The position numbers were made by a program, and so were the translations under genes. A model generated the notes under the pieces. It did no database searches. It was given only the letters and a program-made list of their open reading frames with translations, and had not been told where the DNA came from. A stretch of DNA of 64,000 nt from Strigamia acuminata (taxonomy: Eukaryota > Arthropoda > Chilopoda > Geophilomorpha > Linotaeniidae), in the NCBI GenBank assembly GCA_949358305.1, contig OX442323.1:8308001-8372000 (forward strand), in the 5' to 3' direction. This document shows positions 1 to 64,000 of this stretch, piece after piece (position 1 is the stretch's first letter; each line of letters opens with the position of its first letter).

Positions 1-3000
1 ATCCAATTAACCAATTTGGCTTCCTCGTCCTTCTTCTTCCTCTCCTCTTCCTCCCTGAGCGACTGCTCCTCGATCGCTTTCTGCAGGCGCTCCGCTTCGA
101 TTATCCGCAGTTCGTCCTGCTCGATCTCCCACCTCTGTCGCTCCTCCTCCTCTTGGCGGATCCGCTCTTCCTCTTCGCGCTGCAACTGCTCCTGTCTCTG
201 CCTCTCGAGTTCCGCCTCCCTCTCGGCCTGCTCGCGCACCTGGCGACGCCGCTCGGCCAGCGCCGCCTTGGCTTCGCCTTCCGTGGTCAGCCTCGGTTTG
301 CCGGTGGCTGCGGCAGCGGTTTCGGCTGTCGGCGGCGGGGTTTCTTCCCGGCTTGGTATGTTTTCAGTGTTGGCCGTCTTGGCAGTCTCAGCTTCAACGA
401 CCTTTGGCTTTTTAATCTCCGTTTTCGTCTCCGAAGGAATATCTCTAGGTTCGTCCGGGGAAGCTGCGGGAATAGGAGGAGCTTGTTCTACTGTCGGTGA
501 TTGTTTGGGCGAAGCTTTGGCCAGCAATTTCGCAGGTTTGGGTGCAACCTTCAATTACAAATGCAAATTAGTCGCCATGAAAACGTCGGGGTGGGTTCAG
601 GACAGAGTTTTTCATTGGCGAAAAAACCGTACCCGTTACCCGCCCGTTACCCGTCTCCAAAAAAATTCTCTACCCGTACCCGCCCCGTACCCGACCCGTA
701 CCCGACCCGTACCCGACCCGTACCCGAACTCAAACACGATCACAACATCACGTGTGGTTTTTAAGCCAATGCACCTCTCTGGTATGTACAACACAATAAC
801 GCGTACCCGCGCGTACCCGCGAGATCTGTACCCGTACCCGCCCATACCCTACGGGTACGGGCGGGTACGGGTATGGGTACGGGTACGGGTACCCAATGAA
901 AAACACTGGTTCAGGATGCAGGATGTAGTGGTGCAACAAATTTTAAATACATTTTGACAAAATTTCGCACAAAACTCAGCAATTTTTAAAGAATTTCGTA
1001 TAAATTTGTTCAATTCTTGATAAGTTTCGTACAAATTTGATCAGTTTTTGATAAATTTCGTATAAAATTGATCAGTTTTTGATAAATTTCTTACAAATTT
1101 GATCAGTTTTTGATAAATTTCGTATAAATTTGATTAGTTTTTGATAAATTTCGTACAAATTTGATCAGTTTTTGATAAATTTCGTACAAATTTGATCAGT
1201 GTTTGATAAATTTCGTACAAATTTGATCAGTGTTTGATAAATTTCGTATAAATTTGATCAATTTTCGATAAATTTGATCAATTTTCGATAAATTTCGTAC
1301 AAATTTGATAAATTTTGATAAATTTCGTACAAATTTGATCAATTTTTGATAAATTTCGTACAAATTTGATAAATTTTGATAAATTTCGTACAAATTTGAT
1401 CAATTTTTGATAAGTTTCGTACAAATTTGATCAGTTTTTGATAAATTTCGTCAAGGTTTGATAAAATTTTAGTTAAATTTTCGTTCAATATCGCCAAATT
1501 CAAAATAAATCTCAAATAAATTTTCTGTTCGAACAGTCAAAAACCATATTTCCAATGGTTGTTGTTCCACGACTCATCAAAAACCCTTTCAATTACTTTT
1601 GGCTTTTCTCTCGGTGAATTTACATTCGGCTTTTTATGCACAGCCTCAACTCTCGCCGCAGTCGGAGGCTTTCGAGCAGAAGCTGGCGGCGGTGGCGCCT
1701 TAGCAACAGACAGAGAAACATCTCCAACAACCCGCTCAGCACCCACACTCTTTGCTCGGGGAGTCTTCGCCACAGGAGTCGCTAAAAAACAAACAAAATA
1801 AACCAAAAAAACCCAAAAAACACCCAAAAAAAACCCACATTTCCTATTCGTGCTGCGTCCCTGCCTCTCGTCGACACCCTCGACCGAATCCGGAGTACTC
1901 CCGGCAATACTCAACGGTCGATTCGAACGGCGCGCCGGAGTCCGCGCTCTCATGCTCACAGAATTCTGGCTCGCATGACTCGATATCGACTGCTGAGATA
2001 AACTACTATTGGGTCTCGATGGGGAAGATGGAGTCGTTCGTGTCGCTGAAAAATTAAAGAAAATTAAATTAAATTAAATTATTTTTAAAAAAAAATCAAT
2101 CGATTTATTTAGTGGCGAGTAGAAACCGTCGAAATGAAATGCCAGCTTGTTAAAACGCCTCCCCATCAAGCATAGGTCAGTCAGTCACCACCACCATGAC
2201 GTGTGAGCAGCAGAATCGGTGCATGGATTAAGTGATTAAGTGAAAAGACAGAAGAGTGAACACAATGTGGCAACAATAGAGTGAGAAACAGGTCTACGAG
2301 TCTATTCATTTCATACCCACTGAACTGCGATCAGACTCATCGCCGCTAGTCTTCTTCTTGACCAGATGCATCATGCTCTTGCTCATACCTGCGCGGCTGG
2401 CCAGCAGCAGCATGGCATTGGCCCGCAACTGCGACGCCCTGGTCGGCCGTGGTGGCGCTGTGGGCGGCAATTGCCACAAACTCTTGGCCAATGTGTTTTT
2501 CTGTAACGAATTCGAATCGGGTTCGACGCCGTCGCCAATAACTAAGTGCGACAGGCTTTTGCTGGCCGCTCGCGTCTGCTGGAGACGCTTATTGGCCGAC
2601 TGGAGGCGGCGACGGCAAGGGGACGTCGAATGGGCGAGGTGGGTCATGCTCTTGGTTTTGCTGCCGAGCGAATTGGTGGTGGTGACGACGTGCCTGTTTC
2701 CGCGTTGCTCGCTCGATTCGTGCAGGGCTTGCAAGTTCACGTGGGCGCCACGCCGAGGCGCTGCCAGCTGATCCAGGCGCGTCATGCTGAACGCCCTACC
2801 TGGGGATTGGTTGCGCGGACTGTCTTGAACGGCGAGAATCGTCGGGTGCAGGTCCGTTTTCCTTCGTCCGCGGCCCAACGGCACACCTATAGACGTACAA
2901 CTTCGAGTCATCAAATCTTCGCCTGAAAGTCAACGGAAAATTTAATTAATTTTCATAAATTTTCACATTTTTAATTAAATTTAATTTAAAAAAAACATGC

Positions 3001-6000
3001 ACGCAATCAAATTGTGGCCAAATAAAGCGAAGAAACGTACAAAACGTACAAAAACAAACGTAAGGCTTACGGAATCCTTAAATTCTCTACCTAGATCGTA
3101 AAAAGAACGGACTATTAAAGCTTTGACACATGCGCAACTGGCACAAATCTATGAAAACGCTACGAAACGCTAGAACGACGATGTTAGTCGAAAAGTTGTT
3201 TGAAATGTTGTTAATTCAAAGGAATAGAATTGAAATTCGACTGGAGACAATGCAATGAAAAGCGATGTTGTTTTGCTAGACGCTATAGTCTATAGAGGGA
3301 GTTGGGTCAACTAACTCACCAACGAGAACACCCGAGCCCACGAGATTGACGGCAAACCTATTTGAGAAGGCGTGAGGCGGCGGAGGGCAGAGTTCGGTCT
3401 GCGCCTCCTCCCGATCGCACGCCGTCGGGGCACCTGTACGAGAATTAACGGGGAACTTGTCAAGAGAATCCTCAGAGAAAGATGGAGAAACTACAGCGGA
3501 AGACCACTGGGAGAACGGCGCGGAAACACTAGTCAATGACTGCTCCACTGCAAACGGAAATTCCAACGTAAACGATACGAATTAGAAATAATAAATATAT
3601 AATTATATAGTCTAGAAATTAGTCACGGGGTAAGTTCACTTTTCGTTAGATTTACAATTCAAATTCAAATAGATTTCCATTCAAACTTCAGAAAAAATGG
3701 AAATCCTTTTAGATTTTCAGGAAAAAAAAAGAAATCTTTCGGATTTTCAGTAAAAATAAAATTCTCATTCAATTAATTAAGGAAAAATAAAATTTCCATT
3801 AAAATAACGTGAAAAAATAAAAATTTCCGTTAAATTAACGTAAAAAAATTAAAATTCCATAAAATTAATCCGAAAAAATGAAAATTCCACTAAATTAAAA
3901 TGAAAAAATGAAATTTCCATTCATTTTCCAGGAAAAAATAAAATTTCCATTAAAATAACGTAAAAAAATAAAAATTTCCATTAAATTAACGTAAAAAAAT
4001 AAAAATTCCATAAAATTAACCTGAAAAAATGAAAATTCCACTAAATTAAAATGAAAAAATGAAATTTCCATTCATTGTCCAGGCAAAAATAAAATTTCCA
4101 TTCATTTCCCCCCAAAAAAAATAAAATTTCAACTTAAGTATTCGCAGAAAACAAAATAAAATTACAATCCAATAAAAAAAAACGACCTACACCCTAAAAA
4201 AAATTATTTTTCCACCAACCACACCTGTTTTATTATCTAAACTATAGGCCGAAATCGCCTTCTTCTTTTCCACTTCCCTCTCGGCCGAATGCCGACTCCC
4301 ACCGTTGATCATCGACGTCGACATGTTACTCTGCGAAGCCGCACGGCGGCTGCCAAAGTAGCCAGAATCCACGTCGAAAATCCGAGGCGTCGAACTGCCA
4401 AACGCAAACCCGATCGAGCTGCGCTGAGCATTCCTCTTCGCCTCGAGCCTCGTCTCTCGCTCCAAATTCTTCCTTAAAATCGCCTCTTTCCGTTCCTAAA
4501 AACCACAAAAACACATCAAACAAAACCCAAAACCAAATCACCTCTTCTTCTTTCCTCTACCTTCTCCGCCACCCAAATTATCTTCTTCCGCTCCTCCACC
4601 TGCGACCGTCTTTCGTGGTCCCTCATTCTCAACTCGTCGATCTTCCTCCTGCGGTCGTCCTCTTGTTGTTCCCGCACTTTCTGCGCGTGCAACGCCGCCA
4701 ATTTCAATTCGTCCAACTTCTTCTGGCGCTCTTCCGTTTGTCGTTCGCGCAGAATTCGGATCCGTTCTTCGCGGTCCACTTGAGAAAACATTCCTCCATC
4801 TGAAAAAAACAAAAATAAAATAAATAAATCGATAAAAACAACATAAAACGATAAAAACAGCCATTAAATCACGTCAGATTGCTAAATATACAAAATATAT
4901 TCATGCTCGAGACCACAGACAATGGAAATTCCTCATTTAATAAACTTAAAGGCGAAAATCTCCAGTTTGAGACGATGAAAAAGCGGCACAGACACGTTTA
5001 ACAGTTAATCGAACTCGTTTAGTTTGAGAAAAAAGCGTTTTAAAGCGTAAAGTTGGACGTTATAATACCTTGATCTTGGCAGTCACCATTGCCTGCATTG
5101 GGAAACAAGTTGTCACCATCAGCTGCTTGGGCAAACCAATACGAGTCTGCGGTCGTTGAGGAGGGGTCAAAAAAAATAAATAAAAGTTCAATACAAATAA
5201 AAATAAAAACGAAAATAATCGAAGAATCAAAGGATTAGTGATTGGATGCAGACTTTTAATTTTTTATTATTTTTTTTTAAATTTTTTTAAATTTTTTAAT
5301 TTTTTTTTTCCATTCCCATGCAGGTAATGACTTGTATTTTTCCGTTTCGTTTCATTCCAGGTTTTTTTAAGGACCGAATTAGTTGGTTTTTGAAGAAAAG
5401 AAAGTAGTGTCAACGACATGGTTAATTTTTAAATTTTTTTAAATTTTTTAAATTAAAAATTTTTTTAACACCTCATCGTACCTGGGGTTTTGTAATCATT
5501 GGTTTGAATATTTTCTCCTTGTTCTTCCCCAGCACCAGCAAACCAGTACACACCACCTGAAGCACTCACTGATTAACTCAAAACAATAATAATAATCAAA
5601 ACAAAACAATAAAATATAAATATAATTCAAATTATAATCGCGCAACGACGAATTAACAAAAATCTCATTTTTAAATGTAAAAACATTTTAAAAAAATATT
5701 TCGGGTTTTTTTTTCGTGTTCCATCTCGTCTTCAACCCGATAGAACATTATTACGGTCTACAAATGGTTTAAAACGACTCGTAACCACATAAAACGACAA
5801 TTAAAACGATTATGCAACCCGCAGTCGCAGCTAACCCAAAATGGCCGCCACGAAAAACATCAAAACATCAAAAAACATTTAAAAAAATAACATTTAAAAC
5901 AACACGTATCCACCACTCTTAGCAAAAATAAAAATCTTTAAACAAATCTTTAAAAACTCGCCATTTTTATACCTTTCAATGGCGACTTCCCAGGAGTAGA

Positions 6001-7260
6001 AGCTGCACGACTCCCGCCAGTATTGGGCGACGACGCTTTAGCGAATTCTAGCGAAGTTGGGACTCCGGCTTTAAAAAACGGAAAAAATAAACAAAAAAAT
6101 AAAAAAAATCCAAAATAAAAATAAAAATCTAATCAATAACCAAACAAACGTCACCGAACCACACCCAAACGCATAAAAAAACATAAAAAACATGGAAAAC
6201 TACCCGCTCGTTCGTATTTTTGCGACAAAATCAAAATGTCGACATTCGGCTCCTGAATCAACACGCACAACTCGCTCGTCATTTTCTCCTCATCGTCGGA
6301 CAAGTCCGTTAAAACGTCCACTGTGACTTGCGAGGATTTCATCTCTCGAATGGGCAAACAGCCCAGACCCGCAATTGATCAGTTGAGTGGGCGAAAAATA
6401 TTCCAATTTAAATTTAAACTCAAGGATGACGATCAAAACAACTCGTTTTTCATCCCTAATTCCTAATTTCTATTTATTTATTTATTTATTATTAAAAAGA
6501 TTAAAAATATTTAATTTAATCAGCGATCCAAGGTCACGTGTATTAACAAAGGCTTGACTAATACAATGCAATATCAAAGTATCAAGGAAAATCTCCACTT
6601 TATCAATTATTACGATCGCCGGTGCGTGTTTTTCTTTTTAAAACTCGTTTTATAGAATTTTTGAGACTTTTTTTTTAAATTTGCTTAAAAATCCATTACG
6701 TGTGAACTTGGTGCTTTGACATTGGACTGCTAAGGTGAACGCAGAGAAGCGTTTGGCACAAATAACTAAGTCCATGCAACTGTGAACGAATTAAATAACT
6801 TCCTGTTCCGGACACATGTCACAAAATCCAAAAAAAAATATTTTTTGTTTTTTAAAATTAACACGCGGTACCGGTCTGTCGCTAACAAAAAACCGCCCAA
6901 AATTTCTATAAATTTAAGAGAAAAATAAATCACGGACTAAAAAATGACAAATTCATCGTAATAAATATATAAATAAATAAATAAAATCAGATAAACCCCC
7001 CAACACATGTTCCTGTCTGTATTTAGACGTATTTTCCGGGATGGGAACAAAAAGCTCATTCCTACACACATTTAAGTCGGTTTAAATTCAATTTTAAATT
7101 GAAAATAACAGCAAATTAAATGTAAGGTTAAAAACATAATGGATCGTCCTTGGCTTAGAGTAATTCGTGAGTACTTACGAATGAAAATGTGTTGGGAAAA
7201 CACGAAATCGTCTGTCACCTGCGCGCCAATCACATCCCGCTCGTACACATTTGACGGCAT
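1..7260 (-). CDS. ens: Ensconsin / MAP7 microtubule-associated protein, 3' end missing
   Basis: Microtubule-binding protein that helps recruit and activate kinesin-1. Exons deduced on the minus strand: 7260-7179, 6344-6204, 6068-5973, 5556-5482, 5146-5069, 4799-4561, 4495-4225, 3547-3320, 2922-2317, 2045-1839, 1781-1597 and 548 to beyond 1. Frames join throughout, giving at least 918 residues. Exons 6-7 encode a charged coiled coil (DREERIRILRERQ, then ERKEAILRKNLERETRLEAK) ending in the family signature IGFAFGSSTPR. Exon 9 repeats short motifs such as SMTRLDQL, SMTHLAHS and SKSMMHLV. The last exon in view is the second, Glu/Arg-rich coiled coil (AKAALAERRRQVREQAEREAE), which corresponds to the MAP7 kinesin-binding domain and is cut by the window edge. 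The first exon and the start at 7260 (MPSNVYERDV) are the least certain part. The family call is firm; exact isoforms are not. Confidence 0.9.
603..908. mobile_element. hAT-type MITE with TACCCG-repeat core, inside an ensconsin intron
   Basis: A 306-bp non-coding element with terminal inverted repeats: left CAGAGTTTTTCATTGG, right end reading in reverse CAGTGTTTTTCATTGG (15 of 16 match). It is flanked on both sides by the same 8-bp target duplication GTTCAGGA (595-602 and 909-916). The 8-bp duplication and the CAGNG terminus are typical of hAT transposons. The core is made of TACCCG units on the left half and CGGGTA units on the right half, so the element can fold back on itself. No transposase is encoded. 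Confidence 0.85.
985..1465. repeat. 31-bp minisatellite in ensconsin intron
   Basis: About fifteen degenerate copies of a 31-bp unit built from TAAATTTCGTACAAATTTGA followed by TCAGTTTTTGA. AAATTT and TTTTT tracts recur roughly every 10-11 bp within the unit. With the MITE it fills the large intron between the exons ending at 1597 and starting at 548. Short open frames on either strand are by-products of the repeat. Confidence 0.9.
3655..4130. repeat. AT-rich ~30-bp repeat in a ~151-bp higher-order unit
   Basis: Intron between ensconsin exons 7 and 8. Units of about 30 bp (AAAAATTTCCATTAAATTAACG type) are arranged in a higher-order block of about 151 bp, seen starting at 3781, 3931 and 4082. 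The order of the variant sub-units is conserved between blocks. Confidence 0.8.
5069..5556 (-). other. Pair of duplicated ensconsin exons (5556-5482 and 5146-5069)
   Basis: Two neighbouring exons of 75 and 78 bp both begin and end in phase 1 and encode related peptides: one starts GVYWFAGAGEEQGEN and the other DSYWFAQAADGDN. The shared YWFA core, near-equal length and identical phase indicate exon duplication. Either can be skipped without breaking the frame, so they could be used together or alternatively. The splice sites are GT-AG. Confidence 0.6.
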
Positions 7261-9081
7261 CTTTTAGCCCTAATGTCACAAAACGACAGGAAATTCGTGT
7301 TTCGACTCGACAAAAAATTTGTGAAATTGAAAAAAATAAAAAAAAACTAAATAAAAATAAAAAGGGTAATCAGTTACGCACGGAAATACCGGCAAATTAC
7401 TTCGCTAGACAGTAAATGGAGATTTTCATCAGACCAGGAACGGGCGGATCTTATTAAGAATCACGTGATATCTCAATGACTCATCTACGTCATAATTTCT
7501 CAAAGAGCGGTCGCTTGCTCGAGACGTTGTGACGTCAAATTAAGGATTGGTGAGCAAGGGTCAAGATGATGGATCGGATAAGGTTTTAGTGGAGTTGAGT
7601 CACCCCTGAGTCGGTAATGGAAATAAATGTGATTCGGGAAATAAATCAACGTAATCAAACGGAATTTGTAGAATTTCAACGTCATTAAAACACGCAAACA
7701 CAATTTTGATTGTGTAGTATTAAAAAAAAACAAAAAAAAAACGACGATTGTTTTTTTTTTTCGTGCTTGGTTGGGTTGAAAAATAAAATGAGATTTTTTT
7801 TTGCATCACCTTTTGAACTGGGAAAACGAAAAATAAATATAAACGGTTCTTCTGCTCGCAATTAGAAATATTTTCTATTAGATCGTATTGCAACTACGAA
7901 AAAATAAATATATAAATCATGTTTTAAGCACCAAATGATAGTTTTTCTGAACAAAAACCCGAAATTATTTACCGAAAAGACACGACTTGAAACACCACAT
8001 CTTAGCCCAGCTTGTTGCTCGCTGTGCTGCTCGCCGGGTAAATGGAAAAGGGGATACGAGAAACGGAAAAACCCTATTGAATCATCTAAAACCCCCGGAA
8101 ACTAAAAAAAAAAAATTCAAAACAAAAAAATATGCCTAAAAACCTTTGGAAAAAAATCTAAAATCGCCTAAAAATCATCTAAAATACGACTCAAGTGGAA
8201 TTTAAAGGCGAAAAACCCAAACTCTTAACGCGGCATCTTCCTGTCTCTAGATGAAGAAGTATAATCTCGAGTCCTATTTTTAGGCAAGGACTGAGCACAT
8301 CATTCATCTAACGCAATTTTCAGTAAACAAAATGACTAAATTCCTCTTTTTAACCTCAAATTTCACCGAACGAATCATTTTTCCAACCATTTTCAACCAT
8401 TTCCAACGACTTTCGACCATTTTGTAGCAAAAAATTCAATGTTTACAACCCTAAACATGAAAAAAATTGAATTTTCCGACCAAATCGAGCGCAATTTTGA
8501 AATTGACGATAAATTCCAAAGCCCAGAGTCGTCGATTATTATGTTTTAATGAGGTCACTCGTTTTGTTCACCCATGCAAACATCCTCACCTTTAAAACCA
8601 AACACACCATTGCCTCACGACTAGTTAGGCCTACCAGTTGGACATTCACGTCCATTGTGTTTAAATCGAGATAATTTGAATACTAAGTCATCAGCCTTGC
8701 AGACATATTTGGCATTTCATTCCTCATATATGGATGTGCAGCCAAGGTTGGATTCGCCATTTTTGAATGGACATTTTACCAACCGCACTTCCCGATACGC
8801 CCAACCCGACGACGGAAATCGAATTCGCAATGTTTTCTACGCGATCGGACATCGCGATCGACGTTATCGGACCGATATTACACGCGAAAACCCCTACCTG
8901 GTTTGTCACGGAGCTCCGGTTGGGTCTGATGACTGTCCGCCATTTCCAATTCACAAACTGCGCATGCGGCTTTGATGGTGGCGCGGTGCCGTGAGAAATT
9001 CTAGAATTAAAACCAAATGGCGCTTACAATAAAACCTCCATACGTGAAGCGGTCGAAGAGTCTGCTTGAAGAGTAAAAAAA
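7261..9081. other. Divergent intergenic region between ensconsin and TMEM39
   Basis: The two genes point away from each other. The stretch 7261-8640 is AT-rich and I see no gene in it. From about 8720 to 9060 the composition changes to CpG-rich sequence containing a 75-codon open frame (8767-8994, ATG start) with no family I recognise. This could be a promoter/5' UTR region or an unrecognised short protein; I favour the promoter. Confidence 0.4.
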
Positions 9082-11162
9082 ATGCCCAGTGGACGTCGAA
9101 CGATACCGAAAACACTACCGTATCGTAGCTACAGCGTTTTTTCTATATCAGAAGATGGAATCCGATCGAGGTGACAAAATAAATGAAAAAAATCGCATTT
9201 AAATCGCATAATGTTTATGTTTGTTTCAGAGTGTCCTCGGTTGCCCCCGCGTCCACTCTGGGCTCGAGCGACGGCGATTACCTGCAGTCGATCGTCACGA
9301 TGCCGAAACACATCCCGATCCCGGACATTCCCGCAGACAGCGAGATTTTATTCGAAGTGATGGTGTTGTTGTACTCGTTCATGACCCTCGGTCTGCAGTA
9401 TTTAAATCTGTATAAAACCGTTTGGTGGCTCCCGCACTCGCACGTCAAACACGCAGTGGTAATTAATTCACTAAACACGTCCAAACTCCAAATTGACGTA
9501 AAAAATTTATTTTTTGGATTTTAGAATTTTTACCTCATAGACGTGCATGTTGCGGAGTTCATCTTCATCGTTTTGGTGCGGAGAATCGTCTGGTTCATCT
9601 TCAGAGACGTACAGAAGGGATTTTGCATGAAATTTGCTATTGGGATTGACGGCCATTTTGTTTGCAGATATTGAATAATTTCCTGCCTTGTGGAGTGCGC
9701 CAAACGGTGCTGAGGATTTGTCAGTTCGTTCTGGGTTTTGTGTGGATTTCGGCGCTCGGTTGGTGCACTTATAACATCCTCGCTCATCACCCAGTTATGC
9801 ACATCCTTTATTTATATTATCCGTGAGTTTATCCGTCGATTTTTATTTAATTTATCCAATTTTTAAAAAAAAATATTTTTTTTTTAGGGTTACGATTATT
9901 TATTTGATTTTACACGGGAGAACTTTGCCGCCGTTTTTCGAATTATACCCGACGTCGACCAAACAGACGAACAAAACTCGTCCAAACGTGGATGCCAACC
10001 AGAACCAACAACTGCGCCACGTTTGTTACTTGACGGCCGAGGCGGTCCGCGACGAAGTCGAGCTGTTCAAGACAAACTTCAACGACAGACTCAAAAGCGT
10101 GCTCTTCAACGCGCTCGTGAGCGCTTATTATTCCGCCTTCATTCCCTGTTGTTTCACGCAGGTGCGCAAACGGACAAAAATTAATCAATTCTTATTATTT
10201 TACTCGTTAAACTCGTTGGTATCTTTCACCAGACCACCCTCGCGTACGATTTCTCTCACGTGACGGAGCACATGGCTTTCACTTGGTTCAGTTGCTTCAT
10301 GCTGCATTTCCTCAACGCTTTCCCGCCATATTATTGCGACGTTTTGCACCGTTCAGCGCTGCATTTGGGTCGGTGGCAGAAACTGGAGTCGAGAAATCTA
10401 CACATTCCATATCTCCCGTAAATTTTTTTAATTAAAAAATAAATACTAAATTAATTTTTGTTCGATTTTAGATGGTCCGAGTCGTCGTTGTGGCATCAGG
10501 GCGCATTGGTTAAGCAAACCAAGGAGTTATTTAGAGCCGAAGGACTCATTAATGCGGCTGAACCTGGGAACTCGACGCATTCGAGATTTTATGTAATTAA
10601 AATACCGTATATTTGCGCTATTAGAGGCCCGCGGACTATTTACACCCAGCATCGGCAATGAAAAACACCTAAAAGTGTGACAATTGAGACGTTTTCCATA
10701 CATTTCGGTAATTTTCTGCCGAAACGTATGCAAAACGTGTCATTTGTCATCCTTTTTTGGCACATTTCGGCCCTCCAATTCGAGCCCGGCGCGTTATTGG
10801 CAAAAATAAAATTTGCCTTCGCGCAATTCGAGGTCCGCGGGCTATTAGAGGCCCGCGTAGTAATCGATAATATACGGTATATTTTTTTTTTAGAAAAAAA
10901 TTTTTTTTTAATTTTTTTTCTTATGTAGACATTTTTTATCAATCCATCCACTTGCCTTTGTTGTATGTTGGGTCTGCAGTTGACGGTGATCATCGCTCAA
11001 GTTTATCTTCTTTTTTGCTCATCCGAATGGCACCGAATCATCATCTTAGCGTTGATGTTGTTTTGTAATTATTACACGCTTTTTAAGTTGTTTCGCGATT
11101 GCTTGGTGGTGTGGAAGATTTACCGAGCCGAGCAATTGATTCAAGAACAAATGACGAATTAA
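9082..11162 (+). CDS. TMEM39A: TMEM39 family ER multi-pass membrane protein
   Basis: Eight exons: 9082-9170, 9230-9458, 9525-9608, 9668-9822, 9888-10161, 10233-10417, 10472-10592 and 10929-11162, giving 456 aa (human TMEM39A is 488). The start is supported by the conserved opening MPSGRRT. Other family landmarks are IPIPDIPADSEILFE, YLNLYKTVWWLP, NFYLIDVHVAEF, the long block around DEVELFKTNFNDRLKSVLFN, YYCDVLHRSALHLGRWQKLE, WHQGALV and the end LMLFCNYYTLFKLFRDC. Several hydrophobic segments are spread along the chain, as expected for an ER membrane protein. In other animals the family assists COPII export of SAC1 and collagen secretion; that role here is inferred from the family. All introns are GT-AG and the frames close exactly. 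Confidence 0.95.
10600..10882. mobile_element. Small inverted-repeat element in the last TMEM39 intron
   Basis: The intron 10593-10928 starts and ends with the inverted 12-mer ATACCGTATATT (10602-10613 and its complement at 10869-10880). Inside, the phrase ATTAGAGGCCCGCG occurs twice in the same orientation, near each end. The right end read outward (ACCGTATATTATCGATTA) matches the start of another sequence at 55350. This looks like a MITE; no transposase is present and the target duplication is unclear. Confidence 0.55.
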
Positions 11163-11212
11163 AAAGAGAGATATTTCTATTTATTTTATTTTTGTGAATA
11201 ATTTATTCGCGT
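11163..11212. terminator. 50-bp convergent 3' region shared by TMEM39 and the YccV-like gene
   Basis: The TMEM39 stop codon ends at 11162 and the stop of the opposing gene begins at 11213. On the minus strand an AATAAA lies at 11207-11202, only 6 bp past the YccV stop, with more AATAAA-like words behind it. Any normal cleavage distance puts both 3' ends inside each other's transcribed region. Confidence 0.6.
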
Positions 11213-12497
11213 CTAATCGTCGGGATACAACCTCCGAAGCGACGCTCGCGGAATGTATTGCGCGCCGTCGAAGCCATCGAAATAATCGTCGACACTCCGG
11301 TGAATAATCTGCCACAAAAAACAAAAAAACGAAATCAAACGTGAAAATTAAATAATTTTAAGGTCAAGCGATGAACCTTAATGTTTTTCGTCGCTACTAA
11401 ATGCTCCTCAGTTTCGTACGTCCGGGTTTTCACGCGATCTCGTTCGTCAACGAGGATTAAATAATGAGGGAGAGAAGAATAAGCCGTTATTGCTTTGATC
11501 GGGTAGTGTTTGTACAGCCACGATTGCGGAGCCTCGAAAATATATAAAAATTAGGCGATATTTTTTCCATTTTTTCGAGTTTTTAATTTTTTTTTACTTT
11601 TGCTTCGGTGTCCCAGCCGATTATGACGCCATGGTAATTTGCACGTTTGTTTCGCACGACTTGTCCGACCCGAAATCGGACGTTACTCGATCGGGGGCTT
11701 CGAATTGTCAAAGATTCTGCCCAAATTTTTAATTTTTTTTAAATTTTTTTTTATTAATTTATATTTTTAATTTTTATACCTGCCTGCAAAATATCCACTC
11801 GTTCCGCCTCGATATCTGACGACCTCCACAGCTGGAGATTCTCTAAACGATGTTGAGGAGTCTTTTCTGTTCGACATTCGAAACCTTATTAATTGGAGTG
11901 GTAAATCGATGCACCAGCGGAACCATTGCAAATAGTTGGTTTTAAAATCGGAAATACTCGATAAAAAACTGAAAAAGATGAATATATATATGTAAAAAAC
12001 AACATTTTAGTGGGGAATTTCGATAGTAAATACCATTTTTCACCTGTTTAATGCGTTTGTACGTTGGTGGTCGTTGGAGTTGGCGAAATATTTCGTTATT
12101 AGGTATTGAGTCGGTACGCAGAGCAGCAACAAACTCAATTGGATCAACTCGGTGCGAGTGAAAGGCATCGCGATAATAAATAAATACGTTTAAACTCGCA
12201 CTGCGGTCGAGACACCATTCAACAAATCGCGAAATGACACGAATACCAGCTCTGCAAAGCAAGCGGCCATTTTGTTTCACCAGACAAGCGCGTCGATCTG
12301 CAGCGGGAAATTCAAAATGGAATTTAAAAATATAAATTTAAAAAAAATTTTACTTGCTCCAAATAGCAATAATAATAACAGCCAATTAAAATATAAAATT
12401 GCAGATAATTCAACACCACAAAAATAAAAATCAAAAAAAAAAAATATGACTCAATATAGCAATTTGCACACCCATTACGAAATGATCCCGCCGCCAT
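11213..12497 (-). CDS. YccV-like (hemimethylated-DNA-binding fold) domain protein
   Basis: Six exons on the minus strand: 12497-12479, 12297-12034, 11884-11780, 11716-11598, 11532-11377 and 11308-11213, giving 252 aa. The C-terminal half is a clear YccV-like domain: FRVGQVVRNKRANYHGVIIGWD, then PHYLILVDERDRV, and the ending DYFDGFDGAQYIPRASLRRLYPDD. The best-known animal carrier is FBXO21, whose C-terminus ends the same way; E. coli YccV (HspQ) binds hemimethylated DNA in vitro. The N-terminal 120 residues (RAGIRVISRFVEWCLDRSAS and on) I do not recognise, and no F-box is obvious. The 19-bp first exon (MAAGSF) is inferred from an ATG followed by a plausible donor and is the weakest point. Cellular function unknown. 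Confidence 0.8.
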
Positions 12498-13047
12498 GTC
12501 TGGCGAAACACCTGCAATAACAACAGGAAAAAAACATTTAATAAAAATAAAAAAAGAGAAAAAAAAAAGACACGCTTCACCGATATACCTCTTCCTGCTA
12601 TACCCAACTCTACTTTACTTCCGCCAAAATTTCACTTTTCCAGTCCCAAAAATTCGAATTCCAACCCGAAAAATCCTCAAAAAATATCAAAAAAATTAAG
12701 AAAAACCGAGAAAAACCTAAAAATAAATTTAAAAAATTAAAAATAACCTAAAAAAAAATCAAATTTCTCGAAAAATCTGAAAACCTTGACCGAATTCGCA
12801 CGGGGATGTAAATTCGACGCACTCATCACGCCCTCGTTGTTCCCGTCTGAAACGAGCGAGGACAACGACTAAACTCTCTTTTGTCTCGCGGAAATCTCCG
12901 CGCAGAAGCCCGTGGCACCCCGAGGAAAATCTGCGATTGATTTCGCGCTATGTAGGCCGACGGTGCGATGACGTAACGGACGGATGCGATGCGAAATGCG
13001 AGTGCGGCAGGTGGCGAACGCAGATCCATGAAGCGGACGAGGCGTGG
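12498..13047. promoter_or_regulatory. Probable bidirectional promoter region
   Basis: About 550 bp separate two start codons that point away from each other (12497 minus and 13048 plus). The left part is AT-rich with A runs. The right part (12790-13047) turns CpG-rich and blends into the first exon of the plus-strand gene. No clear TATA box is seen. The promoter role is inferred from layout only. Confidence 0.45.
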
Positions 13048-14558
13048 ATGGACGAGGAGCCCGTGGCACGAGCTCTGCTGGTGGCCGGCGTCACCTGCTT
13101 GACCGTCGGACTCGTCACGCTGGCCCTGGGCATCGTGTTTGTGTTCGTCGACCTCCACGACGCCGAATTGCTCGTCGTTTGGGTCGTGGCGATCGCGAGT
13201 GGCGTCGGATCCATCGTTGCCGGCGCGCAGGTCTCGTCGTTCACATGTCACGGACGCAGCGCGCGACCGCTCGGCGTTTGCTGTTTGGTCGTGTTCGTCG
13301 GCTCGGTCGTGGTCGGAGTCGGACTGCACGTCGCGCTCAGCGTTTTGTCGTCGTTTCACGTGATGAAAGGTAGAGAATTAATTAGTTTTTTAATGGCGAA
13401 TAATAATAAAAATTGAGTTGTTGTTTTATGAGTCATTGGGAAAGGTGTTTTGAAATGTAAACTTGATTTTTAGATGCGATTAAGTGTTTGGAAATGGAAA
13501 TTAGAATGGAAAAGAAGCGGGTTAATAGATACGATTGTTCAGAAAGGAGGAAGAAAGTTTCTTCATTCTTTGTTGTCACGTGACGGAGTGGATTTCCTGT
13601 CGGTTGACGGCGGAATTTGCGGTTTTTTGAGTGATAATTTATTTAAATTGTATGGGTTGGTTTTTAATGTTGGGAAAATGTGTCGTTTAGGGAATGGAGG
13701 GAGGAGTTTGGTTGGTTTGGTTTTTTTTATTTTTATTTTTATTTTGGTTTGGATTTTTGGTGTGGTGGGGAGAGGAAGAAGAGTTTATTTAGTGTGACTC
13801 CGTTTCCGCGCGGTGATTCAGGAGCGTTATGGATAAATGGGTTTTTTCTTTAAAGGAATAAAATGGAGTTTTAATGAGTTGGATTCAGTCGTCCCTTGTG
13901 AAATTTAGGAGAAATGTTGTTGGGATTTTTTTAGATTGGGTTTAATTTTTAGAGGAAACAAAGGTCAATTTTATAGAGAAAAAAAGTTCAAGGTTTTGGA
14001 TGAAAAAAAGTTCAATTTTTTGGATGAAAAAAAGTTCAATTTTTTGGATGAAAAAAAGTTCAATTTTTTGGATAAAAAAAAGTTCAATTATTTTGGATAA
14101 AAAAGTTCAATTTTTTGGATAAAAAAGTTCAATTTTTTGGATAAAAAAAGTTCAATTTTTTGGATAAAAAAGTTCAATTTTTTGGATAAAAAAGTTCAAT
14201 TTTTATCCAAAAAAGTTCAATTTTTATCAAAAAAAAGTTCAATTTTTATCCAAAACAAGTTCAATTTTTATCCAAAAAAAGTTCAATTTTTATCCACTTT
14301 TACGACAATTAACTTTCTGTTTGTATTTCGTCCCAAGAAATCGAAAACCCGTTTGGCCCCAACACTTAAAAACAAACCACCAAACATTTACTTTCTCTAT
14401 CCATAGATGGCAGCCACAAAGAAATTTTCATCTTCTTCCTCGCTTCATCCACCATCCAGATGGCAGCACTCGTGATGGCCCCACTTCTACTCGCCTGCAA
14501 TTCCCACATAAAGGTACAAAACCCAAAAAATATAATTCTAATAATTCCAACAATTCCC

Positions 14559-14623
<65 letters not shown>

Positions 14624-15570
14624 TCCAGATACCAACTCTCCGTTCCAAAACCCCGCAAACCGCAAAGGACTCCTCCGACAACTACGGCTTCATCGGCGAC
14701 AGCGAAATGTGGTGCAGTTCGCGTCCCACCAAAAGCACCAACCTCTCCAGATGGCCGGGCATGGAGCACCTCGAATCAGTCACCGCCCGCTCATCCAACT
14801 CCTCCGTGACCAGCATCCACCCGGGACACTACATCGCCGGCGACCACCACCCCAAATTCATCGGACCTTCGAGCGAAGACGCCTACTCCACGTCCACCGC
14901 CCCATCCGACTCCACCGTGTTCGAAACCCCCAAACCCCTCCAAACTCCCACCCAAAACGGGACCCGCAAGGGGCCCCCGAACCCCAACGGCGTGGTGTAC
15001 GCACAAATCCACCCCCCGACCCCCAAAGTGACCCCCAAACTGCCCGTGCGCCCCCCGCGTCAGAGGGACGCTCTAAACAAATCGGAGAAAATCGCCGTGT
15101 CCACCGTGAGTCGCAGTTACAGCCCCCTGGGGAGCCCGGGGCCCAAACGGATCTTCCTGTACGACCCCGTGGAGATGGACATTTCGACTCCGCAGACGAA
15201 ACGAGCGAATTTTCGGAACGAACAGACGGGGAACGCGATTAATGCGGCGCTGAACGCGTACGAGGAGGCGTGGGTGCCGCGAAAAGGGATCTTTGGACAC
15301 AATCTTCACGGGATCAATGTGAATGGTCTTCAGGCGTTGAGGACTGCGAATAGTTTGAGGAGTAAGTCGAGGCCGAAGGATCCGCCGCCCGACGTGCCGA
15401 ATGGGGCCGGTCGGGGCTCTTCTTTTCCGTTTAGGAACGGAGATGTTGATCAGAGGTTTGTGGTGGGTGATTGGGAGGATCTCAATTCGCCGATTGAGGC
15501 GATTAAGGTGCAGGCGACCAGTACGCCGAAGCATTCGAGGAAAGTGACTTTTTTGGAGAGTGAATCGTGA
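13048..15570 (+). CDS. Unrecognised four-helix membrane protein with long proline-rich tail
   Basis: Three exons, 13048-13369, 14407-14513 and 14629-15570, join in phase to give 456 aa. Exon 1 starts MDEEPVARALLVAG and carries three hydrophobic segments (about residues 8-35, 40-64 and 73-100). Exon 2 supplies the fourth (IFIFFLASSTIQMAALVMAP). The rest is a hydrophilic, Pro/Ser/Thr-rich tail of about 320 residues, presumably cytosolic, with PPTPKVTPKLPVRPPRQ and RIFLYDPVEMD. Keeping transmembrane helix 4 on its own 107-bp exon between a 1-kb satellite-bearing intron and a trinucleotide-bearing intron supports the model, since only this frame links all parts. I do not recognise the family. Confidence 0.7.
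13968..14300. repeat. 21-24-bp minisatellite in intron 1 of the tetraspan gene
   Basis: Tandem copies of AAAAAAGTTCAATTTTTTGGA. The first copies end in GGATG, later ones in GGAT, and the last ones change to TTTTTATCC, so the right half is a partial inversion of the unit. Length varies from 21 to 24 bp, looser than the other arrays. Confidence 0.85.
14563..14624. repeat. (AAT)n microsatellite next to a splice acceptor
   Basis: About twenty uninterrupted AAT/ATA triplets fill the 115-bp intron 14514-14628 and end only a few bases before the acceptor at 14627-14628. The triplet gives spurious poly-Asn or poly-Ile/Leu open frames in all directions; none is a gene. Confidence 0.95.
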
Positions 15571-15664
15571 ATTGTGTTGCGGTACGGCGAAATCGAGGAT
15601 ATTTTTATGAACTAATTTTATTATTTAATGGTTTTTATCGAAAAATTTAAAAAAAAAGTTTTTT

Positions 15665-15975
15665 TTTCCAACAATTTCAATGGAAAAACATGATTTTATC
15701 AATAATTTCAATGGAAAATGATGATTTTATCAATAATTTCAATGGAAAATGATGATTTTATCAATAATTTCAATGGGAAAACATGATTTTACCAATAATT
15801 TCAATGGAAAATGATGATTTTATCAATAATTTCAATGGGAAAACATGATTTTGTCAACAATTTCTATTGAAAATTATGATTTTGTCACCAATTTCAAAGG
15901 AAAATGATGATTTTCTCAACAATTTCAATGGAAAACACGATTTTTACAGCAATTTCAATGAAGAAACACGATTTT
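15665..15975. repeat. 31-bp minisatellite downstream of the tetraspan gene
   Basis: Roughly ten copies of CAATAATTTCAATGGAAAAT plus GATGATTTTAT (31 bp). It begins about 95 bp after the stop codon at 15570, so it may lie in the 3' UTR or just beyond it. Confidence 0.9.
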
Positions 15976-16309
15976 TGCAACAAACAAGATTTTTCTCAAG
16001 ATTCCTCAAAAACTTCCTCACATTTTTGGTACCAGAAAAAAACCCAAATAAAAAAAAACTCAGATTATATTTATACAGTCCTGGGAATAGCTTTAAGTGA
16101 TCATTTCAAGGGCATTCACCGATCAATAAGAATCACCAGGCCTAACCATGTAAATAAAATTTAAAACGACAAAGAAATAAAAATTTATTCCGACCTAAAA
16201 CGGCTGGAATATAATTAAACTAAAGTGTAGCTGACGAAAAATTTTTTTTTCCGCAATATTAGTGTAATTTAACGTGCGCGTCATCTCGGGTGATGATTAT
16301 TCATTCGCG

Positions 16310-17255
16310 ATGGCGGCAACGGCAACGGCAACGTTCGCGCAGCAATTTATTCTGCTCGCAATCTTCAGGACATCCATCAAAGCTGATAATGTAGCTACAC
16401 ACACTCTAGATCAAGTAAACCAGATGGTGTGCGACAGACTTAAGTTATACACATCCATCATGCACAAAGGTGAGTTATTCCAGTGCCCCGCAATTTCAAA
16501 AAACCGTATAGCGGTATAATAGCGCGGAACTTGCAGTAATTTACTAAAGACCACACTAGGGAAACACGAATATGCGTCAACATACTCTTTTGGTAAACAG
16601 CGCCATCTGTTATCGATTTTCCGAAGATACAACGCAGCGTCTGCTGCCAGGGGAATTCTAAACTAACCTAACCTGACCTAACCTAACCTAACCGATCCTG
16701 TCTTTAACTTATCAATCGTTATTTTGTTTTCGAGGTTTGAACTCGCATCGCTTGTCGGTCGAAGGCAAACTCTTGCGTAATCCTCGATTGGTCAGCACTT
16801 TGTTCGGTTAAGAAGATTCTCCGTCTGATCCGACCATAAATCACCTCTTTCTGGCATGTGGTCAATTTGTGGCTCATGATTTACCGTCAGTTCCTAAGAA
16901 TTGAAATAAATCGTCAATGGCTCTTGAAAATATCAAAGTTAATTGTCCAACTTTCGAAATGTCACGTGCTTTAATCTCCGTGTTCAACCGAGAGAAAATG
17001 CCAATACACTCGCAGTTAAATTCCAGCGGCTTCGCTCGAATGAAACATACAAACAAAACATTATTTCCATCTTGTGCAGCCAGACTGCACGTGGCCAATA
17101 AATCACTCTTGCCAGATGGTGTAATGTGCAATCCAAACATCAAGTGTAAAAAGGAAAAAAGAAAATCTTCCTACACACGTTATTCGTGCGGGAACAAAAC
17201 CATAGAAAACCTCGCCTCAACATTTGCATTTTATTCCGTCAAGTCTCAGCCTTAA
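16310..17255 (+). CDS. Possible small secreted protein, two exons
   Basis: Exon 16310-16469 starts with ATG and encodes an N-terminus that looks like a signal peptide (MAATATATFAQQFILLAIFR, then TSIKA before DNVATH). It ends at a strong GTGAGT donor in phase 1. A pyrimidine-rich acceptor at 17078-17079 opens exon 17080-17255 in the matching phase, ending in TAA. The product is 111 aa with four cysteines, including MCNPNIKC. The second exon also lies inside a longer open frame beginning at an ATG at 16917, so a single-exon reading is the alternative. No family recognised; support is splice logic only. Confidence 0.3.
16662..16693. repeat. Short interstitial CCTAA (TTAGG) array
   Basis: Six or seven pentamers CTAAC, one with a G substitution, lie in the intron of the possible secreted-protein gene. 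TTAGG is the ancestral arthropod telomere unit. Just before it is the phrase CAGCGCCATCTGTTATCGAT, of a kind common in arthropod retroelement tails, so the array may have come with an inserted element. Confidence 0.7.
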
Positions 17256-17820
17256 GTCGCGGTGAAGTGACCGTTTCTTCCTCATGTTGGACACCAGCCC
17301 AGTTCCTTCATCCATGGTATCTGATACGTCAATTATACTCACATTTTTCTCTCTCAGAATAGGTTTTGGCGCTGAAAAAGACCGGCTTAGCCCGTCTCGT
17401 ATGTGACAATAATGATGGCGGTGTGGCAGCCATCCAACCGGCCGCTTTCTTTCCGGTGTGCTCTTAGGATACTAAGCTGCATACAAAAATAAAACTTGTA
17501 TTTTAACAATTTTAGTTTAAGTGTATTTTAAGTTTAAATTTTAAGCGTGAGAATTGAAACTATTTTATAAACCTTCGATCGTGTATTACTTATTTATGAC
17601 ATCATTGGTCACATCATTGGCGTTACCGGTTACTTCATCGGGACATCATTTTTGCTTTAAAATTGAAGTAAAACACAAAATATTTTAATTTTTGAATGCA
17701 GCTAGTGTTTTTCGCCGTCTTTAATGTTAAGCCAGTTTTTCGACTAGCTATTTGTCTTAATTTTCCACGGCCCATCACGTTTTTCTGCAAAGCGCGGATT
17801 TAGACGAATGGTCGGTCCAA

Positions 17821-18084
17821 ATGAGTGAAAATCAAACTGCATCGACATCGAAGAGAGATTTGCAAGAAGTTTCTTGCGGATCCACGACCAACCAATCGCA
17901 TTTTTATTTCACCCAACCGCAAACTGCTCGTCTAAGCCCGCAAGAGCTTAAATGCGATGTTAAAGTTGAACTCAATTCGCTCGTGTGTGTGTTCGCTTTC
18001 AACATCCATTCTGAACACTTTGATCCACAACTAAGCGTGCTTCATCCCAAATACAATAACAATTTCGCCACCTACATCGTCTAA
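17821..18084 (+). CDS. Unrecognised 87-codon open frame
   Basis: ATG-started open frame MSENQTASTSKRDLQ ending at TAA just before a candidate LTR. Base composition is more balanced than in the AT-rich spacers. No domain, signal peptide or membrane segment is visible. It may be an element-derived frame or chance. Confidence 0.15.
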   Translation: MSENQTASTSKRDLQEVSCGSTTNQSHFYFTQPQTARLSPQELKCDVKVELNSLVCVFAFNIHSEHFDPQLSVLHPKYNNNFATYIV

Positions 18085-18087
18085 ACG

Positions 18088-18262
18088 TGTACAGTAAAAT
18101 CTAAAATTTATAAACTTTTGATCGTTCGAACCAAACAAATGAGAGACCGACCGTTTGCGGCGAAAGCTTAGTGCAGACTGAATACGCTTTATTGCAAGGG
18201 AACTTATATACCAAGTGCGGCGAAAAGGGGGTTTGGGTCACAAGACAAGACAGGATATTACA
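18088..18262 (-). mobile_element. Possible solo LTR or retrotransposon 3' end
   Basis: Read on the minus strand, a purine tract GGGGCGGAAAT (18274-18263) is followed by TGTAATATCC, then TATATAAG (18210-18203), then AATAAA (18193-18188), and finally ACTGTACA, giving a TG...CA unit of 175 bp. This order of polypurine tract, TATA box, poly(A) signal and TG/CA ends is that of an LTR. No target duplication or second LTR is seen, so it is at best a remnant. Confidence 0.4.
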
Positions 18263-19074
18263 ATTTCCGCCCCTGAACACCTGTTCCTAATTTAGTAATT
18301 TCCCTCTTCTTCTGAAGACGGCAATTTCAATTATTTAATTTATTTTTATTTTTTGGAGTTGCGGTAATTCGACGTCCAACAAGTTTGCTCGCCAAATTTA
18401 ATAAGGAACACAACGTTGTGGAAATAAAGTGAAATGTATTTATAGTTCGGTGTAGATAAAACCATCAGTTTGATCGTCACGCGAAGAGTTGTAATCGGAC
18501 GAGTGGAATTTCCCTTGGTCATTCCCTATTGAAAATAATAAACGAGTCCCGGATCGTTATTCGACAGGAAGTTGCACACACCTGCCTTTCAACTCACCTA
18601 CGTTATCCGAAAAAATTTCCTACCTGTTGTTTACAACTTTTTCTTCCTCGCTCGCCGCCCCACCCCCGATTCTTATCTCGGATAACGCGAACAATACGCG
18701 AGTTTAAACGATTAAGTGTTTGATCTCCGATTTCCTCACTTTTTCCATTGTGTAAGTATATTTTCTCTTTAAATTGTCCAACAGCCATAGAAACACATTT
18801 ATCAAGTTCCCAAGTTCTCGGTATGTTTTTTTGTCGTTCCTACTCGCGTTGTTTTCATTTAATTAACCCTAAACTCGTTAATTGGCCGCGCGTTTCAATT
18901 ATGGCGCGTTTTAATTGATAAAGCAGGTAAAAGAAATCGATAAGATCATCCTAACCTTGATAGATAGACTGCGAAAAGGTCATCTTTCTTCGTTGTCGGT
19001 ATGGTAACTCGAGTGACGTGGAGAGCGCGTGCATCTTCGATTCCGGGAGCGTTTTTAAGGTGAGCAATTGCGAG
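18263..19074. other. Upstream region of the PPEF gene
   Basis: AT-rich sequence without a supported gene. It should contain the promoter and 5' UTR of the phosphatase gene; I see no decisive core-promoter motif. Confidence 0.4.
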
Positions 19075-22000
19075 ATGGGACACGGCGCTTCTTCGTCGAC
19101 GAAATCCATCGTGTGTCATCGGAAATCATCGTCGTCGTTAATATCTTCGCCGATTTCCATGGGAAAGTCTGAAAGACGTAAGAAAAACATTATTTTGTAT
19201 TTTTTTATTTTCTGTTTCTTCAAAAAAAGCAACCCCTTTCGCTTCACTGCAATACTGCACAACAAAAACACGAAAACAAATTTTTTTTTTTGCGTTTCTT
19301 TTCGTTATTGTTGAATTTAACGCTACGAAAATCGATTTTTGCGATTTTTTTCTTGTCTACTTAGCAAACACTATTAAAAGAAAATATTATTTCCTTTAAC
19401 TATTTTCTTCATTAGCGAAATTAATTTTCTGCATGTCGTAATTAATCCTGCCCCTTTTCCTACAAATATGCCTCCTTGGTAATGAGTAATTGCCATGGTT
19501 ACGAGATAATACAATCACCAGTTGGAGCATAAATTTAAAGAATGATAAAAAATTTAAAAAAATTGGATTTCTCGTTTCTACAGAAATTTTCCTGTAAATT
19601 TCTTTAGACAAAAAAGCGAGAAAAGAAAGAAATCGATGCGTAAAAAGAAAGTTATTTTAAGGGCCGGCCCCGTATGGATTTGAGCTAAAAATGTGCAATT
19701 TTTATTTATTTATTTTTCTATTTCCAGTTCTGAGAGCTGTCGTGCTCATTCAACACTGGTACAGACGCTACTTAGCCCGAATGGAAGTGCGCCGTCGTTG
19801 CACGTGGACCATTTTTCAATCCTTGGAGTACGCGGCCGAACAAGACCAACTAAAGGTGCGATGACCATTAAAATTTAAAAATAAAATAAATTTTTTTTCT
19901 CACCAAATTAAATTACTCGAATTTTATAACGCGCGAACGAATTATTCAATTATGTATTCGTGCAAGGCGAACCGTAGGGAATAAAGATATTGACAAAGTT
20001 GGGGAAAATCGATGGAAAATGTTGTCGAGAAGGCAAAAAATGGAGGAAAAGTGATGAAATTGACCCATTAAATCAATCATTCATGCATTTATCCATTAAA
20101 TTAAATTAAATTAATTAATTTTTATAGTTGTACGATTTTTTTATCTTGATGATTGACCACCTGCAGCAACTGAACGACGTGGCCCACAAATTTTCGTCGT
20201 TCATCACGCAGGAGCAAGAAAACGCGGAACCGGGTGAGTTGTTTACGCGCAGCATGTAGGCGGTTGTTTGGCTACAATTTTCACCTAATTTGGCAGCCAT
20301 TAAAGACTTGCAACTGCTGAAATCCACTAATCCTCTGAGCATTAAGGTGGAGAATTCCTATAAAGGTCCACATCTCAATTTCCCGCTGAGGAAAGTGGAT
20401 TTAGAAGCCATGATCGAGGCTTTTCGCAAGAAAAAGGTGCTGTGTAGTGAGTTTTTGGAGGAAATTTGCGGGATTGAATTAAGGGATTTAATTTTATGAC
20501 AGATTTTGCACGCTAAATACGCGTTGCAGTTGCTGCATGAGGCGAGGCTGCTGCTCAAAACTAAACCGAATATTAGTAAAGCGTCTACGTACCTGTCGCA
20601 TCAAATTACCATCTGTGGGGACTTGCATGGAAAGCTTGACGACCTTCTTGTTATCTTCCATAAAGTAGGTTCTGCAAACAAGTTTTTATACTTTGCGAAG
20701 TCGTGTTTGTGTGTAGTTTTATAATTAGGAAAAGCTATTGCCACCGAATTTTTCAAAATGATTACAGAAATCATTAAAATTCATCAAAATTCATCAAATA
20801 TTTCCAAAATATCGTTGAAATTCATCAAATATTACCGAAATATCATTGAAATTCATCAAATATTTCCGAAATATCATTGAAATTCATCAAATATTACCGA
20901 AATATCATTGAAATTCATCAAATATTACCGAAATATCATTGAAATTCATCAAATATTTCCGAAATATCATTGAAATTCATCAAATATTACCGAAATATCA
21001 TTGAAATTCATCAAATATTACCGAAATATTATTGAAATTCATCAAATATTTCCAAAATATCGTTGAAATTCATCAAAATTCATCCAATATTTCCAAAATA
21101 TCGTTGCAATTCATCAAAATTCATCCAATATTTCCAAAATATCGTTGAAATTCATCAAAATTCATCCAATATTTCCAAAATATCGTTGAAATTCATCAAA
21201 ATTCATCCAATATTTCCAAAATATCGTTGAAATTCATCAAAATTCATCCAATAGTTCCAAAATATCGTTGAAATTCATCAAAATTCATCCAATAGTTCCA
21301 AAATATCGTTGAAATTCATCAAAATTCATCAAATATTTCCAAAATATCGTTGAAATTCATCAAATATTACCGAAATATCATTGAAATTCATCAAATATTT
21401 CCAAAATATCGTTGAAATTCATCAAATATTTCCAAAATATCGTTGAAATTCATCAAATATTTCCAAAATATCGTTGAAATTCATCAAATATTTCCAAAAT
21501 ATCGTTGAATTTAATCAAATATTTCCAAAATATCGTTGAAATTCATCAAAAACTTCTTAAATTCTGTCAAAACCATCAAAATTTATAAAACGTCGAAATT
21601 TCTCATAAACCAAACAAAATCGACCAAAAACTCCCCAAAAATCCAACAAAATATAAAAATATTAAATAAAAAAAAAAAATTCAATCAACATTTTGTCCCT
21701 CAAATAATTTTTAACGTTCCCCCCGACGTCATTGTTTGCCCTCCCATAAACCCAACGCTCCTCAAACCCCTTCCACATGCACTATAAAATTCCATTCAAC
21801 GACCCAACAGATGAGCTTCAAATTGCTCCCAACAAAAAAAAAAATAAAAAAAAAAATAAAAAAAAAATAAAAAAAAACCTAATCCCCTTTCTTCCCCCTC
21901 AAAGAACGGACTTCCATGTGCAGAAAATCCGTATGTGTTCAACGGCGATTTCGTCGACCGAGGCAAAAACTCGAGCGAAGTATTATTCATCCTCCTGGCC

Positions 22001-24798
22001 GCCTTCATCGTCTTTCCAAACCAAGTCTACCTAAACAGGGGCAACCACGAGGACAACATGATGAACATCAGGTGATTTAAGATTTAACCTTATCATTCAC
22101 AATAAAACGAACAAATCCTCGCTTTAAAAGGCTTAAAACGCAATAAATAAATAATTATTCCCCAGGTACGGCTTCACCAGCGAACTGATGATCAAATACA
22201 AGGTCGATCGAATGATTCGAATCGCAACAAATTCCGAGCCAAATTCAACAATTATTTATTTATTCCACTTTTAACCTTTCAGACCCATTCCTCAATGCTC
22301 GTCCAATTAATACAAGACATTTATGGCTGGTTGCCACTAGCAACCATCATAGATCAAAAGATCCTCGTCCTTCATGGAGGAATTTCCGAGGAAACCGATT
22401 TGGACAAACTTAACAAAATCGATCGACACCAAGTACTTAGCGCCAAACTTCGTTACGAATAGTTGAATAACTTTTTTAAATTAATCAAATTTAGTTCCTC
22501 AGCTTGCTGAAGCAGCCACTCAGTTCGGGGGACCCTCAAGAGTGGATAGAACGCGAAAATATTCGCTCAATTGAATGGAAAATGGTGAAAAATATTTTTT
22601 TTTTATCAAAAAAATTTTAAAAATAATTTTTAAAGATTCTTGACATACTCTGGAGCGACCCAATGTGGTCCGAGGGTTGCGCACCCAATGTATTTCGAGG
22701 GGGAGGCGTTTATTTTGGACCTGACGTCACTCACCGAGTGCTGAATAAACACAAACTGAAATTATTGGTTCGTTCTCACGAATGCAAAGCCGAAGGATAC
22801 CAATTTGCTCATGGAAATAAGGTGGAAATCGCGCAACAAATGTCTATTGTTTTTCTTATATTCTTTACTTCTCGTCAAGTGTCTTACGATTTTCTCCGCC
22901 TCCGATTACTACGACGTGGGGAGCAACCGCGGCGCCTACGTCAAGTTCTGCGGCCGCGAACTGAGGCCGTTTTTCGTGCAATACACAACACACAAGATCA
23001 AGAGTCTAACTATAAAACAAAGGCGTGGCAATTAAATTCGCTCGCAATTCAATTTTGCTAATAAGTGTCGCGTTTCAGGGTCGGGATTGTGGAGAGGTCG
23101 GCATTGGCCAATCTCAAGTCGACAATATCCGCTTCTAAAACGCTTCTTTTCGAGGAATTTCGAAGAAAAGATCCGCTCGAAACCGGTAAATTTTGATAAA
23201 TATACATATTTTCTTAACTCTTCGATGTATAAGGGTAAAATGTGCCGTTTTGGTGTAAAGCGACTTTCAGGTCCGTGAGTTAAAGCGTCGTTCTGTTTTG
23301 CAGGTTTCATCAGAGTGAAAGATTGGTGCGTTGCCATGGCAACCGTATTGGCACTCGATCTTCCTTGGAGGATCCTCAAAGACAGATTGGTGCAAGTCGA
23401 ACCTGAAACTGGTTTGGTCAATTACAGAACCACTTGCGATGACGTCAGTCTCGACTCACTAGACCCTAATCAAGTAAAAAATCAATCAAATCAAATCAAA
23501 TCAAACAAATCAAATTAATAAATAAAAAAAAAATAGGAAGCTCCCAGAATAGTCGAGACATTATACAGACACAAGAACAGTTTGGAAACGATCTTCCGGA
23601 TAATCGACAAGAACAATTCGGGTTTGCATCATTCTTTCGCAGTGGCATAGCAATCAGGCCCAAGAGCCTAGGAGCCCCAGAACCGTCCTAATAATTAAGT
23701 TCCCTTGCCCCTTGTCATAATTGCCCCAACACCTCCCTGTTATTCTCCGTCAGAAAACGGTGATACCCCAAAGAGTTGCGACCAACTGCCTCCAGTTGTC
23801 ACTGGCATCATTAAGCAGTGGCCCTCAGCAGCCCTTAACCAATCGGGGATCGGACGAGAACCGGTGTTTTCAGCGTGGTATGGTCGTTCACGTCAGTAGA
23901 AGCTGTTAATTTTAGTAATAATGTACACTCAGCAAGCAAAATTGAAAATGCAAAAACTAAAAAACTAAAAATCAAGAGAACGGCATCTGGGATTCCCAGG
24001 CGGTTAGGCGGACCCGAGTTCCTATTGTAGCCATTAAGAACAGCAATGGGTCAGTCAATCTATGTCCAGACCTTCAGGATTGACCGACCTAACACACTTG
24101 CGGGCTGTAGTGATGAATACAATGGCAAGTAGAGACGAGGTTGCTCTCGAGTCTGAAGGAACTCGAAGCAATCTCAAGGCATGGCTGAGTGAAAGTTATT
24201 CCAACCATGTTGCCCATGTAGTCTTCGAACCGCGCTTGATCAACGGCTGGTCTGGGTTGCGTGGCAGCTAAGCAAACCAACAACCAAAGCGATAACACGG
24301 TGGACGCACAACCCCTAGACAAACACGACAATAAAGCTAACGTCAATCCCAAACTGCGCGTTCTCTGTGCTGTTTCTTTTATCGTGAATGGTGTCCAAAC
24401 GCATCATGGCCCTCCCCTGACACCGAGATGTCCAACGGCCACTCACAAACTCGACCAGAACAAGTTATATATATTTGTGCATTTACGAAGATGCTTCGTT
24501 AACTTGTTGCTACGCCACCGATCTTTTGGACATTTTCCTTACATTTTTTGACCATTTCCGGTTTGCAGGTTCAATTTCCGTCAAGGATTTCCAAGATTCG
24601 TGCGACCTTCTGTCGCAGCACTTGGGCTACCAGCTTCCCGCGCAACACATCAAAGACATCGCCGTCACGATCGACATAAACAAAGACGGGTTCATCGACA
24701 TCAATGAGTTCTTGGAGGCGTTTCGCTTGGTGGACACGAAACAGCAGAACAAAAACAAATCTCTCAACTCCATTTACAGCTCCGAATTAAACGCCTAG
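19075..24798 (+). CDS. rdgC: Serine/threonine phosphatase with EF hands (PPEF / retinal degeneration C)
   Basis: Fifteen exons: 19075-19177, 19728-19855, 20128-20233, 20297-20436, 20503-20664, 21905-22071, 22166-22202, 22283-22432, 22495-22584, 22636-22821, 22880-23022, 23079-23185, 23304-23473, 23537-23621 and 24569-24798; 667 aa (Drosophila rdgC is about 660). The N-terminus [10 protein letters not shown] resembles human PPEF1 MGCSSSSTK and suggests N-myristoylation. An IQ calmodulin-binding motif ([18 protein letters not shown]) lies near residues 40-60. The catalytic core keeps GDLHGKLDD (198), GDFVDRG (227), GNHED (259), HGG (312) and RSHEC (406). Two C-terminal EF hands are [13 protein letters not shown] and [13 protein letters not shown]. 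In flies the enzyme dephosphorylates rhodopsin under calcium control. One intron (23023-23078) appears to use a GC donor. Confidence 0.96.
20768..21560. repeat. 31/41-bp minisatellite in PPEF intron 5
   Basis: About 25 units built on AAATTCATCAAATATTTCCA plus AAATATCGTTG (31 bp). A block of about seven central units carries an extra 10 bp (CATCAAAATT), making 41 bp. ACCGAAATATCATT variants alternate with CCAAAATATCGTT variants on the left. The array starts about 100 bp after the exon-5 donor, in the largest intron of the gene apart from the one holding the 5S-like element. Confidence 0.95.
23640..23895 (-). mobile_element. 5S rRNA-derived SINE-like sequence
   Basis: On the minus strand, 23893 to about 23845 reads like the first 50 bases of an animal 5S rRNA: ACGACCATACCACGCTGA, then ACACCGGTTCTCGTCCGATC. 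After that it drifts from 5S (GATTGGTTAAGGGCTGCTGA) into unrelated sequence. A 5S head carrying the internal pol III promoter followed by a non-5S body is the structure of SINE3 elements. It lies in the last PPEF intron. A plain truncated 5S pseudogene is the alternative. Confidence 0.55.
24000..24090 (+). pseudogene. Ty3/gypsy reverse-transcriptase relic
   Basis: The frame from 24018 reads [20 protein letters not shown] before a stop. This resembles the start of the gypsy reverse transcriptase domain (pattern PIVxVKKxNGSxRxCxDF). Only about 20 residues survive and the frame stops at once, so it is a dead fragment in the last PPEF intron. Confidence 0.45.
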
Positions 24799-25609
24799 AC
24801 TGAATAAAAGGGAATTAAATTATTTTACAAAAATTATTTTAATTCGTACACACTTTTCGAAATATAAAAGAAAACCTCGTTTTTGAAATGTAAACACATT
24901 CGCCATCATTTATAGACTCTCTTTATAAATTATAATACAAATACCTGTACACAACACGTTCTTCAGTGAAATCAACACAAATTAATCAATTAATCAATTA
25001 ATGAAAAACAAAAAAGTTCAACTTTCTCGATTTTATTTATTTTAAAATGATTTTCTCTCTCTTTATTCATTCATCGTCTAAAAAGGGGACAAAAATCTAA
25101 TAAATAACGACTAGACATCATCTATTTGAGTATTTCAAAAATGAGAAATAAATTATAAAAGGGAATGATGATATGGTGATTTCATGATCAAAAACCAACG
25201 AAAAAGCTAAAAAATCTTGTCAGTATTTAAAAACGGAGCGAAAAAGCGATGGACAGGGGTCAATGTCAAGTGAAAAACACAAAAAAAAATAAATAAATAA
25301 AAATCCAAGATCCACTAAAATTTCGTATTATTTTTGATTAAAACAATAGTGTGACCTTGTTAAATAGCTGCATATAAGCAAGAGATGAGGCTCACTAATG
25401 GACCCTGCAAATTCTTCATTTATTTTCAACCAGGGTTCTTTAATCAGTCAGTTCACCGACCCTGTGCTTGGACAACAACATTGGATGGTCATTTATCTAC
25501 ACTTGAAAAAAGATCCCCTCGATGGACGGGTATTATTATTTCTTTTTTAAAAATTAAAAAAAAACCAAAAAAAAAAATGGAAAAAATGTCAAAATGTCGG
25601 TGGTCGGTG
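24799..25609. other. Convergent 3' region between PPEF and TRP
   Basis: AT-rich sequence with no gene. An AATAAA at 24803-24808, 5 bp after the PPEF stop, is its likely poly(A) signal. On the other strand an AATAAA at 25424-25419 could serve the TRP gene. Confidence 0.6.
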
Positions 25610-28600
25610 CTAAAGCCACCCGCCCGGAACGTGTTTGCCGATCGGTTGCACACCCGGCAGTCGGTTGATAACAGCTGACCCGTTGGACGGCTTGCTGCTG
25701 ACGCTCGTGCTGCTGCTCGACATGAGCGGATCCCTGGATGAACTCTGAGTCAAACACCCGAGCGTCTCCGGACTGCTGACGGTGGCCGGCGGACTGGACG
25801 TGACGACGCCCGTGCCCGTAGCCGCGCCCAGCGGAGGGCCCGCGAGTCCGTGCGCGTGCGCGTGCGTGTGCGTCCACGACGAGGCGCCCTTGACCCGCTT
25901 GGGCGACGGCGGCGACGGCGGCTGAGTCGCGGGCGGGCTCGGCGTGCTGCGACTGCTCGACCCGTGCTGGCTGGGGATCGGGGTCAACGACGGCTCCACG
26001 TGCTTGGCGGTCGTCGTCCTGGAAGACACGTGCAGCGTGGAAGCGGGCGTGCTCGCGGGCGCGCTGCTCTTGACGGACGTGGCGGGCAGGGCGGCCGGGG
26101 CGCTCGTCGTGCTCTTGGCCTTGGTCTTGAGGGAGCCGGCGAGAGAAAACTGCTGTCCCAGGCGGCGCAACGTGGGGCCGCGTTTGCCCTCGTCGAAGCT
26201 GGGCATCTTGAGCCGCACGTTGCTCAACGAAAGGGCGCTGAGTCGTCCGAACGCGATGGAGCGGGGCCGTGGCTCGCTGTCGCACGTCTTCTGCTTGCGG
26301 AGGCTGGGCCGCGTGCCGGCGGGCGCCGCGGAGTTGTGCTGCTGCTGCTGCTCTCGCTCTCGTTGCGCGTCCGCTGCTGCCACTCCTCCGGCCAGCGCGA
26401 CCCCTGCCTCGCTGTGCACGCTCGCATTCGAGTCGCTCACCGACGAGTTGGCGCGCGGACTCATCTGGTCGAGGCTCGACCCACTTCCGAACGAGTCCTC
26501 GCTGCGCGTGCGCCCGATCGAGTGGCGCAGAGTGCGTGCGGCTTCCACCACGGTGCCCCAGCGTTTCTTGCCCGAGCTCTGCTTCAGTCCCGCCAGGCGC
26601 GTGAGGCGCACCAGCTTGGCCACGGGCGACTGACGTCCGCCCTCGCTGCCCTCCTGACTAGGGCATTCGGCCAGCCCGATGTTGAACCCTTTCATCAATC
26701 GCCGCTCCTTTTGGCGTCCTTTCTTTCCACCTGAACCTGTCACGAGTCACAACAACCTCCATACGTTAATTCATCCGTTCCGACAATTCGCATTCGGCTT
26801 TTATGCTCATGCTCTAACACACGGTTTCTTAAACTTTTACGCGACCCCGGGTATAAACTTCAATTTTTGCAAGTAATTCGCCATTTTGGTTTTAATACAC
26901 CACGAACCAAGGATAACATGGACACGTGTCCATGTTATTCTTGGTTCATGCTAGCACTGAACGCCCGCTGTTGCACTTTTCAAAGTACAGCTTAGTACTC
27001 ATAAGATCATCTGCTAACAGAAGTGTATGCCCACACACTTTTCTGCGTATAGACTTGACAGAAAAGCCTAACAGAATCATCTGGTAGCAGAACATGTGCC
27101 AGTCTGTCGCACCAGACTTTTTGTGGTACTCACAGCTCTATGCCACAGAAAAGAAATGGTGAATGGCCATGAAAAAGAAAAAAGATGGATGCCAATCAAA
27201 AATTTTACGGCCACTTTTGAATGAATAGGATTGCTATATACTCTGGCCATGTGTAAGTTTGGCCTAAATCCGAGCCTCATAACTCACTCTGTGCTGCCAC
27301 CAGGAAAAATAGTTCAGAGTTTATTGCTTGCTTCTTCCAGAAATCTTAGAACGTTCGCTTACTATTTTCAGTAGATCGGTTGCAATCCTGGTGTTTGGAT
27401 CTATTTTCTTGTATCACTACACCAGAGAAAAGGCTCGGATTTAGGCCAAACTTACACATGGCCAGAGTATAGTTTGTTTTTAATTTTTAATTTTACTTAT
27501 AAACTAGTAATCTATTTTTATAAATAGAATATACAGTTGTTTGCATTTGTTGACAGAACTGATTGCTGCCATATTTAAGACCGATTAAAAAAAATTACAA
27601 TCGGTCACAAATTGTCAAGACCGATCGCTACTTTCTGTGCCACAGAACTTTCCGTGTCTGGAAACGAAGATCAGCTTTCCGTTGCATCGACATGCCACAA
27701 AGTTAATTTTTTATATCACAGAACATATCTCGCAGACATTCCAAGACTGGAATAAAATTTGCGAGTACCAGTTTATTCCGTAAGCAAACTTTCTGTGGGC
27801 AGACCAATTTCCTACGTAGGAAACTGCATAGTACTCATATTAATACTCAGATTAAAAATGTATTCTTTAATTAGGATTAACAATTTCCCCAGCTTGTACA
27901 CCTTAGCCGGACAAGTTCTCGTGTGTAGGGGACTTAGATTATGTTTAAGAAACCGTGTTCTAGGGGACATTCAAAGCGGTTTGAGTTAATGTGCAGACAG
28001 TGGCGGGTGTGTTTGTTAGTCTGTGTACCGTGTGGATAGCGGTGCGTGCCCGGCGTTGATGAGGAGGCTCTACCTTGAGGTTGGTCTGCCGCGATAGATG
28101 TGTTCATGCCACTGTTCTTGAGGATTTCGATCAACTCGTAGCGGAAGGACGAGATGTCCTGTTTGATTTCGTTCGATTTCGTTCACGTCGTCTTCCGTCA
28201 CTCCTTGGTTCTCCGCCTTGCGCTGTTCCACCGTCACGTAACGTCGAACCAGGTTTCGCATTATGCCCTGTCACTCACAACCAAATCGTGTTAGTCTCGT
28301 GTATAGCCGACTCCGATCTTGTTTCGTACGCTAAAGCAACGCTTCTTAAACAGATTAGCACTGCATCTTGTCTAATTAATTTCCTAAACACTCGCACGGC
28401 TGCTCGCAACGAGCTCCGCAAAGCGAGATTAAAGTCAGGCACGTCTCAAATACACGAGAGCAGGTGCTTAGCCAACAAGTGAGCGCATTTTAAGCAGCTC
28501 AATTCCAATTTTTAACCCAATTTTAAATGAGTTTATCTTTAAAAATGTATTTTGCCACTTTAAAAGTCCATTTTGGAACCTTAAAGTGCATTCTAGCACC

Positions 28601-31600
28601 TAATAAGTGCATTCTAGCACCTAATAAATGCATTTTTGCACCTAAAAAATGCATTTTTGCACCTTATTAATGCATTTTAGCACCTTACTAATGCATTTTG
28701 GAACCTTAAAGTGCATTCTAGCACCTAATAAATGCATTTTTGCACCTAAAAAATGCATTTTTGCACCTTATTAATGCATTTTAGCACCTTACTAATGCAT
28801 TTTGGAACCTTAAAGTGCATTCTAGCACCTAATAAATGCATTTTTGCACCTAAAAAATGCACTTTTGCACATAATAAATGCATTTTAGCACCTTACTAAT
28901 GCATTTTTGCACCTTAAAGTGCATTTTTGCACCTTAAAGTACATTTTGGCACCTTACAGTGCATTGTTACGTCTTTAATGTGCATTTTAACGTCTTAAAT
29001 GTGCATTTTAACGTCTTAAATGTGCATTTTAACGTCTTAAATGTGCATTTTAACGTCTTAAATGTGCATTTTGGCGTCTTAAATGTGCATTTTGGCATCT
29101 TAGAAATGCATTTTTGCACCTGGCACATTGTTTTACACCTTTATCAAGTATATAATTCATCCTAAAAATGCCCGCTCACCTGATACCGAATGTCACGTTC
29201 CGTCGCTTGTCGTGCCTTCTTCTAAACCAAAACAAACACAAAGATCACCCAAACTTGAATCTTTATTTCTGATTAAAAGGAAATAAAAAGAAGCCTACCC
29301 TAATGGTTCTCAAGTGCTCCTTTTTAGCTGACCGCGAATGCTGGCCGTAGATTTTTCGGTAAAACCACCGACATAGATAATAAAAACTTTTCGGTGTCGG
29401 AATGATGTTGAATGGAGGTGGACACGTGTTCCCTTCTTCGAAGTAACTCATCCATAGCTTACTGCGAGCGAATTTCCATTCAATGTCGGCTTTTTCCTTC
29501 ACAAATCACAAACAAACGCGATCAAATTACAATTAACTCCCAAAACCAATCGCGCGCTCACTGCAAATTCATTATGCTAAGAACCTTTTCCACCTTGACA
29601 CCAATTGCCTTTGACGCTATTGGCAGCGCTCGTATTTCATCGACTTAATAAACACTTTTGATCAAAAGCCAACAAAAGGAAAACACCAACGGCGCTGCTG
29701 CAATTCGCCACCATAGATTCTCATTTATCAGGCGCCTAATGTGTCAACTCCATCACATGCCTCACTTAATTAAATAAAACAAAACAACGGCGCAACTTTC
29801 TACATTTTTTCCCAATAACTCACCGAAATAAGTTGGTAGGAATGATTCATCATGGCGATGAGCAAATTGAGCAGGACGACAATATTGATGACCGAATAGA
29901 AGCCGAACATCAGCATACCCCAAAAACGAGTGTAGCTTTTGATTCCCATCAATTCGAAGTTGTTGAGGTCGATCAGGCCGAATGCTGCCCAGAACAGGGT
30001 CTGCGACGACTCGAATAAACTTCAAAGACACAAATACTTTAAATTGCAGTCAAGTTTTCATCAAAATTCACTACAAAACAACAAACTTCGAGAAAATTAA
30101 CCTAAAAATTGCACAATTCCGTATGAAAAACAGCATAATTCTGCAAATTCGTTCAGTTTTAAGACATTTCTGCAGAGAAATAGCCCAAAAAGTGAATAAT
30201 TCTGCGAAATTAAGCCAAAAATGCACAATTTTACAGTGAAATTGCTTGAAAAACAGCTCAATTCTGCAAATCCGTCCATTTTCAAGACATTTTGAGTGAA
30301 TAATTCTGTATACTTCGACCCAAACTCAAGGCCAAATATAAAATTATGAAATTTAAAAAAAGAATTTCTTACTTGGCAAATCGCCTCCACCTGAAACAGG
30401 AATCAGTCTCGTTTTTCGCTTCTATTCTCGATTCGTAACCATTCTCCGAAGTGGGGCCAAAGCATTTTTGTTTCTCCATGTCGGCGTAATACCAGAGTAG
30501 TTGGTTCATCCCACAAGCGAAGGCAAACAGCACAAGGGCGTAGACGAAAAAGAATTTGAGAATGTCGATCACCATGCGACCCAAGCAAATTTGCAGCGGA
30601 CCCAAATGCGGGTTCACAGAAAATATGTAAACCAGCTTGAGCGAACTAAACCAAAACAAAAAATAAAAAAATAAAATAAAATAAAATAAAATAAATAATA
30701 ATTATTTTTCACCTGAAGATATTGGCCGCTGAAAAAAGACCTTCAGAAATGAGCATCGGGTCCCAGGCGTCCCATTCCTCGCGAGGAAGATGGGCGGTGC
30801 CCGTGTTCATGGCGATCTCCTTCTGTACCTGTTTAACATCAACAATTTACGACTCGCACAACCTCTGCGTTGCCTACACTGGCCTAGCTGGAGTTTTTTC
30901 CACCCAGGGTTGTCCCTGAGTGTTCCGCCCCCCAAAAACTCAAAACAACATATAAGGAAATAAATTATTTATTTATTTTGATAGAATTAAATTAACAAAT
31001 TTTTACGCGCAAAGATGTTCGCGCAAACGTTCACGATGAAAGTCGAGGACTTATTTGACCGCCAAATGTTAAATTCACAGTTCGGGATAAATAAACCAAG
31101 CGTATACAGGGTGAAGCACCTAATGGGACATTTCTAAAAAGGAAAAAACAATTTGATTAAAAAATTATTCAGATGTTGTTTGTTTCGAGGGGCGAAGAGA
31201 ATAACATTATACAGGGTGTCCCAAATGAACGAAACCAGTCAAATAACGAAAAGACCATTTGAGTGAGTTGTATGAAACGAATGATGCCGAATAACGTAAA
31301 TTCTGACCACACTAATCCATTTTTTACGTCATTTCTTATTGATCATTTTTTTTAGTAGTTTTTAATTTTTTGCTCATTTTGGAAAAAGTTTTGGAAAAAA
31401 AAAAAGTTTGTAATAAAAAAAAGTAGTCGACACAAATGTGGCTTATTTTTATGTGAAGATTAAGAATCAGTTAGGAAAACTACCGCCTTCGCCCAAATAT
31501 AACGAATACAACGGCTTGACGTTATATTTGGGGGAAGACGAGGGAATGTCCATCGAAAAAAATAAGAGTTGACCCTGGAATGGCCTTCAAGACATCAACC

Positions 31601-34600
31601 AATTGAAAAATAGATAATGTTTTTTCTTCGCCCCTTGAAAACAAACAACTTTTCTCCGAATCATTTTCAAATCAAATGCTTTGTTTTGCTCTAATTTAGA
31701 AATATCACGTTAGGTGCTTCATATCAATCAAATTAGTTCTAGATCAATGATTTTAATAGCTTAGAATCGAAATTTTTTAATAAAAATTGATTTTAAGATA
31801 GATTTCAACTACTAAGTAAGAAAAACACAAAAGTTTGTGTTTTTAAAAACCTTGGCTATTCCCCTTTAAACTTTTTTACCGAAAAAAAAAAATAAAAAAA
31901 AATAAAAAATAAATAAATTAAAAACACCACGTTTGTTTTTGAAGCAAAACCTTAATTCCAATACTCTAAAATGTCATTTTTCTTGTTCCCCGCTGTAAAA
32001 AGTCCCACTCAACCGCTGCCCCTTACTACGCCACCGGGGTGCTTATCCGCAACTCACTTGGAAATAGGCGACGATCCTCAGTCCGATTGTGGCCACGTAA
32101 AGCGAGTTGGTTGTGAAGTCGATGATATTCCACATATCACTGACATACTCGAGAAGACCTTCCTCCCACAGCTGCTTGATCTCGTTCCAAATCAGACCTC
32201 CAATTGAAAAAAATAATTATTTTTTTATTTTAAATTTAAAATTTAAAATTAAAAATTTTCTAATTAAATTACCTAACACCCAGGCGATTATCATCCACTC
32301 CACAAAACTCGGTAACTCGCCTCTTTTAGTGGTTTCTTCCTTCTTCGTGTAGTGTCGGATTATTTCATCCTCGGAGCCGAACCACTTTGAAACGACTGTC
32401 TCGATGCGTTGAGAAGCGAGGATGAGTAAAACTGCAATCAATGCGTCAAATAAAACGTGATTTAACGCCAGAAATCTCTCTTTAAAGCCGTCGATTCGAT
32501 TTAAAGCGATAATTAAATTGAAAAGACAGAGAAAAGAAAAAAAGTAAGTTGGATAAAAAATTTACACAGGAACGTGACGTAGGAGGCGGAGTGACAGATG
32601 AATTTGATGAAGGGCTTTCTCATCGTCTGGCCCAATCGACAGTGCGGAAGGAGAACGTAGACGCAGGAGTAAACGGGAAAGAGGAAGCCAATGCGGATTA
32701 TCTCCAATGTCTGCAGTAGTATGTTCTTGCGACGGAAGCCCGGCAAACCGTCGTACCACAGCGACGCCAGCAACTGCTGCACGTTCGGATGCGACACAAA
32801 CTTCAAATTAGAATAGAAAATTAGATTAGACATTTTGCGATTGTTTGTGTTTTTGTTTGGTTTTTCGCACTTTTTTCTGCTTGTATTTAATGGCCAATTT
32901 GAGTCTGTTTAGATGCATCCGTTCGCCGTGCTCGAAAGCGGGGCCTGTTGGGTCGTGATTGAGCAGCACCTCCAATTCGTAAGACGAACGCGTGTGATCC
33001 AAAAGTGCAGTACCAAAATCCGTGCATTGACGACGCAAATCCTGTCATTTTTCAGTTCAAAATTTAAATTTTTTCGATTTATTGTAAAACACTTTTTTCA
33101 AATTCCTTTCCAGTTTTTTGGAATTGTTTTGGAATTGTTTTGCAATTGTTTTGCAATTGTTTTGCAATTGTTTTGCAATTGTTTTGCAATTGTTTTGCAA
33201 TTGTTTTGCAATTGTTTTGCAATTGTTTTGCAATTGTTTTTGAATTTTTTCGGAAATGTTTTGGAACTTTTTAAAATTTTGAATTTTATTGAATTTCTTT
33301 GATTTTCTTTGAATTTCTTTAAATTTCTTTAAATTTCTTTTAAATTTCTATAAATTTCTTTGATTTTCTTTGATTTTCTTTGATTTTCTTTAAATTTCTT
33401 TAAATTTCTTTAAATTTCTTTAAATTTCTTTAAATTTCTTTAAATTTCTTTAAATTTCTTTAAATTTCTTTAAATTTCTTTAAATTTCTTTAAATTTCTT
33501 TAAATTTCTTTAAATTTCTTTAAATTTCTTTAAATTTCTTTAAATTTCTTTAAATTTCTTTAAATTTCTTTAAAACTTTTCTATTTTTTTATTGGACTTT
33601 ATTCGAAACTTTTCCAATAATTCCCATTCAATCTACCTGATATTCGTTTTTAAACTCATGTTCGAGAAAACTAAGCCGACGCAGCTCCCAGCTAAGTTCG
33701 AAGGCGGTCAAAATGGGGTCCTTGCTGGATAGAGCGATGAGGGAGGGGCTGGCCAAGGCGCGGTACGCGTTAATGCGAGAGCGCGAATGACGTAAACTAT
33801 CCTCCTGACGTGAAGTGACGCACTCCTCGCATCCACATCGCACGTCGTGCGGCATGGGCAACGTGGCGCCACGGTCCAAAAGTATCTTGAGGATCTCGTA
33901 ATTATCGCGATGGGCTGCCAGGATGAGCGGCGTGATGTCTGGCGTGAACGTGGCCGTGTCGCGGTCCAGCGCCTCCCAACTCTTAACCAAAAAAAAATAA
34001 AAATATTAAAAAATAATCAATAAATAATAAAATTAAATTAAATTAAAAAAAAAAAAAAATTTGTTGTTGGCAAAATGGAACTTACATGGGGCTCACCAGG
34101 TTTCCGCAACCGTTCTTCATGGTCGAGCAGCACCTCGACAGCCTCCACGTATTCCTCGTGGATAGCGTGCAGGAGGGCATCTTTAATCTCGACCCCTCCT
34201 TCGAGAAGCAGCTCCACCATCTCCAAGTTCTCGTTATCAATCGCCATGAGCAACGCCGTTCGTCCCAGCGGATCCATGCAGTTGATGTTGATGTAGCCAG
34301 TGTCTCGCGCACGATCCAACGATCTAGAGAATTATTGCATAGAATCGTTTACATGCACCGCCGGTGCCCGTCTGGACGCACAACTCGCGAGTTTGTCACT
34401 CAAAAGTCACACACTCGGCGCTCACGGTAGATAATTACACGCTAGTTGAGTAATTAAAGGATAAATAATAAATAAATAAATTTCACGCTAAATTGCAATT
34501 CGCTACAGAAAAATAAATTATGCAATTCGTTAATTACAGTGCGCAAATAATGTGTAACGTGTAATAAAAAGTCGAGCTGCAATCGTAAATCGCTTGCACC

Positions 34601-35655
34601 GCTAATGCTCTCGTTGAGCGCGGGATGCCGGTTGAACGCGACTAGAAAATGCAAAAATTTTCAAGTCCAAAAGTGCAATCTGAGGTGCAAAAAGCACTTT
34701 TATGTGCAAAAATGCACTTTTTGTGTGCAACAATGCACTTTTTATGTGCAAAAATGCTGTTTTGTGTGCAACAATGCACTTTTTATGTGCAAAAATGCTG
34801 TTTTGTGTGCAACAATGCACTTTTTATGTGCAAAAATGCTGTTTTGTGTGCAACAATGCACTTTTTATGTGCAAAAATGCTGTTTTGTGTGCAACAATGC
34901 ACTTTTTATGTGCAAAATTGAACTTTTTATGTGAAAAATTACACTTTTTATGTGCAAAATTGTACTTTTTATGTGCAAAAATGCACTTGTGTGTGCAACA
35001 ATGGACTTTTTATGTGCAAAAATGCACTTGTGTGTGCAACAATGCACTTTTTATGTGCAAAATTGCACTTTTTATGTGCAAAAATGCACTTTTGTGTGCA
35101 ACAATGCACTTTTTATGTGCAAAATTGCACTTTTTATCTGCAAAAATGCACTTGTGTGTGCAACAATGCACGTTTTATGTGCAAAAAAGCACTTCTATAA
35201 GCAAAAATGCATTTTTCAAGTCCCAAAATACATTCTTTAAGTCTAAAAACGCATTTTTTAAGTCCAAAATCCAATTTCTATGTGCCAAAAATGCATTTTA
35301 AAGTGCCTAATGACGTATAAAAACCGACTTTTAGAGATTGCAAATCAATTTTAATTATCGCCTAATCATTTAGTACGCGGGGGAAATTCAATCCACAGAG
35401 CGCGAGTGTTCTACGAAACCATTCACGATACTCGAGAGTTGGCTTCCCTGCAAAACGCTTGATTCATTCACTTCACCTGCGCACAGTGGCGAGATCTCCT
35501 CGTTCCACAGCCAAGAGGAATTTCTTCTCCTCCAAAGTGAGCGGTGTTTCTTGAGGTAACCGATTCGGGGCAATTGGGGTAATTGGGGGTAGCGAAGGCA
35601 GATGTGGGACCGGTGGCACCCCATCGCCTTGCGCCTCGCCCTCTTCTTCGTCCAT
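25610..35655 (-). CDS. Trpgamma: TRP-family cation channel (TRP/TRPL/TRPgamma type), exon 13 frameshifted
   Basis: Fourteen exons on the minus strand: 35655-35477, 34323-34086, 33981-33637, 33041-32871, 32800-32566, 32431-32273, 32197-32058, 30828-30713, 30645-30373, 30019-29824, 29496-29299, 29221-29180, 28267-28074 and 26736-25610. Without a 10-bp duplication in exon 13 they give 1200 aa. Order: [16 protein letters not shown], ankyrin repeats (to about residue 200), the [20 protein letters not shown] linker block, six membrane helices, pore region [20 protein letters not shown]6 with [16 protein letters not shown], and TRP helix [16 protein letters not shown]. Next comes the RNLVRRYVT...EDDVNEI coiled coil, then a 375-residue Ser/Thr/Pro-rich tail on one exon (starting [18 protein letters not shown]). 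Closest to insect TRPgamma/TRPL by memory; the exact paralogue is uncertain. Confidence 0.95.
26815..26856. mobile_element. hAT terminal-repeat fragment in the last TRP intron
   Basis: ACACGGTTTCTTAAACTTTT followed by ACGCGACCCCGGG has the form of many hAT ends (CAGTGTTTCTTAACC...CGCGACCCC). No partner end or target duplication was found. Confidence 0.35.
26904..26947. repeat. 44-bp near-perfect palindrome
   Basis: GAACCAAGGATAACATGGAC continues into ACGTGT and back to GGTTC with only one mismatched pair out of 22. There is no spacer, so it can form a cruciform or a tight RNA hairpin in the last TRP intron. The centre CACGTG is also an E-box. Confidence 0.85.
27237..27471. mobile_element. 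MITE-like element with perfect 40-bp inverted repeats
   Basis: The arm 27237-27276 (TATACTCTGGCCATGTGTAA and on to CGAGCC) is repeated without a mismatch in reverse at 27432-27471. The 155-bp centre is non-coding. The TATA at both tips would fit a TA target duplication of the Tc1/mariner type. Perfect arms suggest recent insertion or gene conversion. Confidence 0.75.
28556..29130. repeat. 21-bp minisatellite in TRP intron 12
   Basis: About 27 copies of a 21-bp unit around TGCATTTTTGCACCTAATAA. The left part has a higher-order block repeated about every 124 bp (GAACCTTAAAGTGCATTCTAG recurs near 28576, 28700 and 28804). The right part is the variant TGCATTTTAACGTCTTAAA. Open frames across it are repeat artefacts. 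Confidence 0.9.
31103..31727. mobile_element. Degenerate DNA element with long inverted ends in TRP intron 7
   Basis: The left end TACAGGGTGAAGCACCTAA and the right end (reverse of 31700-31725) share TGAAGCACCTAA and the following ATTTCTAAA with few mismatches. Further in, GTTGTTTGTTTCGAGGGGC at the left matches the reverse of the sequence near 31628-31655. The inverted arms are thus over 80 bp long. A second TACAGGGTGTCCC lies inside at 31213. No transposase frame is seen. Confidence 0.6.
33112..33242. repeat. 11-bp tandem array in TRP intron 3
   Basis: About eleven copies of TTTTGCAATTG, nearly identical. Confidence 0.95.
33296..33575. repeat. 10-bp tandem array in TRP intron 3
   Basis: About 25 copies of TAAATTTCTT, the central 18 or so identical. 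AAATTT recurs exactly every 10 bp, the textbook arrangement for intrinsically curved DNA. It lies next to the 11-bp array in the same intron. Confidence 0.95.
34665..35305. repeat. 20/41-bp minisatellite in TRP intron 1
   Basis: Units such as TGCAACAATGCACTTTTTAT and GTGCAAAAATGCTGTTTTGTG alternate to make a 41-bp repeat, then diverge into 20-21-bp variants toward the right. Because the unit is not a multiple of three and holds no stops on the plus strand, it gives overlapping Cys-rich open frames up to 199 codons; these are not genes. Confidence 0.95.
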
Positions 35656-36884
35656 GCTTACACGTCTTGGACCCGTAGCGACAGCTCGATGCCAACGCTA
35701 CCTCGATACGTGAACCTGCAAGCGAAACACGACACATTTTATCACTCTGTGATTGATAATGATTAATGACGCTGCACATCGCGTCCTAACCTCGAAATAT
35801 CCACCTCTGGTGTTGATAATATTTTTTAAAAAATGCAAATTTTGATTTTTTTGGCTTTTTTTAAGCCAAAATGGCGAATTTTGGTTTTTTTGGTTTTTTT
35901 AACCATTTTTCAACGTTAATACTCGATAAACCTACTAACATAGAAGCTTTTTTTCTATTTCTCGTCTGCTAGCGGAGGAAACTTGAACTGAGAACAGATA
36001 ATCAATAAAATCGGGGCCTGGCAGCCTTGCATTACAAGAATGAAAGTTATTCCAATTATCTTACGGTGCAGCCGCCATTTTTTATCCGGAAGAAAAAAAA
36101 ATAAAAATAAAAAAAAATATTGGACATTTTTATTTATTTTTATTTATTTTTTTTATATTTTTTAATTTAAAAAAAAAAAAAATAGAGATAAAATCCAAAT
36201 ATCTCTCTCCATCAATTTCACCAGGACATTGGCAACGGATTCTCCAACTCACTTTTTATTTATGGATTCAACCCATTTCGTTTGATTTGTGTATTTAGGA
36301 AGAAAGGGAATAAAAGCCGCCATTGTGGTCGTAAATAAATGCCAATTTAACTGATGAATTTCATTTTTTTTTCAAATTTAACCAAATTAAAAAAAAAAAA
36401 TTTTTTATCCTTGCGGTAGTTTACTCAATCTGTGCTGGTGTTAAACCAAAAGATCAATGAGTAAAACTCCCGTGACAAACAAAAGAGGGGCTCCAAATCT
36501 GTTTTTTATTAGTTGTGCGTGAACAAACTCAACTCGCGAGCTTATAAAATAACGTCATTGATTTCTGCTCTCTTCGGAAAAGTTCATTTAGAAAAAAAAA
36601 AAAAAAAAAACAAGTAAACAAATCATAGTGAGTCCCAACTTCATCCCAAAGTAGAAAAAACAAACATAAGATACATGAAGCGAAGCATGAAACGACTCAA
36701 TTTGCCTTATGGAAATCCCTCTCGCTATAACTTGGCTGTGCACCGGTAATTTAGAGCGGAGATGAACACAAACAAACGACTTGGACTCGGCCAAGCGAAG
36801 GTCGTTTACCTCTCGCACCTTCGGTTCGATATATTTCTACAAACTCGCCTCATGACCCGAATTCCCCACAAAACAACAAACATT
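35656..36884. other. Upstream of TRP: AT-rich spacer
   Basis: Should include the TRP promoter and 5' UTR. Many A and T runs; no coding signal seen. Confidence 0.4.
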
Positions 36885-38215
36885 CCCGAATTTCACGAGA
36901 TTTCCCAGAATTGCACTCAATTTTCCCGAATTTCACTAAATTTTCCAGAATTTCCCTAAATTTTCCCAAATTTCAGTAAATTTTCCAGTATTTCACTAAA
37001 TTTTCCCGAATTTCACTAAATTTTCAAGAATTTTCCAGGATTGCACTAAATTTTCAAGAATTTTTCCGAATTGCACTAAATTTACTCGAATTTTACTCAA
37101 TTTTCCAGAATTTCACTCAATTTTCCAGAAATCCACTAAATTTTCCAGAATTTCACTAAATTTTCCCGAATTTCACTAAATTTTCCCGAATTTCACTAAA
37201 TTTTCCCGAATTTCACTAAATTTTCCAGAATTTCCCTAAATTTTCCCAAATTTCAGTAAATTTTCCAGTATTTCACTAAATTTTCCCGAATTTCACTAAA
37301 TTTTCAAGAATTTTCCAGGATTGCACTAAATTTTCAAGAATTTTTCCGAATTGCACTAAATTTACTCGAATTTTACTCAATTTTCCAGAATTTCACTCAA
37401 TTTTCCAGAAATCCACTAAATTTTCCAGAATTTCACTAAATTTTCCCGAATTTCACTAAATTTTCCCGAATTTCACTAAATTTTCCCGAATTTCACTAAA
37501 TTTTCCAGAATTTCCCTAAATTTTCCCAAATTTCAGTAAATTTTCCAGTATTTCACTAAATTTTCCCGAATTTCACTAAATTTTCAAGAATTTTCCAGGA
37601 TTGCACTAAATTTTCAAGAATTTTTCCGAATTGCACTAAATTTACTCGAATTTTACTCAATTTTCCAGAATTTCACTCAATTTTCCAGAAATCCACTAAA
37701 TTTTCCAGAATTTCACTAAATTTTCCAGAATTGCACTAAATTTTCCAGAATTGCACTAAAATTTCCAGAAATTCACTAAATTTTCCAGAATTTCACTAAA
37801 TTTTCCAGAATTGCACTAAATTTTCCAGAATTGCACTAAAATTTCCAGAAATTCACTAAATTTTCCAGAATTTCACTAAATTTTCCAGAATTGCACTAAA
37901 TTTTCCAGAATTGCACTAAATTTTCCAGAATTGCACTAAATTTTCCAGAATTCCACTAAATTTTCCAGAATTGCACTAAATTTTCCAGAATTGCACTAAA
38001 TTTTCCAGAATTCCACTAAATTTTCCAGAATTCCACTAAATTTTCCAGAATTGCACTAAATTTTCCAGAATTGCACTAAATTTTCCAGAATTGCACTAAA
38101 TTTTCTAGAATTGCACTAAATTTTCCAAAATTGCACTAAATTTCCCAGAAATTCACTAAATTTTCCAGAATTCCACTAAATTTTCCAGAATTGCACTCAA
38201 GTCCCCCGAATTTCA
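36885..38215. repeat. 20-bp satellite with a 280-bp higher-order repeat
   Basis: About 66 copies of AATTTCACTAAATTTTCCAG type. From 36941 a block of fourteen 20-bp units is repeated with an exact period of 280 bp: TTTCCCTAAATTTTCCCAAA recurs at 36951, 37231 and 37511. The right part (from about 37720) is a simpler array of TTTTCCAGAATTGCACTAAA. Internal changes occur in 10-bp steps, so no phase is lost over 1.3 kb. Confidence 0.97.
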
Positions 38216-39274
38216 CTCAAAAACCAACAAACCGCGCATCCAAAACGCACAAAAATTCATTTTTCCTTAACGCAAACCGAATTTTAAAAGACAGGTGTGC
38301 GCACAAATAAAGAGAAATGGCGTGCACTTTCTTGTGTGCGTGGATACATCTGCTCAGGTCGCGTAATTGGCTTGGCAGACGCCCAAACGACTCCATGAAA
38401 ACCTCCGAAAAGAGCTTGAGGACACCCCTTTCCAATCCCGACCAAAAAAAAAAAAATATGCGAGAAAACATACGGGAAAAACAAACTCCAATCGCAAAAA
38501 AAATTATTAAATAAACTCCATTTTAGCGCGCGCCTTTAGGCCTCGTTCCGCCAAAAAACACTTTTAAACGCGCCATAAGCCGACAAACTCCTTAGACTCG
38601 TCACGTGGTCCAGAGAAATCATTAATGAAAGCAAAAGTTCAACGAACTTCTCCACATTCGCCGCCCCCGGATCGACGGCCATGAATCAATTCCTCGCCAC
38701 AGCAAAAACCGAGTTAGAATTTAAACCCGCCGCCATCTTTTTTTTTCTTTTCATTAAATATTCAATTTTTTTTCGGCGTCTTACGTTTTCTGTTGACCTA
38801 ATTAGAGGAAATATTTCGAGTTTTTGATGATACGTTGGGAGATGGGTCTTATGGGGGGGTGCGGGAGGAAAAAATGCTTTATTATGAACGGTCACGTAAG
38901 CGCAGAGTGCGCAGGCGCAGTTTGGGTTGGGCTCAGCCCTTGGCTCGGGGTCCCTCGTCAAAGCAGTGAAATCTGACACACAACCACGAAACTACTTGAT
39001 TTCCCTCGAGAAAAATCGAACAGTAATGAAAAAGACGAGACATAATGCGGCATTATGTCGTGCATTAACTCCGTAATGCTACTTGACACTCGATTCCGTC
39101 AAAATGGCGTCCGAATTCATCAAAATTTCATCAAAATTTCATCAATTTCATCAAAATTTCATCAAAATTTCATCAATTTCGTCAATTTCATCATTTTTAT
39201 CCTTAAAAAAAAATGTTTACTCGCAAAATCAATCGAGAAAATCAATTTAGAATCGATCAAAGCTTTTTAAAAAA
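38216..39274. other. Unique spacer, no gene found
   Basis: Mixed composition. A short 15-bp repeat (CATCAAAATTT) lies at 39116-39190. No conserved protein or RNA recognised. Confidence 0.4.
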
Positions 39275-39815
39275 GGTTTTAAAAATGTAGAACGCGTTTT
39301 AAAAGGGTAAAATGCGTTTTAAGAAATTTCAAAAGCGTTTTAAAAAATGTCAACTGTTTTAAAAAATGTCAAAAGCGTTTTTAAAAAGGTAAAATGCGTT
39401 TTAAAGATGGTAAAATACGTTTTAAAAAGATAAAACACATTTTAAAGAAATAAAACGCGTTTTAAACAGATAAAATGCGTTTTAAGCAGATAAAATGCGT
39501 TTTAAAAAAATAAAACGAATTTTAAAAAAGTAAAACGCGTCTTAAGAATGTAAAACAAATTTTAAAAAAGTAAAACGCGTCTTAAGAAGATAAAACAAAT
39601 TTTAAAAAAGTAAAATGCGTCTTAAAAAAGTAAAACGCGTTTTATGGAAAGTAAAACGCGTTTTATGGAAAGTAAAACGCGTTTTATGGAAGGTAAGACG
39701 CGTTTTATGGAAGGTAAGACGCGTTTTATGGAAGGTAAAACGCGTCTTAAAAAAGTAAAACGCGTTTTATGGAAGGTAAAACACGTCTTGAGAACTTAAA
39801 ACGTGTTTTACGTTA
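39275..39815. repeat. Degenerate ~20-bp minisatellite (AAAACGCGTTTT family)
   Basis: Units of 18-22 bp centred on AAAACGCGTTTTA. The right end settles to a 21-bp form GGTAAGACGCGTTTTATGGA. Each unit carries an MluI-like ACGCGT palindrome, so CpG density is unusually high for a satellite here. Confidence 0.9.
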
Positions 39816-40300
39816 CATAAGTTAGTGTGGTGAAGTTAAGTGAGGGGCAAGGGGTGACGTATGAATTTGTCGAGAAAATGAGGAATTTGCATTAATAAGA
39901 CGCCGCCCACTGTTCTCACTCCTCACACTGCACTTTAGTGACATTAGCCCGGAATGAACGAGTCCCCGCCTTTTCCACTTCATTAATGGCGTCCCGAAGC
40001 TCAGTTTCAATTCCGTCATCAATCCCTGAATAAATCCTTAATGATCTGTTTGTCCATCTACCAGAAACTCGTGTCGAGATGAGCTTTGTAAGAAGATTAA
40101 CTTCCCGCCTGGCTCGGCTTCACGCCTCTCGAAAACCTCCCTGCAATACACGCGCGCCAACAGGAAAAGCCGACTTTCAGCAGGAGTTTTCAAAAAATCC
40201 AAAAAAAAAAAAAAAAAATACAATTCCCCTTTGTTTAGGCGCATTCAGTTCGGTGCAGCAAACACTGCGAACATCAAATCGAATCAACTCAAGACTCAAC

Positions 40301-40335
<35 letters not shown>

Positions 40336-42655
40336 GTCGGCGCTTTTCTGACAGTAAAATTTAATCAGCTCCTTCGCGTCCGTCCCCCTTTGAAATCACG
40401 ACGCAGGATCATTTCAATAATGAATTAACACCACTTTTGGATGCAATTTCAATATACAAACAGAAAAAGCCACGTCTTATCTGCACCGACTCACTCAGCT
40501 TTTAAATTGGGGCGTCGCATAAAATAGGGCGTGTTTCATTCCTTTCTCACCGATTTCCTGTGTACGTACGTGCAGTGTTATTAATTAAACTTTAAAATCC
40601 AATCCCCGCCATTAGTTTCAATCGTGCAACATTTGCGAAAATGTTTAAATGACGAACGAAATTTATTTTAATATTTTCCATTTATTATAATTTTTTTTTT
40701 ATATTTTTTTTGTTGCATCTATCACTTCCTCCTTGCTTCCTTTCATTTCCCCTTCATTATTCGCAAACCTTGACAATCTTTGACCTTTTCCAACAACTCG
40801 AAATAAATTCCCTTTTCAATTTACCAAATCAGCAATAAAGGAAGTTCTTCATATTATTATTGTCTCCAATGGCGCCATTTTGGTCCAAATAAATAAATAT
40901 ATAAAAAAAAATATTATTTTTTTGCGTCATCTTGACGTGTGCGCATAAAAGAAATTTGGGCGACGTCCATAAAAAAATATATATCGAAAACAATAGCAAA
41001 ATAAAGACAAAAAACAAAATCAATGATTAATGTGGGTCTAGGTCGAGATTCATTGCGTGTGGAAAAACAATAAATAAATCAAAAAAATTAAATTAAATTA
41101 AATAAAACGAAAAAATAAAATCTCGAGATTCCGCTGTGGTATCCCCTTCACCTTGACAGCCACTCGAACTCAAAGTGCCAAACATTCTTCGGTTTGCCAC
41201 ATTCCAGCCAGAAATTCTCAAACTAAATGAATGCAACTCCACTGATCCACTCCGTATTCAATTATGCTAGAAGGTGAAGCCCAAAGGGGGCAAAAGATAA
41301 ACAAAAATGTTGAATAATCGTGAAAAATGGGCGCATTTTCCCATCATTTTTCATCATTCTTCTACATTAATGCTTTAAATTTTCATTTTCCCTCGCGTTT
41401 ATTCAGAAATAAAAAAAAAAACAAAAAAAAAAATTCGTGCTACTCAGCTGTCAAATTACGCGCTTAGCCAGATCCGAAATATTATTTATTTATTTAATTT
41501 TTCGAAAATTAATTTTTCGACTAATCCCCTAATAAAAACGTAATTTCGACGTCGAAATTCAATCACAACAGCATAATTGGTGCAAATAAATATTTAATCG
41601 CGATAAAAAGACCAAGCTGGTCAAGACCCTCAGCGATTCTGGCCGCCGTCCAACATCTCAACATGAAAGATGACTTTCCAAACATCAACCGAGCTTTTGT
41701 TTTTAAAAATATCCGTCACGCGACAACTTTCACTCACCTTAAACCGGATTAAAACGCCACCAAACGCGTCTCGTCCAACGAAAAAACATGAATGAAATTT
41801 AAACCACGCGCAATCCAACCGTTACGTCATTTCATTTTCCGGCGAAACATCATCTTTTAGGAATTGCGGGACGTCCTGTCGGGATTCGAGTGTAAGTGAC
41901 CCGCTATCGCCGTTTTAAAACCTTTTTTCTGGGAAGGGGAATTGGCAATTTTCAAAAGAATAAATGATGCGTTTAAAAATCAAGAAAAAGAAATTTTTTT
42001 TTTTTTGTTCTTTTTTGACGCGATTCCAAAAGACATTTTTAACTCTCGAGAATTTCTCTAGAAGAGTTGGAAAGGGTCATTAAATGAAAATAACATCTTG
42101 TCAGGTTTTTCAACTTGATTGACGAGTTTAGATAGTCGACTTGACAAATGAATGGCGCCTTAAAGCTCATCTTATGCTGATTACAAGGGCATAAAGTAAA
42201 GCCTGTTACTTTGAAAAACTACGAAGAAATAGATTACGTAAGGAAAAAAATGGAGGAAGTTTTTTTTTTGCCACTAGAGGGTTTGTTTTTTGTGGAAAGT
42301 GATGTCTGTTGGTATGAAATAATTTTGTATTGGGAAAGGAATAAATTTGGGTTTTTTGTTTGTTTTTGTAAAATAAAAATTCTATTAGGATTTTAGTCGT
42401 TTGGTTCGTTTATGGATGTTTTATCTTGATGTACACAAGAGATTTAGGGATCTTAATATCGATTTAATTCTCTGTGGGATGATTAAAGCGTGGAAGTTCT
42501 AGTGTTGGGTAGAAAAATGTGGAAATCAAGCGATTTGTATTGGAAAATTTAAAGATTGTCATGTGAATTGAAAAATGTGTCAGGTTTTTCATTGGATTGT
42601 AATTGAAAAAATGTAAAATAAGAAATTGGCGTATTTTGAATTGAAATATGTTTAA
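39816..42655. other. AT-rich unique spacer, no gene found
   Basis: Long A runs, notably at 40302-40330. No frame in it has a family I recognise. Confidence 0.4.
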
Positions 42656-43300
42656 ATTCTCACAGTTTGTGGTTAAAAATTGTAAAACTCCTCATATTTT
42701 GTACAGAAAAATTCAAAATTAAAAAATTTTGCCCTAAAAAATTCTAAATTTCCCAAATTTTGTCCCGAAAAATATAAAAATTCTAAAAAATTGTACAGAA
42801 AAATTCCCAAATACTTAAATTTTGTACAGAAAAATTCTCAAATTCTTAATTTTTGTAACTAAAAAATTCTTTATCCTCAAAACTTTGAACTTAAAAAATA
42901 AAAAATAAAATTTCCTTAATTTTCTATTGAAAAATACAAAAATTTCCACATTTTATACCAAAAAACGTAAAAATTCTCAAACCTTGTATAGAAAAATCCT
43001 CAAACTCAAATTCTAACTCAAAAAATTAAAAAAAAAAAAAATTCTCAAATTTCTCCCAGAAAAATTAAAAAATCCTCAAATTTCTCCCAGAAAAATTAAA
43101 AAATCCTCAAATTTCTCCCAGAAAAATTAAAAAATCCTCAAATTTCTCCCAGAAAAATTAAAAAATCCTCAAATTTCTCCCAGAAAAATTAAAAAATCCT
43201 CAAATTTCTCCCAGAAAAATTAAAAAATCCTCAAATTTCTCCCAGAAAAATTAAAAAATCCTCAAATTTCTCCCAGAAAAATTAAAAAATCCTCAAATTC
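42656..43300. repeat. 31-bp minisatellite
   Basis: The left part (to about 43025) is degenerate. The right part has eight or nine almost identical copies of CTCAAATTTCTCCCAGAAAA plus ATTAAAAAATC (31 bp). Confidence 0.93.
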
Positions 43301-45640
43301 CCTCCAAAAAATATTTTAAAAAACCCAATTCCCCCCAAAAAACATAAAAAAAACCCCTCCAACTCACCCTCCTTTCACCACATGATTGACACTCAATTAA
43401 AATAAAATTAAAACCTAAACCCCATCTTCCACCCAACCGAACAACTACAAACTGATTGACTAATCCCTCGATCCCTTCGATCGACGAACCGCCACATCCA
43501 CAAAGTGCACCTTTACTTATTACTTAATAGGGAGCCATCATACCGAATTCCCTTTCCACAAAGATTAACCGAAAATTGCCCAATAACCTCGGCACCAGTT
43601 CAAGCTCCTTTCCCTCAACCAAACTCACGCGAGGGACCACGAAGCCCCCTTTTAATGAGCGCTTAAACGCACCACACCAAATTGGCTGACAAGTCATAAT
43701 CAACTCGTCCATCGAATCACTTACGACGACCAAACGACCCCCAATGACTGACACAACGGTCCGCCGGGGCCACAGCGTCGTTAAATGTCCACGGAGCGTC
43801 GAGCCTCGAGTGGGAGCGTCGTCGTCCAACGCCATGTTTGTCCGTCTCATCGTCCAAATGCCAATGTCTGTCGTTCGGATCAATAACTCACTAATTCCGG
43901 GCGTTTTATCGACTCGCAATCCGAAACAATTCACATCCTTGACCTTCATCGAACTTGTATTAATTCATAGTTGATGAGGAGCCGTGAGCGAGGGGTTGTT
44001 AAAGTGCGTGCGAAGGAGAGGGGGCACGAGGAGGAAGGCTAAAATATCGAGCACGCCAACTGTTTTCTTTTTTTCCTTTATGCAATGCACGAAACCCAAT
44101 ATTTTGCAACTGATCAACACAGCACAAATTTTCGCTTACAAAATATCAAACTCGTTGAAAAAAAGAGAAAAATAAATCTTTTTTTTTCTCTTTTTTTTCT
44201 TTACGTGCAATATATTTTTAAATTTAGTTTTTGGACGAAATGTGTGAGAATTTGAGCAGAATTGGGCAAAAATGCATTTTGCCCCCGGATTTTAAGCATT
44301 TGAGACTTAAATTTAGTCCAAATATTTACATTTGATATTTTTTAAGTATTTGAAACAAAAATACATGCAAAATTATGCAAAACTGCATTTTAAATAAAAA
44401 AAAATGCATTTTAAGCGTTTGAGACTAAAATGTTGACAAAATTTAGTCAAAACACGCTATTTTCTCTTTTTTTTTAAAGCATTTTAGACTTAAATGTAAG
44501 TAAAATTTAGTCCAAAAATGCATAGTTTTTATTTCTTAAGCATTTGACACGAAAATACGTGCAAAATAATGCAAAATTGCAATTTTTTCGTCCAAATTTT
44601 CTACCACACTCTAAAACCGAGTTCGGCAGCTGAATTTGTGGTTATTCTCCACCAACTTAACGTAATTAGACCACAATTAACTCGGTATGCGAGACGACAA
44701 CAGCTTCGCACTCCTTTCCATTGTCATTCGCGACGAGATAGCAGTTAGTGCGAACAAAAAAGCGATTCAGCATCTTGCAAAAGTTGAAATACATGCCTCG
44801 CACCCGTTTAATTAACCTTATCTGCTTTAAAACTGCAATAAAACGTAAACACGTCCTGACACTTCCTCACGGTCAAAACCAAACATTGCAACTTCCAAAC
44901 TCGCTCCCAAATCCTCGTAAATTCTTCAAACTAAATTTCTCTCGAGACACACACCGGCAAAGCTTATGCCAACGTCTCGACGCACTAACATCAAAAGAAA
45001 ATAAACACCTGCCAACAACATCAACATTAATTTGCATCAAAAAGAGAATATTCGATAAAAAGTCCCGAAAAAATTAGAAAAAAATTAAATTTAAATTTAA
45101 AATAATTTTTTCTAGAAATTAATTTCCACTCAACCATAAATTTTCCTAAATGGGTGTGTAAATGCAAATGACAAACGTGAAAAACGAGCAAAAATAACTT
45201 AGCTTGACATCGGCCAAAAAAAGCTTTCATATTGGTGCTTCAAATCTCCACCAGAGTGCGCTACTACCACATATTCTTACCAGCTGTCAAAAATCGCAAA
45301 ATTGAACACTTTATCTTAAGAAAATACAAAAACAAACAACACAACTTCATAGAGAATTAAATTCTCTACAAAACAGAACTAATTTCAGAATTTATTCCCC
45401 ACTTTATAGCGAAAAACAAAGCGGATTTAGAGTTTTAGTATCAGTAATGGCTAAAGCTGCTATTTTTGCGGAAAATAAATGTTGTTTAAAATGTTTCCAT
45501 ACTTGTGGATAATGGAGCCTTTAGACACTTAATTTTTGCATTCTGAGGATTTTTTTGGTCCGCAATTTCCGCAATCGGACCGCTGTACCGCAATTTTGCG
45601 AAAAATCCGCAATTGGGGTGTCTTGCAAAAATAATATTCA
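43301..45640. other. Unique spacer with a GC-richer island at 43440-44050
   Basis: The island holds open frames on both strands (141 codons on the minus strand at 43949-43524) but none resembles a known protein. It may be a regulatory region or an unrecognised exon. The remainder is AT-rich with loosely repeated TTAAGCATTTGA words at 44280-44580. Confidence 0.3.
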
Positions 45641-45955
45641 TTTTTTCGACCAAAAATTCATCTTTTGGACCAAAATTTCATATTTAGGACCAAAATTTCA
45701 TCTTTTAGACCAAAATTTCATCTTTTGGACCAAAATTTCATCTTTTGGACCAAAATTTCATCTTTTGGACCAAAATTTCATCTTTTGGACCAAAATTTCA
45801 TCTTTTGGACCAAAATTTCATCTTTTGGACCAAAATTTCATCTTTTGGACCAAAATTTCATCTTTTGGACCAAAATTTCATCTTTTGGACCAAAATTTCA
45901 TCTTTTGGACCAAAATTTCATCTTTTGGACCAAAATTTCATTTCTTGGACTAAAA
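45640..45955. repeat. 20-bp minisatellite, nearly identical copies
   Basis: About fifteen copies of CCAAAATTTCATCTTTTGGA. The unit is itself an imperfect palindrome (CCAAAA...TTTTGG). The central eleven copies are identical, so the array is young or kept uniform. Confidence 0.97.
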
Positions 45956-47361
45956 ATTATTATTTACACCCAAAAATAGCAGCTTTATGGCGTCACAGTG
46001 CAGAGAAAGTTGAAACAAACACAAAAATTCACGTTAAAAACAACGAAAACCATCAAATACGAGTAGACCACACATCCTTAACACAATTTCCCCAGCAACA
46101 AAAAAAACCCTTATCAGCTCGCTAAAACTAACTAACTTCCCCCCTGGTGTGTATAAAAACTTTTTACGTCTTTGGATTATCTCGCAACATCTTAACCGGC
46201 GTTAAAGTTGCATTGCACTCACTTAAGTGGCAGCAAAAAATGCTCCAACTGTCAATACACGCAGCCGCTTTTACCCTTCGACCTGGGTGGGTCACTTAGG
46301 CACTTTTCAATATTCTCCAACCGAGCACCGAGTTCCCCGCACTCGAAAAACTGCAAAAAGGTTTCGATTGAGTCCTATTTAATTCTCCACAAATGCCAAC
46401 ATCAACTGCAAAAATTCCAAAGTGCACTTAGTTGGCTGCAAAATGCTTACAATATCGCCGGCGCTCCATTTAAAGCGATTTTCCCGACACAACCGGCCAA
46501 ATTAGCGGTGAAAAATTCAAATCGCGCATTTTAAAGTCAAAATGGTGGCCAGTGGACACGAGTTGGCTTTCCAGCGCTTCATTATTCCACTCCTCGTGTT
46601 ATTTCGGAAGCGCACGCACACACTCCACTCCAATCCGACCAGATGCCAACTTTTGGTCCTGTAGATCGATCACGGAGGAATGCAGGAAAGCTATTTCTTC
46701 TCTCTTTTTCATCGACCCCTCATGCACACCCATATACCTAGTCAACCCATCTTTCCAAATGCCAAACAGCGAATCGGGAAGCGTTCCAACTTTGCTCGCG
46801 ACTTTGCTCTTAATCAGGCACCAACATCCGCAATTAAAGTTCAAGTTGCACTAGCTGCCTCTTTGTTAATCTTAATTATCTCTTAAAAAATCCACAACAA
46901 ACACATTTTAATCCGTACGATCCACAATTAAGCATGGCCGACACCGATTCCAACCATTTAATTAGTCGTGCGCATGCGCAGTCGAACGACACCGCTTTGA
47001 CACGACCATTTTGACAGTTTGGGGACCCCAAGGCCCCTCGTGCACTTTTTCCGCACTACATGGTGATTTTCTTATTACTCGTATACGTTTCCACAACAAC
47101 TATAATGGTATACTGGATTTCCGCGATTAAGAGTCGCGACTCTAAATTGCTGCACTTAAGTCGAGAATTCGAGGGCGACTCTTATTTCAAGTAGTCGCCA
47201 TTTTCTGTTAGTTTCGTTTCGAGTTTCTAATGAATAATGAAGGTAGAACGACAAAACGAATACAAACTGGCCATTCATCGAATGATAGCCGCAACTATTA
47301 TTCGAGGGCGACTATTTAGTTAAAATCGTCGCTACATTCCGTGGTGTCGTTTATCGTTGTC
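45956..47361. other. Unique spacer, no gene found
   Basis: Contains GCATGCGCA-type CpG sequence near 46970. At 47111-47145 the phrase CGATTAAGAGTCGCGACTCT resembles the element end at 55350. Open frames at 46208-46534 and 46552-46854 have no recognisable family. Confidence 0.35.
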
Positions 47362-47585
47362 GCGTCCTACTTCGTATAGGTTTAAATACTACTTAAGTCC
47401 TGCTAACGTGGTTTACTTTACCTGTGATCAATTAATTAATACCCAAATGAATACTCAATGGTTTGTTGTACGTCGCATCCTACTTCGTATAGGTTTAAAT
47501 ACTACTTAAGTCCTGCTAACGTGGTTTACTTTACCTGTGATCAATTAATTAATACTCAAATGAATACTCAATGTTTTGTTGTACA
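47362..47585. repeat. 112-bp tandem duplication
   Basis: The segment beginning TCCTACTTCGTATAGGTTTA at 47366 is repeated from 47478, through to TTTGTTGTAC. The two copies differ at only a few positions, so the duplication is recent. Confidence 0.9.
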
Positions 47586-50500
47586 TAATCAGAACTACGT
47601 AGATGGCAAACGCATCATTGCCTCGCTGTATAAATCCTGCGCTTACAATTTACACAGTGGGTTAGAATGGAATTGGCAACGCAAAGTGACAGTTGACGGA
47701 GTTACCACTGAAACTTTGTGAATTTTTTTAAAAAATATTTATTCCGGTGTGTTTTTTATTGTTTATTTAAATCGGAAACGAGATTAACACTCGTTGCATT
47801 TGGCATTTATGGCCGCTTTGATAAACTCAAAAAATAAAAGCGTTTCCTCACTTCCTGCGCGCTCTCGCACTCGATCTTAAAAAAGAATTTTTCATTTCAT
47901 TTACGAAAGAGAGAGATAGAGTTAAAAAAAAAGTTAAAAGTCAAAAGTCAAAACCGATTTCCGCCCTCTTTGCTAAACTAAACAGTCAATCGCGTGGAAT
48001 CCAATGGGCATTTAATCAGAGCCGCAACGCGAGTCTATACCCAATAAAAGCTGACCTGAGGATTGACATTACTCCATCTGCTCAATTTCCCTTTGCCAAC
48101 CTTTTACACACAGCTTCCAGCTCAATTTTCCACGTCATCCTCGTGTTTTACGATCCTTTGCACCATTTACTTGTGTTTTGGCGCTTTTAATCCTGATTTA
48201 TCATTTCTTCCGCGCCATTTTGCATGCATATTTTCCATCTTTTTCATTTAGAAAGCCGTCTTAATGAGCTGTTACGACATTGTGGTTGAAACGGTCGCCA
48301 AATTTCTCTCCCCCCCGCAAATTAAGTCAACCGATTGAGCAAATTTAAATTTCTCCATCCACTAAATGGTGTCGAAAATTGTTTAATTCAATCACGAAAC
48401 CCCATAATTTAATTACCAAAAACAACGCCACTAATTTACGCTATCATTAATTATCACCAGAAGCAATAATAATAATTTTTCCAAAAAAAAATTTAAAAAA
48501 ATAAAATAATTAATTTTTTTTTTTTTATAAAAACACAAAAAAGTCGATTTTTTTCATTTTTTTAAAAGCACCGCCTTGTGCTTCCCCGCATTACACCGTA
48601 TCGCGCTTTCATTATTCCCCGCTCTCTCCCCACCACGAGTATAAAACAAACAAAAATATCTTTCCGAAATAAGTGTATTGAGATTGGACTTGGTTCGCAC
48701 CTGCAACGACTGCAGCGAGGCGAAAAGCGTCGTCGCCTCGCGCGTCCAAATTACGCATATTTCCAATTACATTTGCACAAAGAAAACGCAATCAATAACG
48801 AAGAAGAAAAAAAAATTAACATGCAACTTTTGCACCCAATGCAAACAATTTTTTTCACCTTCTTCATGCAGCCAGGTGAGCAGGACGAGAGAGACTACTC
48901 GGTTCGAAATACAATGCAGGCCTAAAGGAAATCAATACCTTGCTCTTTTTTACCCGGTCAGTTGCAGGTATAAGTAAAAGGAGCTCATAAACGAGCCGCG
49001 CACAAATACTTCAATAAAAGTAGCCGATAACTCAACGACTCACTGACCCACTAAACAAAACACCGACTTGTGCCGTCTGGGCCGAGGACGGAACCGAATT
49101 TTGAAGAAAAAAATTCCATTTAAAATTTTTTTTATTTTTTTTTTTGGAAAAATTTAATTTTTATGGATTTTTAATGAAATAAATTAATTTTTACGGTTAA
49201 AAGAAATTAATGATTGGTTGGACTTGCCTTCATCGTCTTCCTGAATGCAGGTGTGGTCGACCGGGGTTCCATAAATGTCGACAGCGTTTCATCGTTTCGT
49301 TGCCGCTGTTCGGTCGTACGGTCCAATCTGCAACGATTACAAACTGAAAACGAGGTGTACACTCGAGTGGACGCGTGCGTCTGGGGTGCACACGCTCCGC
49401 ATCCGGAGGTCGCGTCCGCGGTGGGCGTCTCTCGGCGCTGGACGGGCGCCGACAAACCGTCGGCTAGGCGCGGACGAGTTCATGTCGACGCGAGAGGAAG
49501 AAGGAAGTGCGCGAAAAGTAGAGCAGCAAAAGTGCATGCCGGTTAGCGTCATCGCTTAAATCCTCGCCTTACAACAACAAAATACGCCACCAAAACCAAA
49601 CCCGCGCAATCAAATCAATTTAACAAAAAAAAAAAAAAATTTTAACGCAAATTAAAAAAAAAAAAAATTTAATTTTAAAAAAAATCCAATTTTTTCAAAT
49701 TTTTATTTTTTTAAAATTTCACTTTTGTCAACATAAAAGGATCGAAGCGCGTTCACCGCAGTAAAAATAAACCCTGGCGATGACCGATGAAACCAAAAAA
49801 AAAAATATTTTATAAAATAAAAATTAAAATTAAAAAAAATTATTTTTTAAATTTTTTTTGACTGACAATCGATCAAGATGTTCACCAGCGCTCTCGATCT
49901 GCCCCTCGTGATACCTGCAAACCATTAATCTTTCACGCGCACATTGTAAAGTGCTTTGCTTTCCCGTTTGCCTCTATTTGGCATACAAGCACAACACAGA
50001 CAAAACACATAAATCATAACCCAACATTTTCCGCTCGAAAACGCGGAATAAATGCGAATAAAGCGCAAAAAAGAGTTAAAAAACGATCCCCGAGCCCCCT
50101 CGATGCAATATTCATCACGCCGGGGCACAGGATCAATGCCCTTTTATGGTTATCAATCGTTGAAGCAAACTTTATTTTTCATTTCTTAAACCCGCGTTAC
50201 AATCACCATAAATCGGGCGTTTTGTAAATTCCCCATGTACACACACGCGCAAATTGGATGGCAGCACGTTGCAACTGCGCACGCGTCAGCTCCGAAACGA
50301 CCCCGCTTTAATAGGCAACTTGTAAGTTGCATCTCTCCTGGAGGATTTACCTCCATTCCTCGAGGTCCTCGACCCCCGCGTCTATCCCCGACGTGACACG
50401 TGCAAAAATTGAATCTCGGTGCAAAAAAAAGACAAAATTTTTAATGGCCGAAACTCGAAACAACAAACGGAGAATTAAAGGGCATGGATGCGATATGCGA

Positions 50501-50755
50501 GGGGGGACTTGGAAGGAACTAAGTGCAAAATCGTTAAGAAAACGTGATGGCACAACGGAACTGTTCCGAGGTTCCACGACTACATGGCAATCACAGATCT
50601 TGATGGGTTGCTGAAAGCAATCAAGACGAGTCAGCAGGTCGTCCAACAGGAGATGGAAGGGGGTCAATTAGCCAATCGACAAAGAAAAATAAAATATATT
50701 TTAAAATAAAAAATTAAAAAATTAAAAAATTATTTTTATTATTATTTTAGGACGC
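47586..50755. other. Unique spacer with CpG-rich patches
   Basis: GC-richer patches lie at 48580-48760 and 49240-49560. The second holds a 95-codon frame (49275-49559, MSTAFHRFVAAVRSYG) and overlapping frames on both strands. I recognise no family and no splice pattern. These patches could be promoters or first exons of a gene not otherwise visible. Confidence 0.3.
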
Positions 50756-50764
50756 TCCATTTAG

Positions 50765-51065
50765 TGTTAACCTAACCAAAACGACTAAAATAAACGTCTA
50801 AATTGACCAAAACGACTAAAATAAACGTCTAAATTGACCAAAACGACTAAAATAAACGTCTAAATTGACCAAAACGACTAAAATAAACGTCTAAATAGAC
50901 CAAAACGACTAAAATAAACGTCTAAATTGACCAAAACGACTAAAATAAACGTCTAAATTGACCAAAACGACTAAAATAAACGTCTAAATTGACCAAAACG
51001 ACTAAAATAAACGTCTAAATTGACCAAAACGACTAAAATAAATGTCTAAATGGACCAAAAACACT
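50765..51065. repeat. 31-bp minisatellite
   Basis: Nine to ten near-identical copies of AAATTGACCAAAACGACTAA plus AATAAACGTCT (31 bp). Confidence 0.97.
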
Positions 51066-54000
51066 AAAAAAAAATTGCGGTGGAAGTTTAGATTTTGTCA
51101 ATAGAAAACCTGCGTTTGATTAGAGCATTTACGGTGTCATCATTTTACAATAGAGCATCAATTATCCATAAAACCGATTTATCGGACATAAACTTCATGT
51201 ACACAAAAATAAAAATAAAAAATTGATAAATAAATAGTTTAAAATCGATTACCGATGTTCCGATAATCGATGCTCTACTGTACTTGGAACATCCATCTTA
51301 TTGGACCTCCTTTTGTTGCTTTAGTATTAACAATCCAATTTTAGTGTTATAATATCGCCCCGACATTTTATCCAACAAATAGAGACATTAGAACGGTTCG
51401 TCACGTTCGAGGGTCCGTCTGATTAAGTCCGACTCCGTTGGGACTTTTAATTATAAGATGTCCTGTGGTCATATTGATCCTCACTCTCACTCGAGTCTAA
51501 TCGGCTTCGTTCTCCGTTTGATCCAAACTCAAAACCGGAAGGCGAGAAAAATCAACAATGGAGGAATGCCAGGCATTTCTTGCCGCCATCTTGGCTCAAA
51601 CAAAACGTAAACAAAAGACTCGCGTTTGAAAACAAACTCGCAAAGTGAAAATTAAAAGAAGAATCTGTTTGCTTTCATACTTGCCCTTTTTCCGCAACAA
51701 GAGAATAAAAAAAACAACAAAAAAAAACTTTCAAAGGAGCGGCCATCTTTAAGAGAAGCAGCTGCCATCAGTCAAAAATCAGAAACAACAAGTCTTAATG
51801 ACAGACCGCGGGGAATGTGTCAAAACAACGCAATTCATCACGCGTTTCGACCAATTACACGTAATACCGCGCCGAATATTTACTGCGCAGCCATTTTATG
51901 CATATTGTTTTGTTTTGCAGGTCGCCAAAAACTACTCTGCAAGCCATAAACATAAATTCGATATTATTTCTGCCCGTAGCCTCTTTATAGATGAGGTGCA
52001 GCGTGCTGAGACTCGTAAACGAAGGTTTCCCCCTCGCCTTTACGAGCACAAAGGCGAAGGAGGAGGAATTCAACGAGCAGAAACAACTGGCCCTTCAACA
52101 CTAATGTAATATCCTATTAAATCCTCAGGAAAAACGTCATTTTCTCAAAAACTAAATCAAATTCCTGACAAATTTCCCATCTTCGTTTCTTATTTCCCCG
52201 CTAACAGCTGTGCTAATAGGTGCGTTCCAACTTTGTGTTTTTGCCTCTTTTGGCGCTTCTGAAAGCAAAATGGACGCCGAAAACACCCATAAGTCATCAT
52301 CTCAAACTGCGAAAACAGAAACCACGTCCACAGTGACTTTTATGCAATCTGGTTTTGATTTTCAAAATGGCTGCTGCTGTGTATCGCAGCATTAATTATC
52401 TAAGCCAAGTTCACATGCACGCGTTAACGCATCTGTTGAGTCCATTTTCCGCTTCGTTCACCTACGTTGCATGTGAACTACTTCGCGTCACCAACAGGCG
52501 TTGGCCGAAATAATAAACATTTCTTTTAAAGCTTGGCCGAAAATAATCGCATTTGTCTCTCCCTCGCAAGGAGCATGTGAACAACTGCGCGTCGTGCATT
52601 GCTGCGTTAAGAACGCGCGATGGAACATGCTTGTGCATTGCCCGTTCAAGTTGATGTAGCACCGCATGCATGCCAACTTAACTTTACCCCATTTATTGCG
52701 CTGCCACATCCAATAGACCAGGGGTCGGCAAGTAATTTTAAGTGTGGTCCGGATACTATTGAAAATTTTTATCGAGGTCCAGAAAAAAGACTTAAAAACC
52801 AAATAAACCCTCCAATAAACACACACAACCCAAAAAATACCAATAAAACCTAAAAAAACACAAAAAAAAACAGGAAAAACAAGAAAAAAAACACCAAAAA
52901 ACCAAAGGAAAAACGTCGCTAAAACGTCGCTAAAACGTCACCACGGTCCAAGTTTCTAAAAAGAAACTTTGAACGATATACGGTACTCATGCATTTTCTA
53001 GCTGCAAAAAACCCCTAATTAGGTCTGGTCTACATCTAAATTTCTAATGTACATTTACCCACAATTTCAAAATCCGAAATAAACTTTAAACTTAAACTTA
53101 AACGACTTGGGCTTGACTTGCTAGCACGTTTATACTATGTCTGAAAATGACACTTCTGCTATCAAATTTCATGTAATTTCCTGTAAAATAAGCAACAATA
53201 CAAAGTGCATTGAAAAACTAGAATCTATCAACGGCAGCGCCCACACTAAAATTTTATTCACTACCATTCCGAGTATTGAAATTCCCCATTTCGCAAATCC
53301 CATTACCACACGATTTCAACACTCCAACCCCCCGGAAATCAAAATTTCAACAATGTAGCGACAACCCTGTTAGGTAGATGGCCAACACGAACGTTATTGA
53401 GGATTTAATTATAAGGTTTCAATTGTAACGAGGCATGGCAAGGGAGGAAGTGGATGAAAAGAGCTAAAGAGGCTTTATATCGTTTGATAAAATGAACAGG
53501 TTAGCACTCTCGTGTCATTTCGGCCACCCGCAGATTTCCCCTGGGTATTATTTCCCACGCAACAAGCTGCCATTTTTATTAGATTTGGCCAAAACAAAAA
53601 AAATCCATCATCTATACATACAACAAAAGCATCTGCACTAAGCGATGTTGAAAGACAACAAACAAACAATGTTTGACTTGTTTCACCAATAAATGTCGCA
53701 ATTTTTTTATTTTTTTTTTCTATTTTTTTTTCTCTCGGAAAAAGTATAAAAGAATAAAAGATGTGAAATCGTGAGCTGAATACTGACGGAAAGGTTTTTC
53801 CTGCTCTCTCATCTAATGTTTCCTCATTGACTTGTGGCCGTTTGTGACTGGGAAGATGCTCTGTGGCGCCGTATTCGCAGTTGTGCGTGTGGAATCCCAA
53901 GTCATAGCCTGACGCCCCTTTTAAGATCTTTGGACGCATTCGAGAGGCAAACACGAACGCCATAGACATATAGAAGAAAAGGTCAACCAGCGTTGGCGCG

Positions 54001-54103
54001 CACATCAATCGGATGACATGAAAAGAGGGTGTGACCATCGTCCCGAGACGACAATTCCATCACCGCATGCTTCTTATTATGTGTACAATCATTTCAAAAT
54101 GTG
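51066..54103. other. Spacer with transposon remnants
   Basis: At 52214 the phrase TAATAGGTGCGTTCCAAC resembles the inverted-repeat end of the element at 58263. At 52719 CAGGGGTCGGCAAG is a typical hAT terminus; no partner end was found. No convincing protein-coding gene. Confidence 0.4.
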
Positions 54104-54111
54104 CATTTCAT

Positions 54112-54480
54112 CAGGGCCGCATTTAGCTATTGCGGGGCCCCTAAGCGCAAATCTTTTTGGGTCTCCGTCTCCAAAAAAATGCACTTATTATTATCTCTTT
54201 ATATATATAAACAGACCAACCTTATTCCTCTTTCATTCCTCTAACAGAAATGAAAATCCTTTATTGTTCATTACCTGGCCAACCGTTGCTAGGGGAAAAT
54301 ATGGAAGCTGCATGATGCTTTAAGCATTGTATTGTTGCCAATACAATGTACTTCCTAACTGTGCTCAAGCCTGTACAATTCCTTGTGGTGCAAATACACC
54401 ACATAAATGTAAATACATATGCGACAAAAGGGTCCCCGATGGGTGGATGCTTATTTTGCTTACACGTGAATCCGACCCTG
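54112..54480. mobile_element. hAT-type MITE with 8-bp target duplication
   Basis: The left end CAGGGCCGCATTTA and the right end (reversed) CAGGGTCGGATTCA match at 11 of 14 positions. Both sides carry the same 8-bp flank CATTTCAT (54104-54111 and 54481-54488). At 369 bp with no transposase frame it is a non-autonomous element. Confidence 0.8.
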
Positions 54481-55349
54481 CATTTCATATTGTAGTCTCC
54501 ACCAAAAGTATAAGAATTATCCATAAGGCAAATTAAGCCCCCCCCAAAGCTTAAAGACCCTGGGAAAAAATAAACTTTTGTGCCTGTATTTTGCGTTTTT
54601 TCAAAGAAAATTTTCTTTTGCATTAGAGCAGCCAAAAAGTGAACTTTTGTAACAGAGCCAATCGTTGGAGTCCCCCAAGGTGCAGGCATCTAAAAGGCCC
54701 CGTAGAGAGTATTGATCCGCTGCTGTCGGCAGCTAGCGTTGTCTTATGCTTCTTACACAAGAAACAATGCGTTTACTGCACTAGTCTAGTTCGTTTTCAA
54801 ACCAGTCAAAATGCAAATTGCTTAAAATTGCAGTCAAACATGTTTTGAAAGCAGACTAAACCGGCCGACATTTTTGAAGTCGATCGACAAAATCCGATTT
54901 ACATTCGAAACTTTGAGTTTAAAGAAACAAGTTTGATTGTACTTTTAAAACTCTTTAGTTTCATTAGCTGCATTCAAACAGTCATGTCTAATTAATTAAA
55001 GTTTGTTTATTTCTGTCACCCCCAACAGCTGAAGCCCACAAGGGGAGCGACAGAGGCAAACAAAATTTCTATGTTTTGCTGTTTAAATCTAAAGACTGGT
55101 TCACAGTAGTGAGAACAAAGCAAAATGTGAGCGAGCAAAAGTGCTGTTGTTCACACAATGCTAGAATGTTCTTTGGTAACAACCAATAAAAATCAATCAC
55201 CCATTTAGTTTAAATTTGCAATTGCTTTAATTGCCACATACAGTTAGGCTAAATGACTTTTCGAATGTCGCTATGGTTTATCGTGTTTATCTTTACACCA
55301 GTAGCTCAGCGTCACTGCGCAGAAACTCCGATGTAAGGCACATTCAGTT

Positions 55350-55385
55350 ACCGTATTTTATCGATTAAGAGCCGCTCTTATTCAA
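55350..55385 (+). mobile_element. Terminal sequence of a repeat family also seen at 10.87 kb
   Basis: ACCGTATTTTATCGATTA is identical, except one base, to the outward-read end of the element in the TMEM39 intron. It is followed by AGAGCCGCTCTTATTC. A matching inverted partner was not found within a few hundred bases. Confidence 0.45.
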
Positions 55386-55558
55386 AACTGCCATTTTTGT
55401 CAGCAATTACAATTTCGGTTTTTCGTTTCTTAAGCCTAGTACTCATACGCTTTCAGAGTCTAAATATTTTTACAGTCTTAATTTTTCAACAGCACCATTT
55501 CAGTCCTACTCTAATTTATTTCATAAAGTGGCTGCAAAACGAAACAACCCAGACCCTA

Positions 55559-55630
55559 GAAGAGCCACGAGTTGAACCCCAATCCCCCATTTGCCAGTCG
55601 GGTGCTCTACCAATTAAGCTACCGGGGACT
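55559..55630 (-). pseudogene. Decayed tRNA-like sequence, apparent anticodon GGC (Ala)
   Basis: On the minus strand TAGCTTAATTGGTAGAGCA forms a good D arm and box A. CCCGA-CTGGCAA-ATGGG forms an anticodon arm with four of five pairs, and GGGGTTCAACTC is a box B. The T stem and acceptor stem no longer pair. It may be a tRNA pseudogene or the head of a tRNA-derived SINE. Confidence 0.5.
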
Positions 55631-56364
55631 CCATAAGAACCACAAGCCGAAACGTCGTAACAGCCACTCCAGGGGTCGAACAGCCAAGCTCATCACCTTA
55701 AACAATAACCCTAGAAAATAAAAAAGAAATCACTAAAGAAAATAAAAAGAAGTAACCGTATTTAATAGTTAAATAAAGTCATTCAAAACCAGTCTAAATG
55801 CAAAATGTCCACCAACTCTGACGACAACCATCCCTGTCCATCCTTTATTTACAATGGGTTGTTACCAAGATAAACCTAGAAAAATTCTGCCCAAAGCCAT
55901 CCAAGCAAACAGCAAACACACATCCTCACACAAACCACCTCATTTATTATTTAACCAACAAACCATCACTTTGCCCCCATTGCTCTCTGCCTTCAACACA
56001 TCCATCAAAGATGAAGACTGAACCCAGAGCAAAAATCATTTACTTGATAATTCTATCTCCAAGGGACAATAGCGCGGCAGTTAAACCGCGCCAGACGCTC
56101 TACTCCTTTCCCCGGCACAAGAACCTTTTAAGCCGAGAAAAGCTTTTGGCCCTGTTGGAGCATTTATGGGACTTAACAGCGACTTGTTATTGACAAAAAG
56201 CGATAAAATCGCATGATGAATCGACTTGGATGCATGTTACAAGCCTCGCCAATAACCTTTACGCGCGTTATTATCTGATTGACAACAGAATTATTGCAGT
56301 CAACAACCCAAGTGGGTAAACATCCCTTCATTCCATCACCCCGCACCTAAAGATTAAAAAAAGT

Positions 56365-56412
56365 TGGCCATCCACATCCATATCCATATCCATATCCACA
56401 TCCGCATCCGTT
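56365..56412. repeat. ATCCAT/ATCCAC hexanucleotide microsatellite
   Basis: Seven or eight hexamers, mixing ATCCAC, ATCCAT and ATCCGC. On the minus strand it reads as Asp-Met/Asp-Val repeats, which is incidental. Confidence 0.85.
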
Positions 56413-58262
56413 CGACTCGTTCGCTTCTCAGTTGTCAAGAGGACAAATGACAAACACGAGTACCAATCTCGTTCACACTTAAAAAGATGTAATGGATTCT
56501 GGTCGTTATGGTAACAGGTTACCAGGGACGACTGAGCAAAGCAAAAATCGATCTCGTGATGGCAATAGAGATTCCGTTGACCAAATTGAAATGTTTCACG
56601 TTGGAACTTGCCAATTAGTTGGCGAAAAAGTAGAAAAACCAAAGAAATTATAATCACGCCGGACAAATAAGTTGGCAATCTGACAAACCACCGCGACTGC
56701 TCAAATTACATCTTCGTCACACACAAGCTGGAATGCCGCCTCAATTTCCCTTCAATTAAGAAGATTTTCTTCTCCACTTACTTTCCACTCCTTTTATCTA
56801 ATTTGAGCACATTTATGCTAAAGCGGCCGCTCGTTTTGCTCGATGCACCGATCATTACCGACCATGTAATTGGCAAGACATTTCATCCAGATATACTTTG
56901 TTATTCAACTCCCTTCTGCTCTCAAAAAGAGCTTTCGTGTCCCCCTGTCTCCCAACCAGCATTTTGGATTCTCCTGCTTCCCCGTGGGCTTGTGCAACTC
57001 CGTTTTCGGGCAAAATGCTAAGTAAAACATCTCATTTTGTTCCATTTTCAAATGAAACGGCTGCTCCTTCTCCCGGATTATCCACAAGGCACGTGCCTAG
57101 AAGCCCCCAGGGTCTCAAACTTCAATTATTTTATCAGAAATTAAATTTGTCATCCCAAAAAAGTGCTTTTTTCTACCTGAAATGGTCCAATTTTCGCCTA
57201 AAAGTGCATCAATAAATCTGTAGTGCATTAAGTTTCGCAAGAAAGCATTTAGTAATCGATTTTTACATTGGAATATAATTTCAATATATTTTCTTAAACT
57301 TGTGGGCAAATTCAAACTGCGAATTACATTCTGCCCCCAAACGACATAAAGCAACAATATATCGTCACTACGCTGTAAACTACTTTTGTTAATGAGTTTA
57401 TTGTTGTTTATTTACTTTATTTTAGCATTATTATTATTCCAAAACTTGGTTGCCCATACCTGAGAAAATTTAAAATTCACTCCTTTTGGCCACCTCAGCA
57501 TTCATGAACCTCTTCTGGTCAATGTGCCCCTGGATGCAATTCTTTGACTCGCTAAGGCGCTGCTTTAAACAAGATTACAGCACGTGCAACGTCTCTTTAT
57601 TTCCCAAAGCGCTTTCAGCCCTTGTGGCCATTTTCAGTGAGTTTCGTTTAATACAAATCGAAGGTTATGCCTACCGAGGATGTTTTTAACCCGCTGTTAT
57701 CCAATTTGCAAGATTTTAATAAACTGTAAATGGAATTAGAGTCCAAACACGGGCTAGCTGTGGCCTAAGTTTCCCACATGGGAGCCTGTTGCACATGTTT
57801 AATAAACTTTTTTATTATATCATTTGAATCATCCTAATGCGAGACAATAACTTTAACAGGGGCGTTGCACAAAACGGACAAAAATAATTAGAGCACTCGA
57901 CTAATTTGAGGCGATAAAAAAGTGTAGTTTTTACTTTTAATGAGTACAGTATCATCATTCCTAAAAAGAAAACTTATTCACCTTTAATTGGAAAGCCACT
58001 GATTTTTCCGGATTCTGGACCGGCGCCAACTCCCAACAAACGTCTTCACTCATCGGGTTCCATCATCGCCATGTTTTACGACTTCTTAAAAGAAGCCAAA
58101 TGCATTTCCTTCTACTTAAGTTTAACAACACTTTGTTCACACGTTGCGCGCTCCATCCAAAAACCTTCATCAGAAACGCGGAGAGACCGGGATAGCCCGA
58201 TCCTAACTTATCGAGTAATTCAAGAGTTTACCTCTATACCCTGTCCGTTAACGTATCAAAGC

Positions 58263-58558
58263 AATAGGTGCGTTCAATCTGTGGTATAAGAAGTGACTTT
58301 CACTTTCCTTCCTTTCCTTAAAGTCACTTTTCATTGAATGCACTACTTACTTAGCACCAGACTTCACTTACTTAGCACCAGACTTCGCACGTAAGTGACT
58401 TCTAAAAGGTGGAAAAGAGACTTTCCAGTTACTTTCCTGAAAGTCACTTACGTGACTTTAGTTTGTCAAAATGTGACGTAATTATTGTCACTTCCGCCCT
58501 CTGAAAAACAGTTAAGGCAGTTAAGTGACTTTCTACAAGCAGATTGAACGCACCTATT
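58263..58558. mobile_element. MITE with perfect 19-bp inverted repeats
   Basis: AATAGGTGCGTTCAATCTG at 58263-58281 is repeated exactly in reverse at 58540-58558. The interior repeats AAGTGACTTT and its complement many times, so much of the element can fold. No coding capacity. Superfamily not assigned. Confidence 0.8.
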
Positions 58559-58758
58559 AACATTTATTGAGTTCATTTATAATTACCCTCTAGCGCGGGT
58601 TTGACCAGACTGCCGGTAAACCCTGTTTTTACTGGAATTTTAGCGGCATTCATAACAGAAATTTCCAAAAGTTAGTAATTTCACCTATACCAGCAAGCCG
58701 CTTAAAGCAAAATAATACAGTAAGTAGACTAAATAATGTGACCTGGTCAACCGGCAAA

Positions 58759-58860
58759 CAGTGTAGGACTGGCCCGACGGGCTACTGGGAATTTCCTGGT
58801 GGCCTGTGGCCCGGTGGCCTGTCCCTGAGACCCGACCCATCCAGATTTCCCAGTACTAAA
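58759..58860. mobile_element. hAT terminal fragment
   Basis: CAGTGTAGGACTGGCCCGAC then GGGAATTTCCTGGTGGCC follows the common hAT-end pattern CAG..CGGACTGGCC...GGTGGGCC. A target duplication or second end was not found. Confidence 0.45.
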
Positions 58861-59349
58861 TTTCTACCCAGTCTAGCTCTGGTGGCGGTAAGTAAAATAT
58901 TTGTGCGGGAAGCACAAACCAAGCCCAATACTGCTTAACTTCTGTGTTCTAATGGAAACAGCTGACCAGTATGATGAGTTGTTCCCTGTACAATTTAGCT
59001 TAACCCTTCCTATCCGATGCCTTTATAAATTTTGCTTTATCTCAAATTGTATTCACCCATATTATTGATGTGTCCTCCCCATTCAAATAATAAATGTTCC
59101 GGTACCACAAAAATAAATTCTTACAAATATTTTTCTCCGGCTTGAACTCCCACTGCTCTCACAAGTTCAAACGATGAAAAATGAGTTGTCGCATTTACTG
59201 CCTGCAAACACCAAAGCCGCTCTCTATGGTCCAATTCGTCTATTGACAAAGCTGTTTCTTGCACACCCAAAACATCTGGTGTGCACACCAATTCTTCGAG
59301 TCAGAGCTAAGGGATCACCTTCCAAACTTCATGTTAAAGATTTAGACCA

Positions 59350-59445
59350 CCAATGCTTCTCAAACTACGGTCCGCGGACCGGTGCCGGTCTGCGAGCAAG
59401 GTCCCGGACTTCTTAAACTGAATGTGGGGGTCACAAAAAATTTGT
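59350..59445. mobile_element. hAT terminal fragment (CTTCTCAAACTACGGTCCGC type)
   Basis: CAATGCTTCTCAAACTACGG followed by TCCGCGGACCGGTGCCGGTC, and later GGGGGTCAC, has the form of hAT ends in many animals. The palindrome GGTCCGCGGACC lies at its centre. No partner end was found. A (TTTA)n run follows at 59454-59478. Confidence 0.45.
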
Positions 59446-59478
59446 TTGATTTATATTTATTTATTTATTTATTTATTT

Positions 59479-61174
59479 AAATCAACGCACCATGAGGAGC
59501 AATACAAGGGGGAAAGAGGGAAGGGAGATTACATGGCCATTTTGGCTGGAAAAAGTTTAAGGTGCCCCCGAAGCACAACCTGATTTTGAGGCCCTGGTGA
59601 TTCCAAGGACCTAAGCACGCGCTTTTTTTTCCAATTCAACCACTCTTTGACTGCCAAAAACCCACCACTTACCCTAAACCCAATTGCCGATTAAACCCCC
59701 TCAAAAAACCCAATAAACCCCCCAAAAAATCCACGATTCGACCTTTGAGGTCCATGAATGAAAAACCACTCGCCTGACCTAAATATTAATGCGTTAACAC
59801 GCGAATACGTGATGAATAGAAACGATGAAACAAAAAACGCTCTGAATATTTCACAAGGACATACAAGAAATTACTCTGCACTTCGCTTTCCAGTCCCGCT
59901 GATGAATAAATAAACCAAACAGTCATAAAAATTGGTTAAATTTATACAAGCCATCTGCGAAATAACTCTACTTGATGGCACCCAGACACCTTCCAACTGA
60001 AAAATTCATGCAGCAATTACACAAGCAAAACTTTAATTACAAATTGCTCTCATTTATGCACGTTACTTACTCCATGACAAATTACATTGTCAACAAAAAG
60101 TTGCACACAGCCCATAAACACAAACACAAACAAAAAAATTCAACTCCAAAATCAAATAAGTCAAACATGATCGATGCATGTATTCCAGCAATATTGTGTT
60201 GCCTAGCAACACTGTCAGAGATGAAAATGGACACATTCCAATCAATTTCTATTTTTAAAAAATATAACTTCATGTATTCCCCACCTCCAATGAATGTTTG
60301 TTGCACTGCAAATGGCACATACACTCTCGGCGCGAGTTGGTCAACATTACCTCTCCCTCGGACCATTGTGGCTGATTGGAGACGCTGAATGGCTGGAGGA
60401 TTTTAGTGGGTCCCTCTACAAAGGCGACGCTCCACTCTAATATCGTCAATAAAGTAAAGAGTTGATGGGAGAGTCGGCTTGGTAATTGTTTAGCTTGAAA
60501 AACAACTTGTAAACCTGTAAAAAGAGAACAACCGAGCAATTTTTTTCCTTCCCCGTTGCCTAGCAACGCAGTTTCCGATTCTGGGATAAGCAAATCAAGC
60601 GTTTAACTGCATCCACGGGAAGCAGTTTAGAGGTCAAGTGCATAGTGTTGCTTTTGCTGATGCATCGTGAAAACGTGACGTCACCGTGCTGAGACGACGT
60701 TCCATTTTAATAGATAAATTCGACCGGCCAACAGAAATCTATAGTTTTCACACGAATGCTTAATAAGTGTGGCATTCAACAAATTGCACGGAATTACACG
60801 CTTATTAAATATATTAATGATGTCGTCGCAGATTAAAAATGATTTAAAAATGAAACTACGCCAGTTCATCTTTCGCTCAATGAATTTCAGAATTCAACTC
60901 GTAAATCACAACGAAAACACGTAATAAACACCGGCTTCTATTTACCCGCACACTATTTTAACTGAAAAATACGCTTTAAAAAACGTTTCTTTCTTCAGAC
61001 ATGATTTATACTACTGAATCCACAGAATCCACACTACATTTCATAGACTACTTAATCAGAATTGCGCACTAAAAACATGGCATTATCTTGTAATTCAACA
61101 AACAAACAAGCACATATTCATTACGTATGTGCAAAACAGAATAATTTTCAATCCGGATCATTTTCAACCAGGAT
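59479..61174. other. Unique spacer, no gene found
   Basis: Two open frames near 59972-60388 and on the opposite strand have no recognised family and amino-acid make-up typical of chance frames. Confidence 0.35.
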
Positions 61175-61720
61175 TATTTTCGACGAGGTCGAAAAAAATC
61201 CTGATGAAAACATTCCTGGTCGAAAAGAATCCTAATCGAAAAGAATCCTGGTCGAAAAGAATCCTAATCGAAAATAATCCTGGTCGAAAATAATCCTGGT
61301 CGAAAATAATCCTGGTCGAAAATAATCCTGGTCGAAAATAATCCTGGTCGAAAATAATCCTGGTCGAAAATAATCCTGGTCGAAAATAATCCTGGTCGAA
61401 AATAATCCTGGTCGAAAATATTCCTGGTCGAAAATAATCCTGGTCGAAAATATTCCTGGTCGAAAATAATCCCGCTCGAAAATAATTCTGATCGAAATGA
61501 ATCTAAGTTGACAGAATTCCTGGTCGAAAGGATTCCTGGTCGAAAAAATTCCTGGTCGAAAGGATTCCTGGTCGAAAGAATTCCTTGTCGAAAGGATTCC
61601 TGGTCGAAAGAATTCCTGGTCGAAAAAATTACCAGTCGAAAATAATTCAGCCGAAAATAATCTGGTCGAAAACAATCCACTCGAAAATACTCCTGGTCGA
61701 AAATAGTCCAGTCGAAAAAA
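61175..61720. repeat. 16-bp minisatellite open in all minus-strand frames
   Basis: About 33 copies of CCTGGTCGAAAATAAT; the central dozen are identical. On the minus strand three units translate to a 16-residue cycle (DYFRPGLFSTRIIFDQ) in any frame with no stop. This explains the 164- and 138-codon frames here. I treat it as a repeat, not a gene. Confidence 0.95.
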
Positions 61721-64000
61721 TCCCACCTTGCCCCACCAGCAATGCTTTTCTAGCCTCTAAGACAATTACAAATCCACACAAACCGTCGAGTTCTTCCCTA
61801 TTATTTTTTCCCCATCGACGCAACTCATCTTTAATTTCTCTCCCTCCATCACAGCTCCCTCTATCTGTTCTGCACTCAGCATCTCACATTCCCAGTCAAT
61901 ACACCATTTGCCACCATCGAAATGCCCTCGCCAACATCTCCGCTGACCCCAGAAATAAATATAACTCAAAAACAACTTCTCCTCCTTGAAAACCCCCGAC
62001 TCCGGTTTATCTCCAGCAACTGCGAGAAAATTCATTTCCTCTCCTCCTCACCGTCAGGTAAAAAGGCGAATAAAAAAGAAAGAAATGGCACGATGAAGTT
62101 TTCCATAGCAATCATCATCTTTAAAGCTTGCAGAAACGCTGATTCGGCTCTTCCATCACCTGAGTCGACACCTCAGCCTGCGGGCGCCACGCTCGAATTC
62201 ACCCTTCAATTACACGATAACGCGGGGTGCACGGGAGAGTAATGCGCGATTCAAAGATGATTTTAATAAGGTTTGCGCCGAGCGATTTTGCGCTTTTATG
62301 GACACGGGGTGAGGAACAAAGGGTGAGATAAGGAGAGTAGGACAATTTGAGGGGGCGATGGGTCGGGAAGTGTTGGGTTGGGGGGAATTTGGGGGCAATG
62401 AGGTGGCGGGGTGTTCAAGGGGGGGGGGGAGGATAATTTGGATTTTTCTGTCTTACCTTTGTCGGTGCGATGGAGATGTCGCAGTCGTTTTGGAGGAGAG
62501 AGAGGCAAGTCGCTGTTCTTTCGCCTGCACTCGCGGTTTGAGTGTGGCAGTTTGCGTTTCCAAGTGACACGTGAAGAGATGGCGCTCGTGTAACCGGCCT
62601 TATTTGAATTTACAAAACAAAACATTAATATGTTGATGTATTTTTGTTATTGTTGTTATTTTTTAAATTTAAAAAGTCGAAAAAAGTAAAAAATTTAAAA
62701 AAAAAATTTAAAAAATCCGAAAAAATTCGGAAAAAATCGGAAAAATTGCACAAATGTCGAAAAAAATTGTCAAAAATCGGAAAAAAAATAAAAGTTTCAA
62801 AAAATATTCTCAAAAAACCGGAACTAAAATAAAAATTCTAAAAAAAAAATACTTAAAAAATCGGAAAAAATTTTGAAATCCGACAAATTTCGATTAAATT
62901 AAATCGCAATTAACAACCAAACCGCTACTCCCAAATCCACCCCAACCACACTAAATTTATGATAAACAAATTTATTTCTTTTCACTCGAGGCTCACCTCG
63001 GCCATAACTTATTGCCGCACATAAACCCCCGCGTGATTGATGAGAAATCATTTTGAAAATTGGATGAATGATCCGGACAAATGAGCGCTGAGCACTTACA
63101 ATCTCGACTTATACCCGCACATTTATACCGATTGCACACTGCATTGCTCACTCATTCACACTTGAATAGCTCCACCTAACATTCTCACCTTAAAATTCCC
63201 CATCGATACTTTCGGCGCCCTCGAGACACTCAGATTTATCGCCATTAGCTCAGGTGGCCTTTTGCTTGCTTGCTCGCTTCCTGCTCCGTCTCAACACATC
63301 CATCAACTCTACAACAAAAACAAACGTATTTCATCCATTAAATACAACAACTTAATACAAAAAACAAAAAAAACAAAAATAAATAAAATAATTTTTTTTT
63401 TTTTTAAATTAAAAAAGAAAAAAAAATTCTCACTAGAGGTCTTAAATTTTAATCTTTAATTTAAAAGTCCATTCCTTCCACCCTAGATGGCACTTTCCAG
63501 CAGAATGGCTGGTTATGTTCACCATCTAAGTCGAAAAGTACTTATTTATGGCCACTTTAACCCAAATCTAACATCAACAATAAATGCGCCATATTGCGCA
63601 TGTGTGAAACTCGCAGCCAGCCGAATCTTCAAGAAATGAAAGAACTCGAATCCAACCAATTGGCCTCAATTGGCTTCAATTTGCCACGTTCGCCCTCAAT
63701 GGAATCGAGTACTTTGCATTTCTCGAAAACAATTCGTTTTTATTTATTCCTTCATTTCTGAATTCTCGTCCCCACCGAGGCACATGGAGGTCAATACTAA
63801 TTTACTCCAAGAATTCTCTTCTGCTGCAAACCATTAGCAGAAAACTGCAATCAAACCGGATGACCACATGGAACTTAAGTCCCTTCTGGTCCTTTTATTG
63901 AAATTGATTACCAGCATCTGCTTGATTGCCAGCAACCTTTTCCCTCACTATGCTTTTGCTCACAACTTAAGACAACAGGTAATTCATTCTCATACATGTT
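61721..64000. other. AT-rich spacer to the right edge, no gene found
   Basis: A G-rich stretch at 62340-62440 and a degenerate AAAAAATCGGAAAAA repeat at 62690-62880 are visible. No frame has a recognised family. Confidence 0.35.

What the first reader, a model, noticed from the sequence alone, without database searches (positions are those of the whole stretch)
985..51065. Minisatellite periods fall on multiples of the DNA helical turn
Arrays unrelated in sequence share quantised unit lengths: 10 (33296), 11 (33112), 20 (36885, 45640), 21 (28556, part of 39275), about 30 (3655), 31 (985, 15665, 20768, 42656, 50765) and 41 (20768, 34665). These fit n times about 10.3 bp. Within units, A or T tracts recur every 10-11 bp. 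Within the array at 20768 some units gain exactly 10 bp (31 to 41), and in the 36885 array changes come in 10-bp steps. Phased A tracts curve DNA, and periodic A/T clusters occur in nematode germline introns. A process that makes or keeps only helically phased repeats, for nucleosome placement or for intron expression in heterochromatin, would explain this. The 16-bp (61175) and 21-24-bp (13968) arrays are exceptions.
Basis: partly seen in the sequence, partly recalled or inferred. Interest (0 to 1): 0.88.

Follow-up and report, generated by a model that had tools for sequence, protein, structure and literature searches.

The report
Helically phased minisatellites in a centipede
In this genome, which its mitochondrial gene places with the centipedes, short DNA repeats that have multiplied mostly have unit lengths that fit whole turns of the double helix, with A/T tracts falling on one face, which suggests that the way DNA is wound or packaged decides which repeats can grow or persist.

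Summary
Of tandem arrays with 13-70 bp units and at least 4 copies, 13 of 15 in the window and 9 of 14 in 21 other stretches (210 kb) lie within 1 bp of n x 10.33 (17% expected). A word sample from contigs C1-C6 gives 17 of 26 (19% expected). Units are mostly unrelated (1 of 351 pairs); in 21 of 30 the main AA/TT rhythm is the one nearest 10.33 bp. A weaker 10.15-bp A/T-tract rhythm runs outside arrays, and arrays tend to keep phase with their flanks. Duplications with under 2.5 copies are not clearly quantised (6 of 26), and a microhomology model predicts 20-39%, so a filter at amplification or retention fits better than a rule on the first duplication. The nematode setting is wrong: the assembly's COX1 is 84% identical to a geophilomorph centipede's. 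Best reading: amplified, PATC-like (periodic An/Tn cluster) DNA in an arthropod. Whether selection, packaging or 10-bp sub-repeat slippage does the filtering is not settled.

The parts
952..1489 (.). 31-bp array (also 20/10/62 spacings), AA/TT third harmonic dominant
3752..4102 (.). 30-bp array (30/31 spacings), weak phasing
13956..14291 (.). exception: 21-24 bp array, unstable unit length, AA/TT rhythm at 11.5 bp
15669..15975 (.). 31-bp array
20665..21904 (+). intron (GT..AG, ends placed by eye) of a PPEF/rdgC-type Ser/Thr phosphatase gene, between the GDLHG exon and the GDFVDRG exon; holds the 20787 array
20787..21550 (.). 31-bp array with repeated exact 10-bp additions (41-bp block 21035-21364); relatives elsewhere in the genome have 20, 21 or 31-bp units
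28539..29121 (.). 21-bp array with alternating A5 and T5 tracts, probably in an intron of the TRPC gene (exons on both near sides assigned by eye)
33116..33263 (.). 11-bp array between TRP_2 and Ion_trans exons of the TRPC gene
33292..33574 (.). 10-bp array between TRP_2 and Ion_trans exons of the TRPC gene
34685..35306 (.). 20/21-bp array (41-bp dimer), alternating A5/T5, upstream of the ankyrin exon, probably in a TRPC intron (first exon assigned by eye)
27937..35785 (-). TRPC (TRP-gamma-like) channel gene region: TRP_2, ankyrin and Ion_trans exons matched; N- and C-terminal exons assigned by eye
36883..38217 (.). 20-bp array, 66 copies, spacings in 10-bp steps
39116..39193 (.). 11-bp array with 20 and 31 as alternative periods
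39276..39810 (.). 20/21-bp array
42675..42870 (.). 31-bp array, degenerate
43029..43299 (.). 31-bp array, 98% matches
45637..45955 (.). 20-bp array, TTTT and AAAA about ten bases apart, lag-10 identity 0.10
50775..51073 (.). 31-bp array, 97% matches
61187..61723 (.). exception: 16-bp array

Best explanation
The arrays are the tandemly amplified form of a class of rotationally phased DNA found at many places in this genome: An/Tn tracts about 10.15-10.3 bp apart, as in the periodic An/Tn clusters (PATCs) of C. elegans, but in an arthropod. Shown: unit lengths of amplified arrays are quantised; most units carry in-phase AA/TT; array-free DNA has a weaker 10.15-bp rhythm; arrays tend to keep phase with their flanks. 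Inferred: short duplications arise at many lengths, and those that keep the rotational setting of the DNA on its protein surface (nucleosomes or a larger surface) go on to be amplified or retained, so arrays of four and more copies are mostly whole turns long. Not shown: whether the filter is selection on chromatin function or a bias of the amplifying machinery on wrapped DNA.
For: Quantisation outside the window: 9 of 14 arrays in 21 stretches, 5 of 5 neighbour arrays of 13-70 bp with >=4 copies in L002-L008 (8 of 8 with the 10-bp ones), 17 of 26 in the word sample. Copy-number dependence in window plus 21 stretches: on quantum 22 of 29 at >=4 copies, 6 of 26 below 2.5 copies (score >=50; Fisher p 1.3e-4); at score >=80, 21 of 28 against 3 of 10 (p 0.02). 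The AA/TT harmonic nearest 10.33 bp is the top one in 21 of 30 units (one of the 21, 13956, at 11.5 bp) and in 10 of 11 31-mers. Net AA/TT vector at 10.2 bp is 18.5 in arrays against 5.6 in Markov copies; against tiled shuffled units, the fairer control, 16 of 27 arrays reach p <= 0.05. Array-free AAAA/TTTT autocorrelation peaks at 9-11, 20-21, 30-31, 40-41 and 51-52 bp, best period 10.14. On-quantum array bases per 10 kb rise with array-free 10.15-bp strength (Spearman 0.59, p 0.0016, 26 pieces, L015 dropped), off-quantum ones do not (-0.12). Array-flank coherence at 10.15 bp: mean cosine 0.29-0.31, p 0.005-0.009, still 0.21 (p 0.037) with 40 bp skipped. A microhomology model predicts only 20-39% on quantum.
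Against: Samples are small, and the window is array-rich (10.1% of bases in such arrays against 1.2% in the 21 stretches). The five later stretches held one array with >=4 copies, at 60 bp, off quantum. Both two-copy duplications of 13-70 bp in L002-L008 are on quantum (21 and 21), which would make the two-copy class 8 of 28. Taken singly, only 6 of 17 pieces (window and 16 stretches) have their array-free peak between 10.1 and 10.35 bp. Outside the window alone the Spearman correlation is 0.41, p 0.069. Flank coherence was tested at five periods, is weak at 10.25 and vanishes at 10.33 and 10.5 with a gap. Small-indel scarcity, expected under selection for phase, was inconclusive (0.13 per substitution on quantum against 0.26 off, driven by a few arrays). 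Two on-quantum 21-mers (L016:1, L019:1039) have no AA/TT phasing. A GC-rich 40-bp (20+20) satellite on C1 has 20-bp steps without A tracts.
Confidence: 0.48

Rival explanations
1. Neutral origin from ~10-bp sub-repeats: arrays start as 10-11 bp units or slip between A tracts that are already 10 bp apart, and 20, 31 and 41-bp units are higher-order multiples. No filter on phase is needed.
For: Real 10- and 11-bp arrays exist (33292, 33116, 39116). Units at 952, 20787, 36883 and L013:8421, among others, show lag-10 or lag-11 identity of 0.52-0.60. Steps of exactly 10 bp occur inside arrays, and relatives of the 20787 array have 20, 21 or 31-bp units.
Against: Five phased 21-mers alternate A and T tracts with lag-10 identity of 0.05-0.24, so they are not doubled 10-mers. 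Microhomology in array-free DNA predicts 20-39% on quantum even in the most periodic 2% against 22 of 29 seen at >=4 copies. Two-copy duplications are near baseline in the window and 21 stretches.
Confidence: 0.33
2. Helix-phased breakage: DNA lying on a surface is cut on its exposed face every ~10 bp, and repair of pairs of cuts duplicates whole turns.
For: C. elegans oocyte DNA is cleaved at 10-11 nt intervals, with PATC tracts on the protected face (PMC3819648, abstract and passages). Here unit lengths are whole turns.
Against: It predicts quantised two-copy duplications; seen 6 of 26, or 3 of 10 at score >=80. No cleavage data exist here for this animal.
Confidence: 0.12
3. Nematode-type PATCs that license germline expression of intron-bearing genes in heterochromatin.
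For: Same kind of An/Tn rhythm; three arrays lie in introns of conserved genes and two more probably do.
Against: The genome is from an arthropod, most likely a centipede; no expression or chromatin data; the two host genes are, from recall, mainly neuronal in other animals.
Confidence: 0.04
4. One or a few dispersed repeat families of fixed unit length, so the arrays are not independent.
For: The 20787 sequence has 54 other reported matches at 65-79% identity across the genome, with 40 of 203 candidates scored. By eye, the units at 50775 and L014:6778 (2.6 copies, left out) share a stretch.
Against: 1 of 351 unit pairs is related beyond shuffles; 20 of 26 families are on quantum. Relatives of 20787 differ in unit length.
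Confidence: 0.03

Closest known systems
Periodic An/Tn clusters (PATCs) of C. elegans
   Same: A and T tracts about 10 bp apart on one helical face, found in introns, no fixed sequence.
   Different: Here the animal is an arthropod, and the strongest signal is in tandem arrays whose unit length is itself quantised. Persistence beyond a nucleosome, germline link and silencing effect were not shown here. PATC facts: passages and abstracts of PMC3819648, PMC7725773 and PMC9071541.
Caenorhabditis satellites
   Same: Many short-unit satellites, often with AAAA/TTTT tracts; one Helitron-linked group made of approximate multiples of a palindromic decamer (PMC4595182, passages).
   Different: The longest C. 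elegans satellites tabled there have units such as 16, 20, 25, 32, 34, 40, 43, 59, 68, 94 and more: some are whole turns, many are not, and no helical quantisation is described in the passages seen.
Tandem-repeat unit classes in other arthropods
   Same: In Drosophila melanogaster, density peaks at 11, 21-24 and 30-36 bp were reported (PMC3152781, passages).
   Different: Drosophila also peaks at 5, 12, 39, 43, 45 and 46 bp, few repeat types carry each long class, and Daphnia's is 17 bp; no helical reading in the passages seen ('helix' does not occur).
Curved satellite DNA with phased A tracts
   Same: Phased A tracts giving a strong net bend signal.
   Different: Those are known to me (recalled) as single families of longer units; here unrelated families share the rule.
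10-bp 'profile periodicity' regions (HeteroGenome)
   Same: A 10-bp latent periodicity without a clean tandem repeat was shown for C. elegans chromosome I (PMC4038257, passages).
   Different: That work did not, in the passages seen, relate it to tandem unit lengths.

Membership tests
PATC (periodic An/Tn clusters) | An/Tn tracts with ~10-bp period | tested here: met
PATC (periodic An/Tn clusters) | Phase persists beyond one nucleosome | tested here: inconclusive
   periodogram used lags 12-155 and per-lag values were printed only to lag 55; arrays run to 1.3 kb but phase was not measured at such distances
PATC (periodic An/Tn clusters) | No common sequence between loci | tested here: met
   1 of 351 unit pairs related
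PATC (periodic An/Tn clusters) | Occurs in nematodes | tested here: not met
   COX1 best match is a geophilomorph centipede
PATC (periodic An/Tn clusters) | In introns of germline-expressed genes | tested here: inconclusive
   3 arrays intronic, 2 more probably; expression not testable
PATC (periodic An/Tn clusters) | Protects transgenes from germline silencing | not testable with these tools
   needs experiment
Minisatellite | Head-to-tail units of 10-100 bp | tested here: met
Minisatellite | Copy number varies between individuals | not tested
   one assembly only
Curved satellite DNA | Net curvature from phased A tracts | tested here: met
   by calculation only: 19 of 27 arrays exceed Markov copies and 16 of 27 exceed tiled shuffled units at p <= 0.05; gel mobility not testable

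The most novel reading that the evidence does not exclude
In an arthropod germline, DNA is held over long distances in a fixed rotational setting, and that setting acts as a filter on tandem amplification: duplications of any length occur, but only whole-turn ones grow or survive, so the unit-length spectrum of the genome's minisatellites reads out the helical repeat of packaged DNA (10.15-10.3 bp, shorter than the 10.5 bp of naked DNA).
Probability: 0.33. Interest if true: 0.86.

Novelty: new variant of a known kind. Interest (0 to 1): 0.68.

Why it matters
If the filter is real, the length spectrum of minisatellites becomes a readout of how germline DNA is wound, measurable from any assembly, and links two fields (satellite evolution and rotational positioning) through one testable number. 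It would also place PATC-like DNA, which I know only from nematodes, in an arthropod; that would mean either convergence or an old shared feature of chromatin. Even the plain result, that unrelated arrays share whole-turn unit lengths while two-copy duplications hardly do, asks for an explanation that standard slippage models do not readily give.

Tried and rejected
Rejected: a single dispersed family (1 of 351 unit pairs); TRF bias (equal recovery); chance (0 arrays in the Markov surrogate); array-free rhythm as decayed arrays (same/opposite ratio of G/C letters shows no clear rise at 10, 20, 31, though 9, 21 and 30 are slightly high at about 1.10). Led nowhere: small indels as a sign of selection (where the 10-bp insertions at 20787 seem to have been split into small gaps by my aligner); Rfam on the window and on 14 of the 16 first stretches, no match; a nuclear check of the taxon with a window ORF (no hit); SL1 in the window (no match, which says little as the window need not hold such a gene); telomere hexamers (none). 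Paper searches: whole-turn or helical tandem units, PATC and A-tract rhythm, centipede repeats or rhythm; none states this finding in the listings and passages seen. ARAGORN's three tRNA-Thr at 37716-38175 sit inside the 20-bp array and are taken as false.

Not done: whole-genome TRF.
Full report
WHAT WAS CHECKED. The '41' at 34665 is a dimer: spacings there are 21 and 20. The 10-bp steps are real: in 20787-21550 a block AAATTCATCA is inserted repeatedly, and in 36883-38217 the spacings of the four commonest words are multiples of 10 from 10 to 70, over 1.3 kb, though the first units are 19 and 21.

OUT-OF-SAMPLE TEST. The window is G000:C11:8308001-8372000 of a 237.5-Mb assembly. I fetched 16 stretches of 10 kb by place (4 of the 20 places asked did not exist) and later 5 more. 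For arrays of 9-70 bp, >=2.5 copies and score >=80, unit lengths within 1 bp of n x 10.33 number 16 of 20 in the window and 12 of 18 in the first 16 stretches, against 19% of all lengths in 9-70. For 13-70 bp and >=4 copies: 13 of 15 and 9 of 13; the 5 later stretches gave 0 of 1, so 9 of 14 outside (binomial p 1.1e-4). Arrays beside the query match in L002-L008, not themselves the match: 8 of 8 with >=4 copies on quantum, at 10, 20, 21, 10, 10, 21, 30 and 41 bp; these loci were picked by likeness to the 20787 array, so they are not a random sample. A spaced-word search for three copies of TTCATGAT gave 234 places; the first 100 listed (C1-C6) hold 26 distinct arrays by my merging, 17 on quantum against 6 of 31 lengths (p 4e-7). 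One of the 26 (40 bp, off) was read from its place length because its string was cut. The search for three copies of GACTCAAT gave 203 places, first 100 listed, with four arrays by eye: 11, 21, 21 and a 40-bp (20+20) GC-rich satellite. The search for two copies of TGCAATGC gave 363 places, first 100 listed, with arrays by eye at 34, 11, 10, 21, a mixed 36/21, 20, 25 and 21, besides 5-bp ones and isolated pairs, most of which chance would give. Changing how the primary period is picked leaves the result standing. TRF itself is unbiased, and the Markov surrogate of all 274 kb holds no such array.

WHAT THE UNITS ARE. In 21 of 30 units of 18 bp or more (window and first 16 stretches), the strongest AA/TT harmonic is the one nearest 10.33 bp (for one of them, 13956, that is 11.5 bp); among 31-mers, 10 of 11. 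The units are not one family: 1 of 351 pairs is related beyond shuffles, and 20 of 26 families are on quantum. Some units are built of ~10-bp sub-repeats (lag-10 or -11 identity 0.52-0.60 at 952, 20787, 36883 and L013:8421, among others). Five phased 21-mers are not: they alternate an A tract and a T tract half a unit apart, with lag-10 identity of 0.05-0.24. The net AA/TT vector at 10.2 bp is 18.5 in arrays against 5.6 in Markov copies; array-free DNA has 5.3 against 4.7. Against tiled shuffled units, which keep length and tandemness, 16 of 27 arrays reach p <= 0.05; the median p is 0.02 on quantum and 0.48 off.

THE SURROUNDINGS. Array-free DNA carries the same rhythm when pooled: AAAA/TTTT autocorrelation peaks at 9-11, 20-21, 30-31, 40-41 and 51-52 bp, best period 10.14. 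Singly, only 6 of 17 pieces peak between 10.1 and 10.35 bp, so it is strong in places and absent in others. On-quantum array content follows it (Spearman 0.59, p 0.0016, over 26 pieces of 10 kb, L015 dropped for too little array-free DNA; 0.41, p 0.07, outside the window), while off-quantum content does not. Arrays tend to be in phase with their flanks, best at 10.15 bp and still with 40 bp skipped, though this is a modest effect among five tested periods.

INITIATION OR AMPLIFICATION? In the window and 21 stretches the on-quantum fraction rises with copy number: 6 of 26 below 2.5 copies, 4 of 20 at 2.5-4, 6 of 10 at 4-8, 16 of 19 at 8 or more. At score >=80 the contrast is 3 of 10 against 21 of 28 (p 0.02). 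Two more two-copy duplications, in L002 and L006, are both on quantum. Short exact matches in array-free DNA, the raw material for slippage, are on quantum in 21-23% of cases for words of 5-7 bases and 13-22% for 8-10, up to 37% in the most periodic 5% of pieces. A weighted slippage model gives 20-39%. That array-free set excludes DNA that has already become arrays, so the model could be too low. The data favour a filter that acts after the first duplication, but sub-repeat slippage explains part of the set and is the main rival.

GENE CONTEXT. The 20787 array fills 764 of the 1,240 bp of a GT..AG intron (20665-21904) between the GDLHG and GDFVDRG exons of a phosphatase whose best solved relative is Drosophila rdgC (the GDLHG exon alone is a weak Pfam match, E 0.017). 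The arrays at 33116 and 33292 lie between the TRP_2 exon and an Ion_trans exon of a minus-strand TRPC gene whose best solved relative is Drosophila TRP-gamma. The arrays at 34685 and 28539 probably lie in introns of the same gene; the exon before 34685 and those nearest 28539 were assigned by eye and had no Pfam match.

WHICH ANIMAL. The finding presumes a nematode. The assembly's COX1 (contig C157, read with the invertebrate mitochondrial code) is closest to Mecistocephalus marmoratus, a geophilomorph centipede, at 84%, followed by horseshoe crabs and other centipedes and millipedes; I read no nematode among the 120 listed of 7999 scored. A nuclear check found nothing, so the taxon rests on the mitochondrial contig and on arthropod best matches in the Protein Data Bank, which holds few species. 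The published Strigamia maritima genome paper holds no 'minisatellite' in its main text, and the passages seen say nothing on unit lengths (PMC4244043); its supplementary repeat analysis was not seen.

MECHANISM AND COMPARISON. In C. elegans, PATC regions show a strong rotational constraint in oocytes, with An/Tn on the protected face and phasing over hundreds of bases (PMC3819648, abstract and passages); PATCs make up 6-10% of the genome, and PATC-rich introns protect transgenes from germline silencing (PMC7725773, passages). The sequence period here, 10.15-10.3 bp, is shorter than the 10.5 bp of naked DNA (recalled) and near that of nucleosomal DNA (recalled). I therefore propose that this DNA lies in a fixed rotational setting and that tandem copies spread or survive when they do not disturb it. 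The phasing and quantisation are shown; the wrapping and the filter are inferred.

LITERATURE LIMIT. Ten paper searches returned no paper that states this rule in the listings and passages I saw. The nearest in another arthropod is Drosophila, with unit-length density peaks at 11, 21-24 and 30-36 bp among others (PMC3152781, passages), which could mean that the rule is wider than this genome. The two founding PATC papers were not held.

Noticed in passing
window 37716-38175: ARAGORN calls three tRNA-Thr inside the 20-bp array 36883-38217; taken as false positives.
   Followed up: partly
window 47359-47584: Two-copy 113-bp tandem duplication, 97% matches.
   Followed up: no
window 14559-14623: Perfect (ATA)21.7 microsatellite.
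   Followed up: no
G000:C1:66241703-66451713: GC-rich 40-bp satellite made of two similar 20-bp halves, in repeated blocks near one end of the largest contig.
   Followed up: no
L015:153-9408 and L023:7126-9926: A 140-bp satellite on two contigs (C9 and C8) with similar consensus by eye, one array over 9 kb; possible centromere or pericentromere candidate.
   Followed up: no
L009:206-9173: Several long open frames (260-501 aa) of unrecognised kind at C1:1.0 Mb, near AT-rich tandem repeats.
   Followed up: no
L019:1-639 (minus strand): Open frame that reads like a caspase fragment with a changed active-site stretch; judged by eye only.
   Followed up: no
G000:C8:11426194-11426376: Weak COX1-like fragment in a nuclear contig, possibly a nuclear mitochondrial insert.
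   Followed up: no
L017 (C11:1000001-1010000): Strong 10.15-bp A/T rhythm (ratio 2.13) without any on-quantum array of 4 or more copies; long open frames there read by eye like a BEL/Pao-type retroelement.
   Followed up: no
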